Assembly: GCF_030376615.1 (NCBI RefSeq)
Contig: NZ_JARRAB010000001.1
Location: 186,001-250,000, forward strand
Direction: 5' to 3'
DNA: 64,000 nucleotides
Source of the DNA: Pseudomonas sp. sp1636
Lineage (GTDB): Bacteria; Pseudomonadota; Gammaproteobacteria; Pseudomonadales; Pseudomonadaceae
The stretch's first letter is position 1. The number at the start of each line of letters is the position of its first letter. Of this stretch, positions 1 through 64,000 are shown one piece after another. The notes beneath the pieces were generated by a model, which saw only the letters and a list, made by a program, of their open reading frames with translations, did not search any database and was not told the DNA's origin. The translations under genes and the position numbers were made by a program.

Positions 1-28
1 ACTTGCTCAATTCATTTCCTTAACAGGG

Positions 29-1141
29 TTAGCTGCGCACGATAACCGCGGCGTCAGCGGCGACCTTCTCGGCCGCCTTCTGGCGGATCAGCTTTTCCAG
101 CTCATCCACCAGGTGGTCGTTGTTCAGTTTCTGCGCCGGCTTGCCATCGATATAGATCAGGTTGCTCGGCGCGCCGCCAGTCAGACCGATGTCCGCTTCC
201 TTGGCTTCGCCCGGGCCGTTGACCACACAACCGATCACCGCGACGTCCAGCGGCACCAGCAGATCTTCCAGGCGGCCCTCGAGGTCGTTCATGGTCTTGA
301 CCACATCGAAATTCTGCCGCGAGCAGCTCGGACAGGCGATGAAGTTGATCCCGCGCGAACGCAGACGCAGCGACTTGAGAATATCGAAGCCGACCTTGAT
401 CTCTTCCACCGGGTCGGCGGCCAGGGAGATGCGGATGGTATCGCCAATCCCCTCGGCCAGCAGCATACCCAGCCCCACCGCCGACTTCACCGTGCCCGAA
501 CGCAGGCCACCGGCCTCGGTGATGCCCAGGTGCAAGGGTTGCTCGATCTGCTTGGCCAGCAGGCGATAGGCCTCCACCGCCATGAACACATCGGAGGCTT
601 TGACGCTGACCTTGAAGTCGGGGAAATTCAAACGATCCAGATGCTCGACATGGCGCAGCGCCGATTCGACCAGAGCTTCAGGGGTCGGCTCGCCGTATTT
701 TTTCTGCAGGTCTTTTTCCAGCGAACCGGCGTTGACCCCGATGCGAATCGAAATACCGCGATCGCGCGCCGCCTCGACCACGGCCTTGACCCGGTCGGCA
801 CGGCCGATATTACCCGGGTTGATGCGCAGGCAATCGACGCCCAGCTCGGCCACCCGCAGGGCGATCTGATAATCGAAGTGAATATCCGCCACCAGCGGCA
901 GGCTGACCTGCTGCTTGATCCGGCCAAAAGCTTCGGCAGCGTCCATGTCCGGCACCGAGATGCGCACGATATCCGCACCGGCGTCTTGCAGGCGCCGAAC
1001 CTGGGCCACGGTTGCCGCCACATCGTTGGTATCGGTGTTGGTCATGCTCTGCACGGCGATGGGCGCATCGCCGCCCACCGGCACCGAGCCAACCCAGATC
1101 TTGCGCGTCAGGCGACGTTTGATCGGCGATTCACCATGCAT
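29..1141 (-). CDS. ispG: 4-hydroxy-3-methylbut-2-enyl diphosphate synthase
   Basis: Cytoplasmic [4Fe-4S] enzyme of the MEP isoprenoid pathway; it reductively converts MEcPP to HMBPP. The N-terminal TIM barrel is evident from the start ([20 protein letters not shown]). The C-terminal cluster domain has the CPSC pair and a third Cys followed by Glu in [10 protein letters not shown], the four ligands known for the family. The ATG at 1141 follows the rodZ stop by one base and gives 370 residues, the usual length; an in-frame GTG at 1153 would overlap rodZ. Last gene of the rodZ-ispG run; hisS would be expected beyond the window edge, but that is inference. Confidence 0.97.
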
Positions 1142-1142
1142 G

Positions 1143-2120
1143 TTACTGACCACCCAACTTTATGCGTGCGGTTTCACCCGTGGTAAAGGGCGCCAGGTCG
1201 ACGGCCTGGCCGTTGTAATTCACTTGCGCGCCCCGGGCAAAGCCCAGGCGCAACTCCAGCGGCGCCTGGCCGGCCAGCTGCAATGCCTCGCCCTTACGCT
1301 TGAGCGCACTGAACAGCACCTTGCCACTGGCATCGGTCACTTGCGTCCAGCAGTCGGCGCTAAAGCTGACACTTAGCAGGCCCTCGCCGGCAGCGACGGC
1401 CAGCGACTCGGCAGCGTTGGCCGGCGCGGGGCTGACGGCTTCCGTGGCGCCAGCCGGTTCGGCCTGCACCACGGCTGCAGCCGGTTCAGCCGCCGCAACA
1501 ACTGCCGGCTCTGCAGCGCCGTCCAATTCAGGCTCTGTTGCTGCTTCGGCGGTGACGGGCGCCAGGTTCAGCTCAGTCGCCCCCTGGGCCGCCAGCACCG
1601 CCTGGTCTTCAGGCTCATCCAGAGGATGAATCTGGGTCGTACCATCGGCACCGTCCACTTCAACCTGCTCGAGGCTGGTTACCGCCGACTCGCCGGCATG
1701 CCGTGCGGTCTGCTCTTGCCACCAGTAAAAACCGACGCCAGCCAGCACCACCAGCAAGGCAAAACTGACGAAACGCAGAATGCTCTGCGAATAACGCACC
1801 GGCTCCTCGATATGGCCCAGGCTGTGCACATCACTGCCCACGGCGTCACTGCCAGTGAACTGGTCGAACTCCAGCACCAGACGACTCTGATCCATGTCCA
1901 GGAGTTTTGCATAAGCGCGCACATAGCCACGGGCAAAGGTGTTGCCCGGCAACTTGTCGAAAGCCCCGGCTTCGATCTGACTCAGGCGCAGCGGCGTCAG
2001 GTTGAGCTGGGCGGCCACTTCCTCGACGGCCCAGCCCTTGCTCTCGCGGGCCTCGCGCAGCGACTCGCCGGGATTGACGCGCTGGGCAGTTACAACTTCA
2101 GGGTGCGCCGCTTTCATCAT
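1143..2120 (-). CDS. rodZ: cytoskeletal membrane protein RodZ
   Basis: Links MreB to the cell-wall elongation machinery. The cytoplasmic N-terminus has a Cro/C1-type helix-turn-helix (residues about 15-80, [19 protein letters not shown]). One membrane span follows near residues 113-135 ([20 protein letters not shown]), then an Ala/Glu/Pro-rich periplasmic linker, and a C-terminal beta domain (about 245-325, DUF4115 type) containing [14 protein letters not shown]. Length 325 is typical. The start overlaps the end of pilW by 4 bases, so translation is probably coupled. Start codons are doubled (ATGATG), so the first Met is uncertain by one codon. Confidence 0.95.
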
Positions 2121-2875
2121 TGCTCCGACCGATATTGCTGATATTCCGGCGTGCCGGGATAAAGACGCTTCAATTGCAGGCCCAGGCTGGCTGCCGTGTC
2201 GCGATCCTCGAAGATGCTCGCCAGACGGGCGCCGAGCAACAGGCTACGCGCATTCTGCTCGGCCAGCAGGCTGTAGCTATCGTAATAGCCGCGAGCCGGC
2301 ACATATTGTTTGTCCTCGTAGGACAGCACGGCCATCTCCAGCAGCGCCCGAGGCTGGCGACTGTTGAGGCGCAGCGAGCGCTCGAAGTAGGCTTTCGCCT
2401 GCTCACGCCGATTGAGTTTCATGGCGGTCAAACCGAGGTTCTCGAACACCCGCGAACGCTCGGGGTAAAGGTTGTCCTGGGAGGCCTGCTGATAACTGCT
2501 GAAGGCCTCCTGGTAGCGTTTCTGCTCGAACAGAAAGCCAGCGTAGTTATTCAACAGCCGGGCATCACCCCGGCGTTGCGACAACGCCTCGCGGTAGTGC
2601 TCATCGGCCAGTTTGTATTCCATTTCTTGCTGGAACACCAGCGCCAGGGCCGCATGTGCATCGGCACTGGAAGGGTCGAGGTCGAGGGCTTTTTTCAGCG
2701 GCACCTTGGCACGCTCGCCGGCACCTTGCTGCAGATAGCCAATGCCTAACTGGATGTAGGCATCACGGGCCTGATCGCGTCCCTTATCGGTTCTCATCGG
2801 GTCGATATCGCCAGTCGACACACAGCCGGCCAACAGGCTGGCGATTAACAAGAACAGCGCTGGGCGCAGGGTCAT
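2117..2875 (-). CDS. pilW: type IV pilus biogenesis lipoprotein (PilW; PilF in P. aeruginosa)
   Basis: Outer-membrane TPR pilotin needed for multimerisation and placement of the PilQ secretin in type IV pili. The N-terminus is a lipoprotein signal with lipobox LAGC (Cys18). The rest is a series of TPR helices (for example GIGYLQQGAGERAKVPLKKA and LNNYAGFLFEQKRYQEAFSS). Length 252 matches the family. It lies between rlmN and rodZ with a coupled overlap to rodZ, as in P. aeruginosa, where the gene is called pilF. Family names differ between species; the function is clear. Confidence 0.95.
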   Translation of the reverse strand: MTLRPALFLLIASLLAGCVSTGDIDPMRTDKGRDQARDAYIQLGIGYLQQGAGERAKVPLKKALDLDPSSADAHAALALVFQQEMEYKLADEHYREALSQRRGDARLLNNYAGFLFEQKRYQEAFSSYQQASQDNLYPERSRVFENLGLTAMKLNRREQAKAYFERSLRLNSRQPRALLEMAVLSYEDKQYVPARGYYDSYSLLAEQNARSLLLGARLASIFEDRDTAASLGLQLKRLYPGTPEYQQYRSEQ

Positions 2876-2888
2876 GGGTATCCTCTCT

Positions 2889-4037
2889 TCAAGTTCGATC
2901 GGCGGCGGAACGCGGCGTATCGGCCTCGCTACTCAATTCACGCACGGCAATGTAGCGTTCGCTACGACGGGTACGATCCATGACCTGGCCGACCAACTGG
3001 CCGCAAGCAGCATCGATGTCTTCCCCGCGGGTGGTGCGCACGGTGACATTGTGCCCGGCTTTATGCAGCAGATCCTGGAAACGGCGAATGGCATTGTTGC
3101 TCGGCCGCTCGTAACCCGAATGAGGGAAGGGATTAAACGGGATTAAATTGATCTTGCAAGGCACATCTTTGAGAAGTGCGATCATCTGCTCAGCATGTTC
3201 GGGCTTATCGTTGACATCCTTGAGCAGGGTGTACTCGATGGTCAGCACACGCTTCTCACCGAGACGCGCGACATAACGCTGGCAGGCCGCCAGCAACATC
3301 GCCAGCGGGTACTTCTTGTTGATCGGCACCAACTGGTTGCGCAGCGCATCGTTCGGCGCATGCAACGACAGCGCCAGGGAGACATCGATGACTTCGCCCA
3401 GCTTGTCGATCATCGGCACCACGCCCGAGGTGGACAGGGTCACCTTGCGCTTGGAGATGCCATAACCGAGGTCGTCCATCATGATCTGCATGGCGGCGAC
3501 CACATTGTCGAAGTTCAGCAACGGCTCGCCCATGCCCATCATCACCACATTGGTGATGGCGCGGTCGACCTTGGCGGGCACGCTGCCAAACGACTTGTTG
3601 GCGATCCACACCTGGCCGATCACTTCGGCGGCCGTCAGATCGCTATTGAAACCCTGTTTACCGGTGGAGCAGAAGCTGCAATCCAGGGCGCAACCGGCCT
3701 GCGACGAAACGCACAGAGTGCCGCGCGAACCTTGCGGGATGTACACGGTTTCCACACAACTGCCCGACGCCACCCGCACCACCCACTTGCGCGTGCCATC
3801 GGTGGAAATATCTTCGCTGACCACTTCCGGGCCGCGGATCTCGGCACAGGCCTTGAGCTTCTCGCGCAAGGCCTTGCTGACGTTGCTCATGGCGTCGAAA
3901 TCATCGACGCCAAAGTGGTGAATCCACTTCATCAACTGACCGGCACGGAAACGCTTCTCCCCGATGTCCTCGAAGAACTGTTCCATTTCTGCCTGGGTCA
4001 GACCCAGCAGATTGATTTTGCCGACAGCATCAGTCAT
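2889..4037 (-). CDS. rlmN: dual-specificity 23S rRNA/tRNA adenine-C2 methyltransferase RlmN
   Basis: Radical-SAM enzyme that methylates A2503 of 23S rRNA and A37 of some tRNAs. The radical SAM cysteines are visible as C116-x3-C120-x2-C123 (GCALDCSFC). The two catalytic cysteines of the ping-pong mechanism have candidates in the C-terminal DIDAACGQL and at Cys116-proximal positions. [10 protein letters not shown] and LSLHAPND are further family blocks. 382 residues is a standard length. Lies 24 bases downstream of ndk and just upstream of pilW in the same direction. Confidence 0.97.
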
Positions 4038-4061
4038 GGCTTCACCCTCGCACGCGTCGCC

Positions 4062-4493
4062 TTAGCGAATGCGCGCGCACACCTCGGTAGCGGAGAAGAA
4101 GTAGGCGATTTCACGGGCGGCGGACGCCTCGGAATCGGAACCGTGCACCGCGTTCTCGTCGATGGATACGGCGAAATCGGCACGAATGGTGCCGGCAGCC
4201 GCTTCTTTCGGGTTGGTCGCGCCCATCAGCTCACGGTTCTTGGCGATGGCATCTTCGCCTTCCAGCACCTGAACGATAACCGGGCCCGAGACCATGAAAG
4301 CGACCAGATCCTTGAAGAAACCGCGCTCGCTGTGCTCGGCGTAAAAGCCGCCGGCTTCGCGCTCGGACAGCTGTACCATTTTCGAGGCGACGACGCGCAG
4401 GCCAGCCTTTTCGAAGCGGCTAACGATCTCGCCGATAACGTTCTTGGCAACAGCGTCGGGCTTAATGATGGAGAAAGTACGTTGAACAGCCAT
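4062..4493 (-). CDS. ndk: nucleoside diphosphate kinase
   Basis: Transfers the gamma-phosphate of ATP to NDPs by a phosphohistidine ping-pong mechanism. The active-site motif NAVHGSDS places the phosphorylated His at residue 117. N-terminal [16 protein letters not shown] is characteristic. Starting at the ATG at 4493 gives 143 residues, the normal length; the frame stays open six codons upstream but that extension is not conserved in the family. Sits downstream of iscX behind its own probable promoter, which overlaps a hairpin at 4531-4553. Confidence 0.98.
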
Positions 4494-4530
4494 GTGGAAC
4501 TCCAGAAACAAGAATTAAAGCGAAAAATTA

Positions 4531-4553
4531 AACCCGCGAATTATACGCGGGTT
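4531..4553 (-). promoter_or_regulatory. hairpin with a perfect -10 hexamer in its loop, upstream of ndk
   Basis: The 8-bp arms AACCCGCG/CGCGGGTT (4531-4538 and 4546-4553) flank a loop that reads TATAAT on the minus strand (4540-4545). A T-rich stretch follows on the minus strand. The site could be the ndk promoter, a weak terminator after iscX, or both. The -35 hexamer at 17-bp spacing is poor. Confidence 0.5.
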
Positions 4554-4593
4554 CCGGTTAAATGCGTAGGGCAGCGCCGCTGCGGCGCCCCGA

Positions 4594-4794
4594 TCAGTCG
4601 ATCTCGTCGATCCAGGCCGCCTGAATGGCTTCAAGCACTTTCTCGCCGCCACGCTGCGGATCGTCCGAGAAATCCGGCAATGCCAGCACCCAGCGATGCA
4701 GATCGACAAAATTGACGAAATGCGGATCGACGTCAGGCTTGCTTTCCGCCAACTGGATCGCGATCTCCAGCACATCGGCCCATTTGAGACTCAT
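4594..4794 (-). CDS. iscX: Fe-S cluster assembly protein IscX
   Basis: Small acidic protein of the ISC machinery that binds IscS and iron and modulates cluster synthesis. 66 residues, beginning MSLKWADVLEIAIQLAESKP and containing the conserved DPHFVNFVDLHRW block and the family ending (VLEAIQAAWIDEI). It is the last ISC gene, 22 bases after fdx. A hairpin follows at 4531-4553, so it may be the end of the isc transcript. Confidence 0.96.
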   Translation of the reverse strand: MSLKWADVLEIAIQLAESKPDVDPHFVNFVDLHRWVLALPDFSDDPQRGGEKVLEAIQAAWIDEID

Positions 4795-4816
4795 GACCTG
4801 CTCCTTTGCCGAGTTC

Positions 4817-5155
4817 TCAGTGCCCTTCGGACACTTGATTGATGGTGTACTTGGGGATCTCTACCACCAGATCCTGCTCGGCCACCACGGCCTGGCAAGA
4901 CAGCCGCGAATTAGGCTCCAGCCCCCAAGCCTTGTCCAGCATATCGTCTTCCAGTTCATCGGATGGTTCCATGGACGCAAAGCCTTCCCGAACCACCACG
5001 TGACAGGTGGTGCAGGCACAGGACTTCTCGCAGGCATGTTCGATGTCGATACCATTGCGCAGCGCGACATTGAGCACGGTTTCGCCCGGCTGCGCTTCGA
5101 GCACCATCCCTTCAGGGCAGTGGTCGGCGTTGGGCAGAAAGATCACCTGCGGCAT
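4817..5155 (-). CDS. fdx: ISC-type [2Fe-2S] ferredoxin
   Basis: Adrenodoxin-type ferredoxin that supplies electrons during Fe-S cluster assembly. The ligands fit the Cx5Cx2C...C pattern: C42, C48, C51 and C87. An extra Cys46 lies inside the loop, as is common in ISC ferredoxins. Length 112 is typical. Placed 2 bases after hscA and before iscX, the usual ISC order. Confidence 0.97.
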   Translation of the reverse strand: MPQVIFLPNADHCPEGMVLEAQPGETVLNVALRNGIDIEHACEKSCACTTCHVVVREGFASMEPSDELEDDMLDKAWGLEPNSRLSCQAVVAEQDLVVEIPKYTINQVSEGH

Positions 5156-5157
5156 GC

Positions 5158-7023
5158 TTACTCCTCGATTTCATTAAGACTACGGCCAGCCAATGCGGCT
5201 TTGACCGTGGCATCCAGGCGACGAGCGGCAAAGGCATCGGTCACCTGGGTCAAACGTTTGGTCTGCTGCTCAATGGCCAAGCCATCGTTACCCGCCATCA
5301 GCGCGCGCAACTGCTGCAGTTGCGCCTCGATCGCCAGACGCTCATCGGCATCCAGCAACCGCTCGCCATCGGCCTGCAAGGCAGCCTCTACCGCCTCGAG
5401 CAAACGCTGGGCATCCACCTGTTGCTCACGCAGCACACGGGCGACCTTGTCGTCACCGGCATTGCGGAAAGAGTCCTGCAACATTCGCGCGATTTCGCCG
5501 TCGGTCAGCCCGTAAGACGGCTTGACCTGGATGCTGGCCTCCACCCCCGAGGCCAGCTCGCGGGCCGCCACGCTGAGCAGGCCATCGGCATCGACCTGAA
5601 AGGTCACGCGAATCTTCGCCGCACCGGCGACCATTGGCGGAATACCGCGCAACTCGAAACGGGCCAGGGAACGGCAATCGCTGATCAGCTCGCGTTCGCC
5701 TTGCAGCACATGAATCATCATGGCGGTCTGACCATCTTTATAGGTGGTGAAGTCCTGAGCGCGCGCCACCGGAATGGTGGTGTTGCGCGGAATCACCTTC
5801 TCCATCAGCCCGCCCATGGTCTCCAGGCCCAGCGACAGCGGGATCACATCCAGCAGCAACAGCTCCTCGCCATCACCGCGCTTGTTACCCGCCAGGGCAT
5901 CGGCCTGGATCGCGGCGCCGATGGCCACCACCTGATCCGGATCGATATCGGTCAAGGGCTCACGCGCGAACATCTCGCCGACCGCCTGGCGCACACGCGG
6001 CACCCGAGTCGAACCACCGACCATGACCACGGCCTCGACCTCTTCCAGCTCGATACCGGCATCGCGTACGGCACGCCGACAGGCCTTGAGGCTGCGCGCC
6101 AGCATCGGCTCGATCAACGCCTCGAACTGCTCGCGGCCCAACTGCCCCTGCCAAGCACCATGGCTCAACTGGGCCACAGCACAACCGGTCAGGGTTTCTT
6201 TGGCCGCACAGGCGGCCTGCAGCAGGCTGCGCTGCTCGCCCGGATCGAGGTCGGCGGACAGACCGGCCTGCTCGACCATCCAGCCCGCAATCGCGTGATC
6301 GAAGTCATCGCCACCCAAGGCGCTGTCGCCACCGGTGGCCAACACCTCGAACACCCCGCCGGTCAGGCGCAGAATAGAAATATCGAAGGTGCCGCCGCCC
6401 AAGTCATAAATCGCCACCACGCCTTCGGCATGCTGATCCAGGCCATAGGCCACGGCGGCGGCGGTCGGCTCATTGAGCAGGCGCAGCACATTCAAACCGG
6501 CCAGACGCGCCGCATCCTTGGTGGCCTGGCGCTGGGAGTCGTCGAAGTAGGCCGGCACCGTGATCACCGCACCGACCAGCTCACCGCCGAGGGTGGCCTC
6601 GGCACGCTGGCGCAACACCTTGAGAATATCGGCAGACACCTCGACCGGGCTTTTCGGCCCTTGCACGGTGTCGATGAAGGGCATGTGCGACTCGCCCCCG
6701 ACGAAACGATAGGGCAGTTGCTCGCCCAGCTGCTTGACGTCGGCCAGGCCTCGCCCCATCAGGCGCTTGACCGAAAGCACGGTGTTCAATGGATCTGCGG
6801 ATGCAGCCGCCCTGGCGGTCTCGCCGACCTCGACATGATCGGCGTGATAGCGCACCGCCGAGGGCAGTATCACCTGCCCCGCGGCATCGGCGAGCGGCTC
6901 GGACAGGCCGCTGCGCAAGGCAGCGACCAGCGAATTAGTGGTACCCAGATCAATCCCCACCGCCAACCGACGCTGGTGGGGCTGGGGGCTCTGTCCGGGC
7001 TCAGCGATCTGCAGTAGGGCCAT
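5158..7023 (-). CDS. hscA: Fe-S assembly Hsp70 chaperone HscA
   Basis: Specialised DnaK-type ATPase that releases clusters from IscU. The ATPase domain has [14 protein letters not shown] at the N-terminus, the [10 protein letters not shown] phosphate loop and [13 protein letters not shown]. The substrate-binding domain begins near residue 390 ([15 protein letters not shown]), and a helical lid follows. Length 621 fits the HscA branch. Context between hscB and fdx secures the assignment over DnaK. Confidence 0.97.
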
Positions 7024-7075
7024 GATTAATCAATGCTTGTCTGTATATCAGGCGTGCCACGTCGGCGGCGCCAGG

Positions 7076-7597
7076 TTAATCGTCGAGGCGCTCTTCCAAC
7101 TGGCGCACCTCGTGGGAAAGCTTGTCGAGAAACTGCATGCGGCGCATCAGGCGCTCGGCCTCGGCGCGACGCTGCAGATTATCCCAACAAACGGCAAAGC
7201 TTTCGTTCAACTCATTCTGGGCAATCTTCAGCCGGCGCTTGAACGTCGCCACGCCCAGCAAGTCGGCGCTGTCCTGCAGGTCTTCCAATTCTTCGCGCCA
7301 ATGCATCTGCTGCAGCAGGAAGTCCGGATCTTGCACCGTGACCTCCAGAGGCAACTCCGGCCCACTCAATGCCAGCAGATAACGCGCACGCTTGGGCGCA
7401 CTTTTCAGCGTGCTGTAGGCCTCATTGAGACTGGCCGAATGTTCCAGCGCCAAGCGCTGCTCACGGTCAGAGGCATCGGCGAAGCGATCCGGGTGGACAT
7501 TGCGCGCCAGCTCGCGATAGCGCACGGCCAACTGGTCAAGATCCAGACGGAAACCCGGCTGCAGATCGAACAAGGCAAAATGACAAGGACTACCCAC
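7076..7597 (-). CDS. hscB: Fe-S assembly J-domain co-chaperone HscB
   Basis: Brings IscU to HscA and stimulates its ATPase. The N-terminal J domain contains the HPD motif in [13 protein letters not shown]; the C-terminal three-helix domain binds IscU. The open frame extends upstream to 7633 into iscA, but homology begins at [14 protein letters not shown] therefore use the GTG at 7597, seven bases after the iscA stop, with a TGAGG Shine-Dalgarno overlapping that stop. This gives 173 residues, the normal size. Confidence 0.94.
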
Positions 7598-7604
7598 AAA
7601 TGCC

Positions 7605-7928
7605 TCAGATGTTGAAGCTTTCGCCGCAGCCACACTCGCCGCGTACGTTAGGGTTGTTGAACTTGAAGCCTTCGTTCAAACCTTCCTTGACGAAGTCCAA
7701 CTCGGTGCCGTCGAGGTACACCAGACTCTTGGGGTCGATAATCACCTTGACCCCGTGGCTCTCGAACACCTGGTCTTCGCTGGCGGCCGCGTCGACGAAC
7801 TCCAGCACATAAGCCAGGCCAGAGCAGCCAGTGGTGCGAACACCCAGGCGAATACCCTCACCCTTGCCACGCCCTTCAAGCGAACGCTGCACATGCTGAG
7901 CGGCAGCTTCGGTCATGCTGATAGCCAT
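7605..7928 (-). CDS. iscA: A-type Fe-S carrier protein IscA
   Basis: Binds iron or Fe-S clusters and passes them to apoproteins. The three conserved cysteines are in TTGCSGLAY and the C-terminal GECGCGESF. The ATG at 7928 lies 6 bases after AGGAGG; the frame also opens with TTG at 7934, but that codon abuts the ribosome-binding site. 107 residues. Follows iscU by 11 bases and precedes hscB. Confidence 0.97.
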
Positions 7929-7939
7929 CGACAACCTCC

Positions 7940-8326
7940 TTAGAGCAAACCTTTCTTCTGCTTGTAATCACGCACGGCCGCCTTGATGGCGTCCTCGGCG
8001 AGTACCGAGCAGTGAATTTTCACCGGCGGCAACGCCAATTCTTCGGCGAGCTGGGTGTTCTTGATGGTTTCCGCCTCATCCAGGGTCTTGCCCTTCATCC
8101 ACTCGGTGGCCAGGGAGCTGGAAGCGATCGCGGAACCGCAGCCATAGGTCTTGAACTTGGCGTCTTCGATCACCCCCTGCTCGTTGACCTTGATCTGCAA
8201 ACGCATGACGTCGCCACACGCCGGCGCACCGACCATGCCGGTACCGACGTCCGGGTCTTGTGCGTCCATCTTGCCGACGTTGCGCGGATTTTCGTAGTGG
8301 TCAATGACCTTTTCACTGTAAGCCAT
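7940..8326 (-). CDS. iscU: Fe-S cluster scaffold protein IscU
   Basis: Scaffold on which IscS builds the cluster. All three ligand cysteines are present (C37 in GAPACGDV, C63 in TYGCGS, C106 in KIHCSVL), and the LPPVK motif that HscA recognises is at 99-103. 128 residues, typical. Its leader is unusual: a 148-bp inverted-repeat element (8370-8517) separates it from iscS in what is otherwise one operon. Confidence 0.98.
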
Positions 8327-8369
8327 GCTGGTATTCCTCTCTCACATCAGGGGCTGCTCGACGGCAGCT

Positions 8370-8517
8370 TTAGCAGGCTGTTGAAAAACTACCTGCGTTG
8401 CCGATGCGTCGTTAAAAACAGGCTCAAAATGCTCATTTACAACTCGTAAACTGCGCTTTTTCGCCTGTTTTTGCCTAGCCTCGGCTGCCTCGCCTACGTT
8501 TTTCAACGGCCTGTTAG
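8370..8517. mobile_element. 148-bp MITE-like element, copy A (iscS/iscU gap)
   Basis: Bracketed by TTAG direct repeats (8370-8373, 8514-8517). Terminal inverted repeats are about 19 bp with one mismatch (CAGGCTGTTGAAAAA on the left; CAGGCCGTTGAAAAA read inward from the right). Inside, AAAAACAGGC and GCCTGTTTTT form a second stem around a TTTAC/GTAAA apex. About 90% identical by eye to the copy at 20768, in opposite orientation. The right bracket contains the TAA stop codon of iscS. No transposase is present. Confidence 0.85.
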
Positions 8518-9728
8518 TGTGCCGCCCACTCGACCTTGGACAGATCCACACCCTCTTTGAACATATCCCACAGCGGCGACAATTCGCGCAGCTTGGTGAC
8601 CGCCTCGCGAACCTTTTGCGCGGCGTAGTCGACCTCTTCCTCGGTGGTGAAACGGCCGAAGGTAAAACGGATCGAACTGTGCGCCAGCTCGTCGTTACGG
8701 CCCAGGGCGCGCAATACGTACGAGGGTTCCAGCGAAGCCGAAGTACAGGCCGAACCCGACGACACCGCCAGATCCTTGAGCGCCATGATCAACGACTCGC
8801 CTTCGACATAGTTAAAGCTGAGATTGAGATTATGCGGCACCCGCGAGGTCATGCTGCCGTTGACATACAGTTCTTCCAGGCCGTCGACCTGCTCGAAGAA
8901 GCGATCACGCAAGGCCTTGATGCGCTGGTTTTCCTGGGCCATTTCTTCCTTGGCGATACGGAAAGCTTCGCCCATACCGACGATCTGGTGAGTCGCCAGG
9001 GTACCGGAGCGCATGCCGCGCTCATGGCCGCCGCCATGGGTCTGGGCTTCCAGGCGCACACGCGGCTTACGCCGCACGTAGAGCGCACCAACCCCCTTGG
9101 GGCCGTAGGTCTTGTGTGCCGAGAAGGACATCAGGTCGACCTTGAGCGCTTCTAGATCGATCGCCACCTTGCCGGTGGACTGCGCCGCATCGACGTGGAA
9201 CAACACGCCGCGCGCACGCGTCAGCTCGCCGATGGCAGCGATATCGTTGATGGTGCCGATTTCGTTGTTCACATGCATGATCGACACCAGAATGGTGTCC
9301 TCGCGCAGCGCCGCCTCGACCATGGCCGGCGTAATCAGCCCGTCTTCGCCCGGCTCGATGTAGGTCACCTCGAAGCCTTCGCGCTCCAACTGGCGGGTGG
9401 TATCCAGCACCGCCTTGTGCTCGATCTTCGAGGTGACGATGTGCTTGCCCTTGCCGCTGTAGAAATGCGCAACACCCTTGATCGCCAAGTTATCCGACTC
9501 AGTGGCACCGGAGGTCCAGACAATCTCGCGCGGGTCGGCATTGACCAACTCGGCGACCTGACGACGGCCGGTTTCAGCAGCTTCCTCGGCCTTCCAGCCG
9601 AACACATGGGAGCGCGACGCCGGGTTGCCGAAGTTGCCATCGACCAGCAAGCACTCACTCATTTTCTGCGCCACACGCGGATCGACCGGGGTGGTGGCGG
9701 AATAATCGAGGTAAATCGGCAATTTCAT
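8514..9728 (-). CDS. iscS: cysteine desulfurase IscS
   Basis: PLP enzyme that takes sulfur from L-cysteine for Fe-S clusters, tRNA thiolation and other pathways. The PLP lysine is in [12 protein letters not shown] and the catalytic Cys is in the mobile loop [16 protein letters not shown]. Starting at the ATG at 9728 ([14 protein letters not shown]) gives 404 residues, the standard length; the frame is open upstream to 9827 without homology. The TAA stop is supplied by the TTAG bracket of the adjoining repeat element. Confidence 0.98.
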
Positions 9729-9777
9729 TGACTCTCTCCTAATCAGGTTTCTGGCCACACGGACCGGCACCCCACGC

Positions 9778-10269
9778 TCAATCGACAGAGGATGCTTCAA
9801 TTTTATCCTGGTGCAGCATCCTGCCATTGCTGCGGCGCTGATCCTGGCACTGCGCGATTTCTTGCACTTCGCGGCGCATCACCAGATCAGCCAAACTAAT
9901 ACCACTGAGGAACGCATGAATCTGCTGGCTCAGGTCGCACCACAAATGATGGGTCAAGCAGGTGTCGCCGTCATGGCAATCGCCCAGCCCCTGACAGCGC
10001 GTGGCATCGACCGACTCGTTGACCGCATCGATCACCTCAACCACCTGAATGCCCCGCATATCGCGCGCCAGCTGATAACCGCCACCCGGACCACGCACAC
10101 TGGAAACCAGATTGCCCCGACGCAGCTTGGCAAACAGTTGCTCGAGGTATGAAAGGGAGATCCCCTGACGCTCGGAAATGTCTGCCAGGGACACCGGCCC
10201 ATGCTGCGCATGCAGCGCCAAGTCCAGCATGGCGGTAACGGCGTAACGGCCTTTGGTGGTCAGTCGCAT
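9778..10269 (-). CDS. iscR: Fe-S cluster-sensing transcriptional regulator IscR
   Basis: Rrf2-family repressor of the isc operon. The N-terminal winged helix ([18 protein letters not shown]) precedes the [2Fe-2S] ligands C92, C98, C104 and H107, all present, so the protein should bind a cluster. 163 residues. First gene of the isc operon, 49 bases before iscS. An IscR-like operator overlaps its own promoter (10310-10334), consistent with autorepression. Confidence 0.97.
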
Positions 10270-10301
10270 GGAGGATTACCACAGAATCACGATTTGGCGC
10301 G

Positions 10302-10330
10302 AGTATGCAATTCCCGAGTATTTAAGTCAA
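10302..10330 (-). promoter_or_regulatory. sigma70-type promoter of the isc operon
   Basis: Read on the minus strand: -35 TTGACT (10330-10325), 17-bp spacer, -10 CATACT (10307-10302). It lies 33 bases upstream of the iscR ATG, so the leader is short. Confidence 0.75.
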
Positions 10331-10334
10331 CTAT
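10310..10334 (-). promoter_or_regulatory. putative type-1 IscR operator
   Basis: A 25-bp site reading ATAGTTGACT on its left half and TACTCGGGAAT on its right half (minus strand). This follows the known type-1 IscR consensus, in which ATASYYGACT pairs with YAGTCRRSTAT. It covers the -35 hexamer, the right place for repression by holo-IscR. Recognised by pattern, not by a search. Confidence 0.7.
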
Positions 10335-10408
10335 AAGACCCAGCGCCTTACTCGGGATTAGCCGCAACCGGAGGCGGCCCAGCATAGCAAACCGCTCGCC
10401 CAGACGCA

Positions 10409-11188
10409 TCAAGCCTCAGGCTTACCATCCTGATCCTTGCACACGCCGACGAAGTCCTCATCACGCAACGCCGGCAACTCCTTGGCGTAGTAGTCGCTTC
10501 CCAACTCATTAAGCGCCTTGCACATACCTTCCAGGCGCCCATCGACCGCCTGCAAGTGATCGAGCAACTGACCAATGGCCCGCGCCACCGGATCCGGCAT
10601 GTCCTGACCGACACCGTAGGCATCGAAACCCAGCTTCTCCGCCATGGCCTGGCGCTTGGCCGCCTGCTCATCATCCACCTTGACGATGATCCGCCCGGGA
10701 ATGCCGACGGCAGTCGCGCCTGCCGGCACCTCCTTGGTCACCACCGCATTGGAGCCGATCTTCGCCCCCGCCCCCACCGTGAACGGCCCGAGCACCTTGG
10801 CGCCCGCACCGACCACCACGCCATCTTCCAGCGTCGGATGGCGCTTGCCCTTGTTCCAACTGGTGCCACCCAGGGTCACGCCCTGATACAGGGTGACATC
10901 GTTGCCGATTTCGGCCGTCTCGCCGATGACGATGCCCATGCCATGGTCAATGAAGAAGCGCCGACCGATCTTCGCCCCCGGATGGATCTCGATCCCGGTC
11001 AGCCAGCGCCCCAGATTGGACACCACCCGCGCCAACCACTTCCAACCGGACGTCCACAGCGCATGGGCCAAACGATGCAGCCAGACCGCATGCAGACCCG
11101 GGTAGCAGGTCACCACCTCAAGCGCATTGCGCGCCGCCGGATCGCGATGGAATACGCCCTGGATATCTTCCCGCATGCGCTCAAACAT
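10409..11188 (-). CDS. cysE: serine O-acetyltransferase
   Basis: First step of cysteine synthesis: acetyl-CoA plus L-serine to O-acetylserine. Short N-terminal helical part, then a left-handed beta-helix of hexapeptide repeats (for example [40 protein letters not shown]) holding the catalytic His of DHG. The start MFERMRED at 11188 gives 259 residues; the frame is open to 11218 but that stretch lies inside trmJ. Overlaps trmJ by 8 bases. Being next to the isc cluster fits its role in supplying cysteine to IscS. Confidence 0.95.
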
Positions 11189-11960
11189 CAGTTTTCCCCT
11201 GCTTATGGTGCTCACCACGCGCCGCCTTGACGGTTTCCGTCAGAATGCCGCGCAAGATATTCATTTCCAGCTTACTGATACCACTACGCCCGTACAGGCG
11301 CCGCAAGCGGCTCATCAAATGCCGCGGCTTGGCCGGGTCGAGAAAGCCGATCTCGACCAAAGCGAGCTGCAGATGCACATAGAAGGACTCCAGCTCATCC
11401 GCCGTCACCGGCTGCACACTGAGCATCGCGGTGGTTTCCAGCTTAGCGGTCTTGGTCGGCCGATTCTGCGCCGCCAACCAGGCCATGCGCACTTCGTATG
11501 CCAAGACCTGCACCGCCGCCGCCAGATTCAATGAACTGAACTCCGGGTCGGACGGGATGTGCACGTGAAACTGGCAACGCTGCAACTCCTCGTTGGTCAG
11601 GCCGGCGTACTCACGACCGAACACCAGGGCCACTTCGGCGCCCTGCATCGACTGCTCGCACGCGGCCAACCCGCACTCGCGCGGATCGAGCAACGGCCAG
11701 GGAATGCGCCGATCGCGCGCACTGGTGCCCAACACCAGGCTGCAACCGACCAGCGCCTCTTCCAGCGTGCCGACCACCTGCGCGGCCTCGAGAATATCAG
11801 TCGCACCCGAGGCCCGAGCCACCGCATCGCCACTGGGAAAGTCCAGCGGGTCGACCAGCACCAACCGCGACAGCCCCATGTTTTTCATGGCGCGCGCGGC
11901 ACCGCCGATATTGCCGGGATGACTGGTATTGACCAAAACCACTCGAATATTTTGCAGCAA
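11181..11960 (-). CDS. trmJ: tRNA (cytidine/uridine-2'-O-)-methyltransferase TrmJ
   Basis: SPOUT-fold methyltransferase that modifies the ribose of nucleotide 32 in the tRNA anticodon loop. Motifs: [19 protein letters not shown] at the N-terminus, [13 protein letters not shown] in the middle, and the knot-forming [19 protein letters not shown]-terminal helical extension (about 165-259) is typical of TrmJ. Divergent from suhB, with 145 bases between the start codons. Co-directional and overlapping with cysE. Confidence 0.95.
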
Positions 11961-12105
11961 CGCAAGCGCTCACATGGACAGCCAAGGGCAGCAAAGCTTA
12001 CAGAACCACCCAAGGTAATGCCATGCAAGACACAGACGGCACTTCATCCACCAGTCTTTTCTGCTAATATGGCCGGCTTTCTTTAACGACCCAGGTGAAT
12101 CGCCC

Positions 12106-12921
12106 ATGCAGCCCATGCTGAATATCGCCCTGCGCGCGGCCCGCAGCGCCGGTGAAATGATTTTCCGCTCGATCGAACGCTTGGACGTCATCTCGGTCGA
12201 CGAGAAAGATGCCAAGGATTACGTGACCGAAATCGATCGCTCTGCCGAGCTACTGATCATTCAGGCCCTGCGCAAAGCTTATCCGACCCACAGCTTCCTC
12301 GGCGAGGAAGGCGGCCTGATCGAAGGCAGCGGCGATGGCGCCGACTACCTGTGGATCATCGATCCGCTGGACGGCACCACCAACTTCATCCGCGGCGTGC
12401 CGCATTTCGCCGTCAGCCTGGCCTGCAAATACCGCGGCCGACTGGAGCACGCCGTGGTCATCGACCCGGTGCGCCAAGAAGAATTCACCGCCAGCCGCGG
12501 CCGCGGCGCCGCCCTCAACGGCCGCCGCCTGCGCGTCAGCTCACGCAAGAGCCTGGACGGCGCCCTGCTCGGCACTGGCTTCCCGTTCCGCGACAGCCAG
12601 CTCGACAACCTGGAAAACTACCTGGGTATGTTCCGCAACCTGGTCGGCCAAACCGCCGGCGTCCGCCGCGCCGGTGCCGCCAGCCTGGATCTGGCTTACG
12701 TGGCCGCAGGCCGCTTCGATGCCTTCTGGGAGTTCGGCCTGTCCGAATGGGACATGGCCGCCGGCGCCCTGCTGATCCAGGAAGCAGGCGGCCTGGTCAG
12801 CGACTTCACCGGCGGCCACGAATTCCTCGAGAAAGGCCAGATCGTCGCCGGCAACACCAAGTGCTTCAAAGCGGTTCTGACGGCCATCCAGCCGCATCTT
12901 TCCGCCTCAATGAAACGCTGA
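12106..12921 (+). CDS. suhB: inositol-1-monophosphatase family protein SuhB
   Basis: Mg-dependent, Li-sensitive phosphatase; in Pseudomonas and E. coli it also acts in rRNA antitermination and virulence control. Metal-binding motifs are present: GEEGG, DPLDGTTNFIRG and WDMAAGALLIQEAGG. 271 residues, standard. Single-gene unit ended by a strong hairpin terminator at 12935-12960. Confidence 0.96.
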   Translation: MQPMLNIALRAARSAGEMIFRSIERLDVISVDEKDAKDYVTEIDRSAELLIIQALRKAYPTHSFLGEEGGLIEGSGDGADYLWIIDPLDGTTNFIRGVPHFAVSLACKYRGRLEHAVVIDPVRQEEFTASRGRGAALNGRRLRVSSRKSLDGALLGTGFPFRDSQLDNLENYLGMFRNLVGQTAGVRRAGAASLDLAYVAAGRFDAFWEFGLSEWDMAAGALLIQEAGGLVSDFTGGHEFLEKGQIVAGNTKCFKAVLTAIQPHLSASMKR

Positions 12922-12934
12922 TCAGGCGACAACT

Positions 12935-12960
12935 AAAAAACCGGCCTCGGCCGGTTTTTT
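12935..12960. terminator. bidirectional intrinsic terminator after suhB
   Basis: AAAAAACCGGCC and its complement GGCCGGTTTTTT flank a two-base loop. The A-run and T-run let it work in both directions, for suhB and for the convergent glycine-zipper gene. Confidence 0.9.
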
Positions 12961-12967
12961 ATTAGCC

Positions 12968-12996
12968 ACAAAAAAAGCGCCCCGCAGGACGCTTTT
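12968..12996 (-). terminator. second terminator for the glycine-zipper gene
   Basis: On the minus strand AAAAGCGTCC and GGGGCGCTTTTTT form a GC stem (with a small mismatch) followed by a T-run, 12 bases after the stop at 13009. Confidence 0.7.
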
Positions 12997-13008
12997 CCAT
13001 TTGCAGGG

Positions 13009-13545
13009 TTACTGAACCGTCTCAGTCAAGACCAACTGCCCATCCTTGACTGGAATCCGCCGGCCCGGATCGCTGGCCATACGCACCCGCCCCTCCTTGC
13101 CATCCAACTGATACTTGACGTCATAACCGACCACTTTCTCACTGGTGTCGGTCACCGTGCTGCAGCGGGTTTCAGTGGTGGTATAGGTGTCACCGGCCTG
13201 CATGTTGCCCTGCACCTTGTTGCCGGCATAACCGCCGCCAACGGCACCGGCCACGGTGGCGATCTTCTTGCCGGTGCCGCCGCCCACCTGATTACCCAGC
13301 AAACCGCCGACCACCGCCCCAATCGCCGTTCCGGCAATCTTATGCTGATCCTGCACCGGCTTCTGCCGGGTCACAGTGACGTCCTTGCAGACCTCGCGCG
13401 GCGTCTTGATCGTTTCATTGACGGGTTGCACGGCAAGCACTTCCGCGTACTCGGGGCCACTTATCAGACTGTAAGTGGCGACGGCGCCGCCCGCCGTAAC
13501 CCCAACAGCACCCAGCACCGCACCAACGAGCATTGATTTGTTCAT
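13009..13545 (-). CDS. glycine zipper 2TM domain protein
   Basis: Envelope protein of unknown exact role. An N-terminal membrane segment (residues 5-28, LVGAVLGAVGVTAGGAVATY) is followed by a glycine-zipper pair (about 72-108: GTAIGAVVGGLLGNQVGGG then KIATVAGAVGGGYAGNKVQG), the pattern of PF05433, then a C-terminal beta-rich part with two Cys residues overall. Related in domain to SlyB/PcP-type lipoproteins, but there is no lipobox here. Same position as PA3819 in P. aeruginosa. Function not assigned. Confidence 0.85.
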   Translation of the reverse strand: MNKSMLVGAVLGAVGVTAGGAVATYSLISGPEYAEVLAVQPVNETIKTPREVCKDVTVTRQKPVQDQHKIAGTAIGAVVGGLLGNQVGGGTGKKIATVAGAVGGGYAGNKVQGNMQAGDTYTTTETRCSTVTDTSEKVVGYDVKYQLDGKEGRVRMASDPGRRIPVKDGQLVLTETVQ

Positions 13546-13664
13546 GGCAACTCCTGATTTTCGCTTATCAGGCGCATGGCGCCCAATCTCCTCGCCGTTG
13601 GACAGGAGCGACCCGGCGCAAGTTCAACACCCGTTCAAGCCGCCCCGCCAGAACCGCGACAGAC

Positions 13665-14570
13665 TCAGGGCCGCTCGTCGACCTCTTCAGTCGCCACCGG
13701 CGGAATCAGATCCTCGACCGTCAGGTTGAGCCAGATCAACACCACGTTGGAGATATAAATCGACGAATAAGTACCCACCAGCACGCCAACGAACAACGCA
13801 AAGGCAAAGCCGAACAGGTTATCTCCCGCAAAGACCAACAAAGCCCCAATCGCCAACAAGGTGGAAATCGAAGTAGCCAGAGTGCGCAGCAGGGTTTGCG
13901 TGGTGGAGATATTGATGTTTTCGATCAAATCGGCCTTGCGCAGCACGCGGAAGTTCTCACGCACCCGGTCGAACACCACGATGGTGTCATTCAACGAATA
14001 ACCGATGATCGCCAACAACGCCGCCAACACCGTGAGATCGAAGGTGATCTGGAAAAACGACAGAACCCCCAGGGTGACGATGACGTCATGCACCAGCGAG
14101 ACGAAGGCGCCCATGGAGAACTTCCACTGAAAACGGAAGGCCAGGTAGAGCATGACCCCACCCAGCGCCAGGAGCATGCCCAGACCGCCCTGATCGCGCA
14201 GTTCCTCGCCGACCTGCGGGCCGACGAATTCAACCTTTTTCACCTGCAGCCTATCGCCTGACTGCTGCAGAACCGTGGCGACCTTATTCCCCAACTCCGG
14301 ATCATCGCCCTGCATCCGCACGACCACCTCGGTAGTCGCGCCAAAGCTCTGCACCACGGCATCGCCATAATTAGCACCCGCCAGCTGTTGGCGAATTTTG
14401 CCGAGGTCTGCCGGCTGCTCATAGGCCAGTTCGATCTGCGTACCGCCGGTAAAATCCAGACCGAAGTTAAGGCCTTTAAGCGCCAAACTGCCCAACGCAA
14501 TAAAGGTCACGACCACGGTGATAGCAAACGCAATATTGCGTATGCCCATGAAGTTAATTACACGACTCAT
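13665..14570 (-). CDS. secF: protein translocase subunit SecF
   Basis: Inner-membrane RND-type subunit that, with SecD, uses the proton gradient to assist SecYEG export. Six predicted membrane spans; the FGLDFTGGTQIE periplasmic signature lies near residues 36-47, and the C-terminal RND half includes GYSLNDTIVVFDRVREN. 301 residues. Nine bases downstream of secD. Confidence 0.97.
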   Translation of the reverse strand: MSRVINFMGIRNIAFAITVVVTFIALGSLALKGLNFGLDFTGGTQIELAYEQPADLGKIRQQLAGANYGDAVVQSFGATTEVVVRMQGDDPELGNKVATVLQQSGDRLQVKKVEFVGPQVGEELRDQGGLGMLLALGGVMLYLAFRFQWKFSMGAFVSLVHDVIVTLGVLSFFQITFDLTVLAALLAIIGYSLNDTIVVFDRVRENFRVLRKADLIENINISTTQTLLRTLATSISTLLAIGALLVFAGDNLFGFAFALFVGVLVGTYSSIYISNVVLIWLNLTVEDLIPPVATEEVDERP

Positions 14571-14579
14571 CTCAGCCCC

Positions 14580-16448
14580 TTAAATCCACAACTTCTTCAG
14601 GTCGCGCCCGCCGAAGCTCAAGTTGACCATCGCACGAGTCACCAGAATGGCAGTGAACATCGAAGTGAGGATGCCCAGCGACAGCGTCACCGCAAAGCCT
14701 TTGACCGGACCGGTACCCATGGCGAACAAAATGCCACCGACCAATAGCGTGGTCAGGTTACCGTCGATAATCGCCGAGTAGGCGCGGTCGAAGCCCTCAT
14801 GAATGGCTCGCTGCACCGACATGCCATTGGCGATTTCCTCGCGAATCCGCGAGAAGATCAGCACGTTGGCGTCCACCGCCATGCCCATGGTCAGCACGAT
14901 ACCGGCAATCCCCGGCAGCGTCAGAGTGGCACTCATCAGCGACATCAGCGCCAGCAGCAACACCATGTTGAAGCCCAGGGCAATGGTCGCCAGCACGCCG
15001 AAGACGCGGTAAATGGCAATGATAAACAGCGAGACGAAGAGCATGCCCCAGAGCGCGGCATCGACCCCCTTGGCAATGTTATCGGCCCCCAGGCTCGGGC
15101 CGATGGTGCGCTCTTCGGCGAAGTACATCGGCGCCGCCAAGCCGCCGGCACGCAGCAGCAACGCCAGCTCGGTCGACTCACCCGGGCCGTCGAGACCGGT
15201 AATACGGAACTGGCTGCCCAGCGGCGACTGAATGGTCGCCAGGCTGATAATGCGCTTGTCTTCGATGAAACTCTGGACGGCGACTTCTTTCTCTACGCCA
15301 TCGACAACCTGACGCAAGTAACGCACGGTCGGCTTTTGCTCGATAAAGATCACCGCCATGCTGCGCCCGACATTGCTGCGCGTCGCCCGATTCATCAGCT
15401 CGCCGCCATGGCCATCCAGACGGATGTTGACCTGCGGACGGCCATTCTCATCGAAGCTGGCCTGGGCGTCGGTCACCTGGTCACCGGTGATGATCAGCTC
15501 GCGCTCCAACTGCGCCGGCGGGCGCCCCTCCTCACGGAACTCGAAGGCCTCGGTCGAGGCTCGCGAGGCATCGACGTCGGCAGCCAGACGAAACTCGAGG
15601 TTGGCCGTCTTGCCCAGAATGCGCTTGGCCTCGGCGGTGTCCTGCACACCCGGTAGCTCAACCACGATGCGGTTGGCACCTTGACGCTGAACCAGCGGTT
15701 CGGCCACGCCCAACTCGTTGACCCGGTTACGCACGGTCGTCAGGTTCTGCTTGATCGAATATTCGCGAATTTCCGCGAGCTTGGCCTGGGTCAGGGTCAG
15801 GCGCAGCACTTGCAAATCGCTGCGTTCGGTGGAGTTCAACTCGAAATCGGAGAACTCCTTACGAATCAGCCCCTGAGCCTTTTCCAGGGTCGCCTCGTCG
15901 ACGAAGCCCAACTGAATCGCGCCGTTGAGCTCGGGCAGGCTGCGGTAGCGCACGCGCTCCTTGCGCAGCATGCTCTTGACCTCACCCTCGTAGACCTTGC
16001 GCCGCGCATCCAGAGCCTTGTCCATGTCCACTTCCAAGAGGAAATGCACGCCACCGGACAGATCCAGGCCCAACTTCATCGGCCCCGCCCCCACGCTGCG
16101 CAACCAGTCCGGAGTGGTTTGCGCGAGGTTCAAGGCGACCACGAACTCTTCACCCAAAGCCCTGCGCACCACGTCCTTGGCCGGCAACTGATCGGCCTGA
16201 CTGGTCAAGCGCAGCAGGCCGGCACGGCCTTGCGCAGCCAGACTCGAAGCCTTGACCGCGATCCCGGCCTCTTGCAGGGCACGGCTGGCGCGCTCCAGAT
16301 CAGCCTGCTCGACCCGCATGGCCGTGCTGTTACCGCTGATCTGGATGGCCGGATCATCTGGATACAGGTTGGGCGCGGAATAAAGAAAGCCGATCGCCAG
16401 CACAGCCAGGATCAGCAGGTACTTCCAGAGGGGAAACTTATTGAGCAT
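14580..16448 (-). CDS. secD: protein translocase subunit SecD
   Basis: Partner of SecF in the translocase accessory complex. One N-terminal span (KYLLILAVLAIGFLYSAPNL), a large periplasmic P1 region with GLDLSGGVHFLLEVD, and five C-terminal spans with the conserved GMAVDANVLIFSRIREE. 622 residues is normal for Pseudomonas. A strong GC hairpin sits in the gap after yajC (16464-16490). Confidence 0.97.
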   Translation of the reverse strand: MLNKFPLWKYLLILAVLAIGFLYSAPNLYPDDPAIQISGNSTAMRVEQADLERASRALQEAGIAVKASSLAAQGRAGLLRLTSQADQLPAKDVVRRALGEEFVVALNLAQTTPDWLRSVGAGPMKLGLDLSGGVHFLLEVDMDKALDARRKVYEGEVKSMLRKERVRYRSLPELNGAIQLGFVDEATLEKAQGLIRKEFSDFELNSTERSDLQVLRLTLTQAKLAEIREYSIKQNLTTVRNRVNELGVAEPLVQRQGANRIVVELPGVQDTAEAKRILGKTANLEFRLAADVDASRASTEAFEFREEGRPPAQLERELIITGDQVTDAQASFDENGRPQVNIRLDGHGGELMNRATRSNVGRSMAVIFIEQKPTVRYLRQVVDGVEKEVAVQSFIEDKRIISLATIQSPLGSQFRITGLDGPGESTELALLLRAGGLAAPMYFAEERTIGPSLGADNIAKGVDAALWGMLFVSLFIIAIYRVFGVLATIALGFNMVLLLALMSLMSATLTLPGIAGIVLTMGMAVDANVLIFSRIREEIANGMSVQRAIHEGFDRAYSAIIDGNLTTLLVGGILFAMGTGPVKGFAVTLSLGILTSMFTAILVTRAMVNLSFGGRDLKKLWI

Positions 16449-16463
16449 GACGCCGCCCGTTAT

Positions 16464-16490
16464 GACGCGGGGCGCCTTAAGCGCCCCGTC
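16464..16490. promoter_or_regulatory. GC hairpin between yajC and secD
   Basis: GGGGCGC and GCGCCCC flank a CTTAA loop within an outer GACGC/CGTC pairing. There is no T-run, so it is more likely an mRNA stability or processing element than a terminator. Lies between the yajC stop and the secD start. Confidence 0.55.
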
Positions 16491-16510
16491 GGATGGTAAG
16501 AGTGTGAAGC

Positions 16511-16843
16511 TTAAATAGCTTTCAGCGTGCCCTTGGGCAGGGTCGCGGCGATGGCTACCTTCTGAATCTTCAGCTCGACCGTGTCGGACACTTCCAGCAC
16601 CACGAAGTCATCGCTGACCTTGGCCACTTTGCCGGCGATACCGCCGCTGGTCACCACTTCATCGCCTTTCTGCAAGGTGCCGAGCAGGTTCTTGTGCTCT
16701 TTGGCGCGCTTGGCCTGGGGACGCCAGATCATCAGATAGAAGATGACCAGAAAGCCGACCAGAAACACCCACTCGAAACCAGAACCAGCAGCGCCCACGG
16801 GGGCGGCGGCATCGGCATAAGCGGCAGGGATCAAAAAGCTCAT
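16511..16843 (-). CDS. yajC: Sec translocase accessory protein YajC
   Basis: Small inner-membrane protein that associates with SecDF. One membrane span (residues about 25-43, EWVFLVGFLVIFYLMIWRPQ) with the family RPQAKRAKEHK motif just after it, then a small cytoplasmic domain with KGDEVVTSGGIAGKV. 110 residues. Between tgt and secD in the usual order. Confidence 0.96.
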   Translation of the reverse strand: MSFLIPAAYADAAAPVGAAGSGFEWVFLVGFLVIFYLMIWRPQAKRAKEHKNLLGTLQKGDEVVTSGGIAGKVAKVSDDFVVLEVSDTVELKIQKVAIAATLPKGTLKAI

Positions 16844-16882
16844 TTAACACTCCTGTTGGAAACTACTCGAAAACGATGATTA

Positions 16883-19062
<2,180 letters not shown>

Positions 19063-19131
19063 GTTTGGAGGGGTCGTCTAGCAGGGCGGCAAAGCTTACC
19101 GGAAATAGTGCAATCTGACCACGCAAGTGGA

Positions 19132-19160
19132 TTGACCAATAGCAAAGCGCTCCCTATACT
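19132..19160 (+). promoter_or_regulatory. promoter of tRNA-Leu
   Basis: -35 TTGACC (19132-19137), 17-bp spacer, -10 TATACT (19155-19160), 13 bases before the mature tRNA 5' end. A near-consensus sigma70 promoter. Confidence 0.8.
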
Positions 19161-19173
19161 TCGCCGCCATTGT

Positions 19174-19258
19174 GCCCCGGTGGCGGAACCGGTAGACGCG
19201 GCGGATTCAAAATCCGTTTTCGAAAGAAGTGGGAGTTCGAGTCTCCCCCGGGGCACCA
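19174..19258 (+). tRNA. tRNA-Leu (anticodon CAA)
   Basis: 85 bases including an encoded CCA. Acceptor stem GCCCCGG pairs with CCGGGGC; the D arm contains GGTAGAC; the anticodon stem GCGGA/TCCGT encloses loop TTCAAAA with anticodon CAA. A long variable arm, typical of leucine tRNA, is followed by a T arm with GTTCGAGTC. Reads UUG codons. No integrase or duplicated 3' end follows, so it is not being used as an attachment site here. Confidence 0.97.
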
Positions 19259-19603
19259 TATATCTCTATCGTTGCTTTAGCGCCTCAAGCAACAGACAAC
19301 AACGGCTTGCACTGCACGCTCATGCACCGGCAAGCACGTTGCCAAAACGCTTCTTGCGATCATTCAGAACCACCTGCATTACGGCTGAAACACAGGCCCT
19401 GCGGGGGTTGGCATTTGCCTTTGAGTTAGCGTAGAGTGCTTTCCACTGTGTTTGCATGGGTCGCCGCAAATCATGATCTGGTGCAGTAGATCATCCGGAT
19501 CCGCTACATCCCGCTCGACGTCGCCTTACTCCTTGCAACCAGTCTGTCTCAGCCCTCTATTGTTTGGAGGCTGTCATCAACTCTAGTTTCAAGGATATAA
19601 ACT
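19259..19603. other. 345-bp spacer, tRNA-Leu to cold-shock gene
   Basis: No convincing coding region. The part next to the cold-shock gene probably is its long 5' leader, as is common for CspA-type genes; I cannot mark the promoter with confidence. Confidence 0.4.
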
Positions 19604-19816
19604 ATGTCGAATCGTCAGAACGGTACCGTCAAGTGGTTTAACGACGAGAAGGGTTTTGGTTTCATCACTCCAGAAAGCGGCCCGGATCTATTCGTGCATT
19701 TTCGCGCGATTGAGGGCAACGGCTTCAAGAGCCTGAAAGAAGGCCAAAAAGTCAGCTTCGTGGCGGTACAAGGTCAAAAAGGCATGCAGGCTGACCAAGT
19801 TCAAGTCCAGGAATAA
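19604..19816 (+). CDS. cold-shock domain protein (CspA family)
   Basis: Single OB-fold RNA chaperone of 70 residues. RNP1 is GFGFITPE and RNP2 is LFVHFRAI; the start [19 protein letters not shown] is the family pattern. Several CspA paralogues occur in Pseudomonas and I cannot tell which this is. Monocistronic, closed by a terminator at 19833-19863. Confidence 0.95.
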
Positions 19817-19832
19817 CCCTGCGGTTCTGAAG

Positions 19833-19863
19833 AACCCCTGATGGCAACGTCGGGGGTTTTTTT
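19833..19863 (+). terminator. intrinsic terminator of the cold-shock gene
   Basis: Stem AACCCC...GGGGTT with the loop region TGATGGCAACGTC, followed by a run of T. Begins 17 bases after the stop. Confidence 0.85.
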
Positions 19864-19917
19864 ATGGTTCTGTACCCGTTAGGTGTTGTATCACCAGGCG
19901 CGAACTGCCTACGGTTC

Positions 19918-20015
19918 GTAGGAGGCCCGACCTCGGGGCGAGCTTTTGCTGTATCCACGAAACGATGGGCAGGCAGCCCTGCGGGCTGCATTCGCCGCGG
20001 GGTCGCGCCTCCTAC
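19918..20015. repeat. 98-bp imperfect inverted repeat with nested hairpin
   Basis: Outer arms GTAGGAGGCCCGACC (left) and GGTCGCGCCTCCTAC (right) are near-complementary. In the middle, GCAGCCC TGC GGGCTGC (19973-19989) is a perfect hairpin. It resembles the GTAGGAG-type extragenic palindromes common in Pseudomonas. The rest of the 396-bp gap (19817-20212) holds the csp terminator and two weak direct repeats near 20032 and 20122. Confidence 0.6.
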
Positions 20016-20212
20016 AAGAGATCGCGCCTGCAACACATCATTGGGACATAGCCTTTTTTATGGCCATGTCAGCGTTACCTGTTGGCCCCGACCACAGCCT
20101 GCAAAAGCGCCGCCCCGCATGTAATACGTCGCCGGGACATCGTCTTTTTAGGCTTAGCGATGCCGCATTGTGATTCTCCATTCCGCCAGTCCGACCGAGC
20201 AAAGAGCCCACC

Positions 20213-20713
20213 ATGCCCAAACACCTGCTGCGTCCGCAGGGCGACTTCCCCCCTGCCGGGTTAATTCGCCGCCTGGCCGCCGCGTTCTATGACTTTCTGC
20301 TGTGTCTGGCGCTGCTGATCGTGGTGACCTTTGCCTACAAGCTGATCCTGATGGGCTTCTACGGCGAAACACGGCTCAAACAGCTCTCCGACTCAGGCGC
20401 ACTGGATGGCGACCCCTTACTGTCCACCCTGCTGGTGCTCAGCCTGTTTGGCTTCTTTGGCAAATTCTGGACGCACAGCGGCCAGACGCTGGGCATGCAG
20501 GTATGGGGCATTCGCATCGAGAACACTGACGGCACGGCCATTAGCCTATGGCAGGCATTGCTGCGTTTCCTGGTCGCCATTGCCTCCTGGCTGTGCCTGG
20601 GCCTGGGGTTTTTCTGGGTGCTCTGGGACAAGCAGAAGCGCAGCTGGCATGACATCTACTCCAGCAGTCGCACGGTGCAACTGCCGAAGAACACTCACAA
20701 GACCAAGCAGTAG
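20213..20713 (+). CDS. RDD family membrane protein
   Basis: Inner-membrane protein with the RDD domain (PF06271); the name-giving Arg is in GLIRRLAAAFYDFLLC, where the second Asp is conserved. Predicted spans at about 25-45, 65-85 and 108-128 (LLRFLVAIASWLCLGLGFFW). The C-terminal WDKQKRSWHDIYSSSRTV is a strong family signature. 166 residues. Substrate unknown; some RDD proteins act in ion transport. Lies between the cold-shock gene and lptG, as in other Pseudomonas. Confidence 0.9.
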   Translation: MPKHLLRPQGDFPPAGLIRRLAAAFYDFLLCLALLIVVTFAYKLILMGFYGETRLKQLSDSGALDGDPLLSTLLVLSLFGFFGKFWTHSGQTLGMQVWGIRIENTDGTAISLWQALLRFLVAIASWLCLGLGFFWVLWDKQKRSWHDIYSSSRTVQLPKNTHKTKQ

Positions 20714-20727
20714 CACACGGCAAACGA

Positions 20728-20752
20728 AAAAGCCGGCTCAACGCCGGCTTTT
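20728..20752. terminator. bidirectional terminator after the RDD gene
   Basis: AAAAGCCGGC and GCCGGCTTTT flank a TCAAC loop. Perfect 10-bp arms with A-run and T-run ends. Confidence 0.85.
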
Positions 20753-20767
20753 GATCGACCACGCAAA

Positions 20768-20915
20768 CTAGCCGGCCGCTGAAAAACGTAGGCGAGGCAG
20801 CCGAGACAAGGCAAAAACAGGCGAGGAAGCGGAGTTTACGAGCTGTAAATGAGCATTCCGAGCCTGTTTTTAACGCCGTATCGGCAACGTAGGTAGTTTT
20901 TCAACGGCCTGCTAG
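20768..20915. mobile_element. 148-bp MITE-like element, copy B (next to lptG)
   Basis: Same length as copies A and D; bracketed by CTAG at 20768-20771 and 20912-20915. It runs in the opposite orientation to copy A. Inner stem AAAAACAGG(C)/(G)CCTGTTTTT is conserved. The right bracket CTAG provides the TAG stop of lptG (20912-20914). It lies between the terminator of the RDD gene and the convergent lptG. Confidence 0.87.
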
Positions 20916-21973
20916 CCGGCGCGACGCAATAGGCCGACACCGGCCAGGGCGCAAACCGCCGCCGGGATCAGCACGGCAAACAAGGGCGAGAAACCGAACA
21001 CCAGGCTGGAAGGCCCGAGCAAATCCTGGGCGATGCGGAACACGAAGCCCACCACCACCCCGGTGAAGACCCGCTGGCCCAGGGTTACCGAGCGTAACGG
21101 GCCGAAGATGAAGGATATCGCCATCAGTACCAGCGCGGCAGTCACCACCGGCTGCAGCACCTTGCTCCAGAATGCCAGCCAGTACTGGCCATTATTCAAA
21201 CCCTGCTCGGCCAGGTAGTGGATATAGCGCCACAGCCCGGTTACCGACAACGCCTCAGGCTCCAGCACCACGGTACCGAGCAACTGCGGGTTCAGCTCGA
21301 CATCCCAGCGCTCATTCGGCGCGTTTACCACCTCGGTGCTGCGCTCGCGGAAATGCGTGGTCGCCACATTCTCCAGCTGCCAGTGATCGCCCTGAAACTG
21401 CGCGCGCCGGGCAAAACTGGATGACAGCATGTGGCGCTGCTCATCGAAGCGGTAACGGGTCACACCGAACAGCACGCCGTTGGGCTGTACCGCGTTGATA
21501 TGCACGAACTCCTCGCCTTGACGATGCCACAAGCCGCGCCTGGAACTCTGCGCCTCGCCACCGCCCTGAGCCATGGCGCGGTCGGCCTGGGCCCGGTTTT
21601 CGCTCCAGGGCGCCAGGTATTCGCCGATCAGAATGCCGACCAGCATCAACACCAGCATCGGCTTCATCACCGCCCAGACGATGCGCCCGATCGAAACCCC
21701 GGCGGCGCGCATGACGGTCAACTCGCTGTTACTGGCCAGACTGCCCAGCCCGATCAGGCAGCCAATCAAGGCCGCCATCGGCAACATCTCGTACACCCGT
21801 CGCGGCAGGGTCAAGAAGACGTACCAGGCGGCTTCCTGCAGGCCGTACCCCCCCTCGACATCGCCCATCTCATCGATAAAGGCGAACAACAAGGCCAGAC
21901 CGACGATGACCCCCAGTACGGTGAGAATCGCGAAAAACACCTGGGTGCCGATGTAACGATCCAATTTAAGCAT
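20912..21973 (-). CDS. lptG: LPS export permease LptG
   Basis: Inner-membrane subunit of the LptB2FG ABC transporter that extracts lipopolysaccharide. Typical start MLKLDRYIGTQVF, six predicted spans (three at each end), and a central periplasmic beta-jellyroll. 353 residues from the ATG at 21973; the frame is open to 22048 but overlaps lptF without homology. Overlaps the lptF end by 8 bases. The stop codon is part of the repeat element copy B. Confidence 0.95.
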   Translation of the reverse strand: MLKLDRYIGTQVFFAILTVLGVIVGLALLFAFIDEMGDVEGGYGLQEAAWYVFLTLPRRVYEMLPMAALIGCLIGLGSLASNSELTVMRAAGVSIGRIVWAVMKPMLVLMLVGILIGEYLAPWSENRAQADRAMAQGGGEAQSSRRGLWHRQGEEFVHINAVQPNGVLFGVTRYRFDEQRHMLSSSFARRAQFQGDHWQLENVATTHFRERSTEVVNAPNERWDVELNPQLLGTVVLEPEALSVTGLWRYIHYLAEQGLNNGQYWLAFWSKVLQPVVTAALVLMAISFIFGPLRSVTLGQRVFTGVVVGFVFRIAQDLLGPSSLVFGFSPLFAVLIPAAVCALAGVGLLRRAG

Positions 21974-23087
21974 GAGCCACCCCCGACCCGGCACGGCGAC
22001 TCGCCCACTTGAGGCGCAACGGTTCCCAATAGAGCAACGCAAGACCAATCAACAGAAACACTCCATGCACCCACCACAACCCCAACTCCTGAGGAATTCG
22101 GCCCTTGTCCAGGGCGCTGCGCGCAGCGATCAACAGAGCCAGGTAAGCCATATACAAGAGAATTGCCGGGAGCAGCTTGAGGAAACGCCCTTGCCGTGGA
22201 TTGACCCGCGACAGTGGCACCGCCAACAGGGTAACCACGAAGACCAGCAGCGGTAGCGACAGGCGCCACTGCAATTCGGACTGCAAGCGCGGATTGTCAC
22301 TGCCGATCAGCTCTCGGGTTGGCACGGCCTCACGCTCGCTGATCTCGCCACTAACCGATGGCTTGGGCAACAGCACGCCATAGGTGTCGTACTGAATCGC
22401 CCGGTAGTCGGCCTGCCCTGGGTTGCCGTCGTAACGGTAGCCGTTCTGCAGAATCAGATAACGGCTGCCATCGGCCTGAATTTCCTGACGTCCGCGCTCC
22501 GCCACCAGCACGGTGATCCCGCGCTCCTTGCCGCCCGCACGGGAAAAGCGTTTCTCGGAGATAAAGATGCCCGCCAACTCGCCGCGGTCTGGCGACAGCT
22601 CCTTGGTATAGGTCACCCGCGAACCATCCCGCATGGCCTGGAAACGCCCAGGCACCAGGGTATCGAATTCGGTCAAGGCATCCTGCTCATTGAGAATTTT
22701 CGCCACCTGCGCCACCCCCTGCGGCGCCAGACCCATGCTCAGCCAGGCGACCAACAGCGCCACCACCAGCGCCGGCGCCAGGGTGTAAGCCAGCAAACGC
22801 CGCTGACTCATGCCAGTGGCCGAGAGTACGGTCATCTCGCTGTCGAGGTAGAGCCGGCCATAGGCCAGCAGGATGCCGAGAAACATCCCCAGCGGCAGGA
22901 TCAGCTGCAGGAAGCCCGGCAGGCGAAAGCCCATGATCATCAACAACACGCCCGGATCCAGCAATCCTTGGGCCGCCTGCGCCAGGTACTTGATGAAACG
23001 GCCACTCATTATGATCACCAGGAGTACGGCACTCATCGCACTCAAGGTCACCAGCACTTCACGAGACAAATAACGGAACACGATCAA
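21966..23087 (-). CDS. lptF: LPS export permease LptF
   Basis: Partner of LptG. Starts MIVFRYLSREVLVTLSAMSA if the TTG at 23087 is used, which has a GGAG box at good distance and matches the family start; a GTG at 23096 is the alternative. Six spans, with LPLGMFLGILLAYGRLY and the coupling-helix region SEMTVLSATGMSQRRL visible. 373 residues. Divergent from pepA across 141 bases, the usual arrangement in Pseudomonas. Confidence 0.94.
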   Translation of the reverse strand: MIVFRYLSREVLVTLSAMSAVLLVIIMSGRFIKYLAQAAQGLLDPGVLLMIMGFRLPGFLQLILPLGMFLGILLAYGRLYLDSEMTVLSATGMSQRRLLAYTLAPALVVALLVAWLSMGLAPQGVAQVAKILNEQDALTEFDTLVPGRFQAMRDGSRVTYTKELSPDRGELAGIFISEKRFSRAGGKERGITVLVAERGRQEIQADGSRYLILQNGYRYDGNPGQADYRAIQYDTYGVLLPKPSVSGEISEREAVPTRELIGSDNPRLQSELQWRLSLPLLVFVVTLLAVPLSRVNPRQGRFLKLLPAILLYMAYLALLIAARSALDKGRIPQELGLWWVHGVFLLIGLALLYWEPLRLKWASRRAGSGVAHA

Positions 23088-23180
23088 ACCAGACACTCCA
23101 GGGTTGTCAGGCTCAGGCGGCTACGATCACACTAGCCGCACTGTTTGCCGGTTCGCACACAGACGAACCATCGAAAATAG

Positions 23181-24728
<1,548 letters not shown>

Positions 24729-24764
24729 CACGACATGCGCCAGGGCCTCGGCCCTTGCCATCCT

Positions 24765-24818
24765 GTAGGAGCGGGCCATGCCCGCGATCGTGACTTCGCG
24801 GGCATGGCCCGCTCCTAC
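24765..24818. repeat. REP-like 54-bp perfect palindrome between pepA and holC
   Basis: Two 23-base arms are perfectly complementary (left starts GTAGGAGCGGGCC, right ends GGCCCGCTCCTAC) around the loop TCGTGACT. This is the GTAGGAGCGGGC type of extragenic palindrome widespread in Pseudomonas. It ends 18 bases before the holC start. Confidence 0.85.
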
Positions 24819-24836
24819 GTAATCTGGAGACCGATT

Positions 24837-25253
24837 GTGCGCATCGAGTTTTACGTCCTCTCCTCCGCCGCCCCGGCAGACCGCCTGCGGGCGGCCTGCC
24901 AACTGGCGATGAAAGCCTGGCGCCATGGCCTGCCGGTGTTTCTGCGCGGGTGCGACAGCGCGCAATGCACTGAGCTCGACGAACTTCTCTGGCGTTTCAA
25001 GGCCGAAGCATTCGTGCCGCACACGTTGCATCAGGATGATCCGCAAGCACCGGTGGTGATTGGCCTGGACGAGGAACCGAGCAGCCAGCAAGGCGTGCTG
25101 ATCAACCTGAACCCGAGCCTTTCGCCCTTTGTCGAACGTTTCAGCCGGGTGATCGAGATCGTCAACCAAGAGCCCGATCTATTGACCGCCTGCCGGGAGA
25201 ATTTCCGCAGTTACCGCGAACGCGGTTATGATCCGAAACGAGTCGAACTTTAA
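24837..25253 (+). CDS. holC: DNA polymerase III subunit chi
   Basis: Chi contacts SSB and, through psi, the clamp loader. Family features: MRIEFYVLSSAA at the start, CQLAMKAWRHGLPVFLRGCD, and the RVIEIVNQ segment near the end. The open frame runs 34 codons upstream through the palindrome, so I place the start at the GTG at 24837, giving 138 residues. Overlapped at its end by the open frame of the next gene, whose likely start is 11 bases downstream. Confidence 0.93.
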   Translation: MRIEFYVLSSAAPADRLRAACQLAMKAWRHGLPVFLRGCDSAQCTELDELLWRFKAEAFVPHTLHQDDPQAPVVIGLDEEPSSQQGVLINLNPSLSPFVERFSRVIEIVNQEPDLLTACRENFRSYRERGYDPKRVEL

Positions 25254-25263
25254 GTTCTGCACC

Positions 25264-25656
25264 ATGGACACGCCAAAACTCCCGCAAAAGCCCACCCATC
25301 TGCTGGACGACCTCGAGTCGATCCGCCAACTGCTGGGCGACGAACTCCTGGATCCGCCACTGCTGACCGACTCGATCGACCCGGACAGCATTCCCCTGCT
25401 CTCGGATATCGTCAGCCCGCTGCCGGCACCGGAGCATCCGCCGATCGCCCCGCCCGCCCAAGCGGCAGGCCTGCACAGCAGCATCCAGCAAACCCTCAAT
25501 CGCGACAGCGAATTGAAGCGCCTGGACAACGAGTTGCACGCCGCCGCCCAGCTGATTCTGCAGGATGTGATCGACGACTTCGTGCCACAGATCGAAGCCG
25601 AGCTGAAGCGCCGCCTGCAAGCCCGCCTGAGTCGCCTGCTGCCGCCGCGCAAGTAG
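25264..25656 (+). CDS. conserved hypothetical protein between holC and valS
   Basis: 130 residues from the ATG at 25264 ([19 protein letters not shown]). Acidic, proline-rich and probably disordered in the first 80 residues (repeated [16 protein letters not shown]); the last 50 are helical and basic ([24 protein letters not shown] ending). No membrane segment. A gene of this type occupies the same place in P. aeruginosa (PA3833). No known function; its constancy next to holC is suggestive only. Confidence 0.8.
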
Positions 25657-25701
25657 CGAGGGCACCTGTAGCCCGCCTGAATTTATAGAGCAGGCCTTGG
25701 C

Positions 25702-25753
25702 GCAATCCGGGAACGTTTGCACAAGCATCCCCGGATTGCATCCGGGCTACGAA
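25702..25753. repeat. extragenic palindrome, CCCGGATTGC family, copy 1
   Basis: GCAATCCGGG (25702-25711) pairs with CCCGGATTGC (25731-25740); the right part continues ATCCGGGCTACGAA. A stretch of about 33 bases here is nearly identical to 32648-32680. Confidence 0.75.
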
Positions 25754-25786
25754 CCTGCGCTCGACGCCATCCGGATTGACGGTCTG

Positions 25787-25819
25787 ACGCTTATGGCTTG
25801 CGCTCATAAGCGTTATACT
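25787..25819 (+). promoter_or_regulatory. valS promoter region with operator-like palindrome
   Basis: ACGCTTATG (25787-25795) and CATAAGCGT (25805-25813) are perfect 9-bp arms, followed directly by a -10 hexamer TATACT (25814-25819). The palindrome fills the -35 to -10 interval, where a dimeric regulator would block transcription. The valS ATG is 42 bases further on. Confidence 0.55.
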
Positions 25820-25861
25820 TGCCGGCTTTTCCGATCAGCCGTCATAAGGGTCCCGCCGCGC

Positions 25862-28768
<2,907 letters not shown>

Positions 28769-28778
28769 CCGTGAACAG

Positions 28779-28809
28779 AGCCCGCCGTCGCAAGATCGCG
28801 GGCTTTTTT
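28779..28809 (+). terminator. intrinsic terminator of valS
   Basis: AGCCCGC and GCGGGCT flank the loop CGTCGCAAGATC, followed by six T. Starts 11 bases after the stop. Confidence 0.88.
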
Positions 28810-29084
28810 CTGAGCGGAAAAATGCCCTATCGGCGCACTCAAGCAGTGGCCGCAAGACGCCCCCGGCAGCGGTCAATGCCGACCTGGATCGGCACGACTC
28901 AACTGAACGACATAAGGTTTCTATTCTTGTCCAGCATCAACGCAGTGCAACCTGGAATCGCCTATAAACGCCGCCAATTGGCGCGACGCTTTCCGCTCGA
29001 AGCATTCTTGATGCAGGCTGCCGCTCAGCATTTTTCTTACGATTTCAAACCTTAACCTTAACCTTCTGACTGGAAACTCAGCCT
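28810..29084. other. spacer between valS and nhaD
   Basis: No gene seen. Just before nhaD there is a short tandem CCTTAA repeat (29051-29068) and no obvious Shine-Dalgarno of full strength. Probably the nhaD promoter and leader. Confidence 0.4.
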
Positions 29085-30449
29085 ATGTTTGCATACGTAC
29101 TAATGGCATTGATATTCGTGCTCGGATATCTATGCATCGCCCTCGAACACCCACTGAAAATCGACAAGGCCGCCTCGGCCATCCTCACCGCCGTGGTCTG
29201 CTGGACGGTACTGGTGCTGGGCGCCGACAGCATCCTGCCGCTATTGGCAGGAGAAGGCGCGTCCCATGAAGTCACGACCGAACTGCGCCACCACCTCGGT
29301 GAAGTCTCGGAGATCCTGTTCTTCCTGATGGGCGCCATGACCATCGTCGAACTGATCGACGCCCACGAAGGCTTCAAGGTCATCACCGACCGCATCCGCA
29401 CCAACAAGCGCGTGCACCTGCTGTGGATGGTCGGTTTCATCACCTTCTTCCTCTCCGCCGCGCTGGACAACCTGACCACCACCATCGTCATGGTTTCCCT
29501 GCTGCGCAAGCTGATCAAGGAACAGCACGAGCGCTGGTTCTTCGTCGGCATCGTGGTGGTAGCCGCCAACGCCGGCGGCGCCTGGTCGCCGATCGGCGAC
29601 GTGACCACCACCATGCTGTGGATCGGCAATCAGATCACCGCCAGCGGCATCGTCGCCCAACTGTTCATCCCCAGCCTGGTCTGCCTGCTGGTACCGCTGT
29701 TCATCCTCAGCCTGACCATGAAGGGCGAGTTCGAGCGTCCGGTGGTAAAACCAACCAAGGAAGAGCGTCGCGACCCGACCACCGCGTTCGAACGCAACCT
29801 GGTGTTCATCCTCGGCATCGGCGCCCTGCTGTTCGTGCCGGTGTTCAAGACCGTCACCCACCTGCCGCCGTACATGGGCATCCTGTTCGGCCTCGGCATC
29901 CTCTGGGTGGTCACCGAAGTGCTGCACCGCGGCAAGAACGAAGAAGACAAGCACCCGCTGTCGGTGGTCGGCGTACTGCGCAAGATCGACACCACCAGCG
30001 TGCTGTTCTTCCTCGGCATCCTCCTCGCCGTCTCCAGCCTGGCCACCGCCGGCCACCTGACCCAGGTCGCCACCGCCCTGAAAGAGAGCCTGGGCAACGT
30101 CTACACCATCAACATCGCCATCGGCCTGCTGTCCTCGGTGGTCGACAACGTGCCGCTGGTAGCCGGTGCCATGAAAATGTACCCGCTGACCAACCCCGAC
30201 ATGCTGGCGGCGGCCGGCGGCGATGGCTGGCTGGGTAACTTCGTGGTCAATGGCACCTTCTGGGAAATGCTGGCCTATTGCGCCGGCACCGGCGGCAGCT
30301 GCCTGATCATCGGCTCGGCGGCCGGCGTGGCGGCCATGGGTATGGAGAAGATCAACTTCATCTGGTACCTGAAGAAGATCAGCTGGCTGGCCCTGCTCGG
30401 CTACCTGGCCGGTGCGGCGACCTATATCGGTATCGCCACCCTGGCCTGA
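29085..30449 (+). CDS. nhaD: Na+/H+ antiporter, NhaD type
   Basis: Inner-membrane IT-superfamily antiporter of 454 residues with 11-12 predicted spans. NhaD-type signatures include the conserved DNLTTTIVMVSLLRKL segment, NAGGAWSPIGDVTTTMLW and the second inverted half with VVDNVPLVAGAMKMY and GTGGSCLIIGSAAGVAAMG. These DN and polar pairs are the ion-binding helices breaks of the family. Monocistronic; an inverted repeat follows at 30473-30504. Confidence 0.92.
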   Translation: MFAYVLMALIFVLGYLCIALEHPLKIDKAASAILTAVVCWTVLVLGADSILPLLAGEGASHEVTTELRHHLGEVSEILFFLMGAMTIVELIDAHEGFKVITDRIRTNKRVHLLWMVGFITFFLSAALDNLTTTIVMVSLLRKLIKEQHERWFFVGIVVVAANAGGAWSPIGDVTTTMLWIGNQITASGIVAQLFIPSLVCLLVPLFILSLTMKGEFERPVVKPTKEERRDPTTAFERNLVFILGIGALLFVPVFKTVTHLPPYMGILFGLGILWVVTEVLHRGKNEEDKHPLSVVGVLRKIDTTSVLFFLGILLAVSSLATAGHLTQVATALKESLGNVYTINIAIGLLSSVVDNVPLVAGAMKMYPLTNPDMLAAAGGDGWLGNFVVNGTFWEMLAYCAGTGGSCLIIGSAAGVAAMGMEKINFIWYLKKISWLALLGYLAGAATYIGIATLA

Positions 30450-30472
30450 CGGTTCAGCAGCGTTCGCTTATA

Positions 30473-30504
30473 ACAGGCTGTGCTCGCGTAGCGGCGCAGC
30501 CTGT
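30473..30504. promoter_or_regulatory. inverted repeat after nhaD
   Basis: ACAGGCTG and CAGCCTGT are perfect 8-bp arms around a 16-base loop. No T-run; may be a weak terminator or an attenuation structure before the next gene. Confidence 0.4.
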
Positions 30505-30528
30505 CCTTGCCGCAGGAGTTCCCTGGCG

Positions 30529-30825
30529 ATGGATGTCAGCAAGACCAAAACCAGCTTCTATCGCCGCCTCTACGTGGCCTGGCTGATCGACAGTGGCAGC
30601 GCCTGCAGCGTGCCGGCACTGATGGACGCCACCGGCATGCCGCGGCGCACCGCCCAGGACACCCTGGCCGCCCTGGCGGATCTGGATATCGACTGCGCGT
30701 TCGTGCAGGAGGCGGGCGAACGCAACAACGCCGGGCACTATGAAATCCGCGACTGGGGCGCACTCGATCCGCAATGGATAGCCGCGCACCTGCCACAGAT
30801 CAAGGCCATACTCGGTTACCCCTGA
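30529..30825 (+). CDS. winged helix-turn-helix domain protein
   Basis: 98-residue soluble protein beginning MDVSKTKTSFYRRLYVAWL. Helices at 7-20, 25-35 and 38-52 (MPRRTAQDTLAALADLDID) followed by a beta wing look like a winged HTH; the ending PQIKAILGY is typical of a conserved gamma-proteobacterial family of small putative DNA-binding proteins. The start has a GGAG box 12 bases upstream; the frame is open to 30412 inside nhaD. Target unknown. Confidence 0.75.
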   Translation: MDVSKTKTSFYRRLYVAWLIDSGSACSVPALMDATGMPRRTAQDTLAALADLDIDCAFVQEAGERNNAGHYEIRDWGALDPQWIAAHLPQIKAILGYP

Positions 30826-30840
30826 CCGTTTAGGCCCGTT

Positions 30841-31401
30841 ATGCGCAGCTCGCATCGACTCTTGTTGGTGATCCTCTTTCTCCTGGGTCTGTTCGTGCTG
30901 TTCGAAGTTCTCGGCATTCGCGCCCAGTTCAGCCTGGAATCCCTGCAAACGCTGATCCTGATGCACCCGGTGAGCGGCCTGCTGCTGTTCATCCTGCTAT
31001 TTGCCTTGGGCAACCTGATCCAGATTCCCGGCTGGATCTTTCTCGCGGCTGCGGTGCTGGCCCTCGGCCGCGTCTACGGCGGCATCGTCACCTACCTGGC
31101 TGCCTGCTTCTCCTGCGGGTTCACCTTCATCTGCATCCGCACCCTGGGCGGCAACGCCCTGCGCGAACTGGACAGCCGCCTGGCGCAACGCCTGCTGGCC
31201 GGCCTCGACCGCCATCCGCTGGCCAGCATCATTGCCCTGCGCACGCTGTTCCAAACCGTGCCGGCACTGAACTACAGCCTCGCCCTGTCCGGCGTGCGCC
31301 TTCGCCATTACCTGCTCGGCACCCTGCTTGGCCTACCGCTGCCGATCGCGCTGTATTGCCTGTTTTTCGACTACCTGGCGATGTGGCTGAATATCGCTTA
31401 G
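30841..31401 (+). CDS. TVP38/TMEM64 family membrane protein
   Basis: 186-residue inner-membrane protein of the VTT/DedA-like superfamily, whose members act in lipid scrambling or small-molecule transport. The family core is seen at residues 55-75 (FALGNLIQIPGWIFLAAAVL) and in the re-entrant part around 135-150 (ALRTLFQTVPALNYSLALSGV). Five or six spans. Starts 15 bases after the winged-helix gene, so the two may be co-transcribed. Confidence 0.85.
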   Translation: MRSSHRLLLVILFLLGLFVLFEVLGIRAQFSLESLQTLILMHPVSGLLLFILLFALGNLIQIPGWIFLAAAVLALGRVYGGIVTYLAACFSCGFTFICIRTLGGNALRELDSRLAQRLLAGLDRHPLASIIALRTLFQTVPALNYSLALSGVRLRHYLLGTLLGLPLPIALYCLFFDYLAMWLNIA

Positions 31402-31482
31402 CCGGCGGCTGGCTCTGCGCATAGCCGAAAGCAAACCATCGAGCCTACTCTTTTCCAGCACCGCCGCCGCAGCTATGGGAAA

Positions 31483-32532
31483 ATGCCGCGCTCCGCCTCT
31501 GCCGATACCGCCAGCATGTCCCTGCCACCCAAACGCCCCAGCCGTAAACCCTCCGCGCCGCGCTCTCCTTTGCCGGCCAGGCCCGATGCGGCCAAGGGCC
31601 AGTTGCACCCGCGCAACCGCCACCAGGGTCGCTACGACTTTCCCGCGCTGATCAAGGCCAGTCCGGAGCTGGCGGCGTTCGTGATCATCAATCCCTACGG
31701 CAAGCAGAGCATCGACTTCGCCAACCCGGCGGCGGTCAAGGTGTTCAACCGGGCGCTGCTCAAGCAGTTCTACGGCATCAGCCAGTGGGATATTCCGGCG
31801 GACTACCTGTGCCCGCCGATTCCGGGGCGCGCCGACTATCTGCACTACCTGGCCGATCTGCTGGCCAGCGGCAATGCTGGCGAAATACCGCGCGGCGCCC
31901 AGGTGCGCGCACTGGATATCGGCGTCGGCGCCAACTGCATCTACCCGCTGCTGGGCAATCGCGAATACGCCTGGCAATTCCTCGGCTCGGATATCGCCGC
32001 CAGCGCCATCGCTTCGGCCAAGGCCATAGTGCAGGCGAACCCCGGTTTGGCCGGCGCCATCGAACTGCGCCTACAGACCGATAGCGCGCATATCTTCCAG
32101 GGCCTGCTGCAGGCCGACGAGCGCTTCGACCTGAGCCTGTGCAACCCGCCGTTCCACGCCTCGGCCGCCGAAGCCAGCAGCGGCAGCCAGCGCAAATGGC
32201 GCAACCTGGGCAAGCTCGACCCCAAGCGCAAGTTGCCGCTGCTGAATTTCGGCGGCCAGGCCGCGGAGTTGTGGTGCCAGGGCGGCGAGGCGGCCTTCGT
32301 CGCCCGGTTGATCAAGGAAAGCGCAGAGCATGCCCAGCAGGTGCTCTGGTTCACCAGCCTGATTTCCAAGGCGAGCAACCTGCCCGGCGTCTATAGCGCC
32401 CTGAAACAAGCAGGCGCCCGCGAAGTGCGTACCGTGGAAATGGCCCAGGGGCAGAAGCAAAGCCGCTTCGTCGCCTGGACCTTTCTCAGCGCCGAACAGC
32501 AGCAGAGCTGGCGGCAAGAACGCTGGTCGTAG
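31483..32532 (+). CDS. rlmF: 23S rRNA (adenine(1618)-N6)-methyltransferase RlmF
   Basis: SAM-dependent methyltransferase that modifies A1618 of 23S rRNA. The basic N-terminus ([12 protein letters not shown]) is typical. Motif I is [16 protein letters not shown] and the catalytic N6 motif is NPPFHASA, the NPPF tetrad. 349 residues from the first [11 protein letters not shown] at 31516 is an alternative. The stop TAG at 32530 is the first three bases of a GTAGGGGCG palindromic spacer repeat. Confidence 0.94.
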
Positions 32533-32697
32533 GGGCGACATGCGAAGCCTTGTCCACAGTCTCGGCGTACAGGCCGCGGCGTGGCGTCTACGCCCTACAG
32601 CAGCAGCCCGGATGCAATCCGGGAAAACCTGGCGCCTACAGAACCGCTCCCCGGATTGCATCCGGGCTACGAAGCTGCGCATGCCCCGAGGCATGCG
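32529..32697. repeat. compound palindromic spacer after rlmF (copy 2 of the CCCGGATTGC family)
   Basis: GCAATCCGGG (32614-32623) and CCCGGATTGC (32651-32660) are the arms; ATCCGGGCTACGAA follows as in copy 1. It is preceded by GTAGGGGCG/CGCCCTAC arms (32529 and 32591) and followed by a GCATGCC-CCGA-GGCATGC hairpin (32678-32695). Nothing coding is seen. Confidence 0.7.
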
Positions 32698-32774
32698 GAT
32701 GGTGCTCCGTGAGCAGCCAACCGCTGCTCACGTACCATCTGCCTCTTTCGACTTTCATATGCGGGAGATATCCC

Positions 32775-33575
32775 ATGCCGTTCAGCGACTACCGCCCACC
32801 CGTGCCCAACTCCTGGCGCTGGGCGATCCGCTCGCTGACCAGGACGGGATTTCTTACCGGCAACTCGGCCTGAGCGAAACCGATGTGCCGGAACTCTGCC
32901 GCCTGGCCCAGGCCGTCACCCTCTATGACGGCGAAGCCGACGACCTCGAAGCCTATGCTTGCGTGCATGCCTGGCGCGCCCTCGGCGAGCTGCGGGCAGA
33001 GGCCGCCATCGACACCCTGATCGGCGAGTTCCGCCACGCCGAAATGGACGACTGGGTGGCGGAAGAACTACCGGCGGCCCTCGGGCGGATCGGACCGACC
33101 GCGATTGCCCCCCTCACGGCCTATCTCGGAGACGACGACAACGATACCTGGGCACGTGTCACGTGCCATGGCGTCCCTGACCGCGATCGCCCAGGCCTTT
33201 CCCGAAAGCCGCGAGCGCTGCGTCGCCATTCTCAGCGAGCAACTGGCCCGTTTTGCCGGACGGGATGATTGCCTCAATGCCCTGCTGATCAACGACCTGT
33301 GCACCCTCGCGGCGGTCGAGGCCGCACCCTTGATGGAACAGGCCTTCGCCGCCGAAGCGGTCGAGCTGCCCATAGTGGGCGACTGGGAGGATGTGCAGAT
33401 CGAACTGGGTCTGCTGCAGCGGCGCCTGACCCCCAGACCCAATTACTTAGGCTACAGCCTGCCCGAGCCCGGAGAGTCGGCGCCCACGCTGCGTAAACCC
33501 GCCGCCGGCAAGACGAAGAAGATCCAGCGCAAGCAGCAGGCGAAATCCTGCCGGCGCAACCGCAAGAAGAAATAG
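32775..33575 (+). pseudogene. HEAT-like repeat protein (DUF1186-like), frameshifted twice
   Basis: The full protein can be read only by changing frame twice. MPFSDYRPPVP opens at 32775 with a GGGAG box; the frame then has to shift near 32805 (run of C) to continue QLLALGDPLADQDG...TAYLGDDDNDTWARV, and shift back at about 33164 to read AMASLTAIAQAFPESRERCVAIL through to a Lys/Arg-rich tail. An ATG at 32759 in the middle frame would remove the first shift. Helical repeats with the ARVXAXXXL pattern suggest an armadillo/HEAT fold. Either a recently broken gene or sequence error. Confidence 0.75.
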
Positions 33576-33708
33576 CCGCCGCGCAGCGATTGGCCAAGCG
33601 CACCGGCAGGCGGAGGATCGGTGCAACCCGCCGGGTCCTGCTGACCTGGCGGGTCGCACCCGCCCCACGGGGCTTCCCGGAGATGGCAACCGGCGACGAA
33701 AACACCCT

Positions 33709-34464
33709 TCACTTTGCCTCGCTGCTTCCCGGCGCTCGCCGTTGCAGTTGCTCGAACAGGCTGTCCACCGCCACGGCCAGCAGGCCGATCAGGATCGCGC
33801 CCTGCAGGATAAAGGCCGTATTGCCGGTGACCAGCCCCGAGATCACCGGGTCGCCCAGGGTACTGGCGCCGATAGTGGAGCCGATAGCCGCGGTGGCGAT
33901 ATTGATGGTCACCGAGGTGCGGATACCGGCCAGGATAACGTTCAAGGCCAGCGGCAACTCCACCTGCGCGAGCACCTGCAGCGGCGCCATGCCCATGCCG
34001 CGCGCCGCCTCCAGCACCGCCGGGTCGATACCGCGCAGGCCCGCCAGGCTGTTGCGCAGGATCGGCAGCAGGCCATAGAGGATCAGGGCGAACAGGGTCG
34101 GCCCGCTGCCGAAGCCGAGCGCGGGCACCGCCAGGGCCAGCACCGCCACCGGCGGTATGGTCTGGCCGATCGAGGCGACCTGGCTGACCAGCGGCAGAAA
34201 ATCCGCGCCCCAGCGCCGGGTCACCATGATCGCCGCGCCCACCCCGAGCAGGCTGGAAACGCCGGCCGCCAGCATGACCAACAGCAGATGGCTGCCGAGC
34301 AGGTCGATGAAGGCGGCGCGGCCGTAGATCACCGTGCGGCTGTCCGGTTCGAGCAGACGAAACAGCCCGTCCAGTTCCGCCAACCCGAGCGCCGCCGCCA
34401 ACAACAGGGTCAGCCACAGCAGCGGTTGCCAGGCGCCGCCACGCAGCAACGCGAACGCGCTCAC
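33709..34464 (-). CDS. yehW: osmoprotectant ABC transporter, permease (YehW type)
   Basis: Inner-membrane subunit with the binding-protein-dependent transport fold (about five spans). EAA loop is EAARGMGMAPLQVLAQVELPLALNVI at residues 152-177 and GLVTGNTAFILQGAILIG is near the end. 251 residues. Last gene of the four-gene operon; its start overlaps the stop of the ATPase gene by 4 bases. Likely substrate glycine betaine or a related compound, by family. Confidence 0.88.
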   Translation of the reverse strand: MSAFALLRGGAWQPLLWLTLLLAAALGLAELDGLFRLLEPDSRTVIYGRAAFIDLLGSHLLLVMLAAGVSSLLGVGAAIMVTRRWGADFLPLVSQVASIGQTIPPVAVLALAVPALGFGSGPTLFALILYGLLPILRNSLAGLRGIDPAVLEAARGMGMAPLQVLAQVELPLALNVILAGIRTSVTINIATAAIGSTIGASTLGDPVISGLVTGNTAFILQGAILIGLLAVAVDSLFEQLQRRAPGSSEAK

Positions 34465-35405
34465 CGGGGTCGACTCAGCAGCGTATCCAGCTGCAGCACA
34501 CCGATCTGCCGGCCTTGCTCATCGACCACCGGCAGGCTGCCGCAGCGATGCCAGAGCATCAGCGACAGCGCCTGGCGCAGATTGTCCGTGGCCTTGAGCC
34601 GGGGCCCGGCGACCGGTTCGGCGGTCGTGACCAGCGCTTGCATCAGCGCCTCCACGCGCAACAGCCCGGCCTGCTTGAGGCCGCGTTCCTGGCCGCCGAG
34701 CAGGTTCTCGACGAAGGCATTGGCCGGTTTGGCCAGCAGCGCCTGCGGACTGTCCTGCTGGACGATCCGCCCCCGGTCCATCACCACGATGCGGTTGGCC
34801 AGCTTCAGCGCTTCGTCCATGTCATGGGTAACGAAGACGATGGTTTTGCGCACCTGCTGCTGGATGCGCAACAGCTCGTTCTGCAGGCTCTCGCGAGTGA
34901 TGGGGTCGAGCGCACCGAAGGGTTCGTCCATCAACAGGATGTCCGGGTCGCCAGCCAGCGCGCGAGCCACCCCGACCCGCTGGGCCTGGCCGCCCGACAG
35001 CTGATGGGGGTATTTGCCGGCAAACTCGGCCGGTGCCAGTTCGAGCAATTGCAGCAGTTCCTCGACCCGCTGCCGGCTGCGCGCGGCCGACCAGCCGAGC
35101 AGGCGCGGCACCACGGCGATATTGCGCGCCACCGTCCAGTGCGGGAACAGGCCGATGCTCTGGATCGCATAGCCGATGCCCCGGCGCAGCTGTTGCGGAT
35201 CGATCCGCTCGATGTCCTGGCCAGCGATACGAATACTGCCCGCCGAGTGCGGGAGCAGGCGATTGATCATGCGCAGGGTGGTCGACTTGCCGCAGCCCGA
35301 GGTTCCCACCAGCACGCACAGCTCGCCGGTTGCCACGCTCAGGGAAATGTCATCCACCGCCCGGGTCTGGGCGAACAGCTTGCTGACATTGCGCAGCTCG
35401 ATCAT
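34461..35405 (-). CDS. yehX: osmoprotectant ABC transporter, ATP-binding protein (YehX type)
   Basis: ATPase subunit of 314 residues from MIELRNVSKLF at 35405. Walker A GTSGCGKSTT, signature LSGGQAQRVGVARAL, Walker B ILLMDEPFGALD and the switch His in VFVTHDMDEAL are intact. A C-terminal CBS-like region follows after residue 250 (GLLRVEALMQALV...GSLPVVDEQGRQIGVLQLD), common in OpuA/ProV-type ATPases and used for ionic-strength sensing there. The frame stays open upstream to 35993 without homology. Confidence 0.92.
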   Translation of the reverse strand: MIELRNVSKLFAQTRAVDDISLSVATGELCVLVGTSGCGKSTTLRMINRLLPHSAGSIRIAGQDIERIDPQQLRRGIGYAIQSIGLFPHWTVARNIAVVPRLLGWSAARSRQRVEELLQLLELAPAEFAGKYPHQLSGGQAQRVGVARALAGDPDILLMDEPFGALDPITRESLQNELLRIQQQVRKTIVFVTHDMDEALKLANRIVVMDRGRIVQQDSPQALLAKPANAFVENLLGGQERGLKQAGLLRVEALMQALVTTAEPVAGPRLKATDNLRQALSLMLWHRCGSLPVVDEQGRQIGVLQLDTLLSRPR

Positions 35406-36568
35406 CGCCTCGCTCCAGGGTCGAAACGCTCGGCCAGCAGGCCGAACAGACTGTCCGCCAGCAGCGCCAGGGCGATGATGGGCAAGGCGCCGAGGATGAT
35501 CAGATCCATCGCCGACTGGCCCAAACCCTGGAAGATAAAGGTGCCAAAGCCGCCCGCACCGATCAGCGCGGCGACCGCCGTCAGGCCGATTGCCTGGATG
35601 CTGGTGACCCGCACGCCCTCGATGATCAACGGCATGGCCAACGGCAAACGCACCTGCAGGAACACCTGGGCGGGACTCATGCCCATGCCGCGCGCGGAGT
35701 CGATCACGCTGGGCTCGACCGCCTGCAGGGCGACGCAGGTGTTGCGCACGATCGGCAGCAGACTGTAGGCGATCAGGGCAAGCAGGGCCGGCGCCCAACC
35801 GATACCGCGGATGTTCAGCTGCTGCAGCCAGGCAAACTGGCTCGAAAGATAACTCAGCGGCGCGATCAGCAAACCGAACAGCGCCAGACTGGGAATGGTC
35901 TGGATAAAGCTCAGCAGGCCGATGCTGCCCTTGTGCGCAGCCGGATAACGGTTGAGCAACAGCGCGATGGCACAGCCGAACAGCAGGCTGCAACCCACCG
36001 CCCCGCCCACCAGCGCCAGATGGCTATACAGGGCGGCAGCGAACTGGCTGCGGCGCGACTGGTACTCGCGCAGCAGCGCCAACGGCTCCAGCCACCCCAA
36101 CCGGGCGAGCGACCACAGCAGCAGGGCCAGGGCGACGACCATCCCGAGCAGCCAGACCCGCGCGAGACGAATGCGCTGCTGCACCTCGATCAACAGCAAG
36201 CCGAGCAGAAACAGCAGGCCCCAGCCAGCCGCGCCTATGCCGACCCGCGCGTAGGGCATGTCCGCGCCGATATGCCGCGCGACACACCAGGCCAGGCTCA
36301 GGGGCAATTGCAGCAACAGGACAAACAGCACCGCCAGGGTCAACCAGTAGCGCAGGGGCGAGGGCCGCAGCGCCAGCCAGGGGCAAACCAGCAACAGCCC
36401 CGTGACCAGCAGCGCCCAGGCCGGCCCCACGGCCGTCAGCAGCCCCAGGCCATGGCCCGGGGCGATACGGTTGGGCTGGATGCTGACGAAATCCAGGCTC
36501 CACAGCAGCACCAGCGCCAGCAACGCCAGCACCGGGATAACCGTATTGGCCCGTCGTGGCAGCGTCAT
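35402..36568 (-). CDS. yehY: osmoprotectant ABC transporter, permease (YehY type)
   Basis: Larger permease of 388 residues with about eight spans, starting MTLPRRANTVIPVLALLALV at 36568; the open frame continues upstream through the binding-protein gene without homology. The EAA-type loop is DSARGMGMSPAQVFLQVRLPLAMPL near 315-340, and the end (SAMDLIILGALPIIALALL) matches the family. Overlaps the ATPase gene by 4 bases and begins 7 bases after the binding-protein stop. Confidence 0.88.
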   Translation of the reverse strand: MTLPRRANTVIPVLALLALVLLWSLDFVSIQPNRIAPGHGLGLLTAVGPAWALLVTGLLLVCPWLALRPSPLRYWLTLAVLFVLLLQLPLSLAWCVARHIGADMPYARVGIGAAGWGLLFLLGLLLIEVQQRIRLARVWLLGMVVALALLLWSLARLGWLEPLALLREYQSRRSQFAAALYSHLALVGGAVGCSLLFGCAIALLLNRYPAAHKGSIGLLSFIQTIPSLALFGLLIAPLSYLSSQFAWLQQLNIRGIGWAPALLALIAYSLLPIVRNTCVALQAVEPSVIDSARGMGMSPAQVFLQVRLPLAMPLIIEGVRVTSIQAIGLTAVAALIGAGGFGTFIFQGLGQSAMDLIILGALPIIALALLADSLFGLLAERFDPGARR

Positions 36569-36575
36569 GCGCGCA

Positions 36576-37496
36576 TCATTGCGCCAGGCTGTCGAGGAAC
36601 GCCGCCGCCACTTGCGCCGGTTCCGCGCCCTGCACCGCCACCTCGCCATTGAGCCGTTGCAAGGTCGGCAGATCCAGGGCGACGAAGATCGGCTGGAGAA
36701 TCCCGGCGATCTGCGGGTAGGCCTCGAGCACATCCGCGCGCACCACAGGCGCAGGCTGATAGACCGGTTGCACGCCCCGGGTGTCTTCCAGCACCTGCAG
36801 ATCCAGGGCGCTCAAGCCGCCATCGGTGCCGTAGGTCATGGCCGCATTGACCCCATTGGTCTGCAGCGACGCGGCGCGGATGGTCGCCGCGGTATTGCCG
36901 CCGGCCAGGATCAGCAACTGCTCGGACGTCAGGGTGAAGCCGTAGGCCTGCTGGAAGGCCGGCAATGCCGCTGGCGATTCGACGAACTCGGCGCTGGCGG
37001 CGAACTTGAAGGCGCCACCGGCGGCCAGGTAACGGGCCAGATCGTCCAGCGTCTTCAGACCATGGGCGCGCGCCAGATCGCCGCGCACGCTCATCGCCCA
37101 GGTGTTATTGGCCTTGGCCGGTTGCAGCCAGACCAGTCGGTTGGCGGCAAGATCCAGCGCCTTGACCTTGGCGTAGCCCTGCTCGGCGTCTTTCCACAGG
37201 CGGCTGTCGACGCCGTCGAAAAAGAACGCGCCATTGCCGGTGTACTCCGGGTAGATGCCGACTTCACCGGCGATCAGGGCACTGCGCACTATATGGGTGG
37301 CGCCGAGCTGGGTGCGATCCGTCACCGGCACCCCGCCACGCTGCAGCGCCTGATAGATCAACTGCCCCAGCACCGCACCCTCGGTGTCGATCTTGGAGGC
37401 AACCACCACCGTTTGCTGTGCCTGGGCGGCCGCGAGCAGCCCCCACAGTGCCAGCACCGAGAGAAGCCGTCCGAGTTGCTTGGCCAATAAAGACAT
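36576..37496 (-). CDS. osmF: osmoprotectant ABC transporter, periplasmic binding protein (OsmF/YehZ type)
   Basis: 306 residues with a signal peptide (residues 1-26, ...LWGLLAAAQAQ). QTVVVASKIDTEGAVLGQLIYQAL opens the mature protein; the OpuAC-type fold is supported by VGIYPEYTGNGAFFF and LSALDLQVLEDTRGVQPVYQPAP. The true start is MSLLAKQLG at 37496, since the open frame extends 16 codons more. First gene of the yehZYXW-like operon; a decayed repeat element lies directly upstream. Confidence 0.88.
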   Translation of the reverse strand: MSLLAKQLGRLLSVLALWGLLAAAQAQQTVVVASKIDTEGAVLGQLIYQALQRGGVPVTDRTQLGATHIVRSALIAGEVGIYPEYTGNGAFFFDGVDSRLWKDAEQGYAKVKALDLAANRLVWLQPAKANNTWAMSVRGDLARAHGLKTLDDLARYLAAGGAFKFAASAEFVESPAALPAFQQAYGFTLTSEQLLILAGGNTAATIRAASLQTNGVNAAMTYGTDGGLSALDLQVLEDTRGVQPVYQPAPVVRADVLEAYPQIAGILQPIFVALDLPTLQRLNGEVAVQGAEPAQVAAAFLDSLAQ

Positions 37497-37922
37497 GATT
37501 GATCCACCCTGTTGGTTGACGGCGCGGAACCCTGGGCACGGCAATCCCGCCGATCCGTGCCTAACAGGCCGTTGAAAACCACCTGCCTTGCCAATACTGC
37601 GGTAACCATGGCCGCAAAATGCGTATTTGCAACCCGTAAACTCTGTTTTTGACTCGCTTCGCTCGCCCCGCGGATCAGCCTGCGGCCGTTACTCCGCTAC
37701 GTTGCGTTTCGGCCATTTGCCTGGTCGTGGCGGCCTCGCCTAGATATTGCAACGGCCGCCTACGATTCCCGAGGTTGCTGCTTATGACCATAGGCAGGCC
37801 GCATGCCCACGGCAAATCGCCGGCCCATGGGCGTCGCAGCACCCGCCAATTTGCCTCCCCCGAGCGCGGACGCGGGAGGAGGCGTAAGGGCGGGCTTGCT
37901 CATGGGCAGCGCCCATCACAAC
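37497..37922. other. 426-bp spacer upstream of the osmF operon
   Basis: Contains the 203-bp decayed repeat (37561-37763), leaving no room for a usual promoter except in the 64 bases next to osmF. Between 37764 and 37922 I see no gene; GC-rich inverted patches include CATGGGC...GCCCATG-type arms. Transcription of the operon may have to cross or start inside the repeat. Confidence 0.4.
37561..37763. repeat. decayed 203-bp relative of the MITE-like element, copy C
   Basis: Left end CTAACAGGCCGTTGAAAACC and right end CAACGGCCGCCTAC match the terminal repeats of the intact copies; a central ATTTGCAACCCGTAAACT matches the ATTTACAACTCGTAAACT apex of copy A. It is longer (extra DNA between apex and right end) and its brackets differ (CTAA, CTAC). 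Same orientation as copy A. Confidence 0.65.
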
Positions 37923-38357
37923 CTAGCGGGTGTTCCAGAACCGTTGCATCTCCACAAATAGAAAAGACGCGGTCCAGGTAATCAGCACCAGCCCGGTGAG
38001 CGATTCGATGCCGGTCAAATAACGCAGGTCGCCGTGCGGTTGGATATCGCCGAAACCCAGGGTGGTAAAGGTGGTGAAGGAAAAATACCCGCAGTCCAGC
38101 AAACTGCCGTTGAAGTTTCCTTCCAGGTAGCCCCAGCGACCACCGGCGCGGTGCATCAGAAAGTAGGCGTAGGCAAAAACCCACACCTCCACGGCATGGG
38201 CAATCAGCGCACCGCCGACGCCCAGCACGATGCGAAAACGATGGCGCACCTTGAGTCGTGGCAACAGCAGCGTCAGCCGAAACAGAAACTCGTAGTGGAT
38301 GATGACGGCGATGATCACGACCAGGCTGTTAACTACAAATACGGCAATCACGGGCAA
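37923..38357 (-). CDS. ion channel family protein (K+ channel type)
   Basis: 144-residue membrane protein with about three spans (5-30, 44-68, 118-138) and a pore loop. The selectivity filter TTLGFGD at 98-104 corresponds to the TVGYGD of potassium channels, with Leu-Gly-Phe instead of Val-Gly-Tyr, a variant seen in the bacterial Ion_trans_2 family. No regulatory RCK domain. Orphan gene; nothing nearby suggests its trigger. Confidence 0.85.
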   Translation of the reverse strand: MPVIAVFVVNSLVVIIAVIIHYEFLFRLTLLLPRLKVRHRFRIVLGVGGALIAHAVEVWVFAYAYFLMHRAGGRWGYLEGNFNGSLLDCGYFSFTTFTTLGFGDIQPHGDLRYLTGIESLTGLVLITWTASFLFVEMQRFWNTR

Positions 38358-38570
38358 TCCTGCTGTGAATGGTTTATTCGACCCAGGCTCTGCTTCGATG
38401 CCCCAAGATCGAGCTTGATCTCGCCAAGGAGTATGCCCTCGGCTTCAGCGACACACCACGCCGGTCGACGTCATGAGCACGCCCGCGCGTTCCACGGCGC
38501 ACCCGGCTACCCGGGGTCATGCACCATGCCGACGCGCCACCGTCGGCGACGGCAAGCCGATGCAATGGCC

Positions 38571-39362
38571 TTAGGGTGCGGGCCTGGCCAGGAAAGCCTG
38601 CACCCGCGCCCGATACTCCGGCGCCTCGCGCTGGCGTTCTATCTCGGCCCAGATGGCCTTGGCCAGGGTCGGGTTGGCCGCGACGTAGGCATTCGACAGC
38701 ATCAGGTAATAGGCTTTCTCCTCGAGCGGTAATGTGACCTTCTCGATCGCGGCCGCCAACGCTGGGTGGGCCTGCAGGAGAAAATCGGCACGCAGGCTTT
38801 GCAACGCCGCCGCCTCGATGCGGCCATGCCTGAGCATGTGCAACAACGCCAGTGGATCGCGGCTGCTTTCATCCACCTCGGCGCCATGCTCGCGAATGAA
38901 GTCGACGATGGAAAAACCACTCAGCGAACCTATGCGGCCACTGAGCCGGCGAAACTCGTTGCCGTCCCAGCCCAGCAGGCTGCCCTTGCGCCGGTACAGG
39001 GCATAGCTCGAGGTATGCAGGCGCTTGCGCTCATCCAGCCGGCCGTCGGCAGCCGTTGGATAACGGCCGAGAGCCAAGCGTTCGGCCTTGAAACTGGAGG
39101 AGAAGGCGCCATCGTATGTCCCCCGCGCCAGGCCGGACAGACAACGCTTCCAGGGCACCGCAACGAACTCGAACTGCAGCGCCAAGGCCTGCTCGACCAG
39201 CTCGAGCAGTTGCAGATTGAGCCCGGAATTATCGGTCATCACCCAGGGATAGGAGTCCTGATCCTCAAAGCACAGCTTCAACTCAGACCTTGCGGCTGAG
39301 GCGGCCGTGACCATGGAGGGCAAGCAGCAAACAAGCACAAAACAGACAAGTGCCTTGGTCAA
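38571..39362 (-). CDS. periplasmic solute-binding protein (transporter type 3 family)
   Basis: 263 residues with a signal peptide (1-20, ALVCFVLVCCLPSMVTAAS). Mature part ELKLCFEDQDSYPWVM and VPWKRCLSGLARGTYDGAFS show the SBP_bac_3 fold; FEDQD-type and PWKRCL sequences are seen in an uncharacterised Pseudomonas subgroup. No permease or ATPase gene is adjacent, so it may be an orphan receptor or work with a distant system. Ligand unknown. Confidence 0.82.
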   Translation of the reverse strand: MTKALVCFVLVCCLPSMVTAASAARSELKLCFEDQDSYPWVMTDNSGLNLQLLELVEQALALQFEFVAVPWKRCLSGLARGTYDGAFSSSFKAERLALGRYPTAADGRLDERKRLHTSSYALYRRKGSLLGWDGNEFRRLSGRIGSLSGFSIVDFIREHGAEVDESSRDPLALLHMLRHGRIEAAALQSLRADFLLQAHPALAAAIEKVTLPLEEKAYYLMLSNAYVAANPTLAKAIWAEIERQREAPEYRARVQAFLARPAP

Positions 39363-39623
39363 CGCGCGTGCTCCGTCAACGTAACGAGAGTGGTCATCCG
39401 TGGGCTATTGCAGCGCCTTCTTCCTGGGCGCCGGCATCAGTATAGGTAAAACCCGCAGCCTGTCGGGCTTGACCGTGCGTCGCGAGGAGAAATCCGGGCT
39501 GAGCCGGGCTTGCCGATCTTTCGCGGCGAATAGCAGGCGATTTAACGAGAAAGAACGGCAAAAACAGCCAACTACGGCTTTTCCGCCGCCATCTCCCGGT
39601 TACGGGTTGCCTGTGGGGGCCTG

Positions 39624-42600
39624 CTATCCCCCGCCGACCACGGCAAAGCGCTTGTCCAGCCCGCTATAGCCCATGCCCACGCCCTTGTGCACCTTCAGTT
39701 GCACCGGAATGCGCTCCTTCATCGCTTCCACATGGCTGATCACGCCGATCATCTTGCCGCTGGCGTTGAGGCTGTCGAGGGCATCCAGAGCGACTTCCAG
39801 GGTTTCGCCGTCGAGGGTGCCGAAGCCCTCGTCGAGAAACAGCGAATCGATGCTGGCCTTGTGGCTGACCAGATCGGACAGCGCCAACGCCAGGGCCAGG
39901 CTGACCAGAAAGCTTTCGCCGCCGGACAGGGTCTTGGTGTCGCGGGCGATATCGGCCTGCCAGGTGTCGATCACTTCCAGCTCCAGCTCGCCGCTGCTGC
40001 GTCGCGCCAACTGGTAGCGGCCATGCAGGCGCTGCAGTTGCTGGTTGGCCAGGTAGACCAGGTGATCGAGGGTCAGGCCCTGGGCGAACTTGCGGTACTT
40101 GGCGCCGTCGGCCGAGCCGATCAGGCTGTTGAGTTGCTGCCAGAGGTCGTACGCGGCCTGCTGGGCTTGGATCGCGGCGAACAGACTGTGCAGAGTCTGC
40201 CGCCGCGCATCGTCGCCCTGCAACTGGGCGCGGATTTCGCCCTGGCGCTGGCTCAGGGCTTTGAGCTGGGTCATCAGCTGCTGAATATGATCCCGCACCT
40301 GTTCATCGCTGCCATCCGCCAAGAGCCCAGCCGGCTCGCTGGCCTGCAACTCAAGCAGACGTCGGCTCGCCCCCATTTCCAGGGCTTGCGCGGCGGTGAT
40401 GGCATGCCCCAGCCGCTGTTCCAGTTCACGCAGGTTCAAACGTTGCGCCTCATCCAGCACGGCCGCAAGAAACTGCGCCTCATCGGCAAACGGGCTTGCC
40501 GCGAGTGCCAGCTGCCAGGCTTCGCACTGGGCGAGCTGCTCGCCTTGTTCAGTCTCGATACGCGCCCGCACGGTGTGCAACTGGCCCTGTAACCGATCAC
40601 GTTGCTGCTGGGCAGCCGGCCAGCTGCTTTGCAGGCTGTGCAACTGCTCTAGGGGCTGCGCCGCCGGGACAAGCAGTGGCAACGCCTGCGCACCTTGCTC
40701 GACCCAGCGCTGCTGCCAGACCAACGCCTGCTCCTGCGCAGACTGCACGGCATGCCTGCACGCTTGCACTTGGCTGGCCAAGCTCTGGCTCAGCGCCTGC
40801 TCAGCCTGCCAATGCTGCCACGCCTGCTGCTGTTCTTGCAGCCAGCGCACTGGGGTTTCAGGCCAGGCATAGCCCAGTGCCTGCAAACTACTGGTTAGCC
40901 GTGCCTGACGTTGAGCCTGTTTGCGCACCAGCTGCTGCATGTGCGCCTGACTGTCGAGCTGACGCTGTTGCTGGCTGCCTTGTCTGGCCAGCAGTGACTC
41001 CAGCTGGGCACGGCAGCGATTGAGTTCGCGCTCAGCCTGCAAACGCCCATCAACGCACCCCTGCAGCGCGCGCTTGAGCTGATCGAGCCGGGTCAGCCGT
41101 GACTGCTGCGCCGCCAGCTGTTGCTCGTGCTGTTGCTGTGCGACGAGCAGCGCCGCGGCATCCACAAGCAGCTCACCGAGTCGCTCACAGCCTTGTTGCC
41201 AGCGCTGGCTGCACTCTGCCAGCCCCTGCTCGGCGCTGCTGAGCTGAGCCTGGCTGTGCGCGACCTGCGCCTCGATCACGCCCAGTTGCTTATTCAGCGC
41301 CTCGCCCTGCGCCCGCACCGCATCCTGCTCATGCTGCTTGGCCTGCAAGGCTTGGGCAGTTTGCGAGGGATCGAGCGCCTGATATTCAGCGATTGCCGGA
41401 TGCTCATGGGAACCGCACAAGGGGCAAGCCTCATCGACCTGCAGCGCCGCGCGATGCTGCTCCAGTTGCTGGATGCGCTGTTCCTGCTCAAACAGCTTCT
41501 GTTTATCGGCGATCTGTTGTTTGAGGTCGACGAACTGACTGCGCAATGCCTCACGCCGACGGTTCAACTCTGTCAGCTCGCCCTGCTGTTCGCTCAGTTG
41601 CGCCTGGCTCTGGGCCTGCAGCACAACATCGCGCCGACGTTGCGTCTCGATAAGCTGCAGATGCTCAAGGACACGCCCGCGCTCAGTCAGTTGCTGCGAT
41701 TGCTCACGCAGCGCGGCATCGTCCTGCCCGGCCAACACCTGGTCGAGCTGCTGCTGGGCCACGCGGGCCGCCTGCTCGGCCTGCTGATAGTCCGTCTCGG
41801 CTGTCTTTAGCGCGACCTGTTGCCGAGCCAGCTCGACGCCTAGTTCGCTCAGTATCTGGCCGGTCTTCTCTTGCTCGGCCTGTTCAGCCGCCTGCTCCAG
41901 CTCGCCCTGCTGCAAGGCATCGAACTGCTCTTGCCACACCGGCAGGTGCGCCCCGAGCTGTGCACGCTGGGGTTGCCGCGCCAGTTGTTGCACGTTTTCA
42001 TCAGCGCGCTGCTGCACGTCCGCCAAAGCCTGCTGCTCTACCTGCAAAGCCTGCTGACTGAATTGCTGACCTTGCCAGGCGTATTGGCTGATCTGCTGCA
42101 GCGCCTGCGCATGCTGCGTCTGCAGCTGCTGCGCCTGAGCCTGACTGTCGTGCAACTGCCGACGTAGCCGTTGCAGCTCGTGGTACAGCGGCTGCAACTG
42201 GGTGGCGGGCACACTGGCGGCCAATTGTTGCAACTGCGGCTGTGCCTGCAGCTGCGCCTGCCGGGCCGCATCAAGTTGCTGGCGGGCCTGCTGCAATTGC
42301 GCCTGGGCGGCAGCGCTCGCCTCACGCCACTGCTGCTGGGCCTGCGCGCTGGCTTGCTCAAGCGCCAGGCGCTGCTCATCCTGCGTCAACTGCTCGGCTT
42401 CAGCACTGAGTTGATCCCGCTGCTGGTCGCCGAGCAACTCGACGCCTTCGGCCCTGGCACGCAGCTGGTCGAGGGCGACCTTGACCTCGCGGGTCTGCTC
42501 GAACACGCGCTGGGAAATCTGGCCGTAGATATCGGTGCCGGTCAGCTCTTCCAGCAGCTCGGCGCGCTGGTTGGCATTGGCCTCGAGGAAGGCGGCGAAA

Positions 42601-43067
42601 CCGCCCTGGGCCAGCAACATGGACTTGGTGAAGCGCTCGAAATCGAGGCCGGTGAGGCGCTCGGTCTCGCGCAGCTTCTCGCTGATCTTGTCGCTGAGGA
42701 TGCTGCCATCGGCCGCCGCCAGCTCCACCTTGGGCGCCTGCAGCGCGCCGCCGGCCTTGTCGCGGGCACGGCGCTGGCTCCAGAAGGCGCGGTAACGCGC
42801 TCCCTTGACCTCGAATTCGACCTCGGCCAGGCAATCGCCGGTGTGTCGGGTCATCAGCTCGTTGGCGCTGGCCGAGACGCTGCTCATGCGCGGCGTGCGG
42901 TGGTACAAGGCCAGGCAGATGGCGTCGAGCAGGGTGGTCTTGCCGGCACCGGTCGGCCCGGTGATGGCGAACAGGCCGTTGTCCTTGAACGGCTCGGCGG
43001 TGAAATCGATCTTCCACTCGCCCTTCAGCGAGTTGAGGTTTTTCAGGCGCAGGCTGAGGATCTTCAT
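39624..43067 (-). CDS. sbcC: exonuclease subunit SbcC
   Basis: SMC-like ATPase of the SbcCD nuclease that cuts hairpins and processes blocked DNA ends. Walker A GPTGAGKT at residues 37-44; a very long Gln/Ala-rich coiled coil (about 200-950) with the zinc hook CPLCG near residue 545; the C-terminal ABC part has LSGGESFLVSLALALALSDL and Walker B LFLDEGFGTLD. 1147 residues. Begins inside the sbcD stop (4-base overlap). Relevant here because the window is rich in palindromes, the substrate of this enzyme. Confidence 0.96.
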   Translation of the reverse strand: MKILSLRLKNLNSLKGEWKIDFTAEPFKDNGLFAITGPTGAGKTTLLDAICLALYHRTPRMSSVSASANELMTRHTGDCLAEVEFEVKGARYRAFWSQRRARDKAGGALQAPKVELAAADGSILSDKISEKLRETERLTGLDFERFTKSMLLAQGGFAAFLEANANQRAELLEELTGTDIYGQISQRVFEQTREVKVALDQLRARAEGVELLGDQQRDQLSAEAEQLTQDEQRLALEQASAQAQQQWREASAAAQAQLQQARQQLDAARQAQLQAQPQLQQLAASVPATQLQPLYHELQRLRRQLHDSQAQAQQLQTQHAQALQQISQYAWQGQQFSQQALQVEQQALADVQQRADENVQQLARQPQRAQLGAHLPVWQEQFDALQQGELEQAAEQAEQEKTGQILSELGVELARQQVALKTAETDYQQAEQAARVAQQQLDQVLAGQDDAALREQSQQLTERGRVLEHLQLIETQRRRDVVLQAQSQAQLSEQQGELTELNRRREALRSQFVDLKQQIADKQKLFEQEQRIQQLEQHRAALQVDEACPLCGSHEHPAIAEYQALDPSQTAQALQAKQHEQDAVRAQGEALNKQLGVIEAQVAHSQAQLSSAEQGLAECSQRWQQGCERLGELLVDAAALLVAQQQHEQQLAAQQSRLTRLDQLKRALQGCVDGRLQAERELNRCRAQLESLLARQGSQQQRQLDSQAHMQQLVRKQAQRQARLTSSLQALGYAWPETPVRWLQEQQQAWQHWQAEQALSQSLASQVQACRHAVQSAQEQALVWQQRWVEQGAQALPLLVPAAQPLEQLHSLQSSWPAAQQQRDRLQGQLHTVRARIETEQGEQLAQCEAWQLALAASPFADEAQFLAAVLDEAQRLNLRELEQRLGHAITAAQALEMGASRRLLELQASEPAGLLADGSDEQVRDHIQQLMTQLKALSQRQGEIRAQLQGDDARRQTLHSLFAAIQAQQAAYDLWQQLNSLIGSADGAKYRKFAQGLTLDHLVYLANQQLQRLHGRYQLARRSSGELELEVIDTWQADIARDTKTLSGGESFLVSLALALALSDLVSHKASIDSLFLDEGFGTLDGETLEVALDALDSLNASGKMIGVISHVEAMKERIPVQLKVHKGVGMGYSGLDKRFAVVGGG

Positions 43068-44284
43068 GCCTGGCCCTCGCGCAGTTCGCCGACCACCTGG
43101 CGGTACAAGGCGAGCAAGGGGGCCTGCTGCGCTTCGTCCAGGGTTTCGCTGCTCAGGCGCTGGGCGAACACCTCCTCCACGCTCAGTTCGTCCAGGGTTT
43201 CTTTAGCCTGGCCCGGCAGCGCGGCCACGGCAGTGCCGCGCTCGCGGCGGATGCGCAGCACTTCGACCGGCAGGCCCTCGCACAGCGCGGCGATGCGCAA
43301 CTGCAGGTCGCTGAGGTAGTCATCGCTGCTCACCTGCACTTCCAGCCACACCGGCCGCGCGCTGCTGCCCTGCTGCGCGGCCTCGGCAATCGCCGCTTCC
43401 AGCACCTTGAGCGAGCCGCGCAAGGCCAACAGCGGCTGCAAACGCGGCACCGGCAAGGCCGTGACGCTGCGCAAAGCACTGCCCTCCAGCTCGACCAGCA
43501 GCACCTCCTTCTGCTGTCTGGCCTCATCGAAACTCAGCGGGAGCGGCGAACCGCAATAACGGATATGTTCCAAACCGCCGACCTTCTGCGGCCGGTGGAT
43601 ATGGCCCAGGGCGATATAGGCCGCCGGCGGAAAAGCGCTGGTAGGGAAGGCTTCCAGGCTGCCGACGTAGATCTCGCGCACCGACTCGCTGGCGCTGGCA
43701 CCGACCGTGGTCAAGTGCCCGCTGGCGATGATCGGCAGCTCGCCGCCCAGTTCGGCGCGCCGGGCCTCGGCCAGGGCATACAGCGCCTGGTAATGCTGCC
43801 CGATCGCCTGCTGCAACGACAGTTGCTTGTCCTGCGCACTCTGCCCGGCCTGGCTCAGCAGCACATCGCGCGGACGGATAAAGGGGACGGCGCAGAGCAG
43901 CGCGCCGGGCGTGCCGTCGCGCCGATGCAGCACCAGCAACTGCTCGGCAAGCTGCTCGCAAACGCCGGGAACCACCCGGGTACCGAGCTGCGCCAGCAGG
44001 GTCTTGCTCTCGCCGAGCATGGCCACCGAGTCGTGGTTGCCGCCGAGCACCACCAGCTCGCAGCCGCTGCCGCGCAACTCGACGACAAAACGGTTGTACT
44101 GCTCGCGGGCGTAACTGGGCGGCGCGCCGGTGTCGAACACATCGCCGGCGATCAGCAGCGCATCGACCTCATGCGCGCGCACCTGCTCGATCAGCCAGGC
44201 GCAGAACGCCTGATGCTCGGCCTGGCGGGTCTTGCCCATGAAATGCTGGCCGAGGTGCCAGTCGGAGGTGTGGAGGATACGCAT
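43064..44284 (-). CDS. sbcD: exonuclease subunit SbcD
   Basis: Mn-dependent nuclease partner of SbcC. Metallophosphoesterase motifs in order: SDWHLG, IAGDVFDTG, LGGNHDSV, ASGHLTT and ALGHIHRPQ. MRILHTSDWH at 44284 is the correct start (406 residues); the frame is open upstream through the neighbouring regulator gene. C-terminal capping domain after about residue 280. Confidence 0.96.
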   Translation of the reverse strand: MRILHTSDWHLGQHFMGKTRQAEHQAFCAWLIEQVRAHEVDALLIAGDVFDTGAPPSYAREQYNRFVVELRGSGCELVVLGGNHDSVAMLGESKTLLAQLGTRVVPGVCEQLAEQLLVLHRRDGTPGALLCAVPFIRPRDVLLSQAGQSAQDKQLSLQQAIGQHYQALYALAEARRAELGGELPIIASGHLTTVGASASESVREIYVGSLEAFPTSAFPPAAYIALGHIHRPQKVGGLEHIRYCGSPLPLSFDEARQQKEVLLVELEGSALRSVTALPVPRLQPLLALRGSLKVLEAAIAEAAQQGSSARPVWLEVQVSSDDYLSDLQLRIAALCEGLPVEVLRIRRERGTAVAALPGQAKETLDELSVEEVFAQRLSSETLDEAQQAPLLALYRQVVGELREGQA

Positions 44285-44292
44285 GGGCCGGC

Positions 44293-44757
44293 TCAAAATG
44301 CCCAATCCTTGACCACCACATGGGTCTTGACCTTCTGCATGCCGGGGAAGTTTTCGATCTGCCCGCGGATCTCGCTGAAGCGCTGCATGGACGCCGCCTC
44401 GAGATACACCAGCATGTCGGTCTCGCCGCTGATACCGCTGCAACGACGCACCTCGGGAAATACCCGCATGCGCTCGACATAGTGCTCGCAGCGCCCGCCC
44501 TGGTAGAACAGCTCCAGGTAGGCCTTTATGCCGGCATCGCCCGGCGCGGCTATCCGGGCGTGATAGCCACTGATAATGCCGCTTTGCTCCAACTGGCGAA
44601 TGCGCTCGCCGACCGCCGAACGCGACAGATTGATTTCACGGGCGATCTGACTCACGGCCAGACGGGCATCGGCACGCAACAGGGCGAGGATCTGCTGATC
44701 GAACTTGTCCACTCGGGGCGTCTCATGCAAAAACAGATTGACGGGTAATAGCGCCAT
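44293..44757 (-). CDS. Lrp/AsnC family transcriptional regulator
   Basis: 154 residues from the ATG at 44757. N-terminal HTH (VDKFDQQILALLRADARLAVSQIAREINLSRSAVGERI) and a C-terminal RAM/effector domain (DMLVYLEAASMQRFSEIRGQI) characteristic of feast-famine regulators. Divergent from yjeH with 81 bases between the two starts; genes in this arrangement usually control the neighbouring amino acid transporter. Effector inferred to be an amino acid such as methionine or leucine, not proven. Confidence 0.88.
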   Translation of the reverse strand: MALLPVNLFLHETPRVDKFDQQILALLRADARLAVSQIAREINLSRSAVGERIRQLEQSGIISGYHARIAAPGDAGIKAYLELFYQGGRCEHYVERMRVFPEVRRCSGISGETDMLVYLEAASMQRFSEIRGQIENFPGMQKVKTHVVVKDWAF

Positions 44758-44838
44758 TTTGCCGGTCAGAGCCGGCAGCTTGCCGCGGGTTGGCGGCTTA
44801 ATATGGCGACATTCTTCGAAAGGACACGAGCATACCTT

Positions 44839-46101
44839 ATGAGCCGCCTCAACCAGGAACTGGGCCTGCTGCAAGGCATCGGCCTGCTCAGCACATCGCT
44901 GCTCGGCACCGGCATTTTCGTCGTGCCGGCGCTGGCCGCCACCGCCGCTGGCGCCGCCTCGTTATGGGCCTGGATGATCCTCATCGCCCTGGTGCTGCCG
45001 ATCGCCTTCACCTTCGCCCAACTGGGTCGTCGCCACCCCCATGCCGGCGGTGCGCCGCACCTGATCGGCCGCGCCTTCGGCCCGCGCATGGAGCGCCTCA
45101 GCGCCTGGCTGTTCCTCGCCGTGTTGCCGGTCGGCTTGCCGGCGGCACTGAATATCGCCAGCGGTTTCTGGCAGGCCGTGGTCGACTTGAATCGCGGCCA
45201 GGCGCTGACCATCCAGCTCGCCACCCTCGGCGCCATCCTGCTGCTCGGCCAGCGTCCGGCCAAGGCCTCGGGGCTGCTGCAGGGGCTGATCGCCGTGGCC
45301 ATTATCGGCAGCGTCGCGCTGATCTGGTGGGTCGGCGACTTGCCGCGCACCGACCACCCCTTGTTGCCGCCCATTCAGGGCTCCTGGCAGCTGCTGCCGG
45401 CGGCGCTGGGGGTGATGTTCTGGTGTTTCGTCGGCATCGAGGCCTTTACCCATATGGGCGAAGAATTCAAACGCCCCGAACGCGACTTCCCCCTGGCCCT
45501 GCTACTCGGCGTGCTGCTGGCCGGCCTGGTGTACTGGGCCTGTTCGGTGGCGGTGCTGAGTTTCAACGCCTACGGCAATGTGCAGACGGATGCGGCCTCG
45601 CTGCCGCGGCTGTTCGACCTGCTGCTGGGCGAGCGGGCGCGTTGGCTGGTCGCGGTGGTCGGCTACCTGGCCTGCTTCGCCTCGATCAACGTCTACATCC
45701 AGGGTTTCGCCCGATTGATCTGGAGCCTGGCCGACGAAGGCAAACTGCCGGCCCGCCTGGCCCGGCGCAACCACCACGGCGTACCCGCCCGCGCCCTGCT
45801 GCTGGTGGTGCTGGGCTGCGCCCTGTGCGCCAGCCTGGCCGGTCTGCTCAACCTCACGGTGGACGACCTGATCCGCTACGCCAACGGCAACTTCGTGGTC
45901 ATCTACCTGCTCAGCATGGCCGCAGGCGCAGTGCTGCTGCGTGGCCTCTGGCGTTGGCTGGCCAGCTTCAGCGCGCTGCTCTGCGCCCTGGTGCTGATCA
46001 TGCTCGGCGTGGATGCCTGGTATGCCCTGGGGCTGCTCGGCGGGTTGGCGCTGCTCGATTGCGCGCGCCATCCGCCCATGCAGGCGGCAAAGGTGACCTG
46101 A
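44839..46101 (+). CDS. yjeH: L-methionine/branched-chain amino acid exporter YjeH
   Basis: APC-superfamily transporter with about 11-12 spans, 420 residues from MSRLNQELGLLQGIGL. E. coli YjeH, known to export Met and branched-chain amino acids, matches closely in the first segment (QGIGLLSTSLLGTGIF) and in RLSAWLFLAVLPVGLPAALNIASGF. The open frame begins 12 codons upstream without homology. Divergent from the Lrp-type gene. Confidence 0.9.
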   Translation: MSRLNQELGLLQGIGLLSTSLLGTGIFVVPALAATAAGAASLWAWMILIALVLPIAFTFAQLGRRHPHAGGAPHLIGRAFGPRMERLSAWLFLAVLPVGLPAALNIASGFWQAVVDLNRGQALTIQLATLGAILLLGQRPAKASGLLQGLIAVAIIGSVALIWWVGDLPRTDHPLLPPIQGSWQLLPAALGVMFWCFVGIEAFTHMGEEFKRPERDFPLALLLGVLLAGLVYWACSVAVLSFNAYGNVQTDAASLPRLFDLLLGERARWLVAVVGYLACFASINVYIQGFARLIWSLADEGKLPARLARRNHHGVPARALLLVVLGCALCASLAGLLNLTVDDLIRYANGNFVVIYLLSMAAGAVLLRGLWRWLASFSALLCALVLIMLGVDAWYALGLLGGLALLDCARHPPMQAAKVT

Positions 46102-46150
46102 AGCCGCAGATGCTTCTATCCTTGCAGCGAACCCGCCGAAAGGAAGCCCC

Positions 46151-47494
46151 ATGCGCCGTGTGCTCAAAGACCTGAAGATCATGCTGCTGGCCAACCTGTG
46201 GATCGTCCCGGTGCTGGCCGCCTTGATTGGCGCGCTGTTCTATTTCGTCGCCCCGCCGCCACCGATGCACGCCCGCATGGCCACCGGCGCGGAGGGCGGC
46301 AATTACCGGCTATTCGCCGAGAAGCTGAAGACGCAACTGGCCAGGGAAGGCTTCGAGCTGAGCCTGGTGCCCAGTGCCGGCTCGCGAGACAACCTCGAGC
46401 GCCTGCTGGCCGAGCAACCCGCCGTGCAGATCGCCCTGGTGCAGAGCGGCCTGGAGCGCCAGCTCGAAGATGCCGACCGCGCCCGCCTGCACAGCCTGGG
46501 CGCGGTGTATCAGGAACCGCTGTGGTTGTTCTACCGCAAGGACATTGCGCTCGAGCGCATCGCCGACCTGCTGCCGCTGCGCCTGGCCCTGGGCAGCGTC
46601 GGCAGCGGCACCCGTGCGGCCAGCGAGGCGATCCTCGCCGCCAACGCCATCAGCCCAACGCAATACTCCGCGAGCTGGCAGGATCTGGGCGGTAACAAGG
46701 CCGCCGCCGCCCTCAACGCCGGCGAGCTGGACGCCGGCTTTTTCGTCGGCCCGGCAGAAAATACGCGGGTACAGCAACTGGCGGCCAACCCGGCGTTGCG
46801 CCTGGCCAACTTCCGCCGCGCCGCCGCCTATGAAGCCCGCCTGCCGTTCTTCAAGCGCGTGACTATCGACGAGGGCCTGCTCAACCTGGCGCAGAACAGC
46901 CCACCGCAGACCACCGTCACCCTCTCCCCGGTGGCCACCCTGGCGATCAACCAGGACTTCCACCCCGGGTTGGTGCCGCTATTCCTCGAGGCCAGCCGCG
47001 AGGTGATGAAGCACGGCACATTGCTCGATCCGGCCGGCGCCTTTCCCAGCGCCGCGCCACGCACCTTCGAATTGTCCGGCGCTGCCGAACATTACTACCA
47101 GAACGGCCTGCCGCTGCTGCAGCGCTACCTGCCGTTTCGCATCGCCTCGCTGGCCGACCGCTACATCATCCTGCTGATCCCGCTGCTCGTGGTGCTGGTG
47201 CCGCTGCTCAAGGCGGTCGGGCCGCTGTATCGCTGGCGCATCCGCGCGCGCATCTACCGCTGGTACAAACACCTGCGCGAGATCGACCGGCAACTGGATG
47301 CCGGCACCCTGCCGGCACGCCTGGATAGCGAAGTCGAGCGCCTGGAACAGCTGGAGGACGAACTGGCCAAGGTCGAGGTGCCGCTGTCCTACTCCAACGA
47401 GCTGTATGAGCTGCATGTGCACCTGCGCTATGTGATCGAGCGGCTGCACACCCTGCAGCGGCGACGGGCGACCCAAGCCGGGACTCTCGGGTAA
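46151..47494 (+). CDS. TAXI family solute-binding protein, membrane anchored
   Basis: 447 residues. N-terminal span at about 14-34 (ANLWIVPVLAALIGALFYFV), a periplasmic binding domain with ATGAEGGNYRLFAEKL (the TAXI-type TGGxxGxY start), and a second span at about 337-358, followed by a cytoplasmic helical tail (LDSEVERLEQLEDELAKVEV). TRAP systems normally use a soluble binding protein and a separate permease; neither is adjacent. The two anchors and tail suggest a sensor or orphan component; this is inference. Confidence 0.85.
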   Translation: MRRVLKDLKIMLLANLWIVPVLAALIGALFYFVAPPPPMHARMATGAEGGNYRLFAEKLKTQLAREGFELSLVPSAGSRDNLERLLAEQPAVQIALVQSGLERQLEDADRARLHSLGAVYQEPLWLFYRKDIALERIADLLPLRLALGSVGSGTRAASEAILAANAISPTQYSASWQDLGGNKAAAALNAGELDAGFFVGPAENTRVQQLAANPALRLANFRRAAAYEARLPFFKRVTIDEGLLNLAQNSPPQTTVTLSPVATLAINQDFHPGLVPLFLEASREVMKHGTLLDPAGAFPSAAPRTFELSGAAEHYYQNGLPLLQRYLPFRIASLADRYIILLIPLLVVLVPLLKAVGPLYRWRIRARIYRWYKHLREIDRQLDAGTLPARLDSEVERLEQLEDELAKVEVPLSYSNELYELHVHLRYVIERLHTLQRRRATQAGTLG

Positions 47495-47538
47495 ACTGCG
47501 CGCCATCCAATGCTTAGCCGATTCCCAAGAGACCGCCC

Positions 47539-48546
47539 ATGCCGATCCGCCATTGCATCGTCCACCTGATCGACAAGAAGCCCGATGGCAGCCCTGCCGT
47601 GCTGCATGCCCGCGATACCGAGCTGGGCGCCTCGCAAGCCATCGAGAACATGCTCGCCGACCTCAACGAGAGCTACAACGCCAAACAGGGCAAGGCCTGG
47701 GGCCTGTTTCACGGCGAGTCCGGCGCCTATCCGTTCAGCGGCTGGCTCAAGCAGTACCTCGACGGCGGCCAGGACTTCGCCGCCTTCAGCCGCCAGGCGG
47801 TCGAGCACCTGCAGAAGCTGATGGAGGAGTCCAACCTGTCCACCGGCGGCCATGTGCTGTTCGCCCATTACCAGCAGGGCATGACCGATTACCTGGCGAT
47901 CGCCCTGCTCCATCACAGCGAGGGCGTGGCGGTCAACGAGGCGCTGGACGTGACCGCCGCCAAACACCTGGATCTCGGCCAGCTGCACCTGGCGGCGCGG
48001 ATCAACATCTCCGAATGGCAGAACAACGCCCATTCCAAGCAGTACATCTCCTTTATCAAGGGCAAGCACGGCAAGAAGGTCTCGGAGTACTTCCGCGACT
48101 TTATCGGCTGCCAGGAAGGCGTCGACGGCCCGGGCGAGACCCGTACCCTGCTCAAGGCCTTCAGCGACTTCGTCGAAAGCGAAGACCTGCCGGAAGAAGC
48201 CGCCCGCGAGAAAACCAAGACCCTGGTCGACTATGCCAGCAGCCAGGCCAAGCTGGGCGAACCCATGGGCCTGCAGGAGCTCTCCGGACTGATCGACGAG
48301 GAACGTCCGCGCGCCTTCTACGAGCATATCCGCAACAAGGACTACGGCCTGTCGCCGGAGATTCCCGCCGATAAGCGCACGCTCAACCAGTTCCGCCGCT
48401 TCACCGGCCGCGCCGAAGGCCTGTCGATCAGCTTCGAGTCGCACCTGCTCGGCTCGAAAATCGAGTATGACGAAGCCCAGGACACCCTGACCATCCGCAA
48501 CCTGCCGACCCAACTGACCGATCAGCTCAAGCGGCGCAAGGACTGA
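47539..48546 (+). CDS. yejK: nucleoid-associated protein YejK/NdpA
   Basis: 335-residue nucleoid-associated protein of the NA37 family; binds DNA and is known in Pseudomonas (NdpA). The start [23 protein letters not shown], the middle [17 protein letters not shown] and the C-terminal [27 protein letters not shown] are family signatures. Same position as PA3849. Followed after 11 bases by the DUF4344 gene. Confidence 0.94.
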
Positions 48547-48557
48547 GGCCGCGAGCC

Positions 48558-49409
48558 ATGCAACGGCGACGCACCGCAACGCTCATCGGCCTGGGCCTGC
48601 TGCTGGCGAGCCTGGCGCAAGCGGAGCCGGAGCCGACCAGGGCGGTCGATGAGCTGCGTTTCGTCACCGCCAACGCCGAATTCACCCTGCTGCATGAAAT
48701 GGGCCACCTGCTGATCAGCGAACTCAAGCTGCCGGTGCTCGGCCGCGAAGAGGATGCCGCCGACCAGTTGGGCTTTATGGGCCTGTTCCTGCTGTTCGAG
48801 CGCCAGCGCGATGCCGGTTTCTACGCCAGGCTGCTCGACGTCGCCGATTACTGGCGCCTGGAATGGCAACGACAAACGCCCGGTCAGGAAGAGATTAAGG
48901 CCTGGGACAGCCATGCACTGGATGCCCAGCGCTTCTTCAATATCGCCTGCCTGGCCTACGGCAGCGACCCGCAGCGCCTGGAATGGATCATCGAAGAGAC
49001 CGGGCTGCCCTATGAGCGAGCCCTCTATTGCCCGGAGGAATACCAGCAGGTGGAGCACGCGGTGAACTGGATCCGCGACTACTTCCGCCGGCCCCCGGAT
49101 CAACCTGTGCGCCATCGTATCGCGGTGGTTTATGAGCCGCCGCCCCAGCATCTCGATGGCGGCGTCGAACTGCTCGAGCGGGTGCGCGCCTCGGGCGAAG
49201 TGGAAGCGATCGCGGACAAAGCCAGCCAGACCTTCGACCTGCCCCGCGACCTGACCCTCAGGCTCGCGGCCTGCGGCGCGCCGGATGCCTGGTATAACCG
49301 CATCAGCGGCGAGCTGACCCTGTGCTACGAGCGCATACTCTACTTTCGCCAACTGGCCGGCGAACTGCAGCGCCAGCCCCCTGCTACCGCGACCAAGCAA
49401 CGCCCATGA
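48558..49409 (+). CDS. DUF4344 metallopeptidase, exported
   Basis: 283 residues with a signal peptide (1-22, ...LIGLGLLLASLAQAEPEP). Zinc motif HEMGH at 46-50 and a following Glu/Asp-rich REEDAADQLG (68-77) that probably gives the third ligand. The rest, with conserved RDYFRRPP and WYNRISGELTLCYE, matches the DUF4344 family. Overlaps the following glutaredoxin by 4 bases (ATGA), so the two are translationally coupled. Function unknown. Confidence 0.87.
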   Translation: MQRRRTATLIGLGLLLASLAQAEPEPTRAVDELRFVTANAEFTLLHEMGHLLISELKLPVLGREEDAADQLGFMGLFLLFERQRDAGFYARLLDVADYWRLEWQRQTPGQEEIKAWDSHALDAQRFFNIACLAYGSDPQRLEWIIEETGLPYERALYCPEEYQQVEHAVNWIRDYFRRPPDQPVRHRIAVVYEPPPQHLDGGVELLERVRASGEVEAIADKASQTFDLPRDLTLRLAACGAPDAWYNRISGELTLCYERILYFRQLAGELQRQPPATATKQRP

Positions 49410-49723
49410 AGAAAATTCTCGTATTACTCACGGCGCTGGCGCTCTACCAGCACTGGGGGCGGCTGCAAGACTGGTTCGACCCGGCGCCGGCCAACGGCCG
49501 CGCCGAGGTGGTGCTGTATGCCACCCAATGGTGTGGCTACTGCGCCAAGACCCGGGCGCTGCTCGCCGAGGAGGGCATTGCCTACCGCGAAGTCGATATC
49601 GAACAGAGCCGCGCCGGCCAGGCCGCGTTTCAGGCGTTGGGCGGGCGCGGCGTGCCGCTGCTCGATGTGCGCGGCGAGATCATCCACGGCTACAACCCGC
49701 CGGCCATGCGCGCGGCCTTCTGA
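49406..49723 (+). CDS. membrane-anchored glutaredoxin family protein
   Basis: 105 residues. N-terminal hydrophobic segment (MKKILVLLTALALYQHWG) precedes a glutaredoxin fold with the active site CGYC (43-46) in ATQWCGYC, cis-Pro in GVPLLDV, and GEIIHGYNPPAM at the end. Usual glutaredoxin motif is CPYC; CGYC is typical of a small Pseudomonas subfamily. Coupled to the DUF4344 gene, so it may act on that exported peptidase or on periplasmic thiols. Confidence 0.87.
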   Translation: MKKILVLLTALALYQHWGRLQDWFDPAPANGRAEVVLYATQWCGYCAKTRALLAEEGIAYREVDIEQSRAGQAAFQALGGRGVPLLDVRGEIIHGYNPPAMRAAF

Positions 49724-49773
49724 ATGCGGGCGCCCACCCGCCAGCATCGGCCGAACCCGCCCGCGACCTGTAA

Positions 49774-50709
49774 TTACAGCGCCTTGATGGCGAAGCCCAA
49801 TCGCGGGAAATGCACATGCACCACCCCGGCACGCGGGTCTTCGCGGCGCAGGATCAGCTCTTCGCGGCCGCTGAACAGCAACTCGCCCTCGACCGCATCG
49901 ACGCCGTAGTCGACGGCGGCGATCGCCACCCGCTGGCCGGCCTGGAAGCCGTTGGGCTCGACCAACGGCTCATTCGGCAAGGCCGCTGGCGTGGCGTCAC
50001 GCGCCAGCGCGATGGCCTCTTCGCCACTCATCTCGCTATGCGCACCGTGGCCGAAACCGAGCACCCGGTTCAGCCATGCGGCGACGGCCGGGTAGTCGTC
50101 GACCAGTGGCGCCGTCACCGGGGTACCGCGCAGGAACCACAATGAATGAGCCATGGCGAAGTCGGCCAGCGAGGGCTCGCCGAACAGGAAGTCGCCCGCT
50201 TCGCGCTCCAGTTGCTGCTGCAAGCGGGCCATCAGGCTTGGCCACTGGTGCCGGGCCAGCTCCAGCGGCAGGCGGCTGGCCTGGCCGCCACTGAACAGCG
50301 CGCTGCGGTCGGCCATAAAGGTCTTGAGGAATTCCGCCGGCAAACGGCCAAAACGGGCGGCAATGGACGCGGGCTGGAACACCAGGCTGACCGCATGCTG
50401 GAACAGCACCGAGTCGGCCCACTGGGCGATGCCGGCGACATTGAATTCCTGGCCTTCGGGGAATAACGCCGGGATGGCCTTTTCCGCCTCCAGACGCCGG
50501 GCGATCAGGGCACTGTCGCAATAGATGTCGGCGCCGACCTGCAGCACCGGGGTCTTGCGATAGCCTCCGGTCAAGGCGGTCAGCTCCGGTTTGGGCATCA
50601 CCGCCGGGATCAGCACCGAACGCCAGGACAGTTGCTTGAAGCCCAACAGCAGGCGAACCTTCTCGGCAAACGGCGAGGTCGGGTAATGGTGCAAGATCAG
50701 CTCGTGCAT
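49774..50709 (-). CDS. glutathione S-transferase family protein with C-terminal extension
   Basis: 311 residues. Thioredoxin-like N-terminus (ELILHHYPTSPFAEKVRLLLGFK, residues 1-80, with CDSALIARRLE contacting glutathione) and helical GST C-domain (about 85-215, with FGEPSLADFAMAHSLWFL). After residue 220 comes a separate beta-rich domain of some 90 residues (FQAGQRVAIAAVDYGVDAVEGELLFSGREELI). Standard GSTs end near 210; this fused form is conserved in Pseudomonas but its substrate is unknown. Confidence 0.85.
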   Translation of the reverse strand: MHELILHHYPTSPFAEKVRLLLGFKQLSWRSVLIPAVMPKPELTALTGGYRKTPVLQVGADIYCDSALIARRLEAEKAIPALFPEGQEFNVAGIAQWADSVLFQHAVSLVFQPASIAARFGRLPAEFLKTFMADRSALFSGGQASRLPLELARHQWPSLMARLQQQLEREAGDFLFGEPSLADFAMAHSLWFLRGTPVTAPLVDDYPAVAAWLNRVLGFGHGAHSEMSGEEAIALARDATPAALPNEPLVEPNGFQAGQRVAIAAVDYGVDAVEGELLFSGREELILRREDPRAGVVHVHFPRLGFAIKAL

Positions 50710-50773
50710 GACAGGCTCCGCAGCGATGGCTAAACCAGCAGCTTACCCGCGCCGACAGCAACGGCCTACCCGC

Positions 50774-51082
50774 TTAGCCTGATAGCTCGCCATCAGCCAC
50801 AGCGATAAGACTGCCGCCTGCCACCAGCGCTTCCTTGGCCGCCTTGCCCAGCCGCTTGATCGTGCGCTCGCGGCGCAGGGCATCGCCCTTGCCCGCACAG
50901 GCTTCGGTGTAGACCAGCGCCAGCGCCGGGCTGGAGTAAAAGAAGCGCGCGCCCTTGCCGCTCTGGTGCTGGGCGAAACGCCGCTGCGGATTGTCGCTGA
51001 TCCCGCAATAGAGCGCGCCGTTCTGCGCCCGCACCAGATAGACGAACCAGGCTTTGCCGGTGGCCTCAGTCATCGCAGGCAC
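50774..51082 (-). CDS. GIY-YIG nuclease family protein
   Basis: 102 residues from the first ATG (or 99 from MTEATGK at 51073). [19 protein letters not shown] is the GIY-YIG motif (VYL...YCG), followed by the catalytic Arg in [13 protein letters not shown]. The UPF0213/YhbQ group, single-domain and of unclear role; homing-type activity is not expected. Confidence 0.88.
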
Positions 51083-51097
51083 AGCCCACCAACCGAG

Positions 51098-51808
51098 TCA
51101 GGCGAACCATTCGCGGGCCGTGCGCCACAGGCAGATAGCGACGAAATAGACAGAGGCCAGCCCCCAGACCAGCAGCAGCCAGGTCTGGTTGAGTGGGTAC
51201 TGCACGACCAGCAAGGCGCAGGCCGCCATCCACACCAGGGTTACGCCGATATTCAGCGGCATGAACTGCTTGACCCGAAACGGGTGGAGAAACTTCATCT
51301 TGGTCAGGGTCAGGCCCGACAGCAGCAGGACAGTGGCGAAGCTCAGCCAGGGAGCGAAGTCCAGCAGGTAGAGGTACACCACCACCACGTTCCAGGCCGC
51401 CGGAAAACCGACGAAGTAGTTGTCCTGGCTCTTCATGTTGAGGTTGCAGAAGCAGAACAACGACGACAGCAGGATCACCCCGACCGACAGCAGCAGGGTG
51501 TATTCGGGCAGAGGAATGAAGCGATACACGAAGATCGCCGGAATGAACACATAGGTGAGGTAGTCGATCACCAGATCCAGGGTCGAACCATCGAAGTGCG
51601 GCAACACCCCCTTGACGTCGAATTTGCGCGCCAGGGTGCCGTCCAGGCCGTCCACCAACAGCGCCAGGCCCAACCAGAGCAGACAGACCTGCGGCCGGCC
51701 ATCGAGTACGGCCAACAAGGCCAGCAACGCCAGAATCACCCCGCTGGCAGTGACGGCGTGCACGCTCCAGGCCTTGGCTTTGCTTGCGGACAGCAACATT
51801 ACACTCAT
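51098..51808 (-). CDS. pcs: phosphatidylcholine synthase
   Basis: Condenses CDP-diacylglycerol with choline to make phosphatidylcholine in one step. CDP-alcohol phosphotransferase motif with DGTLAR at 56-61 preceded by another Asp-Gly and followed by Asp-rich DLVIDY, about eight spans. 236 residues from MSVMLLSASKAKAW at 51808; the open frame is 16 codons longer. Presence implies a PC-containing envelope and reliance on external choline, which fits with the osmoprotectant transporter in the same window. Confidence 0.9.
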   Translation of the reverse strand: MSVMLLSASKAKAWSVHAVTASGVILALLALLAVLDGRPQVCLLWLGLALLVDGLDGTLARKFDVKGVLPHFDGSTLDLVIDYLTYVFIPAIFVYRFIPLPEYTLLLSVGVILLSSLFCFCNLNMKSQDNYFVGFPAAWNVVVVYLYLLDFAPWLSFATVLLLSGLTLTKMKFLHPFRVKQFMPLNIGVTLVWMAACALLVVQYPLNQTWLLLVWGLASVYFVAICLWRTAREWFA

Positions 51809-52003
51809 GATCAGACTTCCTGACGGACTGGCTCTTGGCTGGCAGCTGAAGGGCAACTGCTCCCGGTTAGCACCGCGCTCTGCAGCGGTCTGTTATTCAA
51901 CGAATAGTCCAGGTTTACAGCTTGCGCCGGAGGTCGCTGAGGGTTCAGACCAGAAAGCCTACCATTGCGTTGGTTAAATCGGCTAAAAGCCGTGAAGCAA
52001 GCG
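51809..52003. other. spacer upstream of pcs
   Basis: No gene seen. Contains the probable pcs promoter region on the minus strand, but no hexamers good enough to list. The MITE-like copy D begins at 52004. Confidence 0.35.
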
Positions 52004-52151
52004 CTAGCAGGCCGTTGAAAAATGTAGGCGAGGCAGGCAAGACAAGGCAAAAACGGCCGAGGAAGCGGAGTTTACTGGCTGTAAATGAGCATTCCGAGGC
52101 CGTTTTTAACGCAGTATTGCCAACGCAGGTAGTTTTTCAACGGCCTGCTAG
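52004..52151. mobile_element. 148-bp MITE-like element, copy D (pcs/NTF2-like gap)
   Basis: Bracketed by CTAG (52004-52007 and 52148-52151). Terminal inverted repeats CTAGCAGGCCGTTGAAAAA are perfect over 19 bp. The inner stem is AAAAACGGCC/GGCCGTTTTT, against AAAAACAGGC/GCCTGTTTTT in A and B: paired changes on both arms. Right bracket CTAG gives the TAG stop of the NTF2-like gene. Oriented as copy B. Confidence 0.88.
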
Positions 52152-52618
52152 CGAGAGGCTCTGAACTGCGCCAAACCCTTGGCCGCCTGGCGCCGGATGG
52201 CGTTCTGCACCGGCGGCGCCCAGCCCAGCAACAGCCCTTGCATGCCCAAGGCCTGACGTGCCCAGCGCCACAGGTCGAACTGGTCGCGGTGTTCGACGAT
52301 CTTGCCGTCGCGAAAAACGAAGTGGGCATCGATACGGTTGACCACCGTGTTGCCGGTCTGGCTGAACAGGTAGGTCGCCACCCACTGCGCGCGGCCCTGC
52401 CGCTCGTCCGCCTCGACGTGGTCGAAGGTCAGCGAGAAGTTCTGCGCCCGCGCCGTCAGCATCCGCCACATGTCCGCGGCTTCGCGGCCGCGCAAATCCC
52501 CGAACACCGGGTCGCTGAAGCGCACATCATCGGCATAGCAAGCCGCCATGGCCTCGGCGTCACGCTGCTGGAAGGCTTGGTAGAAACGGCTGATGAGTTC
52601 GGCATTGGGGTGCTTCAT
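52148..52618 (-). CDS. NTF2-like (SnoaL-type) protein
   Basis: 156 residues from MKHPNAELISRFYQAFQQRD at 52618. Cone-shaped alpha+beta fold shown by AMAACYADDVRFSDPVFGDLRG and the beta strands HFVFRDGKIVEHRDQFD. Family members are diverse isomerases, hydrolases or binding proteins; no catalytic set is recognisable. The frame is open upstream to 52732 without homology. Stop codon lies in the repeat element copy D. Confidence 0.85.
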   Translation of the reverse strand: MKHPNAELISRFYQAFQQRDAEAMAACYADDVRFSDPVFGDLRGREAADMWRMLTARAQNFSLTFDHVEADERQGRAQWVATYLFSQTGNTVVNRIDAHFVFRDGKIVEHRDQFDLWRWARQALGMQGLLLGWAPPVQNAIRRQAAKGLAQFRASR

Positions 52619-52916
52619 GGACGCGGCTCCGTGGCAAAGGCTGCCTCCAGTATTGTCGGCAAAGTGGCGGATGGCGATTGGCGCGCACGCCAACTTTGCG
52701 TCAACAATCGCCAGCTCTTCCCTATGAGCCACTCGCCATGCTCGGCATTGCGCTCTACGTCTGCCCGCAAACCGTCTGCTCCAGCCTGAACATGGCCTGC
52801 GATGCCTTTGCCAAACGGCTCAAGCCGCTCTGCGGCGAACCCCGGGCGCCCTGAACGCCCGAACCAACCAGCGGGCATGGCAGGGACGCGCGCATTGACG
52901 GCCTGGATCGCGCCGG
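52619..52916. other. 298-bp spacer with a 38-codon frame
   Basis: The only open frame of note runs 52738-52854 on the plus strand (MLGIALYVCPQ...). I do not recognise it and it has no ribosome-binding site of note. May be a leftover of a gene. Confidence 0.3.
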
Positions 52917-53780
52917 TCAACGCGCGTCGATTTGCTGCTGCAGGTTCTGGATCTGGGCTTGCAAGGTGCTGATATTGCGGGTCATCTGCCCGCGGAAGGC
53001 ATCGAACTCGGCGGTGTTGCTGTTCGCCGCCGGGCGATTGTCCAGCTCGCTGCGCAGCACCAGCAGATCCTGCTCCAGACGGCCGATGGCCTGATTCGGA
53101 TTACCGATCTGCTTCAGCGCCTCGACCTCGTCACTCAGGCTTTTCAGCCGACCATCGAGCTTGCTCAGCCCGGCTTGCGCGGCTTTCAAGGACACCTGTT
53201 CGGCTTGCAGCGAAGCCTGGTTTTTTTTCAGCAGCGCCTGTTCGCCGCTCAGGCCCTGCAGGCTGCCGTCGAATTTGCTGGCCGCGCCTTGCTGGGTTTT
53301 AAGGTCGGCCGCCAACTGCTCGATCCGCTGGTTCTGGCCACTCTGCTGACCGGCAACGCTTTGCTGCTGTTTGCTCAGTTCGGCCAGCTTGTTTTCCAGC
53401 TGTTTGACTTGCAACTTGAGCGCCTCACTGCCGCTGGTGACCGTGGACTCGGTAGCCACCACCTTGCCGCTAATATCCTGGATCCGCCCGGCAGCCTCCT
53501 CGCTGATACGCGCGAAGCTCTCCTGGGTGGCCACCAATTGCTGCTGCATCAGGCCGATCTGCTGAAAACTCCACCAACCCAAACCCCCCAGGGCGATGGT
53601 CAGGGCACCGACCAACGACCACAGCGCGCCGTTGCTGGCCGTTTTGGGTGCGGCCGCCGCCGCGCGGGCGGGAGTGCGCATGACGGACTCGTGGCGACCC
53701 TCATCGAAGTCCTCGCGATCACGCTGGTCGGTGGTCAGGCTGGGCACATGATCGGGTTCGTCGTGGGCATCGTTACGCAT
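52917..53780 (-). CDS. membrane-anchored coiled-coil protein
   Basis: 287 residues from MRNDAHDEPDHVPSL. A disordered acidic N-terminus (1-45), one membrane span at about 48-70 (ALWSLVGALTIALGGLGWWSF), and a long heptad coiled coil (about 75-287, rich in Gln, Ala, Leu and Lys) in the periplasm. No known domain; similar proteins are annotated in Pseudomonas as hypothetical or as ATPase without any Walker motif, which this one also lacks. Role unknown, perhaps structural in the envelope. Confidence 0.8.
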   Translation of the reverse strand: MRNDAHDEPDHVPSLTTDQRDREDFDEGRHESVMRTPARAAAAAPKTASNGALWSLVGALTIALGGLGWWSFQQIGLMQQQLVATQESFARISEEAAGRIQDISGKVVATESTVTSGSEALKLQVKQLENKLAELSKQQQSVAGQQSGQNQRIEQLAADLKTQQGAASKFDGSLQGLSGEQALLKKNQASLQAEQVSLKAAQAGLSKLDGRLKSLSDEVEALKQIGNPNQAIGRLEQDLLVLRSELDNRPAANSNTAEFDAFRGQMTRNISTLQAQIQNLQQQIDAR

Positions 53781-54088
53781 AAGTAAACCTTTTAGAAACG
53801 CTGAAGACGCGAAATGCCGGCCAGTATAACGGTTAGTGCGCGACGCTTCAGTGTCGCGCCAAGCCAGGGCAAGACGCACCGGCGCAGAGCCCAGCGCTGA
53901 CGCAGTGGCCGGCTACAGACCGCGCAGTTGCGCACTATGTGAACGGGTCGACGCTCAGGCCGCAGCCTGCACAGCCCTTCGTTGACGCGCCCCACGGCGC
54001 TGGCGGCATTGCTGCGGGCCTAGCGAGGGCAACGTTTATACCAGCTACCCTGTTACCCATGACCCACCAATCCCAACCGGAGTCAGGC
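53781..54088. other. 308-bp divergent spacer with hairpin
   Basis: Contains GCGCGAC-GCTTCAGT-GTCGCGC (53837-53858), a 7-bp perfect stem. Otherwise no feature I can support; promoters of both flanking genes must lie here. Confidence 0.4.
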
Positions 54089-55147
54089 ATGGCCACAAAC
54101 AGTTGGATGATCTACGGCGCCAACGGTTACACCGGCCACCTGCTGGCCGCCGAGGCGCAACGCCAGGGGTTGACGCCGATTCTGGCCGGGCGCAATCCGG
54201 CGGCGGTGCATGCCCTGGGCAGCCTGCTCGGCCTGGAATGCCGGATATTCGACATTCGGCAGCCCGAGCGCGCTCGTCAGGCACTGGCCGATGTGGCGCT
54301 GGTCGCCCACTGCGCCGGGCCCTTTTCCGCCACCAGTGCGCCGATGCTCGATGCCTGCCTGGCCAGTGCGACCCATTATGTCGATATCACCGGCGAGATC
54401 GGCGTGTTCGAAGCGGCCCACGGTCGTGACCTGCAAGCCCGGGAGGCCGGGCTGGTGGTCTGCCCCGGCGTTGGCTTCGACGTCATCCCCAGCGATTGCC
54501 TGGCCGCCTGCCTGCACCAGGCGCTGCCCGATGCCAGCCACCTGGCCCTGGGTTTCGACACGGCCAGCGGGCTGTCGCCGGGCACCGCGAAGACCACGCT
54601 GGAAGGTCTCAAACTCGGCGGCAAGATACGTCGTGCCGGGCTCATCGTCGATGTGCCGCTGGGTTATAAGCGCCGTGAGATCGACTTCGGCCGCGGCGCC
54701 AAGCACGCGGTCAGCATTCCCTGGGGCGACGTGGCGACCGCCTACTACTCCACCGGCATTGGCAACATTGAGGTCTATCTACCCACACCGCCAGCCCTGG
54801 CCATCGGCATGCGCCTGCTCGATCCGCTGCGCCCGTTGCTCGGCCGGGAGAGCGTCCAGCACAGGCTCAAGCGTCTGATCGAAAAGCGCGTGCACGGCCC
54901 CGACCAGAGCAGCCGCGAGCACCAGCGTACCTGGCTGTGGGGCGAGGTTCGCAACGCCGCCGGCGAACTGAAAACCGCCCACCTGGAGACGGCCAACGGC
55001 TATGCGGTGACCGTGCATGGCGTGTTGCTGGCAGTGCGCCACCTGCTCGCCTACGACGGCCCGGGGGGCTATTTCACGCCGTCCAAACTGTTCGGCGAAC
55101 GCTGCGTGGAACAGCTGCCCGGCTCGGGCCCCATCCTCATCAGCTGA
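54089..55147 (+). CDS. saccharopine dehydrogenase-like oxidoreductase
   Basis: 352 residues from MATNSWMIYGANGYTGHLLA. Rossmann NAD(P)-binding motif GANGYTG, GPFSATSAPMLDACLA and YVDITGEIGVFEAAHGRD follow; the family includes trans-acting enoyl reductases and putative saccharopine dehydrogenases. GFDVIPSDCLAACLHQALPDA is a strong block. A true lysine-pathway role is unlikely because the C-terminal half differs; substrate unknown. Hairpin terminator follows at 55153. Confidence 0.86.
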   Translation: MATNSWMIYGANGYTGHLLAAEAQRQGLTPILAGRNPAAVHALGSLLGLECRIFDIRQPERARQALADVALVAHCAGPFSATSAPMLDACLASATHYVDITGEIGVFEAAHGRDLQAREAGLVVCPGVGFDVIPSDCLAACLHQALPDASHLALGFDTASGLSPGTAKTTLEGLKLGGKIRRAGLIVDVPLGYKRREIDFGRGAKHAVSIPWGDVATAYYSTGIGNIEVYLPTPPALAIGMRLLDPLRPLLGRESVQHRLKRLIEKRVHGPDQSSREHQRTWLWGEVRNAAGELKTAHLETANGYAVTVHGVLLAVRHLLAYDGPGGYFTPSKLFGERCVEQLPGSGPILIS

Positions 55148-55152
55148 GGCGA

Positions 55153-55176
55153 AGCCGCCAAACCAGGCGGCTATTT
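55153..55176 (+). terminator. intrinsic terminator after the oxidoreductase gene
   Basis: AGCCGCC-AAACCA-GGCGGCT (55153-55172) followed by ATTTT. Six bases after the stop. Confidence 0.7.
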
Positions 55177-55482
55177 TGCCTGCCAAGTGCCGGCCCTCCT
55201 GAACCTGGTGCGGCTCCCAGCGGCTGTGGAAGGCTTCTGCGTCGCTCGCCGAACATCGCCGGGCGCGATTGTCCCTGAGCGATGCCGACAGATGCCGACA
55301 GATGCGCCAGGCCATAGCATCCGCGCCGACCCGCTGGAGCGGGCAGCCTATCCCTCTGCGCCGCCGCGGGTGTCGCCCGGGTGATTCTTTTTATTTACAC
55401 GCGTCAATTTATCCGCACGATTCTTGCAGAATATCCAACAAACACCCGACCGTGTAACCCTTCTACCCGCGGAACTCCGAAC
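55177..55482. other. spacer upstream of the chemoreceptor
   Basis: Holds a short tandem repeat, GATGCCGACA twice in a row at 55281-55300, then a third partial unit. No gene recognised; the chemoreceptor promoter must be in the last 150 bases, possibly sigma-28 dependent, but I cannot identify it. Confidence 0.35.
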
Positions 55483-57441
55483 ATGCCATTACGCCTCAGA
55501 CTCGCCCTCAGTTACCTGGCAATTGGCCTTATTCCGGTGTTGGCGGTGGCATTCACCGCCTACCACCAAGCCAGCAAGGCGCTGCAGGAACAAACCCTCA
55601 ACGCCCTGGAAGCCGTCGCGAATATCAAACAGCGACAGCTGCTGGACAACTGGCAGGCACGACACAACCAGCTCAGCACCCTGGCCAGCAACCTGGCCAC
55701 CAGCTACCAGGGCCTGAACGATGCGGCCCTGATCAGCGCGGCCAACTACGACCGGCCGATTTTCCTGAACTTCATCAAGACCTTCGGCTTCAGCGAACTC
55801 AAGCTGATCGCCAGCGACGCCAGCGTGGTGTTCAGCGTGCTGCGCGGCGATGACTACCAACAAAATCTCCACACTGAGCGCTGGCGCGACACGCCCATGG
55901 CCCGGCTGGCCAAGGCCGCCTTGACCAGCCAGCAGGTGCAGATTGGCGACCTGCTGATCAACCCACAGACCGGCGAACCCAGTCAGTTCCTGGCCGCGCC
56001 GATCATCGCCGACGGCGAGCTGCTGGCCCTGCTGATGCTGGAGTTGCCAATCGCCCCGCTCAATGACGTGATGCAGACCCGCCAGGGCCTTGGCCAAGCC
56101 GGGGAAACCTATCTGGTCGGCGCCGACGGCCTGCTGCGTTCCGACTCGGTGCGCTTCGCCGAGCAACGGGTCAGCCGCCGCGAACAACCTGGCCAGCCGC
56201 TCGCCGGCAATGCCGTGGCCCTGGCCCTGCAGGGCCAGCAGGGCCGCCTGAGCGAAGCCGGACTGGACGGCCAGACGGCCCTCAAAGCCTTCGTGCCATT
56301 GGAGTTTGCCGGCCAGCACTGGGCACTGATCGCCGAGATGAACCAGGCGCAAGCCTTTGCCGCGGTGCACCAGTTGCTGCGGCAGATGCTCCTGCTCGGC
56401 CTGTTGACCATTGCCGCCGTGGCCCTCGCGACCTGGCTGGTCAGCCGTAGCCTGATGCGCCCCCTGGGCGGCGAGCCGAGCAACATGGCGGCCCTGGCCC
56501 GCCGCCTGGCGGCGGGCGAACTGCGCCTGCCCGCACAGGCGGCCGCGCACAGCGGCCTGATGCAGGCCTTGCATGAAATGGCCGATGCCTGGCGCACGGT
56601 CATCGAACAACTACGCCACGCCAGCCAAGCGGTTGACGATGCCAGCGGCAATATCCTCGGCGCTGCCGGGCAGACCAGCAGCCGCCTCGACCAGCAGCAG
56701 CAAGCGCTGGAGATGGTGGTCAGCGCGGTCGACCAGATGGCCGCCACCGTGCAGGAAATCGCCGCCAGTGCCAGCCAGAGCGCCGATGGCAGCGCCGCGG
56801 CGCGGCAGGCCTTCACCACCATGCAGGACACCTTGCAATGCATGATCGGGCGCCAGGATCAACTCCTCGCCGGTCTGCGCCAGGCCGACGAGGTGGTGCA
56901 CACCCTGGCCGCCAGCAGCCAGCAGGTCGGCTCGGTGCTGGCGGTGATTCGCGGCATTGCCGAGCAGACCAACCTGCTCGCCCTGAATGCGGCAATCGAA
57001 GCCGCCCGCGCCGGCGAACAGGGTCGCGGCTTCGCCGTGGTCGCCGACGAGGTGCGCAGCCTGGCTCTGCGCACCCGCACCGCCACCGAAGAAATCGAGC
57101 AGACCCTCGCCAGCATCGGCGCCTCCTCCAGCCAGGCACAAACCTGTATGCAGGGTTCGACCGCACAGGCCCGCACCCTGGAACAGGAGACCCAGGCCGT
57201 GCTCGGCTCGCTCGCTCACCTCGACGACTCCCTGCAGGGCGTGCATGCCCTGGCCTTCCAGATCGCCGCGGCCGCCGAGGAGCAGGCGGCGACCACCCAG
57301 GAAGTCAATCAGCACATGCACCGCCTGCACCAGATGACCGGGGAAAACCGCCAGACCGCGGCCCATACCCGCGACTGCGGCGAGCACCTGCAGAAGCTCG
57401 CCGGCAGCCAGCAGCAACTGGTGGCGCACTTCAAGCTCTAA
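55483..57441 (+). CDS. methyl-accepting chemotaxis protein
   Basis: 652 residues from [20 protein letters not shown]. Span 1 at about 8-28; a periplasmic sensor domain of about 270 residues; span 2 at about 302-325 ([18 protein letters not shown]); HAMP; then a signalling domain with hairpin tip [37 protein letters not shown]. The C-terminus lacks a CheR-binding pentapeptide. Sensor is large and double-Cache-like in size; ligand unknown. The open frame begins 34 codons earlier but has no membrane signal. Confidence 0.94.
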
Positions 57442-58334
57442 CAGGCCGGCGCGACCAACCAGACCTTCGCCGCCTGCTGCAGGTGGCGGGTGAGCGTCGC
57501 CATCAGCTCGCCGCCGTTGCGCCAGTGGTGCCAGTACAGCGGCACGTCCAGTGGCCGTCCGGGCAGAACTTCCTGCAGCGCACCGCTGGCCAGTGCCTGC
57601 TCGACCTGCAGTTCCGGCACCAGGCCCCAGCCGAAGCCGGCACTGGTCAGGCGCACGAAGCCCTCGGAGGACGGACACAGGTGATGGGCGAAGCCTCCCG
57701 CCACGCCCAGCCCGGCCAGGTAGCGATGCTGCAACTGGTCATCCGGACCGAACACGATAGCCGGCACCCGCGCCAGTTCCTGCGCCGCTATGCCCTGGGG
57801 GAAATGCCGGGAGATAAAGCCCGGGCTGGCCAGCGCCCGATAGCGCATGGCGCCCAGCGCCAGCGAGCGCGCCCCCGCCAGCGGGCGCTCGCTGGCGCAG
57901 ACGCAGCCCGCCACTTCGCCGGCGCGCATGCGCTTGAGACCGACCTCCTGATCCTCCACCACCAGATCCAGCAAGACCCGCTGTGCGGCGCAGAACTCGC
58001 CCACCGCCGGCGCCCACCAGGTCGCCAGGCTGTCGGCATTGAGGGCGATGCGCAGGCGCTCGGGCAAGCCGCCTTCGTCCAGCGCCGGCACCTGCCCCTG
58101 CAGGTCGCGTTCGAGCAGGCGCACCTGCTGCACATGATTGAGCAGACGCCGGCCGATCTCGGTCGCCGTGGGCGGTGTCGCGCGCACCAGCACCGGCTGC
58201 CCCACCCGCGCCTCGAGCAGCTTGATCCGCTGCGACACCGCCGATTGCGACAACCCCAGCACCTGGGCCGCCCGCTCGAAACCGGCCTGTTCCACCACTG
58301 CGGCCAGGGCGGCCAGCAGCTTGTAATCGAACAT
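57438..58334 (-). CDS. argP: LysR-type regulator ArgP (IciA)
   Basis: 298 residues. N-terminal [43 protein letters not shown] and a C-terminal effector domain. The ArgP pattern is supported by its position divergent from a LysE/ArgO exporter, with 91 bases between the starts, the classic argP-argO arrangement. In E. coli ArgP with arginine activates the exporter and with lysine traps RNA polymerase. Overlaps the chemoreceptor stop by 4 bases on the other strand. Confidence 0.92.
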
Positions 58335-58425
58335 ATCAATTCTCCTAATGAGCGATCAGCAATATTGATTTTTCTTATACAACCAAGCCACGCAGACTGA
58401 CCAGCATTCAAGAGGAGAGAACGTC

Positions 58426-59037
58426 ATGTGGCACAGCTATCTGAATGGTTTATCGGTCGCCGCCGGGCTGATCATCGCCCTCGGCGCCCAGAACGCCTTC
58501 GTCCTGGCGCAAAGCCTGCGCCGCGAACATCACCTGCCCGTCGCCTTGCTCTGCGTGGCCTGCGATGCCCTGCTGGTGGCCGCCGGGGTGTTCGGCCTGG
58601 CCGCGCTGCTGGCGCAGAACCCGCTGCTGCTGGGTGTCGCCCGCTGGGGCGGCGCGGCCTTCCTGCTCTGGTATGGCGCCCAGGCCCTGCTGCGCGCCTG
58701 CCGGCCACAAGGGCTCGAACAAACGGCCGCAGCCACTCCGCGCCCGTTGCGCGCCGTACTGCTCGCCGCACTGGCGGTTACCCTGCTCAACCCCCATGTG
58801 TATCTCGATACCGTGCTGTTGATCGGCTCGCTCGGCGCCCAGCAAAGCGTCCCCGGCGCCTATGCCCTGGGCGCCGCCAGCGCCTCGCTGCTGTGGTTCT
58901 TCAGCCTGGCCCTGGGCGCCGCCTGGCTCGCCCCCCAACTGGCACGACCGGCAACCTGGCGGCTGATCGATCTGGCCGTGGCCTTGATGATGCTGGCCAT
59001 CGCCTGGCAGTTGCTGGCCAGTCCCGCAGCCGCCTGA
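58426..59037 (+). CDS. LysE/ArgO family amino acid exporter
   Basis: 203 residues, six predicted spans. The LysE-type start MWHSYLNGLSVAAGLIIALGAQNAFVLAQSLRREH is clear, with LLNPHVYLDTVLLIGSLGAQ in the middle. Expected to export L-arginine and/or L-lysine under control of the divergent argP. Followed by sodB in the order PA4365-PA4366. Confidence 0.92.
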   Translation: MWHSYLNGLSVAAGLIIALGAQNAFVLAQSLRREHHLPVALLCVACDALLVAAGVFGLAALLAQNPLLLGVARWGGAAFLLWYGAQALLRACRPQGLEQTAAATPRPLRAVLLAALAVTLLNPHVYLDTVLLIGSLGAQQSVPGAYALGAASASLLWFFSLALGAAWLAPQLARPATWRLIDLAVALMMLAIAWQLLASPAAA

Positions 59038-59225
59038 ATCGCCCGCCTAACCAGCCTGGGATCGCCACTTCAAGTGGGTTTCCCACACAGTTGCCGCGTG
59101 TTTATGTCGCAGGCCCAGTGCTATGCTTCTGAGCCTGCGGCGCAAAGAGATAACTCCCGCCGCTGAGATGGCCGCCCGTGATCGGCTTCGCGAACACCGC
59201 ACCTGACCTGATTAGGAGATCAACC

Positions 59226-59807
59226 ATGGCTTTCGAATTGCCGCCACTGCCGTACGCACATGACGCTCTGCAGCCGCACATTTCCCAGGAAACCCTGGAA
59301 TACCACCACGACAAGCACCACAACACCTATGTCGTGAACCTGAACAACCTGGTACCTGGTACCGAGTTCGAAGGCAAAACCCTGGAAGAGATCGTCAAGA
59401 CTTCTTCGGGCGGCATCTTCAACAACGCCGCTCAAGTCTGGAACCACACCTTCTACTGGAACTGCATGAAGCCTAACGGCGGCGGTCAACCGAGCGGCGC
59501 CCTGGCCGACGCGATCAACGCGGCCTTCGGTTCCTTCGACAAGTTCAAGGAAGAGTTCAGCAAAGTGTCCATCGGCACCTTCGGTTCCGGCTGGGGCTGG
59601 CTGGTGAAGAAAGCCGACGGCTCCCTGGCTCTGGCCAGCACCATCGGCGCCGGTTGCCCGCTGACCAGCGGCGATACCCCGCTGCTGACCTGCGACGTCT
59701 GGGAGCACGCCTACTACATCGACTACCGCAACCTGCGTCCGAAGTACGTCGAAGCGTTCTGGAACCTGGTCAACTGGGACTTCGTCGCGAACAACTACGC
59801 CGCCTGA
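59226..59807 (+). CDS. sodB: iron superoxide dismutase
   Basis: Dismutates superoxide in the cytoplasm. 193 residues from [20 protein letters not shown], with an AGGAG box upstream. Metal ligands His27 (LEYHHDKHH), His in NHTFYW, Asp and His in [16 protein letters not shown]. Gly-rich [12 protein letters not shown] and the Fe-type [11 protein letters not shown] pattern favour the iron enzyme. Ends with a very strong palindromic terminator at 59876. Confidence 0.97.
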
Positions 59808-60263
59808 GACCTGCCAGCGCCCTCCCCCCCAGGGCCCGCGCAAGTAGTCAACGGCCATGTGTACCCGTTAACTGAGGGCAAAGCCCGGCAGATCTGCCGG
59901 GCTTTGCCCTTTTCACTGTGCGCTCAGCCCCGCACCACAGCCCCTCGTCCAACGCCGGCCATGGCGTGAAGGGGTGCAACCACCCAGTGCCAGCAGAATC
60001 AATAGCGAGTTCGGCATCCTGATCATCACGGGGACACTTCACGGATCAGGGCGCGACGCAGTGAACGGCGCAAAATAAAAGCTCATCGCAGCCAAGGACT
60101 CAGCGCCGGCGCATCGACATCCTAGAGGGGCTGCCAACGCCCTGTCGCCGCCACACCGGCATCGACTGATGCGCATTGCGCTAATGGCCCTTTGACGGCA
60201 ACCGCGAGTTTGCTAATACTCACAGCGGTCTGACGCCTCTGGCATCGAACAAGGAACCGCCAT
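59808..60263. other. 456-bp spacer, sodB to bifA
   Basis: Contains the sodB terminator and then about 350 bases with no gene recognised; the bifA promoter must be near the right end. No binding site clear enough to list. Confidence 0.4.
59876..59913 (+). terminator. perfect 34-bp palindromic terminator of sodB
   Basis: GGGCAAAGCCCGGCAGATC and its complement form an uninterrupted palindrome from 59876 to 59909, followed by TTTT. With no loop spacer it is a full dyad and may extrude as a cruciform. Confidence 0.85.
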
Positions 60264-62324
60264 TTGAAGCTGGAACTCAAAAACAGCCTGTCTCTCACGT
60301 TGCTGCGCGTGGTGCTGCTTTCGGCACTTGCCGTTGGGGTGGTATTGAGCTGCGCGCAAATTGTCTTCGACGTTTACAAGACCCGCCAGACCGTGACCAA
60401 CGATGCCCAGCGGATTCTCGGCATGTTCCGCGACCCCTCGACCCAGGCGGTTTACAGCCTGAATCGCGAAATGGGCACACAGGTCATCGAAGGCCTGTTC
60501 CAGCACGAATCGGTGCGCATGGCGGCCATCGGCCACCCGAACGAGCCGATGCTGGCGAAGAAGTCCCGTGATCTCGCGCAATTACCCACCCGCTGGCTGA
60601 CCGACCCGATTCTCGGCCAGGAACAGCACTTCACCACCAAACTGGTGGGCCGCGGCCCCTACAGCGAGTACTACGGCGACCTCAGCATCGCCCTCGACAC
60701 CGCACGCTACGGCGAGGCGTTCGTCACCAACTCGGTGATCATCTTCATTGCCGGCGTGCTTCGCGCCCTGGCCATGGGCCTGGTGCTGTACCTGGTCTAC
60801 CACTGGCTACTGACCAAGCCGCTGTCGAAAATCATCGACCACCTCAGCCAGATCAACCCGGATCGACCCGGCGCCCACAAGCTGCCGATGCTCAAAGGCA
60901 ACGAGAAGAACGAGCTGGGTCTGTGGATCAACACCGCCAACCAGTTGCTCTCCTCCATCGAACGCAACACCCACCTGCGCCGCGAAGCGGAAAACAGCCT
61001 GTTGCGCATGGCCCAGTACGACTTCCTCACCGGCCTGCCGAACCGCCAGCAACTGCAGCAGCAACTCGACCAGATCCTCGAGGACGCCGGCCGCCTGCAG
61101 CGCCGGGTTGCCGTGCTCTGCGTCGGCCTGGACGATTTCAAAGGCATCAACGAACAGTTCAGCTACCAGACCGGCGACCAACTGCTGCTGGCCCTGTCCG
61201 ACCGCTTGCGCAGCCACAACGGTCGGCTCGGCGCCCTGGCCCGCCTCGGTGGCGACCAGTTCGCCCTGGTTCAGGCCGACATCGAGCAACCCTACGAAGC
61301 CGCGGAGCTCGCGCAAAGCGTGCTGGACGACCTGGAAATCCCGTTCACCGTCGACCAACAGGTGGTGCACCTGCGTGCCACCATCGGCATCACCCTGTTC
61401 CCGGAAGACGGCGACAACACCGAGAAGCTGCTGCAGAAAGCCGAACAGACCATGACCCTGGCCAAGAGTCGCTCGCGCAACCGCTATCAGTTCTACATCG
61501 CCAGCATCGACAGCGAGATGCGCCGCCGTCGCGAGCTGGAGAAGGATCTGCGCGAAGCCCTGCCCCTCAACCAGTTATTTCTGGTTTATCAACCCCAGGT
61601 GGACTACCACGATCACCGGGTAGTCGGCGTCGAGGTGTTGCTGCGCTGGAAACACCCGCAACATGGCCTGGTGCCGCCGGATCTGTTCATCCCGCTGGCC
61701 GAGCAGAATGGCACCATCATCGCGATCGGCGAGTGGGTTCTCGACCAGGCTTGCAAGCAACTGCGCGAATGGCATGACCAGGGCTTCAGCGAGCTGCGCA
61801 TGGCGATCAACCTGTCCACCGTGCAGCTGCACCATGCCGAACTGCCACGGGTGATCAACAACCTGATGCAGATCTATCGCCTGCCGCCGCGCAGCCTTGA
61901 GCTGGAAGTCACCGAAACCGGCCTGATGGAAGACATCACCACCGCCGCCCAGCACCTGCTCAGCCTGCGCCGCTCCGGCGCGCTCATCGCCATCGATGAC
62001 TTCGGTACCGGCTACTCCTCGTTGAGCTACCTGAAGAGCCTGCCGCTAGACAAGATCAAGATCGACAAGAGCTTCGTCCAGGATCTGCTGGACGACGAAG
62101 ACGATGCCACCATCGTGCGCGCCATCATCCAGCTCGGTAAGAATCTGGGCATGCAGGTGATCGCCGAGGGCGTAGAAACGATCGAACAAGAGGCCTATAT
62201 CATTGCCCAGGGCTGCAACGAAGGTCAGGGCTACTTCTACAGCAAGCCCTTGCCAGCCCGCGAATTGCTCCTGTACCTCAAGCAGGCCCGCCGCCTCAGC
62301 GCCGCCAACCCGGTCACACTGTGA
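60264..62324 (+). CDS. bifA: c-di-GMP phosphodiesterase BifA (GGDEF-EAL)
   Basis: Inner-membrane protein controlling biofilm and swarming. 686 residues from a TTG start at 60264 with AAGGA upstream. Spans at about 12-35 and 156-182 enclose a periplasmic domain; then a GGDEF domain whose motif is GGDQF (329-333), degenerate as in the known P. aeruginosa BifA, and an EAL domain with EVLLRW (457-462) and DDFGTGYSSLSYL. So cyclase activity is probably lost and phosphodiesterase kept. Next to sodB, as PA4366-PA4367. Confidence 0.95.
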   Translation: MKLELKNSLSLTLLRVVLLSALAVGVVLSCAQIVFDVYKTRQTVTNDAQRILGMFRDPSTQAVYSLNREMGTQVIEGLFQHESVRMAAIGHPNEPMLAKKSRDLAQLPTRWLTDPILGQEQHFTTKLVGRGPYSEYYGDLSIALDTARYGEAFVTNSVIIFIAGVLRALAMGLVLYLVYHWLLTKPLSKIIDHLSQINPDRPGAHKLPMLKGNEKNELGLWINTANQLLSSIERNTHLRREAENSLLRMAQYDFLTGLPNRQQLQQQLDQILEDAGRLQRRVAVLCVGLDDFKGINEQFSYQTGDQLLLALSDRLRSHNGRLGALARLGGDQFALVQADIEQPYEAAELAQSVLDDLEIPFTVDQQVVHLRATIGITLFPEDGDNTEKLLQKAEQTMTLAKSRSRNRYQFYIASIDSEMRRRRELEKDLREALPLNQLFLVYQPQVDYHDHRVVGVEVLLRWKHPQHGLVPPDLFIPLAEQNGTIIAIGEWVLDQACKQLREWHDQGFSELRMAINLSTVQLHHAELPRVINNLMQIYRLPPRSLELEVTETGLMEDITTAAQHLLSLRRSGALIAIDDFGTGYSSLSYLKSLPLDKIKIDKSFVQDLLDDEDDATIVRAIIQLGKNLGMQVIAEGVETIEQEAYIIAQGCNEGQGYFYSKPLPARELLLYLKQARRLSAANPVTL

Positions 62325-62394
62325 CAACCCGCAGCCTGCCAAAGGATGCCCTTAGGTGCCGCCCCTAACCTGGGCCATGCCTGCCAACAGGTTG

Positions 62395-62430
62395 CTAGGG
62401 TGGGCTTTAGCCCAGCGGAGGCCGCCCTAC
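62395..62430. repeat. TAGGGTGGGC-type palindrome after bifA
   Basis: TAGGGTGGGC (left) and GCCGCCCTA (right) enclose TTTAGCCCAGCGGAG. Resembles the GTAGGGTGGG palindromes scattered in Pseudomonas genomes. The right end CCCTAC holds the TAG stop (62427-62429) of the opposite-strand gene. Confidence 0.6.
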
Positions 62431-63323
62431 AGCGCCCTCACCCCGAGCAACCAGGCCGTGGCCAAGGCTCCGCTCAGGCAAAGCACGGCGCCGCCGGCCG
62501 CCTGCCAATGGAAATGCCGAGCCAGCTCGTCTTCGCCGGCATTGGCCAGGATGAACGGCCGCGACTCCACGGGGGCGCCCAGAAGGTGCTGCGCCGGTTG
62601 CGCACTCTGCTGACGGTGCCGGTCTTCGGCTTCCAGGTGCGCGGCCAGGCGCACGCGGTTCCACTCCTGCTCGTCCAGCCGGCCGTTGCGGTCACTGTCG
62701 AAACGCTGCAATAGGCCGCTGAAATCGCCCTTCCACTCACGAATCACGGCGCTCTGCGCCACCTCCGGATTGCGCGCCTGACGACCGCCGCCACTGCTGC
62801 GAAAATCACCGATGGCATACAGCGGCTGGCCGACCTGCAGGCGCTCCTCGCTGTAGCGGTAGCGCTTGCCGCTGCCCAACCAGCTGAGCAAGCCGCTCTT
62901 CGCCGGCCCCATGGGGTGGCGCAGACTGCCTTGCCAGACTTCGCGGATCGCCGGGCGAACCTCGGCGCCACGCGGGTCGATCAGGCAGTCGCCGGTGCCG
63001 TCGTGCAAGCACAACCAGGCTTCGCTGCTGCCGCTCTCGACCACCCGCCAACTGCGGCTCTTGCCGCTGGACTGGTGTTGTTCGATCTTGAAGCGCCACC
63101 ACAGGCAGGGCTTGCCGGTCAGCGGAGCACGCACCTGCGCATTGGCCTGCGCCACCAACACGCCATAGAACTCGGCATAGCCCTGAGCCGCCGAGCGGAT
63201 CTTCGAGGTCGGCGTGTCCAGCAAATGGCGGGCCTGGAACCAACGTTTCAGGCTCCACCAGGCGCCAGCGACAGTCGCGCCGCCGCTAAACAGCAGGCTA
63301 AGCAACAATTCCTCGAGCGCCAC
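62427..63323 (-). CDS. GIDE-domain (E3 ligase-like) membrane protein with EF-hand
   Basis: 298 residues. Spans at about 8-26 and 275-295. The central part (40-200) with KIRSAAQGYAEFYGVLVAQ and PCLWWRFKIEQ is the GIDE domain of bacterial and MUL1-like proteins. At 209-220 there is a canonical EF-hand loop, D-S-D-R-N-G-R-L-D-E-Q-E, all Ca-binding positions filled. No RING finger. Three bases downstream of lemA; the lemA-GIDE pairing is common in bacteria. Function not known; stop lies in a palindrome. Confidence 0.85.
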   Translation of the reverse strand: MALEELLLSLLFSGGATVAGAWWSLKRWFQARHLLDTPTSKIRSAAQGYAEFYGVLVAQANAQVRAPLTGKPCLWWRFKIEQHQSSGKSRSWRVVESGSSEAWLCLHDGTGDCLIDPRGAEVRPAIREVWQGSLRHPMGPAKSGLLSWLGSGKRYRYSEERLQVGQPLYAIGDFRSSGGGRQARNPEVAQSAVIREWKGDFSGLLQRFDSDRNGRLDEQEWNRVRLAAHLEAEDRHRQQSAQPAQHLLGAPVESRPFILANAGEDELARHFHWQAAGGAVLCLSGALATAWLLGVRAL

Positions 63324-63326
63324 GGC

Positions 63327-63899
63327 CTAACTGAACAGCGACTTGAGGTCGACGTCGGCCATCTCGGCGTCGCTGAACTCCAGCAACTCGCCGGCCTGGA
63401 AGGCAAAGGCCCGGGCGATCACCACATCGGGAAACTGCTCGATGCGCACGTTGTTCAGGTTGACCGCCTCGTTGTACAACTCGCGCCGGTCGGCGATGCC
63501 GTTCTCTAGACCGCTGATGCGCTGCTGCAGGTGCTGGAAGCTGTCATTGGCCTTCAGTTCCGGGTAGTTCTCGGCCAGCGCGAACAGTTGCCCCAGGCCA
63601 AGCCGCAAGCCACTTTCAGCCTTGCCCAGAGCGCCGACGTCATGCTGCTCGCGGGCGCTGGCGACGGCGTTGCGCGCGGCAATCACTCGCTCCAGGGTGC
63701 GCCCCTCGTACTGCATGTACTGCTTGCAGGTCTCCACCAGTTTGGGCAACTCGTCGTGGCGCTGCTTGAGCAACACATCGATATTCGCCCAGGCCTTGCT
63801 CAGCCCGTGCTTCAAACGCACCAGGGCGTTGTAGAGCATCACCGCATAAGCGGCGAGAAGCAGCAGAATCACGAGGACGGCAACACTGGTAAGGCTCAT
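63327..63899 (-). CDS. lemA: LemA family protein
   Basis: 190 residues from MSLTSVAVLVILLLLAAYAV. One N-terminal span, then the LemA helical domain: YNALVRLKHGLSKAWANIDVLLKQRHDELPKLVETCKQYMQYE, and FPDVVIARAFAFQAGELLEF at the end. Membrane protein of unclear role. Immediately upstream of the GIDE-domain gene, so co-transcribed. Unrelated to the GacS kinase once called LemA in Pseudomonas. Confidence 0.93.
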   Translation of the reverse strand: MSLTSVAVLVILLLLAAYAVMLYNALVRLKHGLSKAWANIDVLLKQRHDELPKLVETCKQYMQYEGRTLERVIAARNAVASAREQHDVGALGKAESGLRLGLGQLFALAENYPELKANDSFQHLQQRISGLENGIADRRELYNEAVNLNNVRIEQFPDVVIARAFAFQAGELLEFSDAEMADVDLKSLFS

Positions 63900-64000
63900 A
63901 CGGCTGACTCCATAACGGTGGGCATGACGGCGAGGCGAATGCTGGCATTCTAACGGCATCGTGCTGCCGGGACGGCGACCCGGCGCACGGCTTTATGCGA

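Follow-up and report, generated by a model that had tools for sequence, protein, structure and literature searches.

A 140-bp MITE of Pseudomonas lies across the stop codons of genes at about three to four times the frequency expected by chance (own genome of the window, 46 copies), and in ten genomes together 57 of the 134 copies examined straddle a stop. The explanation that we favour, and hold to be reasonably probable, is that the brackets of the element are duplications made by an ISPst12-like transposase, that copies landing on a stop leave the protein unchanged and survive, and that copies hitting coding or operon DNA do not persist.

The window (the whole analysed stretch of 64,000 nucleotides) contains three copies, A, B and D, each 140 bp long, non-coding and with inverted ends CAGGCCGTTGAAAAA or near, which are flanked by 4-bp direct repeats of the form YTAR (TTAG, CTAG and CTAG, respectively), next to a degenerate fourth copy:

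8370..8373: left probable target duplication TTAG of copy A
8374..8513, minus strand: copy A, 140-bp MITE
8514..8517: right probable target duplication TTAG of copy A; 8514-8516 are the iscS stop TAA, minus strand
8514..9728, minus strand: iscS, cysteine desulfurase, 404 aa, Pfam Aminotran_5, ends CAC TAA
20727..20752: GC-rich hairpin with A and T tracts, found by eye and read as a terminator common to lptG and the RDD gene
20768..20771: left probable target duplication CTAG of copy B
20772..20911, plus strand: copy B, 140-bp MITE
20912..20915: right probable target duplication CTAG of copy B; 20912-20914 are the lptG stop TAG, minus strand
20912..21973, minus strand: lptG, 353 aa, Pfam LptF_LptG, ends GGC TAG
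37565..37757, plus strand: degenerate fourth copy, left end CTAA-CAGGCCGTTGAAAAC, right end decayed; off any stop
52004..52007: left probable target duplication CTAG of copy D
52008..52147, plus strand: copy D, 140-bp MITE
52148..52151: right probable target duplication CTAG of copy D; 52148-52150 are the stop TAG of the SnoaL/NTF2-like gene, minus strand
52148..52618, minus strand: SnoaL/NTF2-like gene, 156 aa, Pfam SnoaL_2, ends CGC TAG

The preliminary description had located the stops of iscS, lptG and the NTF2-like gene in the right brackets of the three copies and had taken the target to be TAA or TAG together with the base before it, which ends the sense codon. All coordinates were confirmed, and the three gene ends agree with this target. 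Since YTAR contains TAA or TAG whichever strand is read, landing on a stop copies that stop. It had further been proposed that the brackets act as stop codons, with the duplication rebuilding the stop and leaving the protein unchanged. The stop would indeed stay in place, but the bracket is not a new stop, since the genes end there anyway in relatives. IscS has the same terminal residue in all 29 relatives that lack the element, 22 of which have a YTAR stop. For LptG the last residue is number 353 in each of 29 relatives, but just three of them have a YTAR stop and most have TGA; one of the 29, L431, matched the element end loosely (three mismatches, no bracket), which was treated as its terminator. 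The SnoaL-like protein has the same terminal residue, followed as CGC TAA, in two of three relatives, the third being 12 codons longer. Judged from these sequences, the protein ends predate the insertions where this could be seen.

In size and structure the element corresponds to a bacterial MITE. Its copies measure 39-256 bp, have 15-bp inverted ends and carry no transposase gene, YTAR is found on both sides (identical in 22 of the 29 copies from fully scanned contigs), and there is an autonomous IS that has these ends and this target, namely the ISPst12-like IS of genome G012 and locus L119. The brackets are likely the target duplications of an ISPst12-like transposase around an IS5-type 140-bp MITE. 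REP and REPIN elements, which are moved by RAYT, are short palindromes without target duplication; this identity was rejected because of the YTAR duplications. Rfam at gathering thresholds reported only tRNA in the window, and phage records gave no match to the element. It matches 20 plasmid records, 19 of them from Pseudomonas, and in none of the 20 is a feature annotated under the match.

The IS of G012 is 1331 bp long, encodes a 374-aa transposase and is named ISPst12 in annotated Pseudomonas plasmids (99.7% identity). The transposase reaches 260.6 bits with the IS5 family model NF033581 (cut-off 140) and exceeds the cut-offs of both PF05598 (DUF772) and PF01609 (DDE_Tnp_1); no solved structure related to it by sequence was found. 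ISPst12-like IS share the CAGGCCGTTGAAAAA ends and the YTAR repeats with the MITE, and one of six ISPst12 copies in G012 lies on a stop. Unlike this transposase-bearing element, the MITE has only the terminal 15-16 bp in common with it. Among 30 DUF772 loci examined, both ends are perfect only in L119, while L116 has diverged ends and L117 one end. An intact partner was not found in the own genome of the window: a whole-genome DUF772 search gave three hits (best 55 bits), and tblastn over 1.89 Mb of the 4.46 Mb only fragments of 29-42% identity. A partner in the same genome would strengthen the assignment, although a MITE is not strictly defined by it.

Comparable systems are known. MITEPsy1 from Pseudomonas syringae has 100 bp and ends GGAAGGTCTGAAAAAGCC, is ascribed to ISPsy2 and occurs in six copies, two of them interrupting loci; in the accessible part of that paper, stop codons appear solely in the annotation of truncated transposases (PMC3189936). 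Going by that part, both are short IS5-type MITEs of Pseudomonas without transposase and with a 4-nt duplication (CTAG or YTAA for MITEPsy1), but the element described here differs in its 140 bp, its CAGGCCGTTGAAAAA ends and its match to ISPst12. It also shares the Py-T-A-Pu target with IS5 of E. coli, for which CTAG is commonest (15 of 24 in a quoted table) and which, in the available sections, is treated at regulatory regions and for gene activation and not with stop codons as targets (PMC5493358). MITEAba12 from Acinetobacter is, from what its available sections say, likewise an IS-borrowed MITE with target duplications; these are, in contrast to the 4-bp YTAR, 9-bp AT-rich ones without identifiable sequence trend, its partner is ISAba12, and where stop codons are mentioned, the subject is a truncated gene or stops within the element (PMC6382973). 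No description of a stop-codon bias was found among the open-access papers that the literature searches listed.

The preliminary description would have been refuted if stop overlap had been no commoner than the supply of YTAR sites gives, but an excess is present. On the fully scanned contigs 17 of the 29 copies overlap a stop, compared with 4.4 expected from the tetranucleotide-typed supply (P = 8.5e-8). Together with 17 further copies, 26 of the 46 YTAR-bracketed copies in the examined stretches of the own genome straddle a stop, with a GC-matched expectation of 8.4 (P = 3.6e-9); leaving out A, B and D, which prompted the analysis, the count is 23 of 43. In nine other genomes it is 31 of 88, six of these genomes being sampled by best matches to copy B (30 loci each from G275, from G134, from G103 and G308 together and from G144 and G340 together). 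A GC preference of the target was rejected as the cause, since the excess persists in the GC-matched test.

These counts depend on several rules. Genes were called with our own codon-usage script rather than a published caller, and the background YTAR sites of the window's genome served for the other genomes too. Copies were treated as independent; duplicates were screened by identical 80-bp flanks in the six sampled genomes only, and none was removed. No pair was present in 11 of 27 further own stretches, in 43 of the 120 six-genome loci, in 12 of 19 stretches of G001 and in four of seven of G008 (seven of its 12 listed places were taken in). From the fully scanned contigs, three paired copies with a non-YTAR repeat were dropped (two of ATAG type, both on stops, and one CTGG/CTAG, off a stop), as were 14 single YTAR-bracketed ends, of which four have a stop on the side that can be seen. 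The pair at C56:164370 has one decayed bracket and is countable only as a single end, and one own copy among the stop hits (C12:171370) shares 95 bp with a called gene on the opposite side.

One could assume that plain supply is sufficient, CTAG and its kin being rare in coding DNA and ending many genes, so that this much stop overlap would be expected of any YTAR element. About 24% of the called genes (314 of 1306) do end in YTAR, and stops make up 294 of the 352 YTARs from the stop to position +10, enough to explain completely the preponderance of stops over positions +1 to +10. Across all non-coding YTARs, however, supply is contradicted, by the 17 hits against 4.4 given above and by the GC-matched comparison within 50 bp of the 3' end (26 observed, 17.3 expected of 34, P = 0.002). 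It holds within the last 10 bp and is very improbable as the general explanation.

Per available YTAR, the scaled rate is 67 per 1000 at stops and 65 per 1000 in the next 10 bp, so that the hot zone is the 3' end of the gene and not the stop as a site; the predominance of stops in this zone follows from supply. The rate at stops is 2.7 times that of sites 11-100 bp downstream and 11 times that of sites far from a gene end. Thus, of the earlier suggestion of strong selection for gene-end sites, the enrichment of the 3'-end zone stands, but stops are not special per site.

The equal rates at the stop and in the next 10 bp, with the drop beyond, speak for a second explanation, in which an IS5-type transposase would prefer gene 3' ends, for instance where transcription or translation ends, and the excess would be present at insertion already. 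It agrees with the lack of an age trend: nearest-copy identity is alike for stop and non-stop copies, and 23 of the 58 copies that have perfect ends and identical repeats are on stops, as are 34 of the 76 others (P = 0.6). The same figures do not bear out the neutral-insertion 'strategy' that had been suggested. Moreover, IS5 of E. coli is described, in the sections available, as needing additional structural features besides the tetranucleotide (PMC5493358), and four of 25 IS copies visible from one side end on a stop there (21 of the 25, L235-L255, being at contig edges). Full-length ISPst12 copies, on the other hand, are by our grouping on stops in three of 20 cases, near the 14% supply and too few to separate target choice from survival. 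Of 49 IS loci examined, 13 have both ends (two at 48% identity were left out), 25 the left end only and 11 neither; of four plasmid IS copies, two represent the same site and were counted once. Local GC explains little, and stops in tight tandem gene pairs are avoided, which a gene-end preference alone does not predict. We consider target choice rather unlikely.

The explanation by survival would run as follows: an ISPst12-type transposase moves the MITE and duplicates the 4-bp YTAR where it lands; on a stop, the duplication would rebuild the stop and spare the gene; copies in coding or operon DNA would be lost, and the harmless ones, since they duplicate a stop-containing target, would survive. 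We infer that such a transposase moved the copies and that the stop excess arises through selection once they have inserted, not through target choice. We count two scarcities as signs of selection. Coding YTARs carry none of the 46 own and five of the 88 other copies, although 1201 of 3332 counted sites are coding, and stops with a tandem gene overlapping or at most 30 bp on received two of 56 hits, compared with 74 of 295 sites.

Some observations run counter to survival. Pure survival predicts a stop share that rises with age, and none is seen (P = 0.6). Sites 11-100 bp downstream should be nearly as harmless, yet they are hit 2.7 times less; lost terminators may explain this lower rate. 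Copy B lies between lptG and the hairpin at 20727..20752, which is not among the results of a consensus terminator scan (none near copy B), and the relative L409 has a similar hairpin about 20 nt past the lptG stop. The autonomous IS, presumably younger, is with its few copies close to supply, and the stop share is low in G001 (0 of 7) and G275 (5 of 21 among its best 30 matches to copy B). Copy A is located between iscS and iscU. These two genes normally form one operon, so not every copy avoids operons.

Stop hits lean towards convergent genes and fall at convergent pairs in 27 of 56 cases, compared with 87 of 295 sites (P = 0.008). The stop excess, which we count for the favoured explanation, also holds within single classes of region. 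Within convergent intergenic regions, 27 stop and 21 internal hits face 85 and 199 sites (P = 0.0008), and 26 and 14 hits face 73 and 93 sites when regions are limited to 300 bp (P = 0.02); in tandem regions 28 stop and 38 internal hits face 208 and 967 sites (P = 6e-6). Five copies split one YTAR that serves both convergent genes as stop, and both stops are kept; only two such shared YTARs without a copy occur on the fully scanned contigs.

This leaning to convergent pairs would also fit a useful 3' end, i.e. a strong hairpin on both strands that may shield or terminate the message, the copy being kept as helpful. A single long hairpin is predicted for copy B on both strands, at -61.4 and -57.9 kcal/mol and with z about -6 for each. 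An own terminator-like hairpin follows three of 62 genes with a copy on the stop. Among the background genes 27 of the 198 that are non-operonic have one (P = 0.07), or 27 of all 296. The comparison is weak; of 49 off-stop placements 0-100 bp past a 3' end, 45 lack any hairpin; the window's genome alone, with three of 27, has no real deficit. Although most of the inner stem is missing from them, all six own copies of at most 60 bp are on stops, and a strong terminator at copy A would starve iscU. We consider such a benefit improbable.

It is conceivable, if doubtful, that stop codons have become the built-in safe harbour of a DDE transposon lineage, with a target that holds TAA or TAG on both strands, so that one landing can split two stop-sharing genes and leave both intact, and with insertion machinery that favours the last codon. 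The findings further suggest that in these genomes several 3' untranslated regions start with a hairpin of 140 bp. Given that 57 of 134 copies are on stops, five of them on shared convergent ones, selection and target choice can be told apart with this family. Target sequence and duplication length together could decide which genes a transposon touches harmlessly, which is a simple and testable account.

The three intact 140-bp elements of the window (A, B and D) are copies of a single element. Their inverted termini read CAGGCCGTTGAAAAA or a close variant, and a 4-bp direct repeat of the type YTAR (Y = C/T, R = A/G) brackets every copy, namely TTAG for copy A and CTAG for copies B and D. The stop codon overlap that had been described for these copies is correct, since the TAA of iscS, the TAG of lptG and the TAG of the SnoaL/NTF2-like gene all lie inside the right-hand repeats:

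8374..8513, copy A: right TTAG contains the stop of iscS; gene on the minus strand; last codon and stop CAC-TAA
20772..20911, copy B: right CTAG contains the stop of lptG; gene on the minus strand; GGC-TAG
52008..52147, copy D: right CTAG contains the stop of the SnoaL/NTF2-like gene; gene on the minus strand; CGC-TAG
37565-37757, fourth copy: decayed, off any stop

The window also holds two 175-nt stretches with 70% identity in adjacent genes (33943-34117 and 35633-35807), perhaps paralogous domains.

The preliminary description also held that the brackets act as stop codons. This part is not supported as worded: the genes end where they do in relatives that lack the element, so the bracket creates no stop of its own. 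In all 29 relatives lacking the element, IscS has its last residue at position 404 (stop of YTAR type in 22), and LptG likewise stops after residue 353 in each of 29 relatives. The lptG stop is a YTAR in only three of these and TGA in 23, which suggests that it changed to TAG or TAA in the lineage of the window before the element landed. The SnoaL-like protein has the same last residue, with CGC-TAA, in the relatives G012 and G008, and is 12 codons longer in G001.

For the genome of the window, six contigs in full and 20 kb of a seventh were analyzed. A codon-usage script called 1306 genes, 314 of them with a YTAR end, and every pair of element ends with YTAR brackets within the mismatch limits was listed. 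Seventeen of the 29 listed copies lie on a stop, while 4.4 are expected from the non-coding supply of the same tetranucleotide (P = 8.5e-8). Another 17 pairs, nine of them on a stop, came from further sequence surrounding copies that had been listed. In total, 26 of 46 copies are on a stop versus 8.4 expected from non-coding YTARs of like local GC content (P = 3.6e-9), i.e. three to four times. When sites were also matched for lying ≤50 bp from a gene 3' end, 26 were observed versus 17.3 expected of 34 (P = 0.002). The 27 stop-bearing genes look real, with a median length of 258 aa and a per-codon coding score resembling that of all genes.

Elements in this genome contain nested palindromic blocks and form a size ladder (39, 52, 83, 140, ~198 and at most 256 bp), and all six copies of ≤60 bp are on stops (P = 0.03 versus the rest). 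Two further copies have ATAG-type instead of YTAR repeats (G000:C45:180680 and C56:104445); both are on stop codons.

The bracketed end is present in 59 of 398 same-genus genomes scanned, the own genome included. The best-matching 120 loci of the six richest other genomes yielded 77 pairs, 28 of them on stops (G275, 5/21; G134, 4/16; G103, 5/12; G308, 6/10; G144, 4/9; G340, 4/9). Together with G001 (0/7), G008 (2/3) and G012 (one MITE, a short non-coding element without transposase, on a double stop), 31 of 88 copies from nine other genomes overlap a stop. Outside the own genome the excess is weaker, and it is absent in G001. The nearest published element found is MITEPsy1, described in PMC3189936 as IS5-type with a 4-nt duplication CTAG or YTAA; for E. 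coli IS5, PMC5493358 gives the target consensus Py-T-A-Pu, with CTAG the commonest. No report of a stop-codon bias was found in the open-access literature searched, and a term search of the main text of a 2024 review of prokaryotic MITEs (PMC10969869) did not return 'stop codon'.

Rates were calculated as pooled copies per 1000 available YTARs, scaled to 46 copies. Stops have a rate of 67 and the positions 0-10 bp after the 3' end one of 65; the rate is 25 at 11-100 bp, 16 at 101-250 bp and 6 beyond 250 bp, and coding DNA has 1.4. A stop is thus hit no more often than a site in the adjoining 10 bp, and 294 of the 352 YTARs in the gene-end zone (stop to +10) are stops. The copies do sit exactly at gene ends, as had been claimed, but the cause acts on the gene end and not on the stop as such.

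Two kinds of depletion point to the removal of harmful copies. Coding YTARs make up 1201 of 3332 counted sites, yet they hold none of the 46 own and only five of the 88 other copies. Moreover, stops overlapped or followed within 30 bp by a tandem gene account for 2/56 stop hits versus 74/295 sites, and those with a convergent neighbour for 27/56 versus 87/295. Promoters are not expected in convergent intergenic regions. Even there, stops receive more hits than inner sites do: stop and inner hits stand at 27 to 21 and the sites at 85 to 199 (P = 0.0008); in regions up to 300 bp the ratios are 26 to 14 and 73 to 93 (P = 0.02). Five of the 134 copies, from five genomes, split a YTAR that serves both convergent genes as stop, and both stops are kept (loci L092:16926-17065, L173:3571-3756, L284, L319 and L369). 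Four of these copies have identical bracket repeats. Of the ten proteins at the five sites, nine carry a Pfam domain that passes its cut-off and one has a domain just under it, and the contigs analyzed in full contain only two shared-stop YTARs without a copy. A pure survival account is opposed by the lack of an age trend in stop overlap among the copies compared and by the fall in rate beyond 10 bp.

The likely mover is an ISPst12-type IS. The 1331-bp IS of G012 shares its ends with the MITE and is bracketed by CTAG. It encodes a 374-aa transposase that matches the IS5 model and is 99.7% identical to plasmid proteins annotated as ISPst12. One of six IS copies in G012 is on a stop, and genome contigs of relatives hold two further full copies on stops; among full copies of ≥70% identity it is 3/20, by our own grouping, in which sites may recur between assemblies. 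Four of 25 copies visible from the left only are on a stop on that side, all four among 21 contig-edge copies (two Stutzerimonas assemblies and one Pseudomonas assembly). A whole-genome DUF772 search and tblastn over 1.89 Mb of 4.46 Mb found no intact ISPst12 relative in the own genome, so its copies may be stranded. A gene entering the element end in another frame meets a TGA 15 nt from the repeat start (YTA RCA GGC CGT TGA), so that two of three reading frames stop at once; several IS and MITE copies end genes via that TGA.

For both strands of copy B the predicted fold is a single long hairpin (-61.4 and -57.9 kcal/mol; 0/200 shuffles as stable), so a copy on a stop would set a strong hairpin beside the end of translation. 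A terminator-like hairpin of their own was found for 3/62 stop-marked genes versus 27/198 others (P = 0.07), a lead rather than a result that stop-marked genes have one less often. Copy A (interval 8326-8514) has iscS on one side and iscU on the other, two genes that usually form one operon and are normally co-transcribed. This opposes a role of the element as a strong terminator, and copy A is likely tolerated within a probable operon.

Overall, the concentration on stops is real, extends past the window and lies well above YTAR supply. That the target duplication would spare the gene follows from the sequence. Selection may account for the excess and is the likeliest of three candidate explanations, followed by target choice and then by use of the element as a 3' end.
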